A DNA stretch of 64,000 nt, taken from contig CM061133.1 of assembly GCA_030789695.1 (NCBI GenBank), positions 97,359,128 through 97,423,127 on the forward strand. Reading direction: 5' to 3'. Below, one piece after another: positions 1 to 64,000 of the stretch (positions are counted from its first letter, which is position 1; the number at the start of each line of letters is the position of its first letter). The DNA comes from Scilla litardierei (lineage: Eukaryota > Streptophyta > Magnoliopsida > Asparagales > Asparagaceae). The notes below the pieces were generated by a model. It ran no database searches. It was not told where the DNA came from and worked only from the letters and a program-made list of their open reading frames with translations. Made by a program: the position numbers and the translations under genes.

Positions 1-33
1 GAGATAAATAGCCTTGATGGCATCATTCCTCTA
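1..33. other. Left-edge sequence, unassigned
   Basis: A short AT-richer stretch before the GC-rich tandem repeat. By position it should be the continuation of the minus-strand gypsy relic that owns the tandem repeat, but nothing in it is diagnostic. Confidence 0.3.
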
Positions 34-342
34 CAGTTGGTTGGTCAGCGGGGGGAGCTACCCTTCGGCTTATAACCAACCGATGAACTCGCCTGCTGGG
101 GGAGTTACCCCCAGCCTTACGAACGGGCCTGGTAATCGGCCCACCGGGGGAGTTGCCCCTAGTATTATAGTCGATCGGGTTGGTGGGTCCGTGGGGGAGC
201 TCCCCTCTGGCTTATGACCAACCGAAGAACCCGCCTACTGGAGGAGTAGCCCCCAGCCTTACAGACGGGCCTGGTGATAGGCTCGCTAGGGGAGTTTACC
301 CCATCCTTATAGTCGATCGGGTCGGTTGGTCAGCAGGGGGAG
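34..342. repeat. 47-48 bp GC-rich tandem repeat, left segment
   Basis: Six to seven monomers of 47-48 bp, each opening with GGGGGAG followed by CCCC(C)-AGCCTTA. Monomers come in three types (about GGCTTATGACCAACCGATGAA, GGGCCTGGTGATCGGCCC and AGTCGATCGGGTCGGT cores), giving a higher-order period near 142 bp. The array is interrupted at 343 by a retrotransposon and resumes at 6354 in register. It probably lies in the untranslated part of the minus-strand gypsy relic whose gag is at 6800-8560. Tandem repeats in the 3' untranslated region are known for Tat-lineage gypsy elements. Confidence 0.85.
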
Positions 343-2205
343 TGGTGGGACCGGAAAGGTGCTCTCTCTCAAGCGCAAGAGTCCGTACAAGTAGTAAAAT
401 CTGGGAGTCCAGATGTCGAATCCACGGGAAGAAATCTGTTGCAACCACAATTCAAATCAAATAGAAAGCCAACGAAAAGAAACTAAACACTTCGACAATG
501 GTGACGGTGATGGTGATGTGAACACGTGAATGATACGAACTAGGAAAATACGTGAGAACAAATATCTATAAAAAGTATGCACATGGTATGGGTTCGTTAG
601 GATCAACGATTCGTATTAATTTGGTTGATAGGTATAACGCAATGAATTCTCCTTTTGGGAGCAATTCACCGGAAAATACCCAATATAACTCAATGAATTC
701 TCCTTTTGGGAGCAACTCATCGGAAGATGCCCTTTTGGGGGTTCAAACACAAAATTCAATAAGATCGTCGCTAAGATTATAATACGATATGAAACTCTCT
801 TTTGGAGAGATCAAAACTACGGTATGAAACTCCCTTTTGGGGAGATCAAAACTCACCCTTTTGGGGCGATCATCAACTAAATCAATTCTTTTGGAATCTG
901 AAAAAGTTGATTTACGAATAAAGATTACAATTTTAGCGACGTTTAACGATTTAGCACATGGAATACAACCAAATAAACACAAATTATATCACCTAACTAC
1001 TCCATACCATGCACAAATAAGTTTTAGCTACTCATAATATCAGAATAAACAAGTTCCATGGCAAAATACATCAAGATTATAGCAAAATACGGTAGAAAAG
1101 CATCAAATAAGGGGTTTAAGTTAAGAATTCATCACCAAATATCCTTGAAAAGACTTAAAAACTCTCTGGAAATAAGAAAATAGCCTCTGGAATTTTACAG
1201 AATTTTTCAGAGGGAGAATACAGCTCCTAGAGCCTCCAATACGCTCAAAATACGTCCCAATCTGCTTGAATACGCCCAAAAAACCATAAATACGCTTATA
1301 TAATAAGATTGCGGGTTTTAAAAGCTTATTGGGTTTGCAAAACCCGCACCCGAACTCATCCCAACCGCAGATCTCGATCGGATCAAACCTGGGCCGTTGA
1401 TCCAAGCGAGATCGAACGTGGGGGAGCCACGTGTGCATCAAAAGTTGTGCAAGACCCGCTCCGCTCTTCGATTTCAGCTTGGATTATTTATGGCCGTTGG
1501 ATCGTAATCGGATGGCCTACAACTCGCCACGTCACTCAACATCCTGCTTCTTTCGCCTCGCTCGCGGATCCGAAGGCGGGCTCGTCTCCAGCCGTTTGAT
1601 CAATTGCGTAAACCGTCCGGATGTCGCCACGTAGCTCGAAGTTCCGCGCTCTCCTGTTCGCGTTCGGGCTTGCTTCTCGCCGTTGGATTGTGATCTCGTG
1701 GCTCTGAAGCGGCCATGTCTCCTACTAATGCAGCTCTTCGAGATTGATTCGGATGCGATCGTGGTCCGTTGGATGTAAATCGTGTGGCCAATATTACGCC
1801 GCGTCGTCCGCATTGATGGCCGTAGGATGAAGCGGGAGTCGATCGGATGGCGCCACGTGGCGTGCGCGGATTGGGCGTCGGCGTAAATACGCCGTATTTC
1901 TTCGTATTTGTTGCGTATTTCTCCATTTTAAATGTATTCTGCATTCAAAAATACACAGTAATTAGCACAGATCTCAGAAAAATACAAATAAATAGTCGTT
2001 GGAATCGTGAGATCAAGACCAAGCTAGGAAAAATATAAAAAGTGCAGAAATACTTCGTTAATTGCTGTTTTGTGCTCAAATAGTGTGTTTTCTCTAATAA
2101 ATAAATGTGTAGAAAATACGTATGAATTAGAGAACAATGTAGCATCACATGAGCACAAAATAGGGCTAAATGGGGGGTTAAATATGTAATATTGAACCCG
2201 AATCA
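343..2205 (-). repeat. 3' LTR of the gag-only gypsy element (minus orientation)
   Basis: Left-hand LTR, 1863 bp, preceded on the minus strand by the polypurine tract. It carries the same GC-rich block (about 1350-1860) and hairpin array (644-870) as its partner. Confidence 0.93.
644..870. repeat. CTTTTGG-centred hairpin motif array in LTR (second copy 4792-5018)
   Basis: Six motifs share a CTTTTGG core flanked by complementary arms, at 644-667, 694-717, 726-742, 795-809, 830-844 and 853-868. Two arms differ by a paired change: CTCTC/GAGAG at 795-809 and CTCCC/GGGAG at 830-844. The longer units have GAATTCTCC/GGGAGCAATTC arms. The array repeats in the other LTR at +4148. Confidence 0.75.
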
Positions 2206-2217
2206 CACCCCCCAACT
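2206..2217 (-). promoter_or_regulatory. Polypurine tract
   Basis: Minus strand AGTTGGGGGGTG, directly against the 3' LTR start (TGATTCGGG). The same 12-mer recurs at 3164-3175. Confidence 0.85.
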
Positions 2218-3249
2218 AGCGATTTGCTAGTCTCTAGCAAAAAGAGCGATAAATACGGATGGTTAATAAAACAATAAGTTTTTTCAAATCGCTCATGGCA
2301 TGGCTCATTAAAACACATTCCAACATGATCTTAACCATCAATATACACATCCATGAACAAAATCAATCACATGATATTTTCTCTAATTTAGTATGAATAA
2401 ATAGCATGCAAGCATCGTTTTGCGCAAGCGAAAGTATAACACATCGTTTTGTTCTAGTTTTCTTGTTTCCAAGGAATTGGCCTATCAAAATAATCATTCA
2501 AGACATGGGTATTGAAGTTGCTTAGTATATTCACCATTTCTTTTCTTTTATTCGTTCCGCGTAACGCGCATCAAGCAACATTCGCAGAAAAATGTATAAC
2601 TTGGATCGCTCCATCAAATGAGTGAGTTTCCTGTCAATGGCTCCCAAATCAGACGATAATAGGGCATTAGGCCAAAAAGGACCACTCGGACTGTACTACT
2701 CGAGCCAACCAAGTTATTCATTAGTGACATACTCATTCATTCATTTTTCATTCATTCATTTGTCATTCATTTTCTTTTCTTTTCTTTTCTTTTCTTTCTT
2801 TCTTTTTTGTAAGCAACTCAAAACCCATCTTTGAATATAAACATGAATAACAAAGGCCAATTTCCTCTTCAACTTGAAAACTATTCTTATAAATCGTGTA
2901 TACTTAAGCTTTTTCATCACATTAGCATGCATGAGATAAATTCAAACTATTTCGAGATATTAATCATGGAAATTGAAAATTTTCATGAATAGTATATTAA
3001 AAGTAATTCCATGAAGGAAAAATAATCAACTCAAGCCAAAAAAAAGTTTTAGAACTCAATTAATGCGTAACCATCCGTATTTGAGGCATATGAAGGAGTT
3101 TTTAAAATGATGAGATTTGGTGATTTATTCTTCTACAAAAAAAAATTCCTAAGGTCTCATACACACCCCCCAACTAAAGATGGACATTGTCCTCAATGTC
3201 AGAAGAGGTACGAGTTTATTCAAGCAAGCAACCTAGAAAGCATATAAAA
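2218..3249 (-). other. Non-coding 3' internal region of the gypsy element
   Basis: About 1 kb downstream of gag without coding potential. It includes a T-rich ATTC/TTTTC microsatellite (about 2745-2805). At 3183-3200 lies a perfect stem (GACATTG/CAATGTC, loop TCCT on the plus strand), followed by a second AGTTGGGGGGTG purine tract at 3164-3175. The pair looks like an ancestral end of the coding region plus an internal polypurine tract. Confidence 0.7.
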
Positions 3250-4422
3250 CTACACTACTGGAAAGAACACACCGTGATCAAATGGCGGATCCCAAATATT
3301 TGATGGTGGAGGAAGTTGTTCAATTTGCTCCTTGTGCTCCTCGGCGATTATTCTTCCTCCAAAAACTAATTTGGACCCCAGCAACACAACTCCAAGCATC
3401 TCTATAAGCTGTTTGCCAATGTCCTGCGAGAGATGAGTTATGTCAGTCCAAATTATTTTAAAATTCTTTTCAATAAAATTATTCCAAACGTAGTCATCAA
3501 AATAAGTGAAAGAAATTAAAGCAAGTTTACGACTACTCCCTGAAAGATTTGCACTACTCTCTGTACGATGCTCGTTCATTGTGGAGAGGGATAAATGATT
3601 TTGGGACAAAACTGGAGGAAGGCATGGTTCTGACTCCATGGCGATAATCTCAAAACCCTTGTCCCTAGCTGTCTTCTCCTCTCGTTCATCCAAAATTGCT
3701 AGCTCGTCCTCTCTTTCGCACACACTTCCTGCCATGTGGATATTTATATTCGTGTCCTCGCTCGGTATACCTGCAATAGAAGATGAACTCGTATTAGATT
3801 CTTGAAATCGAGTTTCAAAAGCAGTACCTTCTTCTAAGCAAGTGGCAATCAGATTAAGATCTTCAATAGATTTTTGAATCTGCCGGCTCCGAGCAAGGAA
3901 ATTCTCCTGGAATTGAAGGGATGTGGCCTCCTGTGTCTGAATAATCAGGCAAGCTTCCTCTTTCAAGGATTGCAAAGGTACGTCTACGCTTTGCTCTTCT
4001 TGATCAAGGCTCGAAGGCTCCGTTGAATCGCTCTCTGAAGTCTCTTCCACGGTTTCTTCGTTTTCTTGCAGAGACTCCATGTATTCCCACGCCACTGTCG
4101 GCGTCATGCCTCCCAATAATTCCTGTAGCTGCGGTTGTAGTCCATCTAGGAAGAACGCCATAAGCTCTTCATTTGTGTACCAATGCTGCGGATAGCTCGA
4201 TATAATGTCTGTGAACCTCCTCCAGGCCTGAAAGAAAGTTTCACAGTCAGTTTGATTAAAATTAACAATTTTGAGCTTCTCCATTCTATGTTTGTGTGCA
4301 TTAGCATATCGTGCATCATAAAGATTGTTTGTGCAATAGAAGTTCATATATTCCATTTTGAGATAGAATAAAATAAAAAAATAAAAAAAAGGTTTATGTA
4401 CAGTAAAGTGGAAAGATCTCAC
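3250..4422 (-). CDS. Retrotransposon gag-like protein, 390 codons, uninterrupted
   Basis: The frame opens just downstream of the PBS. The first Met (4422) gives a hydrophobic leader; the internal Met at residue 23 or 47 may be the true start. Residues about 55-105 (ETFFQAWRRFTDI, then LMAFFLDGLQPQLQELLGG) match the Athila-type gag core: the aromatic/Trp-Arg-Arg-Phe helix followed by the phi-x-DGL turn. Then comes an acidic Glu/Ser-rich linker (about 115-240) and a C-terminal part rich in Ile, Leu and Lys that I do not recognise. There is no CCHC zinc knuckle and no pol. A 390-codon frame without stops in a non-autonomous element suggests recent activity or selection on the protein. Retrotransposon origin is well supported; the function of the C-terminal third is unknown. 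Confidence 0.8.
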   Translation of the reverse strand: MRSFHFTVHKPFFYFFILFYLKMEYMNFYCTNNLYDARYANAHKHRMEKLKIVNFNQTDCETFFQAWRRFTDIISSYPQHWYTNEELMAFFLDGLQPQLQELLGGMTPTVAWEYMESLQENEETVEETSESDSTEPSSLDQEEQSVDVPLQSLKEEACLIIQTQEATSLQFQENFLARSRQIQKSIEDLNLIATCLEEGTAFETRFQESNTSSSSIAGIPSEDTNINIHMAGSVCEREDELAILDEREEKTARDKGFEIIAMESEPCLPPVLSQNHLSLSTMNEHRTESSANLSGSSRKLALISFTYFDDYVWNNFIEKNFKIIWTDITHLSQDIGKQLIEMLGVVLLGSKLVFGGRIIAEEHKEQIEQLPPPSNIWDPPFDHGVFFPVV

Positions 4423-4466
4423 CGAAGGTCCTCTAAATGAAATAAACCGTAGTCACAAACCATTCC

Positions 4467-4484
4467 TCCCCGGCAACGGCGCCA
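4467..4484 (-). promoter_or_regulatory. Primer-binding site, tRNA-Asp type
   Basis: On the plus strand this reads TCCCCGGCAACGGCGCCA. Its complement, TGGCGCCGTTGCCGGGGA, is the tRNA-Asp-type primer site typical of Athila/Tat gypsy elements. It lies 6 bases inside the LTR edge and fixes the minus orientation. Confidence 0.9.
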
Positions 4485-4490
4485 AAAACT

Positions 4491-6353
4491 TGGTGGGACC
4501 GGAAAGGTGCTCTCTCTCAAGCGCAAGAGTCCGTACAAGTAGTAAAATCTGGGAGTCCAGATGTCGAATCCACGGGAAGAAATCTGTTGCAACCACAATT
4601 CAAATCAAATAGAAAGCCAACGAAAAGAAACTAAACACTTCAACAATGGTGACGGTGATGGTGATGTGAACACGTGAATGATACGAACTAGGAAAATACG
4701 TGAGAACAAATATCTATAAAAAGTATGCACATGGTATGGGTTCGTTAGGATCAACGATTCATATTAATTTGGTTGATAGGTATAACGCAATGAATTCTCC
4801 TTTTGGGAGCAATTCACCGGAAAATACCCAATATAACTCAATGAATTCTCCTTTTGGGAGCAACTCATCGGAAGATGCCCTTTTGGGGGTTCAAACACAA
4901 AATTCAATAAGATCGTCGCTAAGATTATAATACGATATGAAACTCTCTTTTGGAGAGATCAAAACTACGGTATGAAACTCCCTTTTGGGGAGATCAAAAC
5001 TCACCCTTTTGGGGCGATCATCAACTAAATCAATTCTTTTGGAATCTGAAAAAGTCGATTTACGAACAAAGTTTACAATTTTAGCGACGTTTAACGATTT
5101 AGCACATGGAATACAACCAAATAAACACAAATTATATCACCTAACTACTCCATACCATGCACAAATAAGTTTTAGCTACTCATAATATCAGAATAAACAA
5201 GTTCCATGGCAAAATACATCAAGATTATAGCAAAATACGGTAGAAAAGCATCAAATAAGGGGTTTAAGTTAAGAATTCATCACCAAATATCCTTGAAAAG
5301 ACTTAAAAACTCTCTGGAAATAAGAAAATAGCCTCTGGAATTTTACAGAATTTTTCAGGGGGAGAATACGGCTCCTAGAGCCTCCAATACGCTCAAAATA
5401 CGCCCCAATCTGCTTGAATACGCCCAAAAACCCCTAAATACGCTTATATAATAAGATTGCGGGTTTTAAAAGCTTATTGGGTTTGCAAAACCTGCACCCG
5501 AACTCATCCCAACCGCAGATCTCGATCGGATCAAACCTGGGCCGTTGATCCAAGCGGGATCGAACGTGGGGGAGCCACGTGTGCATCAAAAGTCGCGCAA
5601 GACCCGATCCCCTCTTCGATTTCAGCTTGGATTATTTATGGCCGTTGGATCGTAATCGGATGGCCAACAACTCGCCACGTCGCTCAACATCCCGCTTCTT
5701 TCGCCTCGCTCGCGGATCCGAAGGCGGGCTCGTCTCCAGCCGTTTGATCAATTGCGTAAACCGTCCGGATGTCGCCACGTAGCTCGAAGTTCCGCGCTCT
5801 CCTGTTCGCGTTCGGGCTTGCTTCTCGCCGTTGGATTGTGATCTCGTGGCTCTGAATCGGCCACGTCTCCTACAAATGCAGCTCTTCGAGATTGATTCGG
5901 ATGCGATCGTGGTCCGTTGGATGGAAATCGTGCGGCCAATATTACGCCGCGTCGTTCGCATTGATGGCCGTAGGATGAAGCTGGAGTCGATCGGATGGCG
6001 CCACGTGGCGTGCGCGGATTGGGCGTCGGCGTAAATACGCCGTATTTCTTCGTATTTGTTGCGTATTTCTCCATTTTAAATGTATTCTGCATTCAAAAAT
6101 ACACAGTAATTAGCACAGATCTCAGAAAAATGCAAATAAATAGTCGTTGGAATCGTGAGATCGAGACCAAGCTAGGAAAAATATAAAAAGTGTAGAAATA
6201 CTTCGTTAATTGCTGTTTTGTGCTCAAATAGTGTGTTTTCTCTAATAAATAAATGTGTAGAAAATACGTATGAATTAGAGAACAATGTAGCATCACATGA
6301 GCACAAAATAGGGCTAAATGAGGGGTTAAATATGTAATATTGAACCCGAATCA
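4491..6353 (-). repeat. 5' LTR of the gag-only gypsy element (minus orientation)
   Basis: TG...CA-bounded copy matching 343-2205 over its whole length. On the minus strand it is the upstream LTR, since the PBS follows it directly. It contains a GC-rich block (about 5500-6010) and a CTTTTG hairpin array (about 4792-5018). Small frames inside are mirrored in the other LTR and are not genes. Confidence 0.93.
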
Positions 6354-6770
6354 GGGAGCTACCCTCCGGCTTACGATCAACCGATGAACCTGCCTGCTGG
6401 AGGAAATGCCCCCAGCCTTATGGACGGACCTGGTGATCGGCCCGCTGGGGGTGTTGCCCCCAGCCTTACAGTCGATCGGGTCGTTGGCCAGCAGGGGGAG
6501 CTACACTCCGGCTTATGACCAACCGATGAACCTGCCTGCTGGGGGAGTTGCCCCCAGCCTTACGGACGGTCGGGTCGGTCTACGTGCTGGGGGCTACCCC
6601 CAGGCTTACGGTAGATCGAGGGATCGGCCCGCTAGGGGAGTTGCCCCCAGCCTTACGGTCGATCCGTGCCATCGGCCCGCTGGGGGAGTTGCCCCCCAGC
6701 CTTCCGTCCGATCAGGTAACAAGCCCTCCCCGGGGATGATTTCCCACCTGCTCCGCAATCGATCACCAAG
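6354..6770. repeat. 47-48 bp GC-rich tandem repeat, right segment
   Basis: Continuation of the array interrupted at 343: about nine monomers with the same GGGGGAG-TTG-CCCCC openings, drifting toward the right edge at about 6770. GGGAG at 6354-6358 is the duplicated target site. Open frames through it are by-products of the repeat. Confidence 0.88.
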
Positions 6771-6799
6771 CTAGATACAGTGAGAAAAACATAGCTGTA

Positions 6800-8560
6800 C
6801 TAACACAGTTCTCTTTTCATTCCTTGAACCTGGGTGTACATTTGGAGGAAAATAAAATGGGGAGGCGAGGGCAAGCTAATCTTGCCCAGGTGAGGTTGCG
6901 GCTGATTGTCCCGTCCGCTCACTCGATGATGTGTATGGCCACCTGAACCACATTCACCTTCTTCCCCTTGTTCATCTGCTTGGATGTACCCTTCCCGGGG
7001 CGGCGGTTGAGTCATCGACGAAATTCTTTAAATGGCACCAGCTGACCATCTTCTCTATATCCTTCTTTAAATGCCAGCAGTCGTCAGTGTCATGGTCATT
7101 GTCTTTGTGGTACTTGCAATATTTCTCCTTGTCCTTCCCGTCTCTCTTCATCCTCGGTGGCGGCCTGCTAAAGCGCCCTTCCTTTTGGGCATGCGCGAGG
7201 ACGACGTCTGGGGCGGTGTTCAGCTTGGGGGGTCATGGCTCCTCCCTGTACTGGTTTTCTTTGGCCCTCTTCTACTGCCGTGGTTTGTCAGGGCCGCGAC
7301 GCTTGTTCTCATTGCGCTCCGATCCCCGTCTAGCCCCTGCTGGGTGACTTCCGTCCTCTGCGACCAGTGCTTCTTTCGTCAGCATGTAGCGCTCCGCCCG
7401 AGCAATGACCTCGACGAGGTCTTTTGGTGGATCATTTTGCAATGATTTTTTCTGGCCCCTGTGCTAGAGCCCTTTTTTCTGGGCCGTTTTCACGACCAGC
7501 TCGAGACAGCTCTCCACGTTCAGTCTCTCCGCGTTGAAACGACACATGTAGTGCCTCAGGGTTTCTCCGGGACCCTGCACCACATTGAACAGGAGTTCTG
7601 AGTCCGGTTTTACCTGACGTCCGGCCATGAACTGTTTGCAGAACTGTTGGGAGAGGTCCTCGAAGCTGTCAATGGAATGGTTGGGGAGGATGTGATACCA
7701 ACGCCGGGCCGATTTTTAGAGGGTGGAGTAGAAGCCTCTGCAGAGTAGGGTGTCGTCGGCCCCTTGGAACGCAATGACTCCCTTTTAGTCCATGACATGG
7801 TCTTCCAGGTCGCCCGTGCTGTCATACTTCTCTAAGGTCGGCACCTTGAATCTAGAGGGCACCCGTGCTTGAGTTATCCTTCAAGTCAACGGGCAATGGT
7901 CGCCCCTGGCGCCCCCAGGCATCCACCTGTGCTCACACAGAGGTCGAGTTGCTCCGGCGAGCGAACAGGGTCATGTCGAGGGCTCGTCCGAATCCCAGCC
8001 GAGCTAGAGACGGGAGTTGGTCGGTGGGCGCCTCTCTTCTCCCGTCGGTATTCTCGGCTCTTTTGCCTTCCGCGATGGGGACTCTCGCTTCGACGGGGTC
8101 GGTTCCCCGTGGCTTGGCAATCGGTGGATCGTCGATTAGTTGAGCGTGGTTGCCGCGACGAGGTCATAGCCGATTCATCTCCAGCTTGCTCGGGAACCAC
8201 CTCGTCCCCCTCCCGAGGCGAGGTGGGAGTGAGGGATCGCACTGGGACAAAGTTCGGCAGGGTGAATCGCCGTTTTGGGTTGGTCCCTCCATCCCCGTGG
8301 TCAGCGACCAAGGCCTAGCGTAAAGGCCGATGGACCCCTCCCTGATCGAGGGTCCTCGCTGTCCCATCTCCCAGGATGGATGTGTTGTCGACGAGCTGTT
8401 GGATCGTGGCGGCCAACGTCTGGAGGTGGGCATTGGTCTCCTGGGCAAAGAGACGGAGCTGCTCTTGGGTCACCGAGCGGGAGTCACCCGTCTCCTCGGT
8501 AGTGTGGCTGTGCTGGTTCTCGGAAGGGACGTAATCGCCCTCCTCGTGAATGGGGGGCAT
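6800..8560 (-). pseudogene. Ty3/gypsy gag pseudogene (Retrotrans_gag core)
   Basis: The conceptual minus-strand product starts near 8560 (MPPIHEEGDY...). The conserved capsid core lies around 7835-7600, where VPTLEKYDSTGDLEDHV, FQGADDTLLCRGFY and KSARRWYHILP can be read, followed by SFEDLSQQFCKQFMAGR. Two in-frame TAA stops interrupt it (complement of 7785-7787 and of 7716-7718), and frame changes are needed on both sides. Downstream (about 7500-6940) lie a Lys/Arg-rich tail and a divergent segment leading to a stop near 6800. No zinc knuckle was recognised. In the living family this is the capsid precursor; here it is dead. Confidence 0.8.
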
Positions 8561-8622
8561 TCACCCCAGGCCGTTGCAGATTAGTTCCATTTTAGTGGTT
8601 TGACGTGGGCTCGTGGGTTCGG

Positions 8623-8640
8623 TTCCCACAGACGGTGCCA
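8623..8640 (-). promoter_or_regulatory. Primer-binding site-like motif
   Basis: Plus strand TTCCCACAGACGGTGCCA; complement TGGCACCGTCTGTGGGAA. This differs by one base from the TGGCGCCGTCTGTGGGAA-type site seen in several plant gypsy elements. It lies 2 bases from the proposed LTR edge. Confidence 0.65.
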
Positions 8641-8642
8641 GA

Positions 8643-9053
8643 TGTTTACGAGTGTTTTCTCGCCACTGGATTGTTGACTGACGGTTTGACGGTCAACGTG
8701 GTCAAGGGATCGGTTGGAATCCATTGGTCCCACCAAGCGTGCGTATTCTCAACGAGGGTTGCGCGAAGCCCCACCTCAGCTCGAAAAATGGCTCGCTTGG
8801 GGGATCAAGGACGAGTGGGCTCTTCGTCCGGAGTGTTGGACCTCGGTCAGCAGGGTGCGGAGGGGTAGCCTTGGCACCTAGGTGAGCGCTCGGCCTCGGT
8901 CACTCAAGTGCCGAGGGGTAGCCTTGGTGCCCTGATTATCACTTGGTCTCAGTCGATGGCGATGCTCACTAGTGGCGAACAGGCTTGCTGTCATGCGGGC
9001 CTTGCTTCGGTGAGTTCCGCGCTGAGGGGTAGCCTCGACGCCTTGGGATCACA
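8643..9053 (-). repeat. 5' LTR of the degraded gypsy element
   Basis: About 410 bp, GC-rich, bounded by TG at 8643 and CA near 9051-9053 on the plus strand. It contains three or four diverged copies of a GAGGGGTAGCCTTGGTGCC-like unit (about 8850-9045). The partner LTR lies outside the window, so the outer edge cannot be confirmed by a target-site duplication. Confidence 0.6.
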
Positions 9054-9197
9054 TAGGTCAATTAAACAACACTTAGAGAGAACGACACTTTGCTAATTTT
9101 TACTTAATAAATATGAATTTGCATTTGAGGAATATAACTTGCATGGAACTTTCAAATAATCTAGATTCACGTCAAACACTTCAGAGCTCCATTTTGA
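9054..9197. repeat. 144 bp direct repeat, copy 1 (partner 10077-10218)
   Basis: Runs from CATAGGTCAATTAAACAAC to CAGAGCTCCATTTTGA. It matches 10077-10218 with scattered differences and begins where the gypsy LTR ends, so the retroelement may have inserted at its edge. Confidence 0.8.
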
Positions 9198-10076
9198 GTT
9201 ATTTAGCAATCGTGGGCTGACCGGGCGTATGTCCGAACGTGGGCGAACCGATACATGGCTTTCACGGGGGCCTCCGGCAGTTGGCCCAAAGCTCCTTTTA
9301 GTGGCCGCCTTCTCCCCGCGTTGGCCTGGGCTGCTGGCTTTCGGGCCTCTCTAAAATGGTCGTGTCACATTCTAAAACCACTCTATAATTACTTTAAGAC
9401 CTTAAGTTTTATCATATAAAGTTATATTTGAATTATTTAGCAATAAATCTGATTTAAATGTAAAAGTTTGATTACATAATTCAAAAACAGAATCTTTTAG
9501 CATTGATTAGTGAGTAACCTTATTCAAAACTAGAATCTTTATGTAAATTAACGGTAAGAGATGTTAATATACCAAGTCTAATACGTGGATATCTTTGAAT
9601 CCTAATGTTAGAATGTGCATCAGCATGTAGCATGATGGGGAAACTAATGGCTAAATAGATGTTATCAAGTCATGGGAGATGAATTAAAACTTCATCCAAT
9701 GGTATAATTTGCTTAAAAAAACAAACAAAAATGTTTGTAAGTTACGATAACTCACAGTTTGCTAATAGCCTTCTTATTTTCAAGGCATATGAGCATTCAC
9801 AATTTGCTATTATGCTTGATTTATTCTTGCAAGTGATGCTATTATAGTTCGACACGTAACTCATTCACATACTTTGCAAGAACTATTTTAGTAAATTTGA
9901 AATGTTATATACTTTTTCGAAACATGTCCAACAAAAAATATTGACTACACTATCTAGAGTCTCCTTTCTCCATAATATGATTAGTTCCTATCAACATCAA
10001 TTCAAACACTCAAGTCTAGAGCAAGTGGAGTCTTTCACAGTAGAAAGAAGAATTATTTATATTAGAGTATATAATA
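9198..10076. other. Non-coding stretch between direct repeats
   Basis: AT-rich DNA without a supported gene. A GC-rich block (about 9211-9432) is bracketed by the 12-mer TTATTTAGCAAT at 9199-9210 and 9433-9444, which looks like an insertion with a target duplication or a microhomology event. I could not identify the block. Confidence 0.5.
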
Positions 10077-10218
10077 CATAGATCAATTAAACAACTCTTA
10101 GAGAGAACGACACTTTGCTACTTTTACTTGATAAATATGAATTGTCATTTGAGAAATATAACTTGCAAGGAACTTTCACATAATCTAGATTCACATCATA
10201 CATTTCAGAGCTCCCTTT
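10077..10218. repeat. 144 bp direct repeat, copy 2 (partner 9054-9197)
   Basis: Begins CATAGATCAATTAAACAAC and ends CAGAGCTCCCTTTTGA. It lies about 75 bp beyond the stop codon of the homeobox gene, in its likely 3' untranslated or terminator region. Confidence 0.8.
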
Positions 10219-10292
10219 TGATCGGTGTGTAACAAACCAATCATTTTTGGCTTTCCTTTCGTAACATCTAAGTCATCAAATTTAAGTCCCAA

Positions 10293-11702
10293 TCATGCAG
10301 CGTCCCTTGCCATCCGCTTCATTCTGGCCCTTTTGTTCTGGAACCAGTTGTAGACAGTTGATTCAGAAACTTGGCCATATTTTGAGAGCTCAGAGGTCAA
10401 CTCCTTAACCTTTTCCTTGTTTGGTGTCCTACCGTCAAGCTGATATATTCTTTCCAGTATATCTCGTTGTTGTGGCATCAAACGCAGCCTGGGATACTTC
10501 TTAGGAGGAACTCCAGAGACCATAAGAGGATCGGAATATTGACCACCAAGATTCATTCCTACATATGAAGCATATCATTAGAAAAGAAGAATTAATCCAT
10601 GAATGTGATCGGTAGAATTAATGTTCATTTCAGTGTCATATTGTTAAAAAAAAAAATCAAAATTCTAATGTTGAAGCTAGTAGAAAGCTATGGCAGTAGT
10701 AGTAGTTTGATAGATTGCGTATAACCATTTAACAGCATACATATTAAGGTGAGTAGTATTGCAACAATTTTTCAACATGTCACTCAAGTTGAGCAGAAAC
10801 TATAAGAATATAAGCTTAAATCAACCTGAGTATTAATTAAAAAGCAATTTCAGATAACTACCTGAATAAATCTTTGGAGAAAATGTAATCAACATTAATG
10901 TTTACGCATGATCAATATTGTTAAGGCATATTGTTCCATTAGACTAAATCAACAAAAATGTGTAATATGTACATGTAGAGAGAGGACGAAATCTAATGAA
11001 ACAAGCTGTGTACTTTCAGTGCACATCATGATCACCGATCGATGCATGTGCAACACCACTATTAATTTATTATGCTTATGATTTTTCACCGTGTGATTGT
11101 TCGTAACGCTAATTAACATGTGAAAAACATTCTATTCTATTGAGATTAATTTTTATAAAGGTACGATTCCGTTGAGAAATTATATATGCAGCCCAGATAA
11201 CTCGTTGATGTCTAGACTATTATCTCGTTGCCCATAACCAATATCTCAGAAAATTAACCATGAAATTAAGGAACATGAATAAACAATATTTAAGGGGGAA
11301 TTGAAAATTAGAAGAAAAAACTCAAATTCCAAATTGCGCGCGGAGTAACCCACATAACAGAAAATCCAAAAAAAATAAGCCGAATAATCTTGCACATGAC
11401 AAAGAAGACCAATGCAACAGAAACAACATAAAACAAAGACAAGAAACAAAGAGGAAATCAAGAACCTGATGAAAAGAGAAGAAGAGAGAGTTGGTACCTG
11501 CTGAAGTGGCATCTTGGGGAGAAGTCATGGATCTGTACATCTCGACAAGCTGTTCAGTTATCACGGCATACGTTGAGATTTGGCGGCGAAGCTCCTCGAT
11601 CTGATCATCTGTCATCACCCTTTGGACTTGCCTGTTGATATTCATGTCAAGGTAATTTGAATAAGAAGGAGAAGCTGCAGCAGGGAGCCCGGGCCAATCC
11701 AT
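10293..11702 (-). CDS. WOX13-like: WUSCHEL-related homeobox protein, WOX13 clade, two exons
   Basis: Exon 1 is complement 11498-11702 and exon 2 complement 10293-10558. The 939 bp intron has donor CAG|GTACC and acceptor GTAG|GA and splits a Gly codon in phase 1. The spliced product is 156 aa. Residues about 30-60 (VMTDDQIEELRRQISTY and EQLVEMYRSMT) match the conserved N-terminal block of the ancient WOX13 clade. YSDPLM (76-81) precedes a homeodomain at about 90-151. Helix 3 (VYNWFQNKRAR, 137-147) keeps Trp, Phe, Asn and Arg at the DNA-contact positions, and the GQVSE-VYNWF signature is WOX13-type. Oddities: the usual Trp opening helix 1 is Leu, and the protein stops five residues after the homeodomain, whereas relatives have a C-terminal tail. 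A nuclear DNA-binding regulator is expected; this copy may be a divergent paralogue or partly decayed. Confidence 0.88.
10559..11497 (-). other. Intron of the WOX13-like gene
   Basis: 939 bp, AT-rich, GT...AG. Its position, between the N-terminal block and the DPLM/homeodomain block, gives a seamless family match when removed. Reading through it yields a hydrophobic nonsense tail, which supports splicing. Confidence 0.82.
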
Positions 11703-11758
11703 GGTAACAAGAGAGAAGAAGAGGACGTACGATTCAGAAACAATATAGAGTCCGGCCC

Positions 11759-11770
11759 TTTATATATATA
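11759..11770 (-). promoter_or_regulatory. TATA box of the WOX13-like gene
   Basis: On the minus strand GTATATATATAAAGG, 57-68 bp upstream of the ATG at 11702. Transcription would start near 11730, leaving a leader of about 30 nt. Confidence 0.6.
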
Positions 11771-12139
11771 CAGAGAGAGGTATTGTCTTTCTTGTGTCCT
11801 AAAGATTGCGGGAATTTGATATGATTGGAGAGAGAGACAACATCCCTTATGCCTTCTCCCTGGATGTTCGACACGCGTACTAAATTTCCCCAGAACGAAC
11901 CCCGTTTTAACTTTTGCGAATCTGAATCCAAGATAGTGATTGGTTCGATATTTGTTTAAATTAATTGTTTCCGTTGGGTATTAGGAAACCTTTGCTTCAA
12001 TCAGGGTTTAGCCTTGGTGGAGGACAAGCATATCATTATTATTAGACTACGCATGGATGGTTAATTATGTCGGTTTATTAACATGTATAACACCTCTTTC
12101 AACCACCTGTCAAATCTAACCACCATTTATTCATGCCCC
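11771..12139. other. Upstream region of the WOX13-like gene
   Basis: AT-rich promoter-side DNA with a pyrimidine-rich (minus strand) stretch near 11770-11850. No other gene was recognised. Confidence 0.45.
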
Positions 12140-12360
12140 TCCGTCCTATTTAAATTTCGACATGCCCACATATATACACACAGTAATCATACCCCATGCC
12201 CTATGTGCTACGAGTTCATTTATAATATTCATCCCTCGAAATCTTAGTTTCCATAACTTTAGACGAACAAGAATAATTAAAGCATAATAGTTGGTATAAT
12301 TTGGTTCCTTCAAAAAATTTAGTTCCCATGAGAGAATTTGGCTCCCCAAAAAACTTAGTC
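12140..12360. repeat. About 220 bp diverged direct repeat, copy 1 (partner 13317-13535)
   Basis: From about CTCCGTCCTATTTAAATT to CCCAAAAAACTTAGTCC. It shares TAGTAATCATAC-CCATGCC, GAACAAGAATAATTAAAGC-like and CCTTCAAAAAATTTAGTT blocks with 13317-13535. Unidentified dispersed or duplicated repeat. Confidence 0.7.
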
Positions 12361-13316
12361 CTTCAAATCGCCGCCCCCCTCCCTGTTGGAGGGGGCCTCC
12401 TTGCACGCCTTCCCCCCCTGACGAGGAGACTGGCCGCGATCACAGAGGAGAAGGGGCACAGTTCCGGCCTCCCCTCCCGGCGCGTTCAAAGGGCAACGAA
12501 GAAAAAAAATTTTGTTGAGTCTTTTCGTTTTCCTGGAGGTGATGGCGTGGGCGAGTTTGGTGGCGTGTGCATGTCTGGCTCCCTTCATTCGTATTCATTA
12601 GCATGTTCAAAATGGATCCAAATTGATCGCCTGGAAGGTTACACTCGTGTGCCATGCTGTATTGGCAATCTTATTAAACACTGCAAACCTAATATATAAC
12701 TTGAATGGATGGAAGCTATGGAACCATTATTTATGTAACAGAACACAATATCCATTTAAAATCCCACATGATAAGAATTTACATCATCTTTTCCCAAGCC
12801 AATCAAGTATATTGTTTGGACGGGTAAACCGCATCCCCCCTGCGGCGGCTACCCCCTTAAAACCCTAACTCTAGGGTGGGGGAGAGAAGAGGCATGTGCA
12901 TCCTCTGATGGGCCATGAGTCCATAGAATAAATAAATAAATAATATCTGGGTATTTTTGGCAAACGGGCCTGCAGCCCGTAGCCAGCCCACGAGTCTCTG
13001 GCCTGCATGCCTAATTTAATTTAAATTCATATAATACCCTATTAAACCCCTAAAAATTCCAGAAAATTCTGAAAAAATCCGAAAAAATCCGAAAAAAATT
13101 CTAGAAAAATCCAGAAAAATAAGGGGAAAACAGGTTAAGGATATGGAGTTTTATTAACTCTTTAGGGGCTATTTGGCGCAAATTAGAAATTTATTAATGA
13201 ATTTGATGTGTAATTCATTATTTGTCACCTTATTATTAATTGGATAAAAATTTAATTTACATTTTAATAAATTACAAGGATCATGTGACTGCTCTGTCGT
13301 AAGTTTAGTTACCTAA
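12361..13316. other. Non-coding stretch between the 220 bp repeats
   Basis: Holds a GC-rich block (about 12365-12580), an A-rich run of AAAATCC-type units (about 13065-13125) and AT-rich DNA. Short open frames on both strands have no recognisable domain. Confidence 0.45.
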
Positions 13317-13535
13317 CCTCCACCCTATTAATTTAGACATGCCTGTATATAATACATAGTAATCATACTCCATGCCTTATGGGGTACGGTTCATTTAAAA
13401 TATTCATATCTCAAAATCTTAGTTTTCCTAATTTTAAACGAACATGAATAATTAAAGCGCAATAATTGTTATTTAGTTCCTTCAAAAAATTTAGTTTCAC
13501 TTAGAGAATTCAGTTTCCCAAAAAAATTAGATCCA
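13317..13535. repeat. About 220 bp diverged direct repeat, copy 2 (partner 12140-12360)
   Basis: Runs from about CTCCACCCTATTAATTTAG to TTTCCCAAAAAAATTAGATCC. It is clearly homologous to copy 1 but with many substitutions and small indels, so the duplication is old. Confidence 0.7.
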
Positions 13536-14113
13536 CCAACATCGTTTTTCCACCAAAATTTTCACAAACTCTCATCCAACCCATTGATTCCTCAAGATCT
13601 AATCACACTCGTCTTTCTACCCACCCTTTTGTCATAATCAGCAACCACATTCACAAACATCCCATATTGTATAATAGATGTAGAGGCTACTATATAAATT
13701 AAGTGTCAATTTTAACGTGTCAATCAAACTAATATTTAGACCGGCCCCATATAATATTTAGTCTTGCCCCCTATAAGTGATCAATTTTGCATCTAGTTTT
13801 TAAGGTTAAAAGTAACGGCCAAGAACTCTAAGGATTAAGGGCTAATCAGCCAGCACCACGCTCCCTCTCTCATTTATTTATTATTATTATTCCTGTTTGA
13901 ATTTTCCTGATGTTGAAGTGTGTACATGGACCTATCGAGGCTGCTATCAGTTAGATGATCACGTAACATGCACATCATAATAGCCACGAGTGCTAGCGAG
14001 TCAAAATCAGTGTGGTAGCACTGCCTACAAATCATCCATCGTTGAAAGAGTAACTAAGATAGATAAAGAGAAATATTAGAGTAAAGAGAGATAATTAGAA
14101 TGATAATCATTGC
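13536..14113. other. Non-coding stretch before the first copia element
   Basis: AT-rich DNA with no supported gene or repeat. The last five bases, ATTGC, would be the target duplication of the element starting at 14114, but its right end is lost. Confidence 0.4.
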
Positions 14114-16051
14114 TGTTGGACGCAACGATCTAGGACCTCTAGTTTGATGATGACAAACGTGTGCGAACTATTTAACTTGTGTGCTAAGTGTATTTCAGGA
14201 TTGGCAAAACGATGATTCTTTCAACATTTGGGGAAATTGCTAATCATATAGCAACTGGAGGGAGGATGAAGTATTGTGCACAAAGCAATGAGGACTAGGT
14301 CCAATATGAGATGAGTTGGACTTGGTCATTGGTCAAAATATTTAGCAAGATTTGCAATAGATTTTTCCATATCCAATTTGAATTGCAAATCAAATCCAAT
14401 GGATACCATTATCCCATTCAAATTCAAGTCCCCAATCTAATATCAATTCAAATCCACATCCCTTATTTCTAGGAATTTCCTTTGGGCCACAAAGATGTCT
14501 ACCCATCCTTATATAAACCCTTTTGAGAGAACCCTAAGCAGGGCAGCAAGAACATCAAAGAGGAGAAAGGGCCGGACATACCTTTCATCGGGGAAGAACA
14601 ATGCATAGCTAAGTTTTATTGTTCTCTCTTCAATAAATTGTCTTGCTTCAATCTCCAAGCACTTACGCATCATGCAACAAGAGAGACCCAGATCAACTCT
14701 TTTTTATTATTGATAGTTTGTTCATGCAGGCACACTAATCACCAAAGAAAAAAATCAAATTTTTTTTGTATTGCCGCACAAATTGTCTGCCTAAGCCGCA
14801 CATCAAAGCTCTTTCCCAATGCAAAAATCTAATAATCCCTGAGAGCCACACAAAAAGTCTTTTTATTAAAAAAACCCCAAGAGCCCTTCATTGGAGAGCA
14901 CATGCCGGTTTATTTGTGTTATTATTATTTTATTTGTGCCTAGTGCTCTTAGAGTTTTTTTTGTGCTCTTCTAATTATTGAAAACCGAGTGCCACAAAAA
15001 TCTGTGAGGGGGCAATCAAATTCAGTGCGGCACAAAAAGTTTTAGAGAGCCGATTTTTTTTATCCAATCAAATTCATTTTTTGGGGTGCTTGCTCTTTGT
15101 TGTTTTGATTGTGAAGCCAATTGTTTTTGGTGATGAGATCAGCCTGTTTCAAAGGAGCCAAGTTTGTTTTGTTTTTGCAATTCTCAAAGATCAGATCATT
15201 TTTCGTTGGGAAGTGTGATTAAGGGTTTTAATTCTCCACTTAACATTTATTTATTTGGGATTTAATTGTTTGCAGGGAATCAAAGAGGAACTCACGGAGG
15301 TCATGCATACATCAAGCTGTAATATTTGACCAAGACTTTTCTAATCCAATTTGAGAAGCAGCAGCCGCAAGTATTGGAGGCACATGTTTAAGGGTGGCCG
15401 AAAAATCTCAGAGAGCAAATTCTAGAAGGACAGTGCCGCAACATAGAAAGGAAGGACAGTGCCGCAACATCAGAAAGTGCCGAGGCCGCAACTTGAGTTA
15501 CCAGTGCCGAGGATACCACTAATACTTGCCAGACGACTTCTGGCTTGTGCTGATTGACGAAGACGACGCCGCTACACAAACTGAGCTTTCTAAACTCTGT
15601 CGTTTATTATTTTGTGTAATAGTTGCTAGATCTTCGTAGGGGAAACTTTACCTATATTTGGGACTATTTTGGGACTTGTCTGGTTGGGGCTAGACAAGTG
15701 GGATCCAGCTAGTTTGGGACTAGTTGGTAGAAAGCGTTACTAGGATTGATAGTGAGAGAAAACATTGTGTGTGGGGTACTGAGAGCCTGGCGAGTGTAGA
15801 GACATAGAGGGTGCTCTGAGCGTTGTCTAACTTGTGGTTTTGTACCTATTGCGCTATTCAATACTAGTATCTGCTTTGGAGACTGGAGTATGTCGAAGGG
15901 TCGACCGAACCAGGGTAAATCTGCTGTGTACTCTGTGTCTGCTTTTTATTTACCCTGTTGCTGCTTTAACTGTGTGTGCTTATTCGTAGGTTGCACGAAT
16001 TATTTTTATATGCCTATTCACCCCCCTCTAGACTAGGATCCAGATCTAACA
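14114..16051 (+). repeat. 5' LTR of gag-only copia element 1
   Basis: 1938 bp, starts TGTTGGACGC and ends GATCTAACA immediately before AG-TGGTATCAGAGC. A TATA box (CCTTATATAAACCC) is near 14508-14521. The last about 670 bp (15385-16051) are absent from the 3' copy. The terminal part (CTATTCACCCCCCTCTAG) is typical of copia LTR ends. Confidence 0.9.
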
Positions 16052-16053
16052 AG

Positions 16054-16068
16054 TGGTATCAGAGCAGG
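16054..16068 (+). promoter_or_regulatory. Primer-binding site, initiator tRNA-Met
   Basis: TGGTATCAGAGCAGG, the standard plant copia primer site, 2 bases after the LTR. Confidence 0.93.
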
Positions 16069-16094
16069 TTTTAGGATCTAGCCTAGGATTGACC

Positions 16095-17963
16095 ATGAAT
16101 AACCATATGGATAGTGCTTTTGCTGAGGGTCAGTCTGTTTCCCGTCCCCCTAGGTTTAATGAAGGTGATTATGCTTATTGGAAAAATCGAATGAAAATCT
16201 ACCTTATTTCTGTTGATTATAAAGCTTGGCAAATAATTGAAAAATGATAAACTGCCTGTTATTAAAGTAGACAGTGTTGAGATTGAAAAACCAAATGACA
16301 AATGGGATGATAATGATTGGAAATCTTATTCTTTAAATGCTAAAGCTATGAATGCTCTCATTTGTGCACTTGATAAATCTGAATATAATAGAATCTCACA
16401 TTGTTTAACTGCGCAGGAAATATGGCATACTTTGGAGGTGACGCACGAGGGAACGTCACAGGTAAAGGAGTCTAGACTGTCTCTTTTGAGTGCAGAGTTC
16501 GAGGGATTTCGCATGCTACCATCAGAGAGCATATCAGAGATGTATGCGAGGTTCCCCGACATAGTCTACAAGTCTAGCTCGCTTGGAAAGCCATATGATA
16601 GCCTCGATCAAGTGAGGAAGATCCTAAGAGCATTGTCAAGCTCTTTCAGACCAAAGGTCACTGCCATCCAGGAAGCAAAGGTATTGTCTCAATTGAAGGT
16701 GGAGGACCTTATTGGTAATTTAATGTCCCATGAATTGGAACTGCAAAATGTTGAAGCAAGAGAGAAACCTGAGGAGAAAGAGAAAGCCATAAAGCCCCTT
16801 GCTTTGCAAGCTAGCGAAGAAGAGGATGATGATGACGATATAGCGCTAATGGTGAGAAACTTTAGAAAGTTCATCAAGACCATGCATGGGAGAAACGAAA
16901 TGGCACCCAGGTTTAATCGTTCTAACTTTAATAATTCTTCCAAGCAATTTAATAATTAGAAATCTACTGATAGAATGCAATGTTTTAAATGCAAGGAAAG
17001 AGGACATCTGATGAAGGATTGCCCAAATGAAACTGCTCAGCTCGCTAAAGGAAAAGGAAAAGCGAAGGTATTAACATGGGATATGGATAGCGAAGCTGAA
17101 AGCGAGGAGGAACATGAAGCCCATTCTTGCATGGCTTTGATGGGCATCCAAGATGAGACACCGTCAGGTAGCAAAGCTGAACTTCTTAAAATTTGTGAAG
17201 AAATGTAAAATCAAATAGTAGATCATGAGTTCACTATTGAATGTCTCCAAAATCAGAACTATGACATGCAAGTTAGAGATGATAAGGTGTTTAAAGAGAA
17301 TGAAAAACTTAAAATTGAACTCAATGCATGTAAGTCTACTATTGAAATCATGAAGAAGGAAAAAGCTAGCTTTGATGAAACCGCTCCTTGTATTTCTTGC
17401 TCCTCATTATTAAACCAAAATATCATGCTTAAACTTGATTTGATTAAGCTCGAAACTGAAAAGACTATGTGATTAGAGAGCTTCATGATAAATTCTGCAT
17501 GTTGGATAATGACTTTAAAAGAAAAATGATTGAATTTGAAAAGAAGGAAGATGAAAACAAGAGAGCTTTTATTAGTAAATACACGATGCTTGTGGAAGAA
17601 AACAAACAATTAAAAACCAAAGTCTCTCATCTTGAAGTGGCCAATAAGAAATTCTCTATGAGAAAACAATCGTTGGACACTATTTTAGAGAATCAATTAT
17701 ATGGCAATAATAGAAGAGGACTTGGTTTTAGTCTGAAAAACGTTGAAAAGCAAAATTTCAAGAAATTCCACAATGTACCCTCTATTGAAAAGAACAAATA
17801 TGCAAAGTGCTTTACTTGTGATAGTGTAGGACACACTTCATATTATTGTAAATTTAGGAACACAAATATCAAGTTTAAACAAGTTTGGGTTCCTAAATCT
17901 TTAATGGCTAACACTCGTGGACCTTGTTGGATTCCAAGGTCACACTTAACACCTTTCATGTAG
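16095..17963 (+). pseudogene. Copia gag with two zinc knuckles, several lesions
   Basis: Starts MNNHMDSAFAEGQS at 16095. The N-terminal part (RPPRFNEGDYAYWKNRM, ALDKSEYNRISHCLTAQEIW) is the DUF4219/UBN2 capsid region. A one-base frameshift falls near 16245. In-frame stops are TAG at 16957-16959 and TAA at 17206-17208, and another frame change follows near 17470. Zinc knuckle 1 (CFKCKERGHLMKDC) is 16981-17022. A Lys/Glu-rich coiled-coil-like segment follows, then zinc knuckle 2 (CFTCDSVGHTSYYC) at 17808-17849. The product ends GPCWIPRSHLTPFM at a TAG (17961-17963) embedded in GTAGGTAAG. No pol follows. The role in the active family is nucleocapsid assembly; this copy cannot make full-length protein. 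Confidence 0.87.
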
Positions 17964-19245
17964 GTAAGGTGGAGATTTGGCGAAGAGCAAATTTTTCAAT
18001 GTCTCATCCTTTTAGCTCCTTCATCAAATAGCGACGTGAAGGTATAATTTTGATCCCTCTTTGCATTCCATTGCATACCTTCATAGATTGTTTTGTGTGC
18101 TTGTTTTTATTTTGATTTTGTGTGCTTGCTTGCATGATTTTTTTAATGTTTTTATTTCTGAAAAAAAACAAAAAAAATTGGAAACCCAAAAAAATGTGCT
18201 TAAAAGAATACCCTTTATGATTTATCTTAAGTGGTATTGTATAAATGTTCAAAGCTATCCATTGTAGAAGTTAATTCATTATTGTTGTAGCAACATGAAC
18301 ATATTGTTCTCTTTTTAGCAGCCATGACATGTCTCATAAATTTCGAATTTGACTTCTACACCTACATTTGCACTTTCACGATAATTGACTTTTTAGTGCT
18401 TTTGGAGATTCTTTTGAAGAATAATGGAAAGTGAATGTAGGAATGATTAATTTCAGAATTTTCTAAGGGATATGAAGTGTTTAGCCATGAATTAAAATTG
18501 AGCACAAAAGAATTGAAAAAAAAAATATTTGCTCCGTATGAAAAATGGATACACTTCATGGCTAATACACAACCCACGAGTATCCAACTTATGCTACATG
18601 GGTAATCATTAGCGTTGGTATATATTACTCGTCAAGCAATGCCACCCCACATTTAAAAGTCCTTTTAGGCTATGTTTTGGGGTTTGGTAACTTGAACTCA
18701 TCTTTGATGAGATGGAAAAAATCAATCCTAGTGATACTCATGAATAATGGAAAATGTGGATTAATTTGGTTGATTTTCTGAAATTGAATCTTCTATTGTA
18801 CTTTATTGTCTATATCACTACACTTACACTAAGGCGGAGAAGTCTTGTTATGAAATCCTATGAGCTTGGATTGTCTATTTAGTGGAAAACTCATGCAAAT
18901 TGCACGCTATATTTAATAATGGTTTATTTTTTGCATGGGATATTTCTGGTGACTTCATTAATCCACTTTTGGTGATTACAAAGGGGGAGAAAGAAAAGAT
19001 TAGAAAAGATTTGACAGATTTGATGTCGGTATATTATTTGTTGAAGGGGGAGCATAAAAAATACTTGAATAAATGTTGAAGGGGGAGTTTGAGAGAAGGG
19101 GGAGCATGCTTTTATATTTACTATTTGTTGTGCATGCTTTGCAATGCTTGAATGACTCATCCATACATCATATTACATTACACCCTTCAACACACTTCAC
19201 ACACCCATATTTATTGCTCAAATCTTTTATGGGTTTGTCATCACC
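17964..19245 (+). other. Structured non-coding region after gag, copia element 1
   Basis: About 1.3 kb with no coding potential, yet alignable in blocks to 50724-53887 of the second element. Inverted repeats: GAAGGTAT (18038-18045) with ATACCTTC (18075-18082); CCTACATT-CACTTTC (18361-18377) with GAAAGTGAATGTAGG (18427-18441); TGGATAC (18546-18552) with GTATCCA (18580-18586). Four purine tracts of the type AAGGGGGAG occur at about 18983, 19044, 19078 and 19096, ahead of the true polypurine tract. Confidence 0.75.
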
Positions 19246-19258
19246 AAAAGGGGGAGAT
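19246..19258 (+). promoter_or_regulatory. Polypurine tract, copia element 1
   Basis: AAAAGGGGGAGAT directly before the 3' LTR start TGTTGGACGC; identical to the tract at 53888-53900. Confidence 0.9.
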
Positions 19259-20547
19259 TGTTGGACGCAACGATCTAGGACCTCTAGTTTGATGATAAAA
19301 ACATGTGCAAACTATTTAACGTTTGTGCTAAGTGTGTTTCAGGATTGGCAAAACAATGATTCTTTCAACATTTGGTGAAATTGCTAATCATATAGCAACT
19401 GGAGGGAGGATGACGTATTGTGCGCAAAGCAATGAGGACTAGGTCCAATATGAGATGAGTTGGACTTGGTCCTATATGGGATGAGGTGGACTTGGTCAAA
19501 ATATTTAGCAAGATTTGCAATAGATTTTTCCATATCCAATTTGAATTGCAAATCAAATCCAATGGCTATCATTATCCCATTCAAATTCAAGTCCCCAATC
19601 TAATATCAATTCAAATCCACATCCCTTATTTCTAGGAATTTCCTTTGGGTCACAAAGATCTCTACCCATCCTTATATAAACCCTTTTGAGAGAACCCTAA
19701 GCAGGGCGGCAAGAATATCAAAGAGGAGAAAGGGCCGGCCATACCTTTCACAGGGGGAAGAACAATGCATAGCTAAGTTTTCTTGTTCTCTCTTCAATAA
19801 ATTGTCTTGCTTCAATCTCCAAGCACTTATGCATCATGCAAGAAGAGAGACCCGAATCAACTCTTTTTTATTATTGATAGTTTGTTCATGCAGGCACACT
19901 AATCACCAAAGAAAAAAAATCATATTTTTTTTTGTATTGCCACACAAATTGTCTGCCTAAGCCACACATCAAAGCTCTTTCCCAAGGCAAAAATCTAATA
20001 ATCCCTGAGAGCCACACAAAAAGTCTTTTTATTAAAAAACCCCAAGAGCCCTTCATTGGAGAGCACAGGCCGGTTTATTTGTGTTATTATTATTTTATTT
20101 GTGCCTAGTGCTCTAAGAGTTTTTTTGTGCTCTTCTAATTATTGAAAACCGAGTGCCACAAAAATCTGTGAGGGGGCAATCAAATTCAGTGCGGCACAAA
20201 AAGTTTTAGAGAGCCGATTTTTTTTATCCAATCAAATTCATTTTTTTGGGTGCTTGCTCTTTGTTGTTTTGATTGTGAAGCCAATTGTTTTTGGTGATGA
20301 GATCAGCCTGTTTCAAAGGAGCCAAGTTTGTTTTGTTTTTGCAATTCTCAAAGATCAGATCATTTTTCGTTGGGAAGTGTGATTAAGGGTTTTAATTCTC
20401 CACTTAACATTTATTTATTTGGGATTTAATTGTTTGCAGGGAATCAAAGAGGAACTCGCGGAGGTCATGCATACATCAAGCTGCAATATTTGACCAAGAC
20501 TTTTCTAATCCAATTTGAGAAGCAGCAGCCGCAAGTATTGGAGGCAC
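19259..20547 (+). repeat. Truncated 3' LTR of gag-only copia element 1
   Basis: Follows 14114-15384 with small differences (for example a short repeat of GGACTTGGTC...) up to GTATTGGAGGCACA, then switches abruptly to another element's gag. The missing 670 bp include the LTR 3' end, so no target duplication can be checked. Confidence 0.85.
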
Positions 20548-20924
20548 AGATGTCCACAGACATTATCCTAAAGTCTTTAACTCCCGAGTTCAAGCCCTTT
20601 ATAACTGGCTTTATAATGAACAGCCTTGAGAGGGATCTTCCTGGTCTCCTTAATATGCTCCGGCAGTTTGAGGAAATTGAGAAGAAGCCGACTGCACTGG
20701 TTGTTGGCTCTGCTACTTCCGACCAGCCGAAAGGCAAAGGGAAGAAGAGGCAGGTCCCACAACCTGCGAAGGCTAAGAATGGGAAGAAGAATAACAAAGG
20801 GGCCCCGTCGAAATCTGAGTGCTTCCATTGCCACAAGATTGGCCACTGGAAGAGGAACTGCAAGATCTATCTTGCAGAGAAGAAGAAGGGGCATACTGAT
20901 GCCTCTACCTCAGGTACAAATTAA
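20548..20924 (+). pseudogene. Copia gag C-terminal fragment with zinc knuckle
   Basis: Readable from MSTDIILKSLTPEFKPF through a Lys/Gly-rich basic linker to a CCHC knuckle (CFHCHKIGHWKRNC, 20820-20861) and a stop at 20922-20924. This matches the C-terminal third of copia gag: the UBN2 end, then the nucleocapsid. The frame is open leftward into the adjoining LTR, giving a 164-codon frame from 20430, but the N-terminal 39 codons are LTR sequence, not gag. The start of the protein is missing. Confidence 0.8.
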
Positions 20925-22163
20925 ATTTAATTAAATGCAATTATTTCCATTCATATAGTATGTGATACTCATAGACATCTGTGTAATGTATACAGGTGGC
21001 TGATATGAACCGGAGATTGGAGAAGTACGGAGATCGGTCGGCAATCAAAGCAACAGTTGCTGCTGGGACCGCTCAAAGACTTCTGGAGACGATGATCGTG
21101 ATGGAGATGATATTTTTCTTACTTGAATAAAATGTATCATCTTTAAGGATCGAAAACAATGAATGAGTGCTTTGCACTCAAGGTTTATTTTTGATAAACA
21201 AGTTAAGGTTCTTTTAATGAACCCGTTGTTTTGGAATGGATGTCTCGTTCGTTGCAATTGAGATTGAATCGGCTTAAATTCTGTGAATGTGGCTTTTCTG
21301 TGATGGTTGCGTATATTCTCGAATAATAATGCATAGCTTCGATAATATTGTTTTTGGAGCTGACTAAATGTTAAAAGTCAATCAGTAGTTAAGTGTAGGT
21401 TCCAGGGGGCGTATAAATTGTGTGCGATCACAATAATACGCATATCAAGATTAATTCTTGATTATCTGCATTTAGTTATTAAAAGAGTTAATACTAAATG
21501 TGGTTAAAGGAATAAAGTATAGTGTAGGACGCTTTGATTGAACGAGTAAATGTCAAGTTTCCTTAAAACGATCTTGACTTGACTCATTCGTCAAACCGAA
21601 CCTGACACTTGTGCATTCCATCTGAGGCACTTACCAAATGGTTATTTTTGCACATAAATCTAAATATGATTTAGTTATTATGTTGAAGTAATTTAACCAG
21701 GTAATTCTTAAAGTCAGTGGGAGCGAGCTCATATACTTAGTTCCGTTTTTCGGACTAGGTAAAAAGGATATTTCACTTTAATGAATCTTCTATATAAATC
21801 ATTAAGTCAAAATTGTTTTGATTTAATCGTATATATAGAGACTTAGGGTGTCAAATATGTACTTGACATATTGACACAATAAAGTGGAGTGAGCTAGAAC
21901 TGACTTACGGAAATGTTAGACCCCACATCTAAATCGTATAAGCTAACTGTTAGCTATACAAAGTTAGGAAAATTGATCCAGATCATTTTTTTCCAAAGGA
22001 TCAACCCTGTGTGATCAAGAGATGTAATTTCAATCCATTAAAATTCGTTATAGATACTTGTTAGTAGAACCATTCTTAGGTTTTCCATATCAAATGTCAA
22101 AGTGACTGATATGCTATAACGGTATGAGATACCAAGATAAATAGCCTAAGTGCAAGTGGGAGA
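20925..22163 (+). pseudogene. Decayed copia internal remnant
   Basis: Just after gag, faint frames resemble the start of a copia protease/pol segment (about 20960-21090: a CDT-like active-site relic, then ATVAAGT), with stops and frameshifts. Beyond about 21120 nothing can be read as pol. A purine-rich tract (GCAAGTGGGAGA) ends at 22163 against the LTR. Confidence 0.5.
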
Positions 22164-23467
22164 TGTAGGAAGATATATGCCCATGAGGCAATTTATCTTG
22201 ATTATACGTCTTCTTCATACCGTATATAGTACGTATTATTCTAAGTATAAAATCATCAGTATTAATATACTTAGATAATATCCATAGACTTATAGTTAGG
22301 TCCTTACATATCTAGATGAGATCTCGATTATGAGTAAGTAAGCGACCGAATAGAAACGTGAGTCTAAAACGGTTCGTGATCATAGATGTGTCGAGAACTG
22401 GATATTGACACATCGGATAGATCACTGTGTCTTCGTCTTACCTTCGGGTAATGATGATCTCATAGTCATTCGACTTGCTGAAGTCGGAGACGAGACACAG
22501 GTGCTCATTGGAGAATGAGTTCACTGAACGACCAAGTTAGAGTTATTAAATGGTTAACTTTAATGATCTGTCTTTAATAACTCTAGGGTGATGATAGGTT
22601 AGTTGATCCTTAAGACCTGAAGTCATCTGTACCAACCTGTGAGTGGACGGTGTAGCTTAGACCCATGATCTAGCTTCGAGGACCAGTCCTGATGAAAGAT
22701 CTTAGGTTGGGTTGCACCTGAAGCTCTCGAGGTGAGTAAATGACTAAGATGGGATTCGTCACTTCCATTAAAGGGAAGTTAGTGTTACAGGCCCAGTACG
22801 GTCTTTATGTTAATTCTCGGCCGGGGTACGTTGCAAGTAGTACAACGTGTATACAATAAAGACCGCCGTATACTGACCAATGTTGACTAATAGGGTTGAC
22901 AGAAAACCATACCCTAGGCCAACAATAAACACAGTCTTGACGAAGGGATTTTAGCTAACGGAATTCATCACTGACACAGCCAATGCAAGCCCTATGATAC
23001 TTTTGTCAAGGGTCGATCACGTTTTGATGACTCTGAAACAGGGACGACAGCTACTGCTCGTAGTGACCGTCGTCTAGGGGTTTCGAGCCCCAACCTGTAG
23101 TAAGGTTAGGCTGTAGGGTCTCACAACGAGGAGTGTTCGTGTCTTAGTAATAGGAATATAGAAAAGAGAGAAATATCATTTGATGATATTAAACATTCAC
23201 AAAGCGGTTGTGAATATTAGTCACATTAGCAATAGGGACACAACATTGCATTAGATGCTAACTTTGACTAAACGTGTTGTAAATTAGTTACGACGAATTT
23301 AGTAGGAACAAACTTGTTGGAAAGGGTTACCTGGATGACGGGATCGTCCCGGTCTAAACACAGGTTCAAACCGCGTCCAAATCAGAGCTCAAACGAGTCC
23401 AGAAACGCAGAAATAGTTCAAGGAGAAGTGGGTTAGACCCACTGGGCCAAAAGGCCCATGTGCAAAG

Positions 23468-23650
23468 GCAAAACGGGCGCACGCCCGCTGCACAGCGGGC
23501 GCGGCCCGCTGTGTGCAGCGGGCGGGCGCCCGCTGATGCAGCGGGCACGGCCCGCTACGGCAGCGGGCGCCCGCCCGCTGCAGCAGCGGGCGGGCGGCCC
23601 GCCCTTGCTCCCTTGGGCGGGCGCGCCCGCTAAGCCTAGCGGGCGCACCC
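23468..23650. repeat. GC palindrome cluster (GCGGGC/GCCCGC) in LTR
   Basis: At least eight alternating GCGGGC and GCCCGC arms spaced 10-25 bp, such as GCGGGCGCGGCCCGC and CGGGCGGGCGCCCG, in an otherwise AT-rich LTR. It lies about 330 bp upstream of the TATA box. Strong secondary structure is expected. Confidence 0.8.
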
Positions 23651-23977
23651 GCAACATAAGTCGTATTAGGGTTTTTGAAACCCCTAATGACGGCTACGAA
23701 TTTTGAGAAATTGCTAAACTTTGAGCAATTGTTTGAGGGGTCAAACGAAGTCGAAATTCATCGCCGTCAGTTCCTACGCGTTCACCATTCCAAGTTCTTC
23801 TGATTCATAGCTTGTTTGGTGTCTGAAGTTTAGTATGCGATGAGAATTAATTCGTTAAAGTTTGACTTTGTGAAAGGCTAACTTTAAAGTTGAAATTAAG
23901 CCAAATGGCTTAATTGAATTTTTCTCTTCATGGGAATTGTCCCACATTGCTCGCAACGAGAAGTTGAGTGCTCACTC

Positions 23978-23993
23978 CCTATATAAATAGGGG
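23978..23993 (+). promoter_or_regulatory. LTR TATA box
   Basis: CCTATATAAATAGGGG, in the right place for an LTR promoter, with CT-repeat leader sequence downstream (about 24078-24090). Confidence 0.7.
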
Positions 23994-24590
23994 TGCACTC
24001 TCCTCGTTGAAAAACACACCAGTCAACGATCGAGTAGCTCCAGATTTTTAGAGCAAGCTCGATCGGCGACTAAATCTCTCTCTCTCTATTTTCCTATTCT
24101 CTGGAATAGTCCTAGCACGACTACAAAGGGGTTTGGATCTGATCCGGATGTCTAAGACGCAGGTTCTTCTCAAGTGAAACTTTCTACCGCGTGTGATCGG
24201 CTCGGAGGCGAAAGCAGCTCGGGCGGATCGGTGCGAGGGTGCGAGACGGCTCAGGGAGATCGGGTCAACACGGCTCGGCTACGAGGAGCTTCTCAAGACG
24301 GTGCGGTACATCTTGCCTGCTCCAAGGCCAAGATTCCGGGTATGTGGTTAAGCATTTTCTAGTGTAATTTTAATTAGTCGCTTTAGTGTAGATCCTTCTT
24401 GGGGTGGTCAGACCCACTCCAAGTTGGCATAGATCGGGCTAGGTTCTGGCTCCCCAGAGCCTAGCTAAATAGTTTAGCTAGTGTAGAAATTTTGATTTCT
24501 GGTTTTCCGCTGCGCTTTTGTGCCTCCGTGGTCCGTCCGACTTAGGACGGATACGGATCCGAGCTCTGGGGGTCCGCCAAAACCCCAACA

Positions 24591-24837
24591 GTACTTAATC
24601 AACAACTTCTAAACCTGCAAAATAAAGAGTTAGTGCATAGCAAAACAATATCAACACAATGTAAGTATCAAAAGAATAAGAGCAAGAGACAATGGCAAAC
24701 GCAAACACACAAGAAGTATACTTGTTCACCCTTCCATGGGCTAATCCAGTCACAAGTAACACTTGGAGTTCCACTACCTTGCCTCGAGGACTTCCGACCA
24801 CTCTGCATCCATTAACACTCTAATGGCTTATACAACC
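24591..24837. other. Pre-insertion flank, left of the LTR array
   Basis: About 250 bp that continue at 40518 on the other side of the array. The style (CAAGTATACTTGTTCACCC..., CAGTCACAAGTAACACTTGG) suggests another LTR, unassigned. It ends with the target site CAACC (24833-24837). Confidence 0.5.
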
Positions 24838-27800
24838 TGTAACGACCAGTTTTGCCGTCTCTATTGTCTGTTTTCATCTAGTGTATTATCTTTCCCGTAT
24901 CCGTAGTCAGACGTTCCGTATCCGTAGTTAGGCGTGACTATCCCCGTGCATGTGCCTGCTTTTTCACGTTAATTATTTCTATTATTATTATTCTATGATG
25001 CCTAGTTAATTTATTATTATTATTATTATTATTGTTATTAATATTATTATTGAGTATCTCTTGTTAAATAATGATAAACTTTCAGAATTTGAATTCGAAT
25101 TTCAAATCTTTTTAGTCAATGAAACTTCCCATTTAAATCCTATTTAAACCTATTATTAAATTGACTTAATTAGCTCTAATTGCCTTGATTAAACCTAATA
25201 AATCCTATAAAACCATTTCAAATCCTTTCCTAAATAAACCATAGACATGTTTCTAACCCTACACCCGGATCCACACTCACGCACACAGCTAGGTACATGA
25301 GTATGAGACTAAACAATAGAGAAAAAGAATATACTTAACTAAACCTAGACCTAGGCTCACATGTTCTCTTCCCTACCCTACAACTTCTTACTGCAAACTA
25401 AGCCTAGAGTTCACGTACAGCTTTTTCTAACACACACACTTTTCAACCTCCTATAACTATAAATATTAAACCTAGCTAGACCTAGGGCTAGTCCCATGCT
25501 GTACGATTTAAACCCCCCTCCCCTCACACAAAAGCTAACCGATATAACATAAACCCTATAGGGACTAAAGACCCCTTCACGTGCCAAACCTAACCCCTAG
25601 ATATCAACATTATATAACCCTAGGCCTTCAACTTCCTTATATTATATTAGACCCTACTACCAAAACACAGCAAGCCTATATGAACCCTAGTTCTTTTTCT
25701 AACCTAGGCAGCCGCCCCCTTGTTTTCATCTCCTCCACACGACAACCAACGCAGCCGCCCAGTTCCTTCATCTCCACGCCATGAACGCGGAGCACGGCCT
25801 CCCTCCCGATCTTTCCTCCTCCTCTCAGCACAGCCGGTGGCCACCTTATCTCCTCCGTTCACCTCCCACGCCGCAACTCCGCCCTCAACTCCGCGCCCGC
25901 GAGCAACCCTCGCCCAGTCCCCCTCCGTGCGAACTCCTCCCTTACGGCCTCCCCCACACGCCAGAGCCCCTCCACCTCTCGCATCGGCCATCTCCTGCTT
26001 CCAACGCCACTCAGGCCGAGCCTCACATCCGCCCAGTTCTCCATCGCCGCAACTCCTCCCATGTCCGAACAACTCGCGAGACAACCCAACAGGCCCGAGC
26101 CCCGACTTCATCTCCTCCACGTGCAACACACGCAAACGCCTTCCCCTCGCCCTGTCGTGCGGCCGTCTTCTCCTCCAGCCATCAACAAACCGCCTGCTCT
26201 TCCACCATCTTCACGCCACAACAACCCATGCCCAGCAACACCGGAGGCCTCCTCCTCGCAGCACACACGACGACCTCTCCTCCGTCCACCCCGCTGGCGT
26301 TCTCCCCGCTCCTCCATCAACGTCTAACGACAGAGGATATAAGCTCAAAGAGGTTGGTTTATATGTTGTCAGTAGCTACTTTAGTTAGGGTTGTACTTTA
26401 GTTAGAGTTATGTTTATTATAACTGTTAAATTAGTTAGTGATAAGTTGTTGATAATTAGCTTATAAATGTAAACAGGATCCTATGGTTAACTATTGGTTT
26501 ACAGTCTTGCTAGTATTGTTAGTGATAGTTTTGGTTTGAAACTGTGTTTCTCCTACCATTGTGTCAGTACTTGTATTGGTTTTTCTAATACTCATTTCAT
26601 CATGGTTAAGGATTGGGTGTTAGGGTATCTTTTTATAATGAACAGCGATTCCTTAAATCATAGGAGAACTACAATTTCTTTTTAGTTATTGAACCGGACT
26701 TCAGAAACAAGAAGTGTTATTTTCTTTCATTACTATTTCCTATAGGTATATAAATGCATGTTAAGATATCACAATGTTTTACTCCCAGCAACTATTTTCC
26801 TATCAAATTAGATTCACAACCTAACCACTAAATTAGGCTTCTGATAATACATATAGGAAACTAGAGTAACAGGTTATTGAAACATGTAATTTTAGTTATT
26901 AGTATTGATATGTTAATTTGTGTAATAAGTTATTTTCAATCAATCTAATATCGGAATCCGATGGCCCAGAAAACGTCGGTGCCTTCCGTACGGACCCGTC
27001 GACAGCAAGAACGTCAAAAACAGGCAAGTATATAATTTGTTATGATTTTTAGAAGTTCGGCACGTTTGCGCCGCCTTCATGTTTTGCTGTGTAACTCAAA
27101 TTTAGATGCGTAATGACGTACAAAACTGACACCATAACGACTAGGACGAAAATTGGGATCCAACGGTATATCATACGATATATCCCCAATTTAAACAACT
27201 AGAGAAAGAAATTGTTTCTGTAGCAAATTGAACGAAAAGGACGAAATCGTCATTATTGGAAATTACGGAACCGGTCGTTCGACCCGCTTCCGCTTTGCAG
27301 AATTGTCACCATAAAACACTAATTTTGATAACAATGAAATTCAGTGAGTCTTGACATGTTTAACAGTTTGGACATCGTGAAATCGTGCGCCTCGAAGGCG
27401 AAATCGTGAATTCGTGATGTCGTGTGAGTCGACTAGGCCGGCTCGTGTTCCGGCAAAACTTTTGGGTGGGGTTAGGGTTGAGCGGCCACTAGGCGTATGA
27501 AAGGTACTCTCCTCAAGAACACCACCCGACGCGGTGGGTTAGTGTCAATCACGGTAAGCCCCCGTGAGAGGAACGACCTTCTCATCACGACCTAAAGGCG
27601 AGAACCCTAGATTAGATGTGAATTCTTGACATGGTCATTGTAACGCTAACTTAGTCATCGCGAATATTGAAATGCTAACAAACTCTGAGAATCTAACTTT
27701 AAACTTGCCATCGACTAGAACTGCATGCTAGGATTGTTTCTTTCTGCTATGTAATTGTTAAATGTTAATTGCTGCAGTCGTTTCCTTTAAATTTAATGAT

Positions 27801-28279
27801 GCTTCTAAATTTCATATACTTGTTATATACTTCGCCTTGGGATGCTAACTCTTTCTTGCAGACCACTAGCTGACATACATTCATGTTTGTGGATGTATGT
27901 CAGGTTCAGAGCTTGAGTACCACCTGACTTGGAGAGCCAGAGTTGTCGAAGACGTCGAGATGTTTTCTGCAGAAGACTAGAGTCTCTTTTCCATCATTGC
28001 TTTGAGTTTTAGTTTAGTTCCTTGTAGTAGGATTAGTGTTTGGTTGTAGTTTCTTTTGGCCATGCTGAGGCCCTGTTGTTTTATTTTCTGTACGAACAAT
28101 TCTGGAAGTGCCCATTTAATTTAATGAAATGCTTTCTGGTTGTTCTGATACGCAAATGCAAGGACCCTTTTCTGTGTTTTTATCACAGACGCTTATTGAA
28201 CTCGAGCTTCACCGCTCCAGTTCAAGCGGGCCGTGTAACGTTCTCGCTTCCGGTGTCTTTTGGGAAGCGGGGCGTTACA
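24838..28279 (+). repeat. LTR 1 of the tandem array
   Basis: 3442 bp. Contains an ATT microsatellite (about 25010-25055), a very C-rich block (about 25700-26330) with incidental long frames, a stem-loop at 27870-27903 and a terminal inverted repeat at 28234-28279. It differs from LTRs 2 and 3 by a 5 bp longer CTCCC run (about 25520) and several single bases. Confidence 0.93.
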
Positions 28280-30958
28280 GGTTTTAGTGGTGGCCCATGC
28301 AGGTCATGCAACTGCCAAGTTCAGAACAATTAGAACACTTTTCATTAGCCAAAAATATCCAGAATAGTTCGTACGTGAAATTATTCGAATATCTTGTCTC
28401 AGCACGATAGGAAACCGACACCCGGATGATAGGAATAGATAGACGCTTGTGCTCGTTAGTTAGACACCCGTGCCATGACTTGGTATTATCATCTTAGGAG
28501 TCAACCTGTCGATTGATCATCCAGCTCTAACCTTATTAAACTTTCGAGTTTCGTTAATCATTCGCTTAGGTTTATCGAATCTAGGGCCCAACCAGACGTA
28601 GCGATCGTCGCCGTGCAAGTCAAGCCTGAGACGTCTGCAATGAGTAGATTACGAAGCGTGGAATATTCCAGACCTAGTGATAAGATCTTGCCCTCGACCC
28701 TCAACGAACCCTCACATCGGCTTCCCTAACACAGTCTAGTTCTTTGACGAACCTTAGTGCTAAACCTTAGTCGACCCAATAATTATTTCCCCCTGATTTT
28801 ATTATTTTATAATCATTACACTTCCATGTTAATGATCGTAGAAAGCCTCCGTAGCGTATTCACAGAGTTACTTCTTAGTCGTCCTTACGCTTCAATCGTC
28901 GAACCTGATTCTTGTCCTCGATTCACATAAACTCTTCATATCCGCCATTTTTTTAACCTTGAACCCCTCCTAAAAAGATATTTTCGATATTTCATTTATT
29001 GAATTCTTCGCTAAGTTTAAAATTCTTTCGAAAAAAAAACTTTTACTAGATTCTCTACACTTCAGTTGACTTGAACACAATCTTGATATGAAACTTTTCT
29101 GACGCCATTTTAATTACTATCTTATAACGATTTCCTGACATTCATCTCTCGCACTTCTATTTCGCATACCCTCGTGTAGCCACTCTATTTTTCTCATGTA
29201 AAGAACTTCCTTTTAAACTTTATTTCTATTTTTGCTAGTTCAAATATCATCTTCATTTCTTGCTAACATACTTTCAACACAGTCACTTCTACATACTTTT
29301 AAAATATATATACCTTACTAAGTTAAATAGAACTCCAAAATCCTGTGTGTCAGTCTTATAATCATTGTCTTCAAATATTTTAAGAAAGAAACAAAAAAAA
29401 ATTCTCTTTACAAACCTATTTTCCATTTGCAAAACAAGCACTGCATCGCTAGGCCCATATTACTCTTCACTCATTATTGACTAATCACATTTTACAATTT
29501 AATTTATACCATATGTTTGCTATTTTACGATGTTATTATTTTCACACACATCCTTATCTTCTTACCTTGGTTCATAAATATTTTATGTCACCCAACCTGC
29601 TGACCTCTTACCCATGTCACATTCGAAACAGTCCATCACAACAATAACTCGTTGCCTCATTCCTGCACCTTGTTTGGTTGTCGCATTAGAGCTTACCTTT
29701 CCTTATGACAGCTTTAGTTTAAGTATAGTGAGACCATTAGCTTGATTATGGTGTTGTGGCGCATGTAAATAGATAGTGACTGTGGACCCGCGTATGCTAA
29801 TCTCTATATACCACCCATGTATGACGTGTGCTTGTGCGTATATATGTCTGTGGTTGGTTATAGGCGTGTATATAAATATATATTGTATGAACAAGTGTGT
29901 TTTATATATAGTAGAATTGTTATAATTACCCCTACGGGATGATGTATGAGCATGTGTATACCCGGAAGTATGTATAGTCGTATGTTTGTGAATACATATA
30001 TGGACGCATGTAATAGTATACTAGCCCTATGTAAATTACCATGGTTGTGTATACCGGTGTGTGTATATTTCTCCTATGTAGATACGAGCTAGGCGTGTAT
30101 TAGTGTAAGTATGTATATGTATGTGAAATGAACGTACGTATGAGTATTTGAAAGTGTGTGATATATATTAGTAAGTATATACCTATGGATGTATATGGTT
30201 TCATTATAATGTATGAATGCCCGAGATGGAATGACCTTAGTGTTTAAGTCCACTCACCCATACGTTGGCCTATTTAAGGGATTCTGAGGACGGATTTGAT
30301 CCTAGGGTGTGTAGATTGCTATGACCCAAGTACTAGGGGTAAAGTTTATATAAATCTGGGTATAGTATAAGGTATTACATGCATGTATATATGTGTACTG
30401 TTATGTATTATAATGTGTATATAGTAGTATGCGGTATGTGAAAGTGATTGTACAATTGAAGTGTTAATTGAATAAGAATGATTGTATTTCTTATTAGTGA
30501 TATGTTTATGTGACATGTAGTATTATATCATTAAAGATTGTGAGTGTATGAGATATATGGTAATATATTGTGTATTAATAATGATGTGAGTGTGCGAGGT
30601 GTTGGCATACTTACACAGCTAGTAAATTGATGTGGTTGTGTAGTAATCATCATTATTCGTCGAGTATAATATTGGTTGGATTATATTGGTAGGATGATGT
30701 TAAGCATGTTGTATAAATACGTAATTGGTAACATGTGTATGTGTATAGTTACTACTAGTAGCATTGGCGTTGATTTGTATTATCGGTGGTAATACTTTTG
30801 GTGTTGATGTTAATATTAGAAATACTATTTGGATATGGCATGATGGTTATTTATCGTGTGTATACATTAGAAGGGAGATACGAGCGTTACCCTGATATTT
30901 TCCCCGTGTCTTAGCCGATAAGATTCCGAGGGCGGAATCGTCTTTAAGGTGGGTAGGA
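28280..30958 (+). other. Internal region 1 of the tandem array
   Basis: 2679 bp with no gag or pol. The sequence after the LTR (GGTTTTAGTGGTGGCCCATG) only weakly resembles a tRNA-Met PBS. The second half is rich in TGTATA/TATGTG runs. At 30922-30939 lies a perfect stem GATTCCG/CGGAATC (loop AGGG), then the purine tract AAGGTGGGTAGGA against the next LTR. A weaker relic of that stem motif is at about 30279-30298. Confidence 0.85.
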
Positions 30959-33900
30959 TGTAACGACCAGTTTTGCCGTCTCTATTATCTGTTTTCATCT
31001 AGTGTATTATCTTTCCCGTATCCGTAGTCAGACGTTCCGTATCCGTAGTTAGGCGTGACTATCCCCGTGCACATGCCTGCTTTTTCACGTTAATTATTTC
31101 TATTATTATTATTCTATGATGCCTAGTTAATTTATTATTATTATTATTATTATTGTTATTAATATTATTATTGAGTATCTCTTGTTAAATAATGATAAAC
31201 TTTCAGAATTTGAATTCGAATTTCAAATCTTTTTAGTCAATGAAACTTCCCATTTAAATCCTATTTAAACCTATTATTAAATTGACTTAATTAGCTCTAA
31301 TTGCCTTGATTAAACCTAATAAATCCTATAAAACCATTTCAAATCCTTTCCTAAATAAACCATAGACACGTTTCTAACCCTACACCCGGATCCACACTCA
31401 CGCACACAGCTAGGTACATGAGTATGAGACTAAACAATAGAGAAAAAGAATATACTTAACTAAACCTAGACCTAGGCTCACATGTTCTCTTCCCTACCCT
31501 ACAACTTCTTACTGCAAACTAAGCCTAGAGTTCACGTACAGCTTTTTCTAACACACACACTTTTCAACCTCCTATAACTATAAATATTAAACCTAGCTAG
31601 ACCTAGGGCTAGTCCCATGCTGTACGATTTAAACCCCCCTCACACAAAAGCTAACCGATATAACATAAACCCTATAGGGACTAAAGACCCCTTCACGTGC
31701 CAAACCTAACCCCTAGATATCAACATTATATAACCCTAGGCCTTCAACTTCCTTATATTATATTAGACCCTACTACCAAAACACAGCAAGCCTATATGAA
31801 CCCTAGTTCTTTTTCTAACCTAGGCAGCCGCCCCCTTGTTTTCATCTCCTCCACACGACAACCAACGCAGCCGCCCAGTTCCTTCATCTCCACGCCATGA
31901 ACGCGGAGCACGGCCTCCCTCCCGATCTTTCCTCCTCCTCTCAGCACAGCCGGTGGCCACCCCATCTCCTCCGTTCACCTCCCACGCCGCAACTCCGCCC
32001 TCAACTCCGCGCCCGCGAGCAACCCTCGCCCAGTCCCCCTCCGTGCGAACTCCTCCCTTACGGCCTCCCCCACACGCCAGAGCCCCTCCACCTCTCGCAT
32101 CGGCCATCTCCTGCTTCCAACGCCACTCAGGCCGAGCCTCACATCCGCCCAGTTCTCCATCGCCGCAACTCCTCCCATGTCCGAACAACTCGCGAGACAA
32201 CCCAACAGGCCCGAGCCCCGACTTCATCTCCTCCACGTGCAACACACGCAAACGCCTTCCCCTCGCCCTGTCGTGCGGCTGTCTTCTCCTCCAGCCATCA
32301 ACAAACCGCCTGCTCTTCCACCCTCTTCACGCCACAACAACCCATGCCCAGCAACACCGGAGGCCTCCTCCTCGCAGCACACACGACGACCTCTCCTCCG
32401 TCCACCCCGCTGGCGTTCTCCCCGCTCCTCCATCAACGTCTAACGACAGAGGATATAAGCTCAAAGAGGTTGGTTTATATGTTGTTAGTAGCTACTTTAG
32501 TTAGGGTTGTACTTTAGTTAGAGTTATGTTTATTATAACTGTTAAATTAGTTAGTGATAAGTTGTTGATAATTAGCTTATAAATTTAAACAGGATCCTAT
32601 GGTTAACTATTGGTTTACAGTCTTGCTAGTATTGTTAGTGATAGTTTTGGTTTGAAACTGTGTTTCTCCTACCATTGTGTCAGTACGTGTATTGGTTTTT
32701 CTAATACTCATTTCATCATGGTTAAGGATTGGTTGTTAGGGTATCTTTTTATAATGAACAGTGATTCCTTAAATCATAGGAGAACTACAATTTCTTTTTA
32801 GTTATTGAACCGGACTTCAGAAACAAGAAGTGTTATTTTCTTTCATTACTATTTCCTATAGGTATATAAATGCATGTTAAGATATCACAATGTTTTACTC
32901 CCAGCAACTATTTTCCTATCAAATTAGATTCACAACCTAACCACTAAATTAGGCTTCTGATAATACATATAGGAAACTAGAGTAACAGGTTATTGAAACA
33001 TGTAATTTTAGTTATTAGTATTGATATGTTAATTTGTGTAATAAGTTATTTTCAATCAATCTAATATCGGAATCCGATGGCCCAGAAAACGTCGGCGCCT
33101 TCCGTACGGACCCGTCGACAGCAAGAACGTCAAAAACAGGCAAGTATATAATTTGTTATGATTTTTAGAAGTTCGGCACGTTTGCGCCGCCTTCATGTTT
33201 TGCTGTGTAACTCAAATTTAGATGCGTAATGACGTACAAAACTGACACCATAACGACTAGGACGAAAATTGGGATCCAACGGTATATCATACGATATATC
33301 CCCAATTTAAACAACTAGAGAAAGAAATTGTTTCTGTAGCAAATTGAACGAAAAGGACGAAATCGTCATTATTGGAAATTACGGAACCAGTCGTTCGACC
33401 CGCTTCCGCTTTGCAGAATTGTCACCATAAAACACTAATTTTGATAACAATGAAATTCAGTGAGTCTTGACATGTTTAACAGTTTGGACATCGTGAAATC
33501 GTGCGCCTCGAAGGCGAAATCGTGAATTCGTGATGTCGTGTGATTCGACTAGGCCGGCTCGTGTTCCGGCAAAACTTTTGGGTGGGGTTAGGGTTGAGCG
33601 GCCACTGGGCGTATGAAAGGTACTCTCCTCAAGAACACCACCCGACGCGGTGGATTAGTGTCAATCACGGTAAGCCCCCGTGAGAGGAACGACCTTCTCA
33701 TCACGACCTAAAGGCGAGAACCCTAGATTAGATGTGAATTCTTGACATGGTCATTGTAACGCTAACTTAGTCATCGCGAATATTGAAATGCTAACAAACT
33801 CTGAGAATCTAACTTTAAACTTACCATCGACTAGAACTGCATGCTAGGATTGTTTCTTTCTGCTATGTAATTGTTAAATGTTATTGCTGCAGTCGTTTCC

Positions 33901-34394
33901 TTTAAATTTAATGATGCTTCTAAATTTCATATACTTGTTATATACTTCACCTTGGGATGCTAACTCTTTCTTGCAGACCACTAGCTGACATACATTCATG
34001 TTTGTGGATGTATGTCAGGTTCAGAGCTTGAGTACCACCTGACTTGGAGAGCCAGAGTTGTCGAAGACGTCGAGATGTTTTCTGCAGAAGACTAGAGTCT
34101 CTTTTCCGTCATTGCTTTGAGTTTTAGTTTAGTTCCTTGTAGTAGGATTAGTGTTTGGTTGTAGTTTCTTTTGGCCATGCTGAGGCCCTGTTGTTTTATT
34201 TTCTGTACGAACAATTCTGGAAGTGCCCATTTAATTTAATGAAATGCTTTCTGGTTGTTCTGATACGCAAATGCAAGGACCCTTTTCTGTGTTTTTATCA
34301 CAGACGCTTATTGAACTCGAGCTTCACCGCTCCAGTTCAAGCGGGCCGTGTAACGTTCTCGCTTCCGGTGTCTTTTGGGAAGCGGGGCGTTACA
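30959..34394 (+). repeat. LTR 2 (middle) of the tandem array
   Basis: 3436 bp. It shares the CTCCC deletion and several single-base states with LTR 3 against LTR 1 through most of its length. Near the 3' end it carries the LTR 1 state where LTR 3 differs (GTGTAACG against TTGTGACG). Stem-loop at 33985-34018. Confidence 0.93.
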
Positions 34395-37075
34395 GGTTTT
34401 AGTGGTGGCCCATGCAGGTCATGCAACTTCCAAGTTCAGAACAATTAGAACACTTTTCATTAGCCAAAAATATCCAGAATAGTTCGTACGTGAAATTATT
34501 CGAATATCTTGTCTCAGCACGATAGGAAACCGACACCCGGATGATAGGAATAGATAGACGCTTGTGCTCGTTAGTTAGACACCCGTGCCATGACTTGGTA
34601 TTATCATCTTAGGAGTCAACCTGTCGATTGATCATCCAGCTCTAACCTTATTAAACTTTCGAGTTTCGTTAATCATTCGCTTAGGTTTATCGAATCTAGG
34701 GCCCAACCGGACGTAGCGATCGTCGCCGTGCAAGTCAAGCCTGAGACGTCTGCAATGAGTAGATTACGAAGCGTGGAATATTCCAGACCTAGTGATAAGA
34801 TCTTGCCCTCGACCCTCAACGAACCCTCACATCGGCTTCCCTAACACAGTCTAGTTCTTTGACGAACCTTAGTGCTAAACCTTAGTCGACCCAATAATTA
34901 TTTCCCCCTGATTTTATTATTTTATAATCATTACACTTCCATGTTAATGATCGTAGAAAGCCACCGTAGCGTATTCACAGAGTTACTTCTTAGTCGTCCT
35001 TACGCTTCAATCGTCGAACCTGATTCTTGTCCTCGATTCACATAAACTCTTCATATCCGCCATTTTTTTAACCTTGAACCCCTCCTAAAAAGATATTTTC
35101 AATATTTCATTTATTGAATTCTTCGCTAAGTTTAAAATTCTTTCGAAAAAAAAACTTTTACTAGATTCTCTACACTTCAGTTGACTTGAACCCAATCTTG
35201 ATATGAAACTTTTCTGACGCCATTTTAATTACTATCTTATAACGATTTCCTGACATTCATCTCTCGCACTTCTATTTCGCATACCCTCGTGTAGCCACTC
35301 TATTTTTCTCATGTAAAGAACTTCCTTTTAAACTTTATTTCTATTTTTGCTAGTTCAAATATCATCTTCATTTCTTGCTAACATACTTTCAACACAGTCA
35401 CTTCTACATACTTTTAAAATATATATACCTTACTAAGTTAAATAGAACTCCAAAATCCTGTGTGTCAGTCTTATAATCATTGTCTTCAAATATTTTAAGA
35501 AAGAAACAAAAAAAAATTTCTCTTTACAAACCTATTTTCCATTTGCAAAACAAGCACTGCATCGCTAGGCCCATATTACTCTTCACTCATTATTGACTAA
35601 TCACATTTTACAATTTAATTTATACCATATGTTTGCTATTTTACGATGTTATTATTTTCACACACATCCTTATCTTCTTACCCTTGGTTCATAAATATTT
35701 TATGTCACCCAACCTGCTGACCTCTTACCCATGTCACATTCGAAACAGTCCATCACAAAAATAACTCGTTGCCTCATTCCTGCACCTTGCTTGGTTGTCG
35801 CATTAGAGCTTACCTTTCCTTATAACAACTTTAGTTTAAGTATAGTGGGACCATTAGCTTGATTATGGTGTTGTGGCGCATGTAAATAGATAGTGACTGT
35901 GGACCCGCGTATGCTAATCTCTATATACCACCCATGTATGACGTGTGCTTGTGTGTATATATGTCTGTGGTTGGTTATAGGCGTGTATATAAATATATAT
36001 TGTATGAACAAGTGTGTTTTATATATAGTAGAATTGTTATAATTACCCCTACGGGATGATATATGAGCATGTGTATACCCGGAAGTATGTATAGTCGTAT
36101 GTTTGTGAATACATATATGGACGCATGTAATAGTATACTAGCCCTATGTAAATTACCATGGTTGTGTATACCGGTGTGTGTATATTTCTACTATGTAGAT
36201 ACGAGCTAGGCGTGTATTAGTGTAAGTATGTATATGTATGTGAAATGAACGTACGTATGAGTATTTGAAAGTGTGTGATATATATTAGTAAGTATATACC
36301 TATGGATGTATATGGTTTCATTATAATGTATGAATGCCCGAGATGGAATGACCTTAGTGTTTAAGTCCACTCACCCATACGTTGGCCTATTTAAGGGATT
36401 CTGAGGACGGATTTGATCCTAGGGTGTGTAGATTGCTATGACCCAAGTACTAGGGGTAAAGTTTATATAAATCTGGGTATAGTATAAGGTATTACATGCA
36501 TGTATATATGTGTACTGTTATGTATTATAATGTGTATATAGTAGTATGCGGTATGTGAAAGTGATTGTACAATTGAAGTGTTAATTGAATAAGAATGATT
36601 GTATTTCTTATTAGTGATATGTTTATGTGACATGTAGTATTATATCATTAAAGATTGTGAGTGTATGAGATATATGGTAATATATTGTGTATTAATAATG
36701 ATGTGAGTGTGCGAGGTGTTGGCATACTTACACAGCTAGTAAATTGATGTGGTTGTGTAGTAATCATCATTATTCGTCGAGTATAATATTGGTTGGATTA
36801 TATTGGTAGGATGATGTTAACCATGTTGTATAAATACGTAATTGATAACATGTGTATGTGTATAGTTACTACTAGTAGCATTGGCGTTGATTTGTATTAT
36901 CGGTGGTAATACTTTTGGTGTTGATGTTAATATTAGAAATACTATTTGGATATGGCATGATGGTTATTTATCGTGTGTATACATTAGAAGGGAGATACGA
37001 GCGTTACCCTGATATTTTCCCCGTGTCTTAGCCGATAAGATTCCGAGGGCGGAATCGTCTTTAAGGTGGGTAGGA
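34395..37075 (+). other. Internal region 2 of the tandem array
   Basis: 2681 bp, nearly identical to 28280-30958, with the same PBS-like start and purine tract end. Non-coding. Confidence 0.88.
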
Positions 37076-40000
37076 TGTAACGACCAGTTTTGCCGTCTCT
37101 ATTATCTGTTTTCATCTAGTGTATTATCTTTCCCGTATCCGTAGTCAGACGTTACGTATCCGTAGTTAGGCGTGACTATCCCCGTGCACGTGCCTGCTTT
37201 TTCACGTTAATTATTTCTATTATTATTATTCTATGATGCCTAGTTAATTTCTTATTATTATTATTATTATTGTTATTAATATTATTATTGAGTATCTCTT
37301 GTTAAATAATGATAAACTTTCAGAATTTGAATTCGAATTTCAAATCTTTTTAGTCAATGAAACTTCCCATTTAAATCCTATTTAAACCTATTATTAAATT
37401 GACTTAATTAGCTCTAATTGCCTTGATTAAACCTAATAAATCCTATAAAACCATTTCAAATCCTTTCCTAAATAAACCATAGACACGTTTCTAACCCTAC
37501 ACCCGGATCCACACTCACGCACACAGCTAGGTACATGAGTATGAGACTAAACAATAGAGAAAAAGAATATACTTAACTAAACCTAGACCTAGGCTCACAT
37601 GTTCTCTTCCCTACCCTACAACTTCTTACTGCAAACTAAGCCTAGAGTTCACGTACAGCTTTTTCTAACACACACACTTTTCAACCTCCTATAACTATAA
37701 ATATTAAACCTAGCTAGACCTAGGGCTAGTCCCATGCTGTACGATTTAAACCCCCCTCACACAAAAGCTAACCGATATAACATAAACCCTATAGGGACTA
37801 AAGACCCCTTCACGTGCCAAACCTAACCCCTAGATATCAACATTATATAACCCTAGGCCTTCAACTTCCTTATATTATATTAGACCCTACTACCAAAACA
37901 CAGCAAGCCTATATGAACCCTAGTTCTTTTTCTAACCTAGGCAGCCGCCCCCTTGTTTTCATCTCCTCCACACGACAACCAATGCAGCCGCCCAGTTCCT
38001 TCATCTCCACGCCATGAACGCGGAGCACGGCCTCCCTCCCGATCTTTCCTCCTCCTCTCAGCACAGCCGGTGGCCACCCCATCTCCTCCGTTCACCTCCC
38101 ACGCCGCAACTCCGCCCTCAACTCCGCGCCCGCGAGCAACCCTCGCCCAGTCCCCCTCCGTGCGAACTCCTCCCTTACGGCCTCCCCCACACGCCAGAGC
38201 CCCTCCACCTCTCGCATCGGCCATCTCCTGCTTCCAACGCCACTCAGGCCGAGCCTCACATCCGCCCAGTTCTCCATCGCCGCAACTCCTCCCATGTCCG
38301 AACAACTCGCGAGACAACCCAACAGGCCCGAGCCCCGACTTCATCTCCTCCACGTGCAACACACGCAAACGCCTTCCCCTCGCCCTGTCGTGCGGCCGTC
38401 TTCTCCTCCAGCCATCAACAAACCGCCTGCTCTTCCACCCTCTTCACGCCACAACAACCCATGCCCAGCAACACCGGAGGCCTCCTCCTCGCAGCACACA
38501 CGACGACCTCTCCTCCGTCCACCCCGCTGGCGTTCTCCCCGCTCCTCCATCAACGTCTAACGACAGAGGATATAAGCTCAAAGAGGTTGGTTTATATGTT
38601 GTTAGTAGCTACTTTAGTTAGGGTTGTACTTTAGTTAGAGTTATGTTTATTATAACTGTTAAATTAGTTAGTGATAAGTTGTTGATAATTAGCTTATAAA
38701 TGTAAACATGATCCTATGGTTAACTATTGGTTTACAGTCTTGCTAGTATTGTTAGTGATAGTTTTGGTTTGAAACTATGTTTCTCCTACCATTGTGTCAG
38801 TACTTGCATTGGTTTTTCTAATACTCATTTCATCATGGTTAAGGATTGGTTGTTAGGGTATCTTTTTATAATGAACAGCGATTCCTTAAATCATAGGAGA
38901 ACTACAATTTCTTTTTAGTTATTGAACCGGACTTCAGAAACAAGAAGTGTTATTTTCTTTCATTACTATTTCCTATAGGTATATAAATGCATGTTAAGAT
39001 ATCACAATGTTTTACTCCCAGCAACTATTTTCCTATCAAATTAGATTCACAACCTAACCACTAAATTAGGCTTCTGATAATACATATAGGAAACTAGAGT
39101 AACAGGTTATTGAAACATGTAATTTTAGTTATTAGTATTGATATGTTAATTTGTGTAATAAGTTATTTTCAATCAATCTAATATCGGAATCTGATGGCCC
39201 AGAAAACGTCGGCGCCTTCCGTACGGACCCGTCGACAGCAAGAACGTCAAAAACAGGCAAGTATATAATTTGTTATGATTTTTAGAAGTTCGGCACGTTT
39301 GCGCCGCCTTCATGTTTTGCTGTGTAACTCAAATTTAGATGCGTAATGACGTACAAAACTGACACCATAACGACTAGGACGAAAATTGGGATCCAACGGT
39401 ATATCATACGATATATCCCCAATTTAAACAACTAGAGAAAGAAATTGATTCTGTAGCAAATTGAACGAAAAGGACGAAATCGTCATTATTGGAAATTACG
39501 GAACCGGTCGTTCGACCCGCTTCCGCTTTGCAGAATTGTCACCATAAAACACTAATTTTGATAACAATGAAATTCAGTGAGTCTTGACATGTTTAACAGT
39601 TTGGACATCGTGAAATCGTGCGCCTCGAAGGCGAAATCGTGAATTCGTGATGTCGTGTGATTCGACTAGGCCGGCTCGTGTTCCGGCAAAACTTTTGGGT
39701 GGGGTTAGGGTTGAGCGGCCACTGGGCGTATGAAAGGTACTCTCCTCAAGAACACCACCCGACGCGGTGGATTAGTGTCAATCACGGTAAGCCCCCGTGA
39801 GAGGAACGACCTTCTCATCACGACCTAAAGGCGAGAACCCTAGATTAGATGTGAATTTTTGACATGGTCATTGTAACGCTAACTTAGTCATCGCGAATAT
39901 TGAAATGCTAACAAACTCTGAGAATCTAACTTTAAACTTGCCATCGACTAGAACTGCATGCTAGGATTGTTTCTTTCTGCTATGTAATTGTTAAATGTTA

Positions 40001-40512
40001 ATTGCTGCAGTCGTTTCCTTTAAATTTAATGATGCTTCTAAATTTCATATACTTGTTATATACTTCGCCTTGGGATGCTAACTCTTTCTTGCAGACCCCT
40101 AGCTGACATACATTCATGTTTGTGGATGTATGTCAGGTTCAGAGCTTGAGTACCACCTGACTTGGAGAGCCAGAGTTGTCGAAGACGTCGAGATGTTTTC
40201 TGCAGAAGACTAGAGTCTCTTTTCCGTCATTGCTTTGAGTTTTAGTTTAGTTCCTTGTAGTAGGATTAGTGTTTGGTTGTAGTTTCTTTTGGCCATGCTG
40301 AGGCCCTGTTGTTTTATTTTCTGTACGAACAATTCTGGAAGTGCCCATTTAATTTAATGAAATGCTTTCTGGTTGTTCTGATACGCAAATGCAAGGACCC
40401 TTTTCTGTGTTTTTATCACAGACGCTTATTGAACTCGAGCTTCACCGCTCCAGTTCAAGCGGGCCTTGTGACGTTCTCGCTTCCGGTGTCTTTTGGGAAG
40501 CGGGGCGTTACA
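37076..40512 (+). repeat. LTR 3 of the tandem array
   Basis: 3437 bp, ending CGTTACA against the CAACC duplication. Stem-loop at 40103-40136. The penultimate repeat arm reads TTGTGACG instead of GTGTAACG, so the terminal stem has one mismatch in this copy. Confidence 0.93.
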
Positions 40513-40517
40513 CAACC

Positions 40518-40728
40518 TCACCTCTTCAAAATGAGGATCTCTTATAAGAGAATTTCCAACAACTTACAACCAAGTACAAGTACTCACCCCCCCCCACCCA
40601 CACACCCACACTTCTGTGGATTTACACTTGTTCTTTTGTAGATGAGTTTACAACCTCTCATATATCCAATGAGTTGAAACTTTTTTGTATATTGTATGGC
40701 TAATGAAAACTTCTTAAGATCTCAAAAT
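40518..40728. other. Pre-insertion flank, right of the LTR array
   Basis: Continuation of 24591-24837 once the array is removed. It contains a C/CA-rich simple stretch (about 40566-40612). No gene. Confidence 0.45.
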
Positions 40729-41463
40729 TGTTGAGATATTGAGTCTCACCCCCCCATGTGGTTTTGATGATGAAAAACAATTAGTGCATCTAACATCTTT
40801 TTGATTCTGGAGCTTAAGAAAATCAATTATAGCACTCAAGGGATTAGATGATGAGAAAACAAGGTCATGAACCAAATTGGAGCAATACATGAGATTGAAG
40901 AATGAAGATACATCACATTGGACTTCATTGTAATATTTTTATTTGATGTAGTTTTATTTATTTTGTCTTAACATGTTAAAGCCTTGTTAGAAGCTCACAC
41001 ACACATAGGATCACTTTAAAATGATTTAAAAATATTTTAAAATGTTTTAAAAGCTTTTTAACTCAATATCATATGTGTCAGACCTCGTAGCCGACTAGTC
41101 CTAACATAGGAGTTGACTACATTTCTGGGTGTTTCTCTGCACCCAAAAGTAGTTGACTACAGTGGTCTGGATAGTCGACTACTCTTAACATTGTAGTCGA
41201 CTACTGTACTATTCACAGCTCAGGAAATACAGTTCCATATTTTTCGCAAAGCTGTCGAAAGAGTCGTTGGAAGGGTGTTTCTGTGATGAATTTACAACGG
41301 GGTTTTCACCCCTATTAAGCTGCATTTCTGGGGCTTTTATGCACTAATTAATGAGCAAAAATTGAGGTTTAGACGCATTTATTAAGTTCTTTCAAAAGCC
41401 CTAAAAATATCTTTTGGCCTATGTTTTGATATTTTCTTAAATCGCTTTGGCCAAATTTCTGAA
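40729..41463 (+). repeat. Probable LTR fragment with TAGTCGACTA motifs
   Basis: Starts TGTTGAGATATTGAG, resembling the minus-strand start of the solo LTR at 51179-52992 (TGTTGAGTATTGG, then TTTTGATGATGA). A cluster of GTCGAC-type motifs lies at 41086-41213, with perfect TAGTCGACTA at 41172-41181 and GTAGTCGACTAC at 41193-41204. It is cut by the CACTA-like sequence at 41464; no 3' end is seen. Confidence 0.5.
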
Positions 41464-41527
41464 CACTACAAAAAACATGACAATTTTTAGCGGTTATTTT
41501 AGCAGTAGTTCATAAAACCGTCACAAC
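41464..41527 (+). mobile_element. CACTA-type transposon left end (continues 55742-56290)
   Basis: Opens CACTACAAAAAACATGACA, the terminus typical of En/Spm (CACTA) transposons, followed by the first AGCGGT unit of a subterminal repeat. It is interrupted after ACAAC by the copia element at 41528. No transposase was seen. Confidence 0.6.
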
Positions 41528-43353
41528 TGTTGGATTCAATGATCGATGACTTCGTGTTTGATGATAACAAACGTGTGTGAACGTTTTGATGTGTGGCCTA
41601 AGTGTTTCAGGAGTGGCAAGCTCGTAAATACTCAAATGTGGACTTGGTCAAAGTGATGAAAAAAATTGCAATTCATTTGTAAAGTGGACTTGGTCAAAAG
41701 ATGGAGAGATAAGGAGGAGATCCCATTCAAATCATCTAGTGATTAATCCAAATCAATTTGTGATTATTTCAAATCCAACTCAAAGTCCATATTCATATCA
41801 AATCCCACAAATACATGTTTCAAATCCAATTCAAATCTCATATCCCTTTCAAATCCCTACAATCAAGGGATTGCTGTTGAGCCAAACTCTTCCCCACGTT
41901 TCCCTACTTAAACTCCTATCAACATTAAGCAAAAGAGATGATGCAGCCAAAAGTAAAAACAAAAAATAAAACATAGTCTCCAATACCAATTGCCGCAAGT
42001 CCTCTCGTCTCCAACAAAAAAGGGGCAAATCAGCTTTCCTCTTAAAAAGACAATGCACACAAGCCCTCATCTCCAAAGAAATCGCAACCATCTCCGACTT
42101 CATCATCTTCGCAAGGGCGCAATGTCTCTGACTTCATCATCTTCACAAGGGCACAACCTTTCCGACTCCATCATCTTCCCAAGGGCGCAACTGTCACCGA
42201 GTTCATCGATAAGCTTCCTTGACCTTCCTCCCCGATGTCATCGTTGAGTGTTTGCTGACGTTCATCTTCGTGCCCGCCGAAGTCCTCTAGGACTCCTGTC
42301 GTCAATCGTCGTGGTGCAAAGATCTTGCTGCCGTCTTCAACATCCTTTCGTCTTCTCCAACATCAAGGAAGAAAGTGCACTTGTTTCCACTGAGATCCAT
42401 CTAGCTTGCCTTCGAGACCACCCATGCTGCCGGGGAGAGTACCGCCTTGAAGATCCATCGACTTTTTGTCGAACTCTTGCTGTCATTCAAGGAAGTCGCC
42501 ACTATTCGTTGATGGCTACATTCACGATCAACTTGCCATCGTGTGTTCGTGCTCGTTGCCGTGAAGGCCATCACACTCCTGCCATCTTTTCGCCTCCACA
42601 ATGTGACCTGTGCAACATCTCCTCCACACCGTCGACAAGACCTCTCGCTGCCAAGATCATCCATTACCGAAGTCTCTTCTCACTGCCGTGAACGTGAACG
42701 AATGCTTTGCTGACGTGGGAACAACTGCATGCAAAAGTATTTTTTTGTTGCTGCATGCACATCCCGATTTGATCTAAGTTGCACTTGAATTACTATACGC
42801 ACAGACCAGATTGATCTTCAAGCTCGTGGAGTCACAGATTGATACCCAGATATCAGATCGAGACTACATATGCGTAAGATCTGACCTAACGACGTGCTGA
42901 TTGACAGAGACTGCAACACAAACATAAACTAAGCGTTTCTAAACTCTTTATCACTTTATATTTGTGTACTTTGTGTGTTGATCTTTATAGTATACTTAAA
43001 CATTCGTTTTTGGAGACTTGACTAGTTGGGGCTAGTCAAGAGAGAGCATTTACTAGATTTGTAGTGTTTGGAACTTTGGTGAGTGCGGTACTGAACTTGG
43101 TGAGCGTAGAGTTCGGGCTCGTAGCTCTTTATAGTTGTACCCTTGATACTATTGAATCTAGTAATTGCTTTAGGGCTAGAGTATGTCGTTGGAACGATCG
43201 AACCAGGGTAAATCTCTCGTGCACTCTGTGATTGTCTTATTTGCACTTACTTTACTCTGTGGCTGATTGATTGTGCTGAATATTTCATGTGTTATCTCAA
43301 AGATTTTTTATTAGCCTATTCAACCCCCTCCTGGCTTAGATCCAGATCCAACA
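41528..43353 (+). repeat. 5' LTR of gag-only copia element 2
   Basis: 1826 bp. It includes three tandem 38-bp units (TCCGACTTCATCATCTTC, then GCAAGGGCGCAA) at about 42091-42190 and a C-rich block with an incidental 147-codon frame (42248-42691) that the other LTR breaks. Confidence 0.9.
42091..42190. repeat. 38 bp tandem repeat in LTR (second copy about 54480-54580)
   Basis: Three units of about 38 bp in each LTR. The same number in both LTRs means it predates the insertion. No palindromic structure is evident. Confidence 0.75.
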
Positions 43354-43355
43354 AG

Positions 43356-43370
43356 TGGTATCTGAGTAGG
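43356..43370 (+). promoter_or_regulatory. Primer-binding site, mutated tRNA-Met type
   Basis: TGGTATCTGAGTAGG. It differs from the element 1 site at two positions, in keeping with an older insertion. Confidence 0.82.
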
Positions 43371-43394
43371 TTAGAGAATCTAGACTAGAGAACC

Positions 43395-44093
43395 ATGAAT
43401 ATTTCTGATTCTGCCTTTACTGAAGGTCAGTCCATCACCCGACCCCCTAAGTTTAACGGCATAGACTTTGCTTATTGAAAAGCGAGGATGAAAATCTATT
43501 TAGTGTTTGTTGATTATGATGTGTGGAATATAGTAGAAAAAGGATATAAACCTTCCATTATTAAAATTGAAGACATTGAAATCTTAAAACCTGAAGATAA
43601 ATGGGATGATGCCGATAGGGGACGATACTCATTGAATGGTAGAGCTATGAATGCAATTATCTGATCTTTGGCTAAAGCTGAATTTAATCGTATCTCACAA
43701 TGTTTAACTGCGCAGGAAATTTGGCACACGCTGGAAGTGACACGCGAGGGAACGTCGCAGGTAAAGGAGTCCAGACTAGCATTGCTGAGCACTGAATATG
43801 AAAGCTTCGGCATGCTTCATACAGAGTCCATCAAGGAGATGTTTGCAAGGTTCACAGACATCGTCTACAATTCCAATTCTCTTGGAAATCCATACTCAAG
43901 TTTGGAGCAAGTAAGTAAGATCTTGAGGGCAGGGCACTGCTAAGCTCATTTTGTCCCAAAGACACGGCTATTCAGGAAGCCAATGATCTTGCAAAACAGA
44001 GAGTGCAAGACCTGATAGGAAACCTGATGTCCCATGAGCTTGAAATAAAGAGCATCGAATCAAGAGAGAAATCAGAGGACAAGACTCCCAAGG
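43395..44093 (+). pseudogene. Copia gag, N-terminal part, of element 2
   Basis: Starts MNISDSAFTEGQSITRPP and parallels element 1 gag residue by residue (CLTAQEIWHTLEVT, GTSQVKESRL, DIVYNSNSLGNPY). In-frame TGA stops replace a Trp (after IDFAY) and a residue before SLAKAEFN, and a frameshift lies near 43930 (ILRAGHC, stop). The gag frame runs to KTPKE at about 44093, where the AAATA target site and the nested solo LTR begin; it resumes at 49624. Confidence 0.85.
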
Positions 44094-45839
44094 AAATATG
44101 TCACGCCCCGCTTCCCTAAAATGGAGGCGAGACGTGAAGAGGTCCGCACGAGAGTGGAGCTGTGAAGCCCCAAACCCGATAAGCGTCAATAAAACATAAG
44201 CAGGTCCCTGTAACCACAATGGAATAACAATAATAACACAAGGAGAGACTGAAATAAAATCTCATATCTCATAAATTGTCCAACATGAAAATAAGTCCAA
44301 CATCCAGAAAAGCCACCAGGCTAAAAGGAAGAGTCTAAAGGCCCAGAACAAGGCCAACAAAAGTAACGACATAACAAAGTATAGGTGCCACGCACTGACA
44401 ACAAAACAGCAGTCTAAACAAAAGGAAAACACAACGAAGACACTAGGACTGGTCCCCAGTGTCCACGTACTCCCCGTCAAACACAAGCTCGGGCTCGGCG
44501 TCAGCAAACACCTCGTCCTCAACAAGGTACTCAGGCTCAGGATCTAACATGTGTCACCCAAAAGAGTAAAGGGGCACATGTCAGCAAGTCTAAAAGACTT
44601 GGGCAAGGAAACTGAAAGTAAGGCAACTAGCAACCTAGCAGTTTTAGTATGCATGACTTGGCAGTTATAACATGAGTGCACAAACAAGACATGGCAAGAC
44701 AATTTGTACAAGAGAACAATTATCGGGACAAGACAAGAGTAGCCAAGCTACTAACAATCTCAATCAATTCACTATTCACGTTTCACTGTTGTTTGTAGAT
44801 GTTTACGCCTTACAGCTGAATGGTTTCACATTCACGCTGATTGGCCGCTTAACAACTACCCCAAACCCAGAGTTTACGCCTTACCACTGCAGTTGCTGAT
44901 CGGGCAGACTCCCAGTTGATTGGCCGCTTAACTCTTACCCCCAATACCCACATGTAATCGAGCCAGGGTCCCCGCACATGAGCTCAGTAAATGAGCCGGG
45001 GTTGCCCCGCACAGGAGCTCGCATTCTATATCACGATTCATAAACAATTGGCGTAGGGGTGCACCTAGCCGGAAACAAGCAATTCGGGCATTGGCTATCA
45101 ACCAACACATGGCCCGCTTCTGGAACACGAGCCAGGAACACAAGTGTAACAGCCTGTTTCTATCGTACCTTCTTCGTGCACGTGCTTTTGATCGTGCACG
45201 TGTTTATTTTAGACTTTATTTGTTTTTGAACGTTTTTGTGTGATATGTCGTCGTGATCGTCTCTGGAAGTATTAGATAGTGGAATAACTTTGTAACAACA
45301 TATCTCGAGTCGTTCTTCAGCGACGCTATCTTAATTGACGTGACGTCGCGACTTTCTGTTTTGATGCGAGACGTTACGAATTTTAGTTTCGTCTCTCTAC
45401 ATCGAAATTTAGATCCGTCTTCTCCACTATCTTTCTTTAGTCACCTAGAACACCCCATAATTATTTTATAATTGTTGGACTTAATTTGACCTATTTTCTA
45501 TTTTTTTGAAAGCTTTAAATAATTTTAAAACCTATTTTTATAAAAGTTTTAATTACAATAAAATTACTATATTATAATAACGTATTAAAGAATTTTCTGG
45601 CAAAGTTTCAGAATTTTTGGCCGCACCCATCTTGCGTGAGGGAGAGGAGAGCAATTTTAAATTATATTAATTATTTTAATTATTTTAATTACGATTTTCT
45701 TAACCCAAAACCCTAACCCTAACTCTTTTATATTTAAACAAACCCTAGGCTAGGTTATTTTCGCAGCCACACAAACCCTAGCCGTCAAAAACCCCTCCCG
45801 ACGTTCGTCGCAACATTGCGACGATCGCAACGTGCACGA

Positions 45840-46260
45840 CCGACGGCCACCCCCGCAATTCCCAGCGCACGACCGGAGAAAGCCCCCGCATTGCCGCTTG
45901 CAGCGCCCGCTGCATCGCCTCCCCCGCAGTCGCCCGCTCCGACCGAGAGCACCGCTCGGTCAGACCGAGCGCCCGCTCCGCACGGCCGCTTGGCCCGCTC
46001 CGCTGCACCCCGCTAGCGCTTGACCGAAGCAGCTCCCCGCTCCGACCGAGAGGCCGCCCCGCACCTGCTCTCCGCACCGCCTCGTTGCAAGTTGCAACGT
46101 TGCAACTTGGCCCGCCCGCTGTGACCGATGGGATCTGTCGGTCAGACCGACGGTTCTCCTCGCACCCCCGCTGCAATCGACCCCGCTGCGCTGCATCAGC
46201 GTCCGACCGAGAGCTCCACTCGGTCTGACCGAGGGAACTCTCCGCACCGACGGTGTCCGA
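45840..46260. repeat. CGGTC/GACCG palindrome cluster in the inner solo LTR
   Basis: Perfect or near-perfect units include GCTCGGTCAGACCGAGC (45954-45970), GTCGGTCAGACCGAC (46137-46151) and CTCGGTCTGACCGAG (46219-46233), plus single half-sites GACCGAGAG and a GTTGCAAC/GTTGCAAC pair near 46084-46108. Here the cluster lies downstream of the TATA-like box rather than upstream. Confidence 0.78.
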
Positions 46261-47140
46261 CCGACCAAACTTCGTCGCAAGTTGGTTTCTCCCACACCAA
46301 CTCCTGTGGTGGGCCCCCCAAGTGCTCCTGAGGTGTTGTGGGCCCCCTTGGACCCCTAGCACTGCTGTGGGCCCCACTTGGACGTGCCACTTCGCGGATT
46401 TGCCGTCGACGACGTTGCGACACGTCGTAGGCCTTCGTCGCAAGTTCGAACCTTTGGAGAGACGTGCGAGGACCAGATTTGAAGCTGAGGAGTTCTCCGA
46501 TCAGACCCGACATCCAATCTACAGCAAACTCCGGTTCAGGTTGGTTCCCCGAAACTCGTAGAAACCCCCACAATAGCTGACTGAACCCTAAACTAAAAAC
46601 CGTCAACTTGAACTAAATTTACTTTCCAGCTCCTGTAAAACGTTGTACGAACATAGAAAATCGACGAACGGACTAATTTGACTGTGCACATAGGATAGAT
46701 CGTCGATTAGGCTGATACATCAAAAAGTGACTTTTGACGAATAGGATAGTCCCGAAAACCTAGAAACGAACCCTAATAGGATTTGATGAATTTGAGACCT
46801 GACATCGTCGCCGTGGCGATATTTCAGACGGACTTCTGCGGACGAGACGCTTGGACGAGACGCTTCGAGAGGACGACGCACTCGCCGTTTCAGGCAAGTG
46901 TACCCACTTGCGTTTTTGACCGTGTTTTGGTCTTAGTTTGCTAGAACTGTTAGACTGTGAATGTATAGAACCGGACGTGAAATGATAGCGTCTGGGACGA
47001 CTCCTGACGGCTCAGACTTGACGACGAAGTCTGAGCCTGACAACAACAACTTTTTCATGCTGTAGGGCTATCATGTGTGTGCGTGTGTGTGGACACCCTA
47101 GAATAACCCTTCCTGTCGTGTCACGTCACGTCCCGTCTTG

Positions 47141-47370
47141 CACAGCCCGCTGGGCAATAGGGCACTCGCCGAGTGATCCCTTGTACTGATTCACAGCCTG
47201 CGGGCAATAGGGCACTCTCCAAGTTGAGAGGGTGATCCCTTGTACTGATACACAGCCCGAGGGCAATAGGGCACTCTCCAAGTGGAGAGAGTGATCCCTT
47301 GTACTGATTCTCAGCCTGCGGGCAATAGGGCACTCGCCAAGCTAGAGCGAGTGATCCCTTGTACTGGTGT
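47141..47370. repeat. Four-copy 51-59 bp tandem repeat with hairpin cores
   Basis: Units start at about 47141, 47192, 47251 and 47310 (CACAGCC-GGGCAATAGGGCACTC...GTGATCCCTTGTACTG). Each has a stem around CACTC. Unit 3 pairs CACTCTC with GAGAGTG; unit 4 pairs CACTCGC with GCGAGTG, a compensated base-pair change. Confidence 0.85.
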
Positions 47371-48935
47371 CATGTCTTGTCTTGTCTTGGGGTTTGGGGT
47401 TGGGTTGAGCGTGCGCACGGCAAGAGGGTCTGATCCCCCTCGAACCGTAAGGCGTGAACCCTTTCGTGTCTCACTTGTCTTGTCCTGCCTTGTTTCCGTC
47501 ACGTCACGTCTTGTCTTGACACCTGTAGGCTAGTCCCGTAGTTGGTAGCACACACTACGACTACTACTTGTCCCGTTTTACTTTCCTGATGCGTTACTTC
47601 CTGTCGTGTTACTCTGTTATAACCACAGCATGTTAATCAACCAGTAAACTGTTGTGTAAAAGAACCTCAGCATGCTAATCAACCAGTAAACCGTTGTTTA
47701 AAGTTCGGTGCACTTGCAGTAAAGTCTAACCCTTCTTGTAGACTTTACCTGACGTACAGTTCCTTTTTCTTGGGTGTTGTACGTCAGGTATTTAGCCAGA
47801 GTTCGTGGACGAGACAGTCTCACTGGAGTACGAGGAGCCGAGGACGTCGACCCAGAGCACGTGCCTGACGAGGACCAGACCTAGCGGTCATTGTTTTAGT
47901 CGTCACTTTCAGAGGTTGCTACTTTTCGGTTTGTCTTTAAACCTTTGTTGCCATGCTTAGGCTTCTTTTAGACTTTGTACTTGCTGGATAACATATCTCT
48001 AATTTAATGAATGCAATATCTTTTTCCGTACTTTTGTTGTTTCGAACTATAAAAATGCAAGAACCTGAAATTCTTTTAAAATGGTATCTCTACAGACGCT
48101 TATTGGGTCCGAGCTTCTAAAGCTCTGGCCTAAGCGGGCCTCGTCACGTTTCGCTTCCGTCCATTTTGGGAAGCGGGGCGTGACAACAAGCATTGTAGCA
48201 AAGCTATGCATTCACAGAAATACTTAAAGGATGCAATGACATGACAATTTATTTGCGTACTGTTAATGGAAAGTAAACATGACATGGTAATTGTGCAACA
48301 TGCTAAATATCGAAACTAGCTTCGTTGTCAAGCTAGTTCCCCAATTTTGCGCCTAGGCGAGTATCATTTCGTCGCCTAGTCTCTTTTACGCCTACAACAA
48401 GCAAAATGGCCTAAAACATGGCCCTAACCCTAAGTGGTAAGTTTCACTTGTCTAGCACCGGGGATGACGATCACGAAGGTTCGTCTCGCGGATGCTAATC
48501 TACGGGGGAAAATCGCTGTTATGAGGAAACAATCATCAAACAACATGAAATTTCATTAGGGTTTCATAAAAATACAAATAGGTTATGAAAACATTGAGAG
48601 ATCGATTTCTTACCGAGAGGAGGCGGAAGAAACACTCCGGAGAACCCTAGGACCAGATCTGGAAACAAATGGAGAAGTTTGGAGAACTAGGGTTTTTGGG
48701 GGATTTTGGGGATTTGATGAGATTTTGGGGAAGATGAGAGGTAGAATGAGTTGATGGAGGGTTTAGATGATTGATCTAGGGCTTGGGATGAAGGAATAAG
48801 GCTTGGTGGAAGATGGGGGCTCAATGGGGGAGAAACTAGGGTTTTGGGTCGAATGGAGGAAGAAGAAAACGTTTGGGAGGGGTATAAATAGGATGGGCTG
48901 GCGGCTGCCCAGAAATTAGGGTTTTAACACAGATT

Positions 48936-49360
48936 AGTCGGTCAAAGAGCAACCACTGACCGACTAGTTTGGCAACTAGTCGGTCGGTCGACCAACGCAG
49001 ACCGACTAAGTGTAAACAGTAACTCCTGTACAGAATAGGATTTAGAATTAGTCGGTCCATGAACAAATACTGACCGACTAGTTTAACATCTAGTCGGTCG
49101 ATGAACGTTCTTAGACCGACTAAGAGTGAACAGTATTGATACTAAAATTAAGTTGAAGAGTTAATCGGTTAAAGAAGCATTGCCGACCGACTAGTTTGCA
49201 ACCTAGTCGGTCAACCAACGTTCTTAGACCGACTAACGATAAACAGTAACTCCTGAATAATTTAGAAAGCCAACTAGTCGGTCCAAGAAGGATTGCCGAC
49301 CGACTGGATCGTCATCTAGTCGGTCGGTGGCCCTTCTTATACCGGCTAACGTGCACCAAA
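48936..49360. repeat. Four-copy 113 bp tandem repeat built of AGTCGGTC/GACCGACT arms
   Basis: Units begin near 48936, 49050, 49163 and 49276. Each holds arms in the order AGTCGGTC, GACCGACTAG, CTAGTCGGTC, GACCGACTA with 6-14 bp spacers, so several alternative hairpins can form. On the element's minus strand the array sits just upstream of its TATA-like box. Confidence 0.85.
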
Positions 49361-49623
49361 AGTTCCGATACGGAGCGCGGAGCTCCGGGATCGATTCCTA
49401 AGACTCCTATTCTTGATCTAAAAGTAAGATACGATCGTTATGAAGTCCGTCACGAATGACATACTTCGAAATCGACAATCCTAAGGAAGAAACGAGAAAA
49501 TACGACGAATCGATCGAAAATGAAAGCTACGGAGACGAAAACCACACATGAGGAGAAAATCCACCAAAACATATATTATATTATAATAAATCCAGATACA
49601 TGAAAACCAGTCGTTACAAAATA

Positions 49624-50723
49624 GCTCTTCAAGCTAAGGAAGAAGAAGATGATGACCTTGATGAGGAGCAGGAACTGATGGTCAGAGGATTCAGAAGGTA
49701 CATCAAGATAAAGCAGGAAAGAGCTGAAATGACAAAAAGGTTTAATCGTTCTAATAAATTTAATCCGGCTAAAAATTCTTCTGAGCAGAATACTATTGAT
49801 CAAATACTTTGCTGTAAATGCAGGAAGCAGTGACATTATATGAAAAATTGCCCATAAGGAAAGAATAACACTGCGGAGAAGAAAGGAAAATCTTTGGCAG
49901 TAACGTGGAATGAGGATAGCGAGGATGAGACTCAGGAGGAGACTGCACACTCCTCCCTCTGCTTGATGGGAGATCATGATGAGGTAAAAACATGTACTAA
50001 AGCTGAACTTCTAAATATTTATGAACAAATGAAAGATGAAATTGATGATTTAGAATCTACTATACATTGCTTTAGAAATGCTAACTACGAACTACATCAA
50101 GAAAATTGTGACATGTTAATAGAAGTTGATAAACTGAAAGCAATTGATGCATATAAAGCTACCATTGATGTGTTGAAAAAGAAAAAGTCTAGCATACATG
50201 AAAAAGCTGAATGCCAAAAATGTCCCACATTTATAAAATAAAATGAAATGCTTATAGAAAAAGTTATAGAACTAGAAAAGAAGATTGGAAATTTAAAAAG
50301 AATGAGGTAGAAAACAAAAAGGCTTTTATCAGCAAATGTATCATGCTTGTGAATGAAAACATGTATTTAAAATCTAAAGTATCTGATCTTGAGCTAACCA
50401 TTAAAAAATTTGGAGTTTGAAAGCAATCATTAGACATTATTCTTGGAATTCAGATACATGGGAACAATAGGCGTGGTTTAGGCTATGGAAATAGAATTAA
50501 TGAAAAGCCAAGAGTTAATAAAAAGATGCAAAAAGAAACTGGAACTGGAAGAAGTGTTTTTCCTAAGTGCTTTACATGTGGATGTGTAGGTCATACTTCT
50601 TATCGTTGCATTTATAGGAACAAAAATATGAAGTTTAAGAAAATATTGGTTCCTAAAAGTTTGTTGACTAACATGAGTGGACCTTGTTGGATTCCAATGT
50701 CACACATAACATCTTCTGTGTAG
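49624..50723 (+). pseudogene. Copia gag, C-terminal part, of element 2
   Basis: Resumes with ALQAKEEEDDDLDEEQEL, parallel to element 1. Zinc knuckle 1 is damaged: CCKCRKQ, stop, HYMKNC (about 49810-49853), where Gly became TGA. An acidic and coiled-coil-like region follows, with further stops and frameshifts around 50240-50420. Zinc knuckle 2 (CFTCGCVGHTSYRC) is intact. The end, GPCWIPMSHITSSV, stops at TAG 50721-50723 inside GTAGGTAAG, exactly as in element 1. No pol follows. Confidence 0.86.
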
Positions 50724-51173
50724 GTAAGATGGATGGGCAAGGAACTATGGATTGGATGTCGCATTACATTGAACTTCCTTAGCTAAACGACAACGCGAAG
50801 GTATGACTTCTTGTTTGAGCTCACTGTATACCTTCATAGGATTTTTGATGTGCTTGATTGTTTTTATTTGTGTGCTAGTTTTTGCTTGGTAGGAGGCCTT
50901 ATTTCATTATAAACAAAAAATTGAAAAATTGAAAAAAAAAATTACAAAAAGCTATAGAAATGGTGCTTATTGTGTATTCTTCTTTTGGAGCATTAAATTG
51001 GTATTAAAGAATGATATCTATATCCATGTAGAAATTGATGTATTATTGTTATGGCTACATGTGCATGTTTGACTATCCAAATAACAATGACATGTTTAAT
51101 GATTTGAATAATTTGATTTCTACACCTACACTTTCACTTCCACAAGTATTAAATGTATTTATACATATGGAGA
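50724..51173 (+). other. Structured post-gag region of copia element 2, left part
   Basis: Non-coding but alignable to 17964-18400. It preserves GAAGGTAT (50797-50804) with ATACCTTC (50828-50835) and the CTACACCTACACTTTCAC block (about 51120-51137). Confidence 0.72.
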
Positions 51174-51405
51174 CATCTTGTAAGGATCGTCTTACCCTTG
51201 CAATACTAACAACAACACACTAGAGGGAGGGGGTGAATAGTGTAATGACACAAATTACGTATTTAAAAATTAAACTTGCAAATGCGGAATTATAAATGCA
51301 AGAGGAATTTAAACACCACAACAATCCAAACGTAAACACAAGATATTACCCTTGTTCCCCAAACTTGGGTACATCCAGCCACACCAATATCCACTATAAT
51401 TCTCA

Positions 51406-51671
51406 CACAGAGAAGTGAATACAATCTCACACAGAGATACCTCGCACAGAGGATTTGGATCTCCACACAGAGAAATCCTTACTCTCACACAGAGAGACTT
51501 CACACAGAGGATTTAGGATCCCACAAAGAGATATCCTTGCTTTCACACAGAAAGACTTATGCTCTCTCACAGAGAGACTCAAACTCTCACATAGAGAGAT
51601 CTCAACCAACCCTCACACAGAAGGTTATACTCTCACACAGAGAGTAACTAGCTTTCACACAGAAAGCTAGG
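51406..51671. repeat. Minisatellite of covarying hairpins with CACACAG loops
   Basis: About 13 units of 15-30 bp, each a short stem around TCACACAGA. Stems vary in concert: CTCTC/GAGAG, ATCTC/GAGAT, CTTTC/GAAAG, ACTCTC/GAGAGT, AGCTTTC/GAAAGCT, and AACCCT with AAGGTT. The loop is nearly constant. Confidence 0.85.
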
Positions 51672-52030
51672 GTTTCAAAGAAATAACAAAGTAAAACAAA
51701 TACTCTTACCTATGCCTTGAGATGAACTTACTCATAAATGAATGCAAGGCATGGAAGAGGATCTCCAAGTGATGAGATTATCTTGAAAGCACTTGGATGA
51801 TTTCCCTTGAGCTTGACTTCAATGCATGAAGGAGTGAATGAGCTCTAAGAGGGAAATGAGAGAGTTTGAGAGTGGCTTAATTAAACTCTAAAGATTTTCA
51901 ATAGAATCAAGAAGTTCTTATGAACACAGCCCTCTCATATATATAGAAACCCTATAGGAACTCTCAAAAGCAAAGAAAACAGCCAAAAACAAAACGCTGC
52001 AACGGCTAGATTTTGGGCTGAAACGTCACC

Positions 52031-52560
52031 GACAGTCGACTAATGAACAAATGACAGTCAACTGTCCAACGGATAGATAATAACCGACGGCTATAATCTG
52101 AGCCTCGACAGTCGACTGAAGAAGTCGATACAGTCGACTGAAAACAGGACATGCGCCTGTAAAACCTTCAGCAGGCGACTGCTGCAGGGGATGGAATAAA
52201 ACAGAGAGATGCACTCGTACTCTCAGTATGCATACAGGCGACTGATGAACAAAATACAGTCGACTGTAAAATAGACAGGCGACTGTTTATCCTTCATCAG
52301 TCGACTGCTACATTGAATGGAAATAAACAGAGAGAAGCAATTTTCGCACTTACGCCTTCCAGACAACTGTTGATCATTTCAAAGGCGACTGTAAATATAC
52401 AGACGACTATAAATACTTCATCAATCGACTGATGCAAAAAGCTCAAGTAGAGTCAATAATAAGTTGACTTGAGCAGTGCACCACAGTCGACTGTAAAAGG
52501 CTCGACAGGTGACTGGAATCACCCAGTCGACTGTAAAACCTTCAGCAGGCGACTGTATGA
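52031..52560. repeat. CAGTCGACTG/CAGGCGACTG motif array in the solo LTR
   Basis: About 18 dispersed copies of a 10-mer. Many are the perfect palindrome CAGTCGACTG; the rest are one-base variants such as CAGGCGACTG and CAGTCAACTG, often in pairs about 20-30 bp apart. On the minus strand the array lies directly upstream of the TATA box. Confidence 0.85.
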
Positions 52561-52997
52561 GAGCCAGAGACTCCAAATGAGTCTTTGGTCAAGATGAGCC
52601 TATTGGGTTGTATTCTATGATAATCCAAAGGCTCACTAAGATGGTTAAATGCATATGCATGAATGGATAAACCAACTAACAATGCATTACATTAATCCTA
52701 GACTCAAAAAGATAGAAAGCAATAAATGACATTACATGGATTACAATGCTTTCCTTAGAGTCTATGGCTTCAATCAGGATGCCTTGAAGCTCCCCATCAT
52801 CTCCAAGCTTTGGCACCCCTTGAGTCCAAGCTTTGGTCATTCTCCACTTAATGTCCATCCTTACACCAAGTGTTTAGTCTCCAAAAATGATATTCTTGAA
52901 ATGTTAACTATGAGACTAAAACAACAGAGTCATTAGCAATAACATAATGTTGTGATCATCATCAAAATGGTATGAAACACCAATACTCAACACATCT

Positions 52998-53887
52998 TTC
53001 ATGAAATATTGGAAAGTGAATGTAGGAGGATAAATTAACTGAAATTCTGCGGGATATGATGTGTCTTGCCTTGGATAAAGAATAGAGCTCAACAGAATTG
53101 TATTTATTCAAAAAAAGGAATATAAAAACAAAAATGAAAAAGAACGAAAAGAGCTCCGTATGAAAAATGGATATGATCCTTGGCAACAATACAACCAACG
53201 AGTATCCAATATATGCTTCAAGAGTAAATTTTAGCATTGGAGTTATACGCGTCAAGCAATGCCACCCCATATCTAAGAGTCCTCATAGGCTATATTTTGG
53301 TGTGGTAACTTGAACTCATTTTTAATGAAGCGGGGAAAATCAGTCCGAAATAATGTCATGTTGCAAGGAAAAGTGGATTGGTTTTGGTTGATTTTCTTGA
53401 AGAGTCTCCTTATATACTTAATATTTAATCATCACACTAACACGATGGTGTAGAAGTCTTTGTTATGATGTTCATTGGATATAGCTTGGTTGTCCTAAGA
53501 ATGTCTACATGCAAGTGTTTGTTATAATTTATAATGCTCTCTTTTTGCATGGGATATGACATTGACTTCGTGAGTCCACTTTTGATGATAACAAAAGGGG
53601 GAGAATATTTTTGGTGAAGATTTGGTGTGCTTAATGAATAAGTTGTTTAATGAATAATTTTGGTGTGCTTAATGAATATTTGTTCAAAGGGGAGCATGAA
53701 TATATTGTTCAATAGGGAGCATGAATATTGGGGGAGCATGCATATAGGTTGAACACATTGCACATCATTGTTACACCATTACATATATCCTCCATCATCA
53801 CACTTCACACACACACACACACTAATACCACGATGACATTATTTGGATGGTTATTGCACAAATCTTATATATGGTTTGTCATCATCA
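52998..53887 (+). other. Structured post-gag region of copia element 2, right part
   Basis: Alignable to 18420-19245 (GCTCCGTATGAAAAATGGATA, GTCAAGCAATGCCACCCCA, GGTAACTTGAACTCA). It contains GGAAAGTGAATGTAGG (53011-53026), TGGATA/TATCCA (53168 and 53213) and four purine tracts before the true PPT (about 53594, 53686, 53711 and 53729). Confidence 0.72.
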
Positions 53888-53900
53888 AAAGGGGGAGATT
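53888..53900 (+). promoter_or_regulatory. Polypurine tract, copia element 2
   Basis: AAAAGGGGGAGAT, identical to that of element 1, directly before TGTTGGATAC. Confidence 0.9.
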
Positions 53901-55736
53901 GTTGGATACAACGATCGATGACTTCGTGTTTGATGATAACAAACATGTGTGAATGTTTTGATGTGAGTTCTAAGTGTTTCAGGACTGGCAAGCTCGTAAA
54001 TACTTAAAGGGGGACTTGGTCAAAATGATGGAGAAAATTACAGTTCGTTTGCAAAGTGGACTTGGTAAAAAGATGGAGAGATAAGGAAGAAATCATATCC
54101 AAATCATTTGGTGATTAATTCAAATCAATTGGTGATTAATTCAAATCAATTTGTGATTATTTCAACTCCAACTCAAATTCCATATTCATATCAAATCCCA
54201 CACATACATGTTTCAAATTCTATTCAAATTCATATCTCTTTCAAATCCCTACAATCAAGGGATTGCTCTTGAGCCAAACTCTTCCCCACGTTTCCCTACT
54301 TAAACCCGCATCAACATTGAGCAAAAGAGATGATGCGACCAAAAGCAAAAACAAAAAATAAAACCTAGTCTCCAATACCCATTGCTGCAAGTCCTTGTCT
54401 CCAACAAAAAGGGGCAAAGCAGCTTTCCTCTTAAAAAGACAACGCACGCAGGCCCTCATCTCGAAAGAAAGCACAACCATCTCTGACTTCATCATCTTCG
54501 CAAGGGCACAACGTCTCCGACTTCATCATCTTTGCAAGGGCGCAACGTCTCCGACTTCATCATCTTCGCAAGGGCACAACTGTCACCGAGTTCATCGACA
54601 AGCTGTCGTGACCTTCCTCCCTACTGTCATCGTTGAGTGTTTGTTATCGTTCATCTTCGTGCCCCCGAAGTCCTCTCGAACTACTGTCGTCGACCGTCGC
54701 GGTGCAAAGATCTTGCTACCGTCTTCAACATCCTTTTGTCTTCTCTAACATCAAGGAAGAAAGCGCACTTTTTGCCACCGAGAGCCATCTAGCTTGCCAC
54801 TGAGACCACCCATGCTGCCGAGGAGAGCACCGCCTTGAAGATCCATCGACTGGCTGCCAGACTCTTGCTGTCGTTCGAGGAGGTTGCCGCTATTCATTGC
54901 TGGCTACGTTCACAATCACCTTGCCATCGTGTTTTTGTGCTCGTTGTCGTGAAGAACATCACGCTCCTGCCATCTTCTCGCCTCCACAACGAGACAGGTG
55001 CAACATCTCCTCCAGACCGTCGATGAGACCTCTCGCTACCAAGATCATCCACTGTCGAAGTCTCTTCTCGCTGCTGTGAACGTGATCGAATGCCTTGCTG
55101 ACGTGGGAACACCTGCATGCAAAAGTTTGTTTTGTTGTTGTGTGCACATCCTGATTTGATTTGAGTTGCACTTGAATTACTATACGCAAAGACCAGATTG
55201 CTCTTCATGCTCGTGGAGTCACAGATTAAGACCAGATACCTTAACAAGACTACATTCACGTCAGATTGGACCTGACGATGTGCTGATTGACAGAGACTGC
55301 AACACCAACACAAACCGAGTGTTTCTAAACTCTTTATCACTTTATATTTGTGTACTTGGTGTGTTGATATTTGTAGTACACTTAAACATTCGTTTTTTGG
55401 GGACTTGACTAGTTGGGGCTAGTCAAGAGAGCACGTTTACTAGATTAGTAGTGGTTGGCACTTTGGTGAGTGCAGTACTGAACTTGGTGAGCGTAGAGTT
55501 GGGGCTCGTAGCTCTTTATAGTTGTCCCATTGATACTATTGAATCTAGTAATTTCTTTGGGGCTGGAGTTGGTCGTTGGGATGACCGAACCAGGGTAAAT
55601 CTCTCGTGCAATCTGTGATTGTCTTATTTGCACTTTCTTTACTCTGTGGCTGATTGATTGTGCCGAATATTGCATGTGTTATCTAGAAGATTTCTTATTA
55701 GCCTATTCACCCCCTGGCTTAGATCTAGATCCAACA
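53901..55736 (+). repeat. 3' LTR of gag-only copia element 2
   Basis: 1836 bp. It aligns with 41528-43353 but with many single-base and small indel differences (noticeably more than between the LTRs at 343 and 4491), then the ACAAC duplication. Confidence 0.9.
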
Positions 55737-55741
55737 ACAAC

Positions 55742-56290
55742 TATTTCTGCTTTAGCAGTTTCAACCCGCTACTATCAAAGAAATATTTTGTAGTGCTTCG
55801 AAACCGTTGAAATATTAAAAAATAAAAAAAGAAGCATTTTGAAGAACACGTGTGAAGGCGGGGAAAATTATTTTTGGTTTTAGTGGGTTCGAAATATTTT
55901 GTAGCGGTTCAAAACCGGTACAATATAAAAACCATTAAAAAAGAAGCGGCAGGAAGAACCCACGAGAAGGCGGGGAAAATCATTTTTGGTTGTAGCAGTT
56001 TCGAACCGCTAGAAAAGCTATAAACTTTCCATTGTAGCGGTTCGAAATGTAATTTGTAACCGCCATAAAAAGACATTATTATATTAATTTTTCGAAATAA
56101 AAAACTGCTAGAAACATAATTTATAATGGTTCGGAACCGCTACAAAACATTGCATGTGGTTTGTTTTCAGCGGTTCGAAACTGCTAGAAACGAAGTTTTT
56201 GTCGCCTGATTTTGTTGCGGTTTCTTAAACCACTTGAAATGTTATTAGAGGCGGTTTCGAACCCTCAGAAATCCATTCGCAACCCACTTC
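55742..56290 (+). repeat. CACTA-like subterminal repeats (TAGCGGTTCGAAACCGCTA type)
   Basis: About ten AGCGGTT/AACCGCT units in both orientations, many arranged as TAGCGGTTCGAAACCGC, consistent with the subterminal region of a CACTA transposon whose left tip is at 41464. No matching right terminus (GTAGTG with a 3 bp duplication) was found, so the element is truncated or decayed. Confidence 0.6.
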
Positions 56291-56389
56291 TACCATTCGC
56301 CTTTCTTGTTGTATGATCCCCCAAAAAGCTTTAATTTCTTCATCTTTGGAGATCATCACAATTGTTGCAGAAACCGAATAGAGACATGA

Positions 56390-57194
56390 ACAAATTTACC
56401 AATTAGGTTAGGCTGAGTCGCGGACCAGGTCGCTCTCTTTAAGACGTTTCGTGGTTCTATCCAAGATTGTGCAAGCAGTGTACAGCCACGCCGTCCTCAG
56501 GATGAAACAGCCTAGAATTTCCTTTGTATACGATCAACTCTGCACTGGAAGATGATTTGCAAGAGCAAACACCACACCAACAAGGTACTACTGCTCGAGA
56601 ACAAAATAATGTTGGAGAGAAAAATTTGTGTGTGGAAAACTACAGTGAGAATAGAATTTTCGGAAGCAAAATTCTTCGTAGAGAGATTTTCGCATATCCC
56701 CAAATGGAAACCACGCTCCAGTTTTCTAAGGAAAGCAAAACGAGAAAAAGCTATAGAGGCAAAACGTGGAATTAAAACAGTGGAGTAAATTGTGGATTTG
56801 AGAGAATAATGGGGAATAAATTCTGGATCTGAATGTTAATAAAAACGTTTGAATTTGAAACGTTAATAATGAAAACATTTGAATTCAGTTTCAAAATTTG
56901 AATTTTGAACTAGAAAGTAATTATTTTATTCAAAAATAATGTATGCGTGCACGACACGTCATGATCGGCCGGTGGGCGGGCGACGGCGACGGCACGTGCG
57001 TATTGAACCCATATTCATGTAAGCATATCCCCTTCACAAAAGAGTCGTACCCTTTGGGCACACCCCCATGGCTAAACAAAAGCCTTATATACTCCTCCAA
57101 AGCTGTATTTCCAATCAATGTGGGACTAAACCTTTTTGGAGGGAAAACCAAGAGAGAGTCCAAATTCATTTGAAAAAATTCAAAAGTTCCAATA
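56390..57194 (-). repeat. Copia-type LTR on minus strand, left edge uncertain
   Basis: On the minus strand a purine tract (AAGTGGGGGAT, 57205-57195) precedes TATTGGAAC, an altered TGTTGGAAC-like start. A TATA box GTATATAAGG lies at 57092-57083. The LTR runs to somewhere near 56390. It is placed and oriented as the 3' LTR of the pol relic at 58742-60681. Confidence 0.6.
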
Positions 57195-57205
57195 ATCCCC
57201 CACTT

Positions 57206-57487
57206 GAATTTTTTTTAAAAATAAAACAAACTCCATTTTTCATCGAGCTGTATATTTTAATATAAGATCGTGCATAAGCAAAGGTGTCTGTCGACTTGAA
57301 CCTTAACATAGTGTCGATGATTTAGATTTTACCAAAGTAATTCGTAGTTTTGAACTATATCTCTAACATCATCACACACACAACCTTATCAAGGTATTAT
57401 TCCTAAGCACGTGCTTTACGGCCATGCACGTTATCCCAGTATAGTGAATGCTTTAGAGAATTTGCCCAAAATTCCGTAGGAAGTGGC
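57206..57487. other. Spacer between purine tract and LTR fragment
   Basis: AT-rich, non-coding. Probably the 3' internal end of the minus-strand copia relic. Confidence 0.4.
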
Positions 57488-58400
57488 TGTTGGGAGATGT
57501 GTATGCCCTCGAGGTAATTTATCTCTATGTATGTGTACAAACGTCATGTTCAAAATAACAGTAAGTTGTTTGGTAAGAATTTACCTTCGTTAATAATAAT
57601 GCAGTCAACATTAGAACTTAGGTAAAGTCCTGAGACTTAATGCGAGGTTAAACAAGTATCAAAAGGAGGATCTCGATCATGGAGAATTGTTTGACCGTTA
57701 GTAGCATAAGTCTAAAATTGTTCGTGGTCGTAGCTGTTTCGAGAAAAGGATATCGAAACATCAAATAAACCAGTGTGTCTTTGTCTTCACCATTGAATGA
57801 TGACAATGATCGCATGGTCATTCGACTTGGCGAAGTCGGGACGAGACACAGGTGCCCAATGGAGAATGAGTTCACTAAACGACCCAACGAGAGTTATCAC
57901 ATGGTTAACATAACAAATCTATCAGTGATAACTTTCAGTGATGATAGGCTAGTTGGTCCTTAGACTTGAGGTCATTGTACGAACCTGTACGTGAACGGTG
58001 TCACTTAGATCTCTGATCTAGCTTCGAGGCAAGGCCTGTCGAAAGGTCTTTAGTTGGGTGACACTTTAAGTGTGCGAGAAGAATAATGACCAAGAGAGAA
58101 TTCGTCTCTCCCATTATGGGGAGTTAGTGTCGCATGTGTTAGTTCGGCTTTAGTTAAAATCTTTGGCCAAAGTATGTTGAAGAAGTCCAACATTATTAGA
58201 CTAAAGACCATATGAGGTGAAAATCTCATATAAGATTCTATAGAGTGACATGAAGGGTGACTTATCTGTCAACTTTTCCACTTCACCCCAAAAAAACCAA
58301 ACTCTACCTTACGTAAAGTTGCCAGAGTACGATTAACCTCTGGATTTGAAATCACTGCACCGATCACTAGTACCAATGAATAGGATAGATAGAGTGGAAA
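57488..58400 (+). repeat. LTR fragment related to the 22164-24590 copia LTR
   Basis: Starts TGTTGGGAGATGTGTATGCCC and shares several blocks in order with 22164-22790 (GAATGAGTTCACT, GACGAGACACAGGTGC, GTGATGATAGG-TAGTTG, GATCTAGCTTCGAGG, GGAAGTTAGTGT-like). It lacks the TATA and 3' half. It is plus-oriented, opposite to the surrounding pol relic, so it is a separate insertion. Confidence 0.65.
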
Positions 58401-58741
58401 AGCCAGTTACTATCTAAAAATAAAGATCTATCATGTACCAATATTTTTGTGTATGAAATTGAAATTTATGGTTTCCATTGGTGTAAATCCAATCACCTCA
58501 ATTTGAGATGAAAATCAATTCCCCATTGGTAGCAACTAGTTATCCATTAAGCGGAGGAAATAGTACTATAAGAAGTAAAAAGGTTATGTTTCTATTTTTC
58601 TTTATTAAGATTTCCATATAGATATGCAGCCACAACATCATGCATATCTAATCCTTCCTTTGCTTTTAAGCTTATCAAGAATCAAAAGGTGATCACATCA
58701 ATTATCGTTAAGTATATTTCTTTATAGTATATACCCATTCT
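58401..58741. other. Non-coding stretch before the pol relic
   Basis: AT-rich, with no readable gene. Probably the decayed reverse transcriptase/RNase H part of the minus-strand copia element. Confidence 0.35.
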
Positions 58742-60681
58742 TTGGAAAACCCCATGTGCTACAAGCCTTGCTTTGTAGCGTGCGATCTCATTGTTTTCAT
58801 TTCTTTTCTGACAAATACCCATTTATGTCGCACAGGTTTAACACCATTTGGTGTCTGTACAATTTGTCCTAAAACTTTGCATTTCTTAAGCGAGTCCAGC
58901 TCTTCTTCTATTGCCTCATTCTACTTTGACCAATCATTTCTTCGTTTGCATTCAGCAACAGAATGTAGATCATTATCATCATCGCTTTCAGAGACGTGAA
59001 TGGCAATATGAAACGCAAAGTCATCATCGACGATTATACTCTTTCTGTCCAACACCTCCCAAGTATGTACATAGTTTAATGATATTTCAGTTTCTCCCAG
59101 ATTTTCCTCTACAATGGATTCCGAGTGGGGTGATGGTATGGACATGAACTCATTTTCTATGGTGGTATTATCACAAGGTCTCTAGGAGTTTTTCTTTTTC
59201 TTGGAGTTTTGTCGTTGGAGCCTAGTGGTTGCCTCTTTTCACTTGAGGAACATCCACTTATACTGATGGTGGATTGTATCTATTATCGGGGGTGTCAATC
59301 CTAGCTGGAGTATTTGCAGCAATGATGTGTGAGTTGACAATCTTCTGGTTGTCAGTAAATGAATCAGGTAACTCATGAACAGTGTTCTGAATGTGGAGGA
59401 TTTTTCGGATCTCATCTTTATATTGTTTGGTTACTAGATCGTAGTGGGTCAATGATTTTGTGTCCCACGATATTATTTGTGTAGCTCCAGATTTTGCAGT
59501 ATCCAGACCTAATTTGGGGAATGTTGTCTCATCAAATTCACAGTCTTCAAGACATGCCTTGAATTCGTCTCCCGTTTGGGGTTCTAGATTTCTTATTATT
59601 GAGGGTGAATCAAAACCCTACATAGATTCTTAGACAATGTTGAGGATCCATTTTTTTCATATGTGGTGGTGCTATGGGGATATAGACTGCACAACTAAAA
59701 ATTCTCAAGTGAGAGATGTTCTGTGGTATTCCATATGCAAGTTGCATTGGAGAAAGACTCTGACCTCCAGAGTGTCTGATTTTTATTAAAGAAGTATCAT
59801 GCAGTATTGCATGTCCCCATGCAACCACCAGTAATTGTGATTTCATTAGTAATGGACGTGCAATCCATTAGAGACTTTTTATCAATGACTCTGCCAACCT
59901 GTTTTGGGTATGAACAGGTGGCACATTAGGTTTAATTTCTATCCCAGTTGCTAGGCAATATTCTTGAAATGACCGGAGGTAAATTCCCATGCATTATTGA
60001 GATGGATATTCTTTATTTGATTTTCTGGAAAATGCACCCGCAATTTTATTATTTGTGCCAATAGCTTTGGAAAATCTAGATTACAGGTAGATGAAAACAC
60101 ACATACGAATATTTGGAGGATGCATCAATCAGTACCATAAATTACCGAAAAGGCCCACTTTGGAGGTGGATTGGTCCACATATATCTACTTGTATTCTTT
60201 CAAGGAAGCTTGGAGATTCTTTGTCGACTTTTAACATAGATGGGCTTGTAATTAGTTTTTCCTTGAAATAAAGGATGCAATGGAATTATCCCTTTTGAAG
60301 AATTTTCTTGTTCTTCAAATCATGCCTGTAGGATTGGGCTAAGATGCGGTGCATCATAACCGATACAGGATGGCCAAGTCTATCATGCCAAAGTAGAAAC
60401 TTGGATGATATCGGGCAATTCAGTTGCTCCATCAAATTTGCTTCCTCTATCGGAATCTTTGTATGATATAGGGCTGATAAAAGGTTCTTAAAACGCTCAA
60501 GTATGGATTTAACTCCTTTTTCTTTAGACGTTACATACAAATGTTCTTTTTTGTTTATATTTGCAGTTTCTAAGTGAAACCCTTTTAGATGGATGTGCTT
60601 GAAATGTAATAAGTTTCCTTTTGAATTCGGAGAGAATAATGCATCGTTTATTTTTATTTGTGTACCATTTGGGAGCAACAG
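58742..60681 (-). pseudogene. Copia pol pseudogene: gag-pre-integrase, integrase, RT start
   Basis: Minus-strand reading, in order. 60678-60286 is the gag-pre-integrase region (LPNGTQIKINDALFSPNSKGNLL, then WHDRLGHP, the zinc-binding entry to integrase). 60285-59850 is integrase core in broken frames (SFLERIQVDICGPIHPP readable near 60200). 59846-59610 is post-core integrase (AWGHAILHDTSLI, NISHLRIFSCAVYIPIAPP). 59609-59000 is a decayed linker, and 58990-58742 the RT beginning (EELDSLKKCKVLG, QTPNGVKPVRHKWVF). Stops and frameshifts throughout. The catalytic reverse transcriptase (YxDD) and RNase H are absent. Gag and the 5' LTR were removed at 60681, where the Athila-like element inserted or recombined. 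This is the only pol-like sequence of any length in the window. Confidence 0.85.
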
Positions 60682-60686
60682 TGTTA

Positions 60687-62422
60687 TGATCGCTCCTTAT
60701 TTTACACCCTTTTTCTGCATATTTTCATGCCGTTTTGATCGCCCATATTGCATTTTTCACGATTATTCGACGATATCACGTTGCTTTTCACTGTTTCTTG
60801 TTTTTATCGTATTTCAGGAGATATGGAGCGATTTGAAGAAAAAAAGAGATCAAAGGATTTTCACGCACATCGGAGTGTCGTCCACAGCTTATTTGAGGAG
60901 TTATCAGTGCTAGAGGATGAGCGGAAGAGGAAGGAATTCGATAGAATCGACAAGGAGGCAAGGAGGAGAAGAAAAGAGGACAGATATGGCTCACTCGGGC
61001 GAGTAGATGTTTCACTCGGCCGAGTGAAGAGCTGTACTCGACCGAGTGAAACGGATACGCACTACTGAATTTTAGATGTTTACTCGGCCGAGCAAGAAAG
61101 TCTAATCGGCCGAGTGAGGAAGCTCACTCGCCCGAGTACTACAGGGATTTTCTCCTGAGAAGCGGCCAAGTTACTGGAAATTCTGAGAAGACCCACTCGG
61201 CCGAGCAAGATTGCTCACTCGGCCGAGTGAAGAAGCCTACTCGGCCGAGTCAGTCAGAGCGATAGACCCCCAAAACCTCCAGACTCTTTGTTTTTTATTG
61301 GGTCTGTCACTCAGCCGAGTGACATGGGTCACTCGGCCGAGTGACGCATTCTAACTACTACGTAGATTGCGATTTCTGGTCGCAGGGGCAATTTTGTCAG
61401 GATTTTTTGGACGAATTTGGCTTGTATTTAAACCTAGTTTTATCCCAAGTTTTAGGAGAGACTTCTATTATTTTTTGACGGTTATTCCTTTTGTAAATCT
61501 CAGCTGGAGATCATAGGCGAAAATTTTGGTTTGTTCTTTCTTGCTAAAACTCCTATTTTTATGAATTGTCTCTTCTCTACAATGAATTGTGCTATGATCC
61601 TATTCTTTATTTCTGAGATTTTCATGATGATTTGTGAGTAGTTTCGTCGTTCTAGGGCATGGGGATGAACCATATGGACCCGATCTTTTGAATTGTGATG
61701 AATGAATAGAATTGTTGCTAGGATTGAAGAAAGGTTAGATTTTGATTGATTTATTGCAAGTAGCTAGGAATTTCCATCGATTGGGATTTGCAAGAGATTG
61801 GATCCCAATTGATGTGAAGGCCTAGACATTTGACTTAGGTTTATAATTGAGATTCTCTAGATTTGGTTTGCAAGAGATTGGACCAAAGCTAGGATTTTTA
61901 TTATAAATCTATACTAATATTCGTTTGCAAGAGATTGGATGAATACGAATTATCATAAACTAGATCGTAGCTCGAGTTTGCACGAGAGTGGGCTCGAGTT
62001 GCGATTGGATGATGATCTCGATCTTCACGCTAGTGGCTTAGGTTAGGGTTTGCACGAGAGTGTGCCCTAATCTAGGTTGCTATAGACCGGTAATAGCGCG
62101 AGAGTGTGAGCTTGGTTCTACATTAAGTTGCGACTAGTTCACCTACATTCAAGCTTTGCAACATTGATATATGTTCCACAAGGATGAGTGACGGCCCGTA
62201 GTGGGGATTTCCTATCCCTAGATGCTTTATTATATTGATATCTACTTGCTATTAAACGATTGTGACACTATCATCAAAACTATTCTTATTCCATCAATAG
62301 CTAGGTGATCAAAGTAGGATACTGTCAATTGTCCTCTCTGTGTTCGATACCCGCTCGCCACTACGCCGTGTGCTTGCGGTAAAACTATAATCGTTTTCCA
62401 GGTGTATATTCGGGCGCGATCA
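60687..62422 (+). repeat. 5' LTR of an Athila-like gypsy element
   Basis: 1736 bp bounded by a perfect 7-bp inverted terminus, TGATCGC...GCGATCA, followed after two bases by the PBS. It contains a palindrome array at 61005-61350, a TATA-like GTATTTAAAC at 61424-61433, and a leader region with repeated GCAAGAGATTGGA/GCACGAGAGTG phrases (about 61780-62110). The likely target site is TGTTA (60682-60686); the other end is beyond the window. Confidence 0.85.
61005..61350. repeat. CACTCGGCCGAGTGA palindrome array
   Basis: About 12 copies of ACTCGGCCGAGT, several with perfect flanks (TCACTCGGCCGAGTGA), others one base off (GACC, GCCC, AGCC cores). They come in groups of two or three spaced about 25 bp, the groups about 100 bp apart. 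The array lies just upstream of the TATA-like box. Confidence 0.85.
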
Positions 62423-62428
62423 AGTTTT

Positions 62429-62446
62429 TGGCGCAGTTGCCGGGGA
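62429..62446 (+). promoter_or_regulatory. Primer-binding site, tRNA-Asp type with one change
   Basis: TGGCGCAGTTGCCGGGGA. One base (A for C) differs from the site at 4467-4484. It sits 6 bases after the LTR, as there. Confidence 0.85.
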
Positions 62447-62558
62447 GGCGACGGTATTTTATTTTCTTTACTTAGTTACTTCTTTTTCTTTTTATTATTT
62501 TTATCTTTTTATTCCTCTATCGTGCTAACGATTCCATCGAGACTCTCTTTTTCTGTGC

Positions 62559-64000
62559 ATGTACACGAAATCAAAGGCGCATCAAGAAGATATATTATTT
62601 GATCCTGAGGTCGAGCGTATGGCAAGGAGGCTTAGGGCCGAGAGGAGACTTGCTATAGAGGACGATCATATGAACTGACAGGAGACACCAGAGGAGTTAG
62701 CGGCATGCATGTCTATGCTTGTCTCTATCCGAGATAGGCTACAGCGTAAGGCTACTTCTACTACCTCGTCATTGTGATGCCAGAGTTGGCGGCAGACAAG
62801 AACTTCGAGCTTAAAACGGGACTCGTGGTCTTGATGCAACAAGACCCATTTCATGGGAACTCCTAAGAGAATCCACACTACTATCTACAGTTGTTCTTAT
62901 CCAAGTGTGCTACTTTTCAGATGCCTGGCGTGCCGGCCGACGCTATCCGACTGCACCTCTTCCCATTTACCCTTTGGGACAAAGCATTGTATTGGTTGAG
63001 GACGCAAGTGGAGGGGATATTTACCACATGGGATGAGTTGGAGAGCGCATTTGTTAACAAATTCTACCCACCATCCAAGACCGTCAAGATAAGAAGTGCT
63101 CTCATGTCCTTCAAACAAGGACCTCATGAAACCCTATTTGAGGCATGGGAGCGCTTCAAGGATCTCCAACACCAATGTCCCCATCATATTATTTAGGCAT
63201 GGGAGCTTGTGCATAGCTTTTACAATAGATTGCAACCGGGCACCAAGCAAATCATCGATGCAACGGCTAATGGAGCCATATTATCTAAGACGCCGGATGA
63301 TGCTACGGCCCTACTTGAGGAGATGACCTCTAATAACCAACAATGGGGCGACGAGAGGGGACATTCTTCGTCCTCCTTGAAGCCAACAAGTATTTATGAG
63401 GCAAGGGCCGTAGCGGAGCTCTCTACGAAGTTTGATTCTCTCCATAAGGTCGTGGAGAGATTAAAGAAGTTGATAAGTGATCTGCATGGAACCCCCACCA
63501 TATCTACACCGGGAGGAAGTATGGGCGATTGGAAAGATCAAGCCCATGTCATGTATGTTGGAGGAGAGCAAGGAGAGGGAGCTATAGAGCAAGTCCAATA
63601 TGTTACGAGAAACACCGGTTATTGGGCAAACCAGGCCACGAGAAATCAGCCGGGATTTTCATATGCTAATACTGATGGGGCCTTGAATCCACCACCGTAA
63701 CAACCTCAAGCTCGGCCTCTACAACAACCGTAATATCAACCAAGTGGGCCTCAACAACAAAACTTCCAACCGAGACAACAAGCGGGACCATATAGAACCC
63801 CGGGGTACATCCACCACAAGCACAGCCGAGGTCGGACCATGAAGCGAGGGTTGATGAATTCATGGCAGAGCAAAAGAAAGTAAATGCTAGATTGACGGCT
63901 CAACAAGACTCTCTCAACACCATCGTGGTGCAATTATCAGAGCAACTAGCATTGCTCAATAAAACACTCAACATTTACCGGGAGCCAAACCCACGGAGCA
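62559..64000 (+). pseudogene. Athila-like gag pseudogene, runs off the right edge
   Basis: Begins MYTKSKAHQEDILFDPEVE at 62559. A TGA follows HMN (about 62676), and a frame change occurs near 62777. The capsid core reads FLSKCATFQMPGVPADAIRL, LFPFTLWDKALYWL, TTWDELESAFVNKFYPPSKT, ETLFEAWERFKDL. An in-frame TAG at 63194-63196 interrupts before AWELVHSFYNRLQPGTKQ. The next stretch ends ALNPPP at 63700, then another shift leads into a Gln-rich tail and MAEQKKVNARLTAQQDSL toward the edge. This is the Retrotrans_gag family, Athila lineage. The AWERF/phi-NxL motif is shared with the 3250-4422 protein. Anything downstream (pol, 3' LTR) lies outside the window. Confidence 0.85.

Follow-up and report, generated by a model that had tools for sequence, protein, structure and literature searches.

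Palindromic repeats in the LTRs of plant retrotransposons have a described precedent in the Sireviruses. In its main text, Bousios et al. 2010 (PMC2829016) describes palindromic repeated motif (RM) boxes in the LTRs of 13 Sireviruses, located upstream of the TATA box, and states that they are specific to Sireviruses and that classic copia elements lack them. The original prediction for the locus studied here knew of no named description of such arrays as a class; that was mistaken, since the RM boxes carry a name. Maize Sirevirus work of 2016, as related in the texts of PMC5311732 and PMC10760457, likewise describes arrays of palindromes, predicted to be strongly structured, in a cis-region of the LTR. 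Boxes in an LTR promoter are also found in Tnt1 (BI/BII), which we liken to the present arrays by description, not by sequence (PMC3316501, PMC2829016); the BII boxes are said to bind defence-induced factors (PMC3316501), and a symmetry of box I is mentioned in PMC2829016. The target repeats of VANC resemble the present arrays in being private motifs in noncoding tandem repeats that diverge between relatives, but they belong to VANDAL elements, which are DNA transposons that encode the binding protein themselves (main text of PMC5735166).

Comparison with Sirevirus RM boxes

The arrays in the window (the whole 64,000-nucleotide stretch of Scilla litardierei that was analysed; Table 1) are like RM boxes, as the main text of PMC2829016 presents them, in that each element has a palindromic word of its own, repeated many times, placed in the upper half of the LTR ahead of a TATA box and apparently rich in CpG. 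The rice Osr8 RM word CGGTCAGACCG is the array 3 word at 45840, and the Vitis RM word CGGTCGACCG has the GTCGAC core common to arrays 2 and 5 (PMC2829016). Unlike RM boxes and the 2016 Sirevirus case, however, the arrays here extend to other lineages, with strong ones in a copia LTR that lacks the Sirevirus signal, in a solo LTR of gypsy-like type and in an LTR of Athila type.

The RM definition requires at least eight copies of one palindromic word in the LTR of an element. Array 5 has 17–18 such sites and array 6 has 11, while arrays 1 and 4 consist of 17 and 16 alternating half-words, not whole palindromes; array 2, with five sites, and array 3, with three whole words, stay below that number. 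The four strong arrays share the RM position in the upper LTR upstream of the TATA-like box, and array 3 does not. Array 1 starts 1.3 kb into its LTR, beyond the 200–400 bp given for RM boxes (PMC2829016). A CGG-CCG core is present in the words of arrays 1, 3, 4 and 6 and absent from TAGTCGACTA and CAGTCGACTG; the Tnd-1 RM word likewise lacks it (PMC2829016). Among the six carriers, the polyC-rich Sirevirus signal, expected near the 3' end of the LTR, was found in the 52 kb LTR only, the 41 kb fragment having lost its 3' end. With at most one mismatch, the pattern occurs only at 16017, 43319, 51227 and 55705, and not in the array 1 copia LTR, LTR A, LTR B or the Athila-type LTR.

Relative to the main text of Bousios et al. 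2010, the non-Sirevirus carriers, a common ruler of about 22 bp and words more conserved than their spacers are new. That main text has no occurrence of "22 bp", and its lone "spacing" and "helical" passages concern other matters. A literature search, scant on subscription papers, found no report of 22-bp-spaced arrays or, in this form, of such arrays outside Sireviruses.

Table 1. Positions of the arrays, their carrier LTRs and the TATA-like boxes in the window.
Feature	Position	Strand	Description
Array 1	23474..23646	+	GCGGGC/GCCCGC half-words, alternating orientation, period about 22–23 bp
Array 2	41088..41203	+	TAGTCGACTA, 5 sites, gaps 22, 40, 22, 22
Array 3	45838..46263	+	GACCG/CGGTC half-words in GC-rich R/U5; CGGTCNGACCG x3
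Array 4	48935..49348	-	TAGTCGGTC/GACCGACTA half-words in quartets, recurring every ~113 bp
Array 5	52033..52555	-	CAGTCGACTG, one pair and quartets (22-18/19-22 bp) every ~125 bp
Array 6	60993..61342	+	ACTCGGCCGAGT, 11 sites grouped at 22-bp steps (one of 21)
Copia 3' LTR, array 1 carrier	22164..24590	+	purine-rich AAGTGGGAGA, then TGTAGGAAG...CCCCAACA
Gag piece internal to array 1 copia, zinc knuckle	20430-20921		zf-CCHC match below Pfam cut-off
TATA-like box, copia LTR	23979..23987	+	downstream of array 1
Truncated LTR, array 2 carrier	40729..41466	+	Sirevirus-like by first 120 nt; cut by presumed CACTA-like end at 41467
LTR A, solo, array 3 carrier	45145..48185	+	TGTAACAG...CGTGACA, TSD ACAAG
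TATA-like box, LTR A	45729	+	upstream of array 3
LTR B, solo, array 4 carrier	44099..49618	-	TGTAACGACTGG...CGTGACA, TSD AAATA
TATA-like box, LTR B	48883..48890	-	downstream of array 4 on element strand
Sirevirus solo LTR, array 5 carrier	51179..52992	-	TSD CATCT (+ strand), polyC-rich signal 51227-51238
TATA-like box, Sirevirus LTR	51938..51946	-	downstream of array 5 on element strand
5' LTR of presumed Athila-type gypsy, array 6 carrier	60687..62425	+	TGATCGC...GCGATCA, then TTTTTGGCGCAGTTGCCGGGGA primer-binding region
TATA-like box, Athila LTR	61425..61432	+	downstream of array 6

Array strength and confinement to U3

A recount of copies confirmed the words of the original prediction in their places, and a word-free scan rated four of its six arrays as very strong (23.4, 48.9, 52.1 and 61.0 kb) and the other two, at 41.1 and 45.9 kb, as weak. 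The strong arrays contain 149, 154, 84 and 174 inverted 7-mer pairs per 400 bp, where shuffles average 10.7, 5.7, 5.5 and 5.7; the weak ones contain 27 against 8.6 (scan window 40901) and 42 against 8.4 (scan window 45901), with shuffles run on the 60 best scan windows only. Array 1 holds 17 exact half-words between 23468 and 23650 (nine GCGGGC, eight GCCCGC), and TRF reports periods of 22, 23 and 45. Array 4 has seven copies each of AGTCGGTC and GACCGACT, in quartets spaced 22-20-22 bp (in one case 21-20-22), its sites at 49164 and 49340 being placed by register. The array 5 word occurs six times exactly and 17 times with at most two mismatches, or 18 counting the register-placed site at 52150, and the array 6 word four times exactly and 11 times with at most one mismatch. 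In the weak arrays there are two exact copies of the array 2 word (five at up to two mismatches), and two exact copies of CGGTCAGACCG plus one CGGTCTGACCG in array 3. In the scan windows around the centres of the strong arrays, the CpG observed/expected ratio is 0.76–1.41 and the GC fraction 0.43–0.63.

The four strong arrays are confined to U3. Inverted-word z values against shuffles were 30.4 (copia), 36.4 (LTR B), 18.1 (Sirevirus) and 40.2 (Athila) in U3 and 1.4, 1.0, 2.3 and 2.4 in the R/U5 of the same LTRs, with −0.5 to 2.6 in internal stretches (n = 6). The density comparison across U3, R/U5 and interior that the original prediction proposed gave a U3 excess in the four strong-array LTRs of the window, and its view that the architecture recurs in the U3 of copia and gypsy-type LTRs is upheld by these values in four lineages. 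The R/U5 of LTR A, home of array 3, reached 8.8. The U3 excess was absent from three other TATA-like-box LTR families (14114, 24838 and 41528; z 1.7, −0.8 and −0.6).

The TATA-like box lies where it had been predicted, downstream of the four strong arrays and upstream of the array at 45840, and a pattern search of the 41 kb fragment found none. In most array LTRs the pattern also matches elsewhere, and the most box-like match was chosen.

Carrier lineages

The carriers had been described as unrelated families. Several lineages are indeed represented, but the six arrays amount to four, because homology joins LTRs A and B at their 3' ends (75% over 93 bp), and the beginning of the 41 kb fragment resembles that of the Sirevirus LTR at 52 kb (local score 86 against a maximum of 74 in 300 shuffles, a likeness of local alignment only, without a BLAST match). 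These are an apparently Angela/Tork-like copia, Sirevirus (two arrays), a gypsy-like TGTAACG...CGTGACA group (two) and a presumed Athila-type gypsy. The 3' end of LTR A is homologous to those of LTRs B and C; LTR B is located in a Sirevirus gag region and is split by LTR A with its TSD (45140-48190).

The array 1 element, which we take to be Angela/Tork-like, has a gag piece with a relative carrying the PF14223 copia gag domain (53% identity across 79% of the piece). The end that cuts the array 2 LTR is presumably CACTA-like. The array 6 carrier is tentatively assigned to Athila by its primer-binding region TTTTTGGCGCAGTTGCCGGGGA; its LTR ends were judged by eye, the second LTR being absent from the window, and its gag (62867-63193) matches PF03732 above cut-off (E 1.2e-15), with pol beyond the window. 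Of 69 stop-to-stop frames 100 aa or longer, 10 were scanned against Pfam. Viral contig scans for relatives gave 19 and 6 candidate stretches, none of them confirmed, and two further scans gave no matches; protein searches found four relatives and one, without lineage names.

LTR-versus-LTR BLAST of 12 pieces (LTR B as two; E ≤ 0.01) joins only LTRs A, B and C at their 3' ends, 14114 with 41528, and the copia starts of 22164 and 57488. Common descent of the arrays was rejected, as no match links any two of the four strong-array LTRs.

Spacing of neighbouring sites

In arrays 2, 4, 5 and 6, 25 of 46 centre-to-centre gaps measure exactly 22 bp, 10 measure 18–21 bp and 11 measure 40–70 bp, although tandem duplication makes the gaps of an array interdependent. 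Arrays 1 and 3 were left out of this count. Before counting, one-mismatch sites at 48982 and 49444 (array 4) and three-mismatch sites at 41202 (array 2), 61160 and 62360 (array 6) were dropped, and the register-placed sites of arrays 4 and 5 were added. A lattice test gave P = 0.011 for array 2 and values reached by none of 5000 random placements each for arrays 4, 5 and 6. In a word-free analysis of offsets from 6 to 120, 22 is the top direct offset in arrays 2, 3, 5 and 6. Offsets 45 and 23 lead in array 1, with 22 fourth, and no one period is strong there (best R 0.42); array 4 has direct offsets of 113, 114 and 42 and inverted offsets of 23, 19, 21 and 25 around 22. The ruler is claimed for neighbour spacing only. 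A strict 10.5-bp phase over whole arrays was rejected, with R of 0.90 and 0.61 in arrays 2 and 5 but 0.04, 0.22 and 0.29 in arrays 1, 4 and 6. Arrays 4 and 6 fit a period of about 22.5 bp rather than this phase, and the sites of array 6 follow a lattice of that step.

Such spacing could be a mutational by-product, in which short palindromic seeds are multiplied by slippage or by template switching, about 21–22 bp at a time, and have no function. Tandem repeats of 21–22 bp without strong palindromes do occur in the window (13052, 13730, 24895, 41015, 41728 and 51538), 21 is among the two top offsets once the six arrays are masked and within the top three 5-mer offsets for three of the four LTRs used for comparison (343, 24838 and 41528; not 14114), and the two LTRs of one Sirevirus differ by exactly one 21-bp unit (spacings 12372 vs 12393). 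Yet pure duplication would leave spacers as alike as words, whereas they are far less alike, and the inverted-word excess is restricted to U3 in four lineages. We regard this explanation as unlikely.

Conservation of words and predicted RNA folds

Across tandem units of arrays 4, 5 and 6 (three of the four groups in array 6), word identity is 0.93, 0.84 and 0.92 against 0.55, 0.47 and 0.46 for spacers, part of this contrast being ascertainment because words were chosen for recurring. No rotated word mask matched the observed identity (0/113, 0/125 and 0/112), though the best came near it (0.926, 0.810 and 0.887 vs 0.931, 0.838 and 0.917). The words of arrays 2, 5 and 6 carry 29 substitutions, of which 27 upset the symmetry; both symmetric ones fall in the register-placed site at 52150. 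CpG decay was rejected as the chief source of word variants, accounting for 6 of the 29.

The arrays might instead act as RNA: the self-complementary U3 in 3'-LTR transcripts would form stems diced to small RNAs that feed or decoy silencing, with structure selected or tolerated. Folded whole, arrays 4, 5 and 6 come out far more stable than their shuffles (z −11.7, −10.5 and −10.4), as do 150 nt of array 1 (−10.0); array 2 gave −5.4. Shuffling spacers alone still weakens the fold (z −3.3 to −3.7 in arrays 1, 2, 4 and 5 and −1.4 in array 6). In maize Sireviruses, according to the texts of PMC5311732 and PMC10760457, the part of the LTR that is rich in palindromes is a hotspot of small RNAs. Against this stand the 27 uncompensated substitutions, the lack of structure beyond shuffles in a 146-nt piece of array 3 (z 0.3), and the fact that hairpins do not need neighbours held 22 bp apart while the spacer sequence varies. 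Spacer-to-spacer complementarity is weak in eight quartets (p 0.0145 to 0.60) and is not convincing as proof of RNA selection. Self-complementary RNA, also put forward in the original prediction, is physically likely but may simply follow from the words; as the explanation of the arrays it seems distinctly unlikely.

Discussion

We lean towards reading the U3 arrays as enhancer-type clusters of sites for cooperatively bound dimeric DNA-binding proteins, upstream of the LTR TATA box. The reading draws on the U3-specific enrichment in LTRs of four lineages and on the Sirevirus RM boxes, which have the position and the logic of these arrays. Free spacer sequence together with a kept neighbour distance suits a protein ruler and, with the uncompensated word changes, favours dimeric proteins over conserved RNA hairpins. 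The putative binders may be host factors, possibly a different one per family. With sites separated by roughly two turns of the helix, most commonly by exactly 22 bp, neighbouring dimers would face nearly the same side of the DNA, which could allow cooperative binding and activate transcription. Of the options originally offered, dimeric transcription-factor sites are the better supported, on the patterns of distance and conservation, the binding of protein itself being what we infer.

Several observations are at odds with an enhancer reading. Whole-array 10.5-bp phasing is confined to arrays 2 and 5, and array 1 is not ruled by one strong period. In LTR A the TATA-like box precedes the array, other LTRs also have 21-bp repeats that are not strongly palindromic, and three LTRs with a TATA-like box have no U3 inverted-word excess.

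Private words turn over fast between related families, and elements may in this way switch factors or evade word-specific silencing. Turnover of this kind is reminiscent of VANC targets, described in the main texts of PMC5735166 and PMC10398659 as short motifs, private to a family, in tandem repeats that change quickly, and the arrays could likewise be targets of an element-encoded or fast-evolving desilencing factor. We hold this to be very improbable: the ten Pfam-scanned reading frames include no candidate protein, and within the window the LTRs that bear arrays stand solo, are truncated or have nothing but gag pieces attached, with coding regions missing, broken or outside it. The word "palindrome" has no occurrence in either of those main texts.

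Under the cooperative-dimer reading, plant LTR superfamilies may even have converged on one promoter grammar, with the 22-bp ruler fixed and the dimeric-protein word free to change, a proposition that we advance tentatively and consider rather doubtful. If it is true, an element could escape word-specific silencing or swap its host factor without rebuilding the enhancer. Should the ruler hold across plant LTRs, a distance constraint imposed by protein would be separable from a pairing constraint imposed by RNA, and it would offer a direct test of promoters that stay active while the sequences recognised by silencing change. The 2010 account of one copia genus would then become a general, searchable promoter grammar.

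Inverted-word arrays in the U3 of nested LTRs

Plant-type retroelements are nested throughout the window, as seen by self-comparison and inspection of their ends (Table). Their copia and Athila labels are in part putative. The primer sites of the two Sireviruses match with 0 and 2 mismatches, and at 44099-49618 a Sirevirus gag region encloses solo LTR B, which encloses solo LTR A. The triple-LTR element has the order LTR-internal-LTR-internal-LTR; its 3.4-kb LTRs share >99% identity and each begins close to a 21-bp doublet, and each internal part wholly contains one reading frame of at least 100 aa.

Table. LTR elements and palindrome arrays in the window
Feature	Position	Strand	Remarks
Gypsy-like LTR pair	343-2205 / 4491-6353	minus	gag match slightly under Pfam cut-off
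Sirevirus LTR	14114-16053		polyC-rich signal and initiator-tRNA-like primer site after 5' LTR
Copia 3' LTR	22164-24590		carrier of array 1
Triple-LTR element	24838-40512		CAACC flanks both ends
Truncated Sirevirus-like LTR	40729-41466		carrier of array 2
Second Sirevirus, LTRs	41528-43353 and 53900-55733		polyC-rich signal and initiator-tRNA-like primer site after 5' LTR
Solo LTR B (gypsy-like)	44099-49618	minus	TSD AAATA; interrupted by LTR A; array 4
Solo LTR A	45145-48185		TSD ACAAG; array 3
Sirevirus solo LTR	51179-52992	minus	TSD CATCT; array 5
Copia LTR start	57488
Athila-type gypsy LTR	60687-62425		carrier of array 6

The original prediction held that six LTRs carry arrays of a private palindromic word. 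Four of these exceed chance, and arrays 2 and 3 are weaker. In a word-free scan counting inverted 7-mer pairs per 400 bp, with shuffles made for the 60 best windows, arrays 1, 4, 5 and 6 came top with 149, 154, 84 and 174 pairs, 10 to 30 times their own shuffle means. The next-highest counts came from the subterminal region of a CACTA-like element around 55.8 kb (62 pairs against 19.8 in shuffles), from tandem-repeat sequence around 6.4 kb (57 against 9.9) and from an AT-rich section of the LTR at 14114 and of its partner (46 against 16.9 and 49 against 18.0).

When LTRs were partitioned at the TATA-like box, the U3 enrichment that had been proposed as a check was found in this window for the four strong arrays, with U3 z-scores of 30.4 (copia), 36.4 (LTR B), 18.1 (Sirevirus solo LTR) and 40.2 (Athila-type) and R/U5 z-scores of 1.4, 1.0, 2.3 and 2.4 respectively. 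LTR A shows the opposite pattern (U3 z 2.9, R/U5 z 8.8). Unpartitioned, the fragment at 41 kb scored z 3.6, as did the 343 LTR. The U3 inverted-word score of the remaining three LTRs with a TATA-like box was unremarkable, and the R/U5 of the 14114 Sirevirus reached z 6.5. The sample is one 64-kb window, in which most array LTRs are represented by a single copy and no pol domains were seen in the array carriers.

Other repeats accompany these elements. A GC-rich tandem repeat (36-342 and 6354-6717; 47/93/142-bp units) is split by the 343-6353 element, with TSD GGGAG, and downstream of its array LTR A holds a 59-bp tandem repeat (47171-47366; 3.3 copies, 89% matches). A Sirevirus insertion separates the ends (41467-41526 and 55738-56300) of a DNA transposon with a CACTAC terminus, which we take to be CACTA-like. 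The words AGCGGTT/AACCGCT are numerous in its subterminal region, so that here a DNA transposon carries a palindromic array parallel to those of the LTRs.

Spacing and conservation of the words

The commonest direct 5-mer offset is 22 in arrays 2, 3, 5 and 6 (11, 19, 25 and 38 pairs, where the means are 0.32, 2.74, 1.59 and 1.63), with offset 103 a close second in array 3 (18 pairs). Offsets 45 and 23 lead in array 1, where 22 ranks fourth. In array 4 the half-words take alternating orientations, and the leading offsets are 113/114, its tandem unit, and 42. Among the best 40 windows for offset-22 repeats across the 64 kb, arrays 6, 1, 5, 3 and 2 lead together with a CTCTGTGTGAGAG repeat in the R/U5 of the Sirevirus solo LTR, and windows near 18.1 and 12.9 kb stand at the bottom; array 4 is absent because its neighbouring sites are inverted. 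The R/U5 repeat, a second offset-22 region (51301-51850), consists of CTCTGTGTGAGAG-type runs with 22- and 58-bp periods.

Between placed sites, gaps run 22-40-22-22 in array 2, as quartets of 22-20-22 in array 4 (one exception, 21-20-22) and of 22-18/19-22 in array 5, and as triplets of 22-22 in array 6 (one exception, 21-22). Over these four arrays the 46 gaps comprise 25 of exactly 22, 10 of 18-21 and 11 of 40-70, counting sites at 49164 and 49340 (array 4) and 52150 (array 5) that match poorly and were set by register. Arrays 4 and 5 have this quartet layout in common despite their different words and carriers, one a gypsy-like LTR and the other a Sirevirus.

We favour a mechanism in which the words are candidate sites for dimeric DNA-binding proteins. 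Neighbouring sites would lie two helical turns apart, and we infer that dimers bound there would activate the LTR promoter. The half-word of array 4 includes ACCGAC, the DRE/CRT core sequence of plants, which we treat as a lead only. The main rival on spacing is a mutational origin, in favour of which other LTRs in the window carry 21-bp repeats that lack strong palindromes. In one Sirevirus such an array shifts in copy number by whole units, since exactly one 21-bp unit distinguishes its two LTRs. The repeat concerned (41728-41780 and 54100-54165) is AT-rich, contains the quasi-palindrome AATCAATTGGTGATT and sits upstream of a TATA-like CTACTTAAAC.

Tandem units were aligned within arrays 4 and 5 (four units each) and array 6 (three of its four groups). 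Identity between units was 0.931, 0.838 and 0.917 in words and 0.546, 0.473 and 0.456 in spacers, a contrast that is overstated because the words were picked as recurrent strings; no rotated word mask attained the observed identity, the best (0.926, 0.810 and 0.887) lying near it. Palindromy, spacing and U3 position are independent of word choice. In arrays 2, 5 and 6, symmetry is broken by 27 of 29 word substitutions, six of the 29 being CpG transitions. Taken with the identities, this indicates that word sequence and neighbour distance are kept, whereas neither exact self-pairing nor the sequence of the spacers is maintained.

The predicted RNA fold of the arrays is strong; four comparison stretches (z -1.2 to 1.0) and the array 3 piece (z 0.3) gave no strong fold. 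When only the spacers were shuffled, in five arrays, the fold weakened clearly in four of them (z -3.3 to -3.7, against z -1.4 in array 6), an effect that we read as due partly to word-adjacent bases extending the symmetry. Accounts of maize Sireviruses include a hairpin route to small RNAs (PMC5311732, PMC10760457). Given the strong predicted folds, such a route may operate at these arrays, as a possible consequence.

Relation to known LTR architectures

The view that such a class had no named description does not hold for Sireviruses, whose palindrome arrays (RM boxes), with words including CGGTCAGACCG and CGGTCGACCG, were described by Bousios 2010 (PMC2829016). By signal and position, array 5 is an ordinary member, and the 41 kb fragment probably is too. 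A term search of the main text of that paper returned no mention of a common 22-bp spacing, and a passage there states that classic copia elements lack the RM architecture. The copia, gypsy-like and Athila-type arrays found here extend the architecture beyond Sireviruses. The discussion in PMC10760457 already remarks that in various elements the cis-region often consists of arrayed repeats, some of which are palindromic. In einkorn, by a passage of PMC11302176, a 162-bp LTR motif is common to one gypsy and one copia family; such LTR modules may therefore cross superfamilies.
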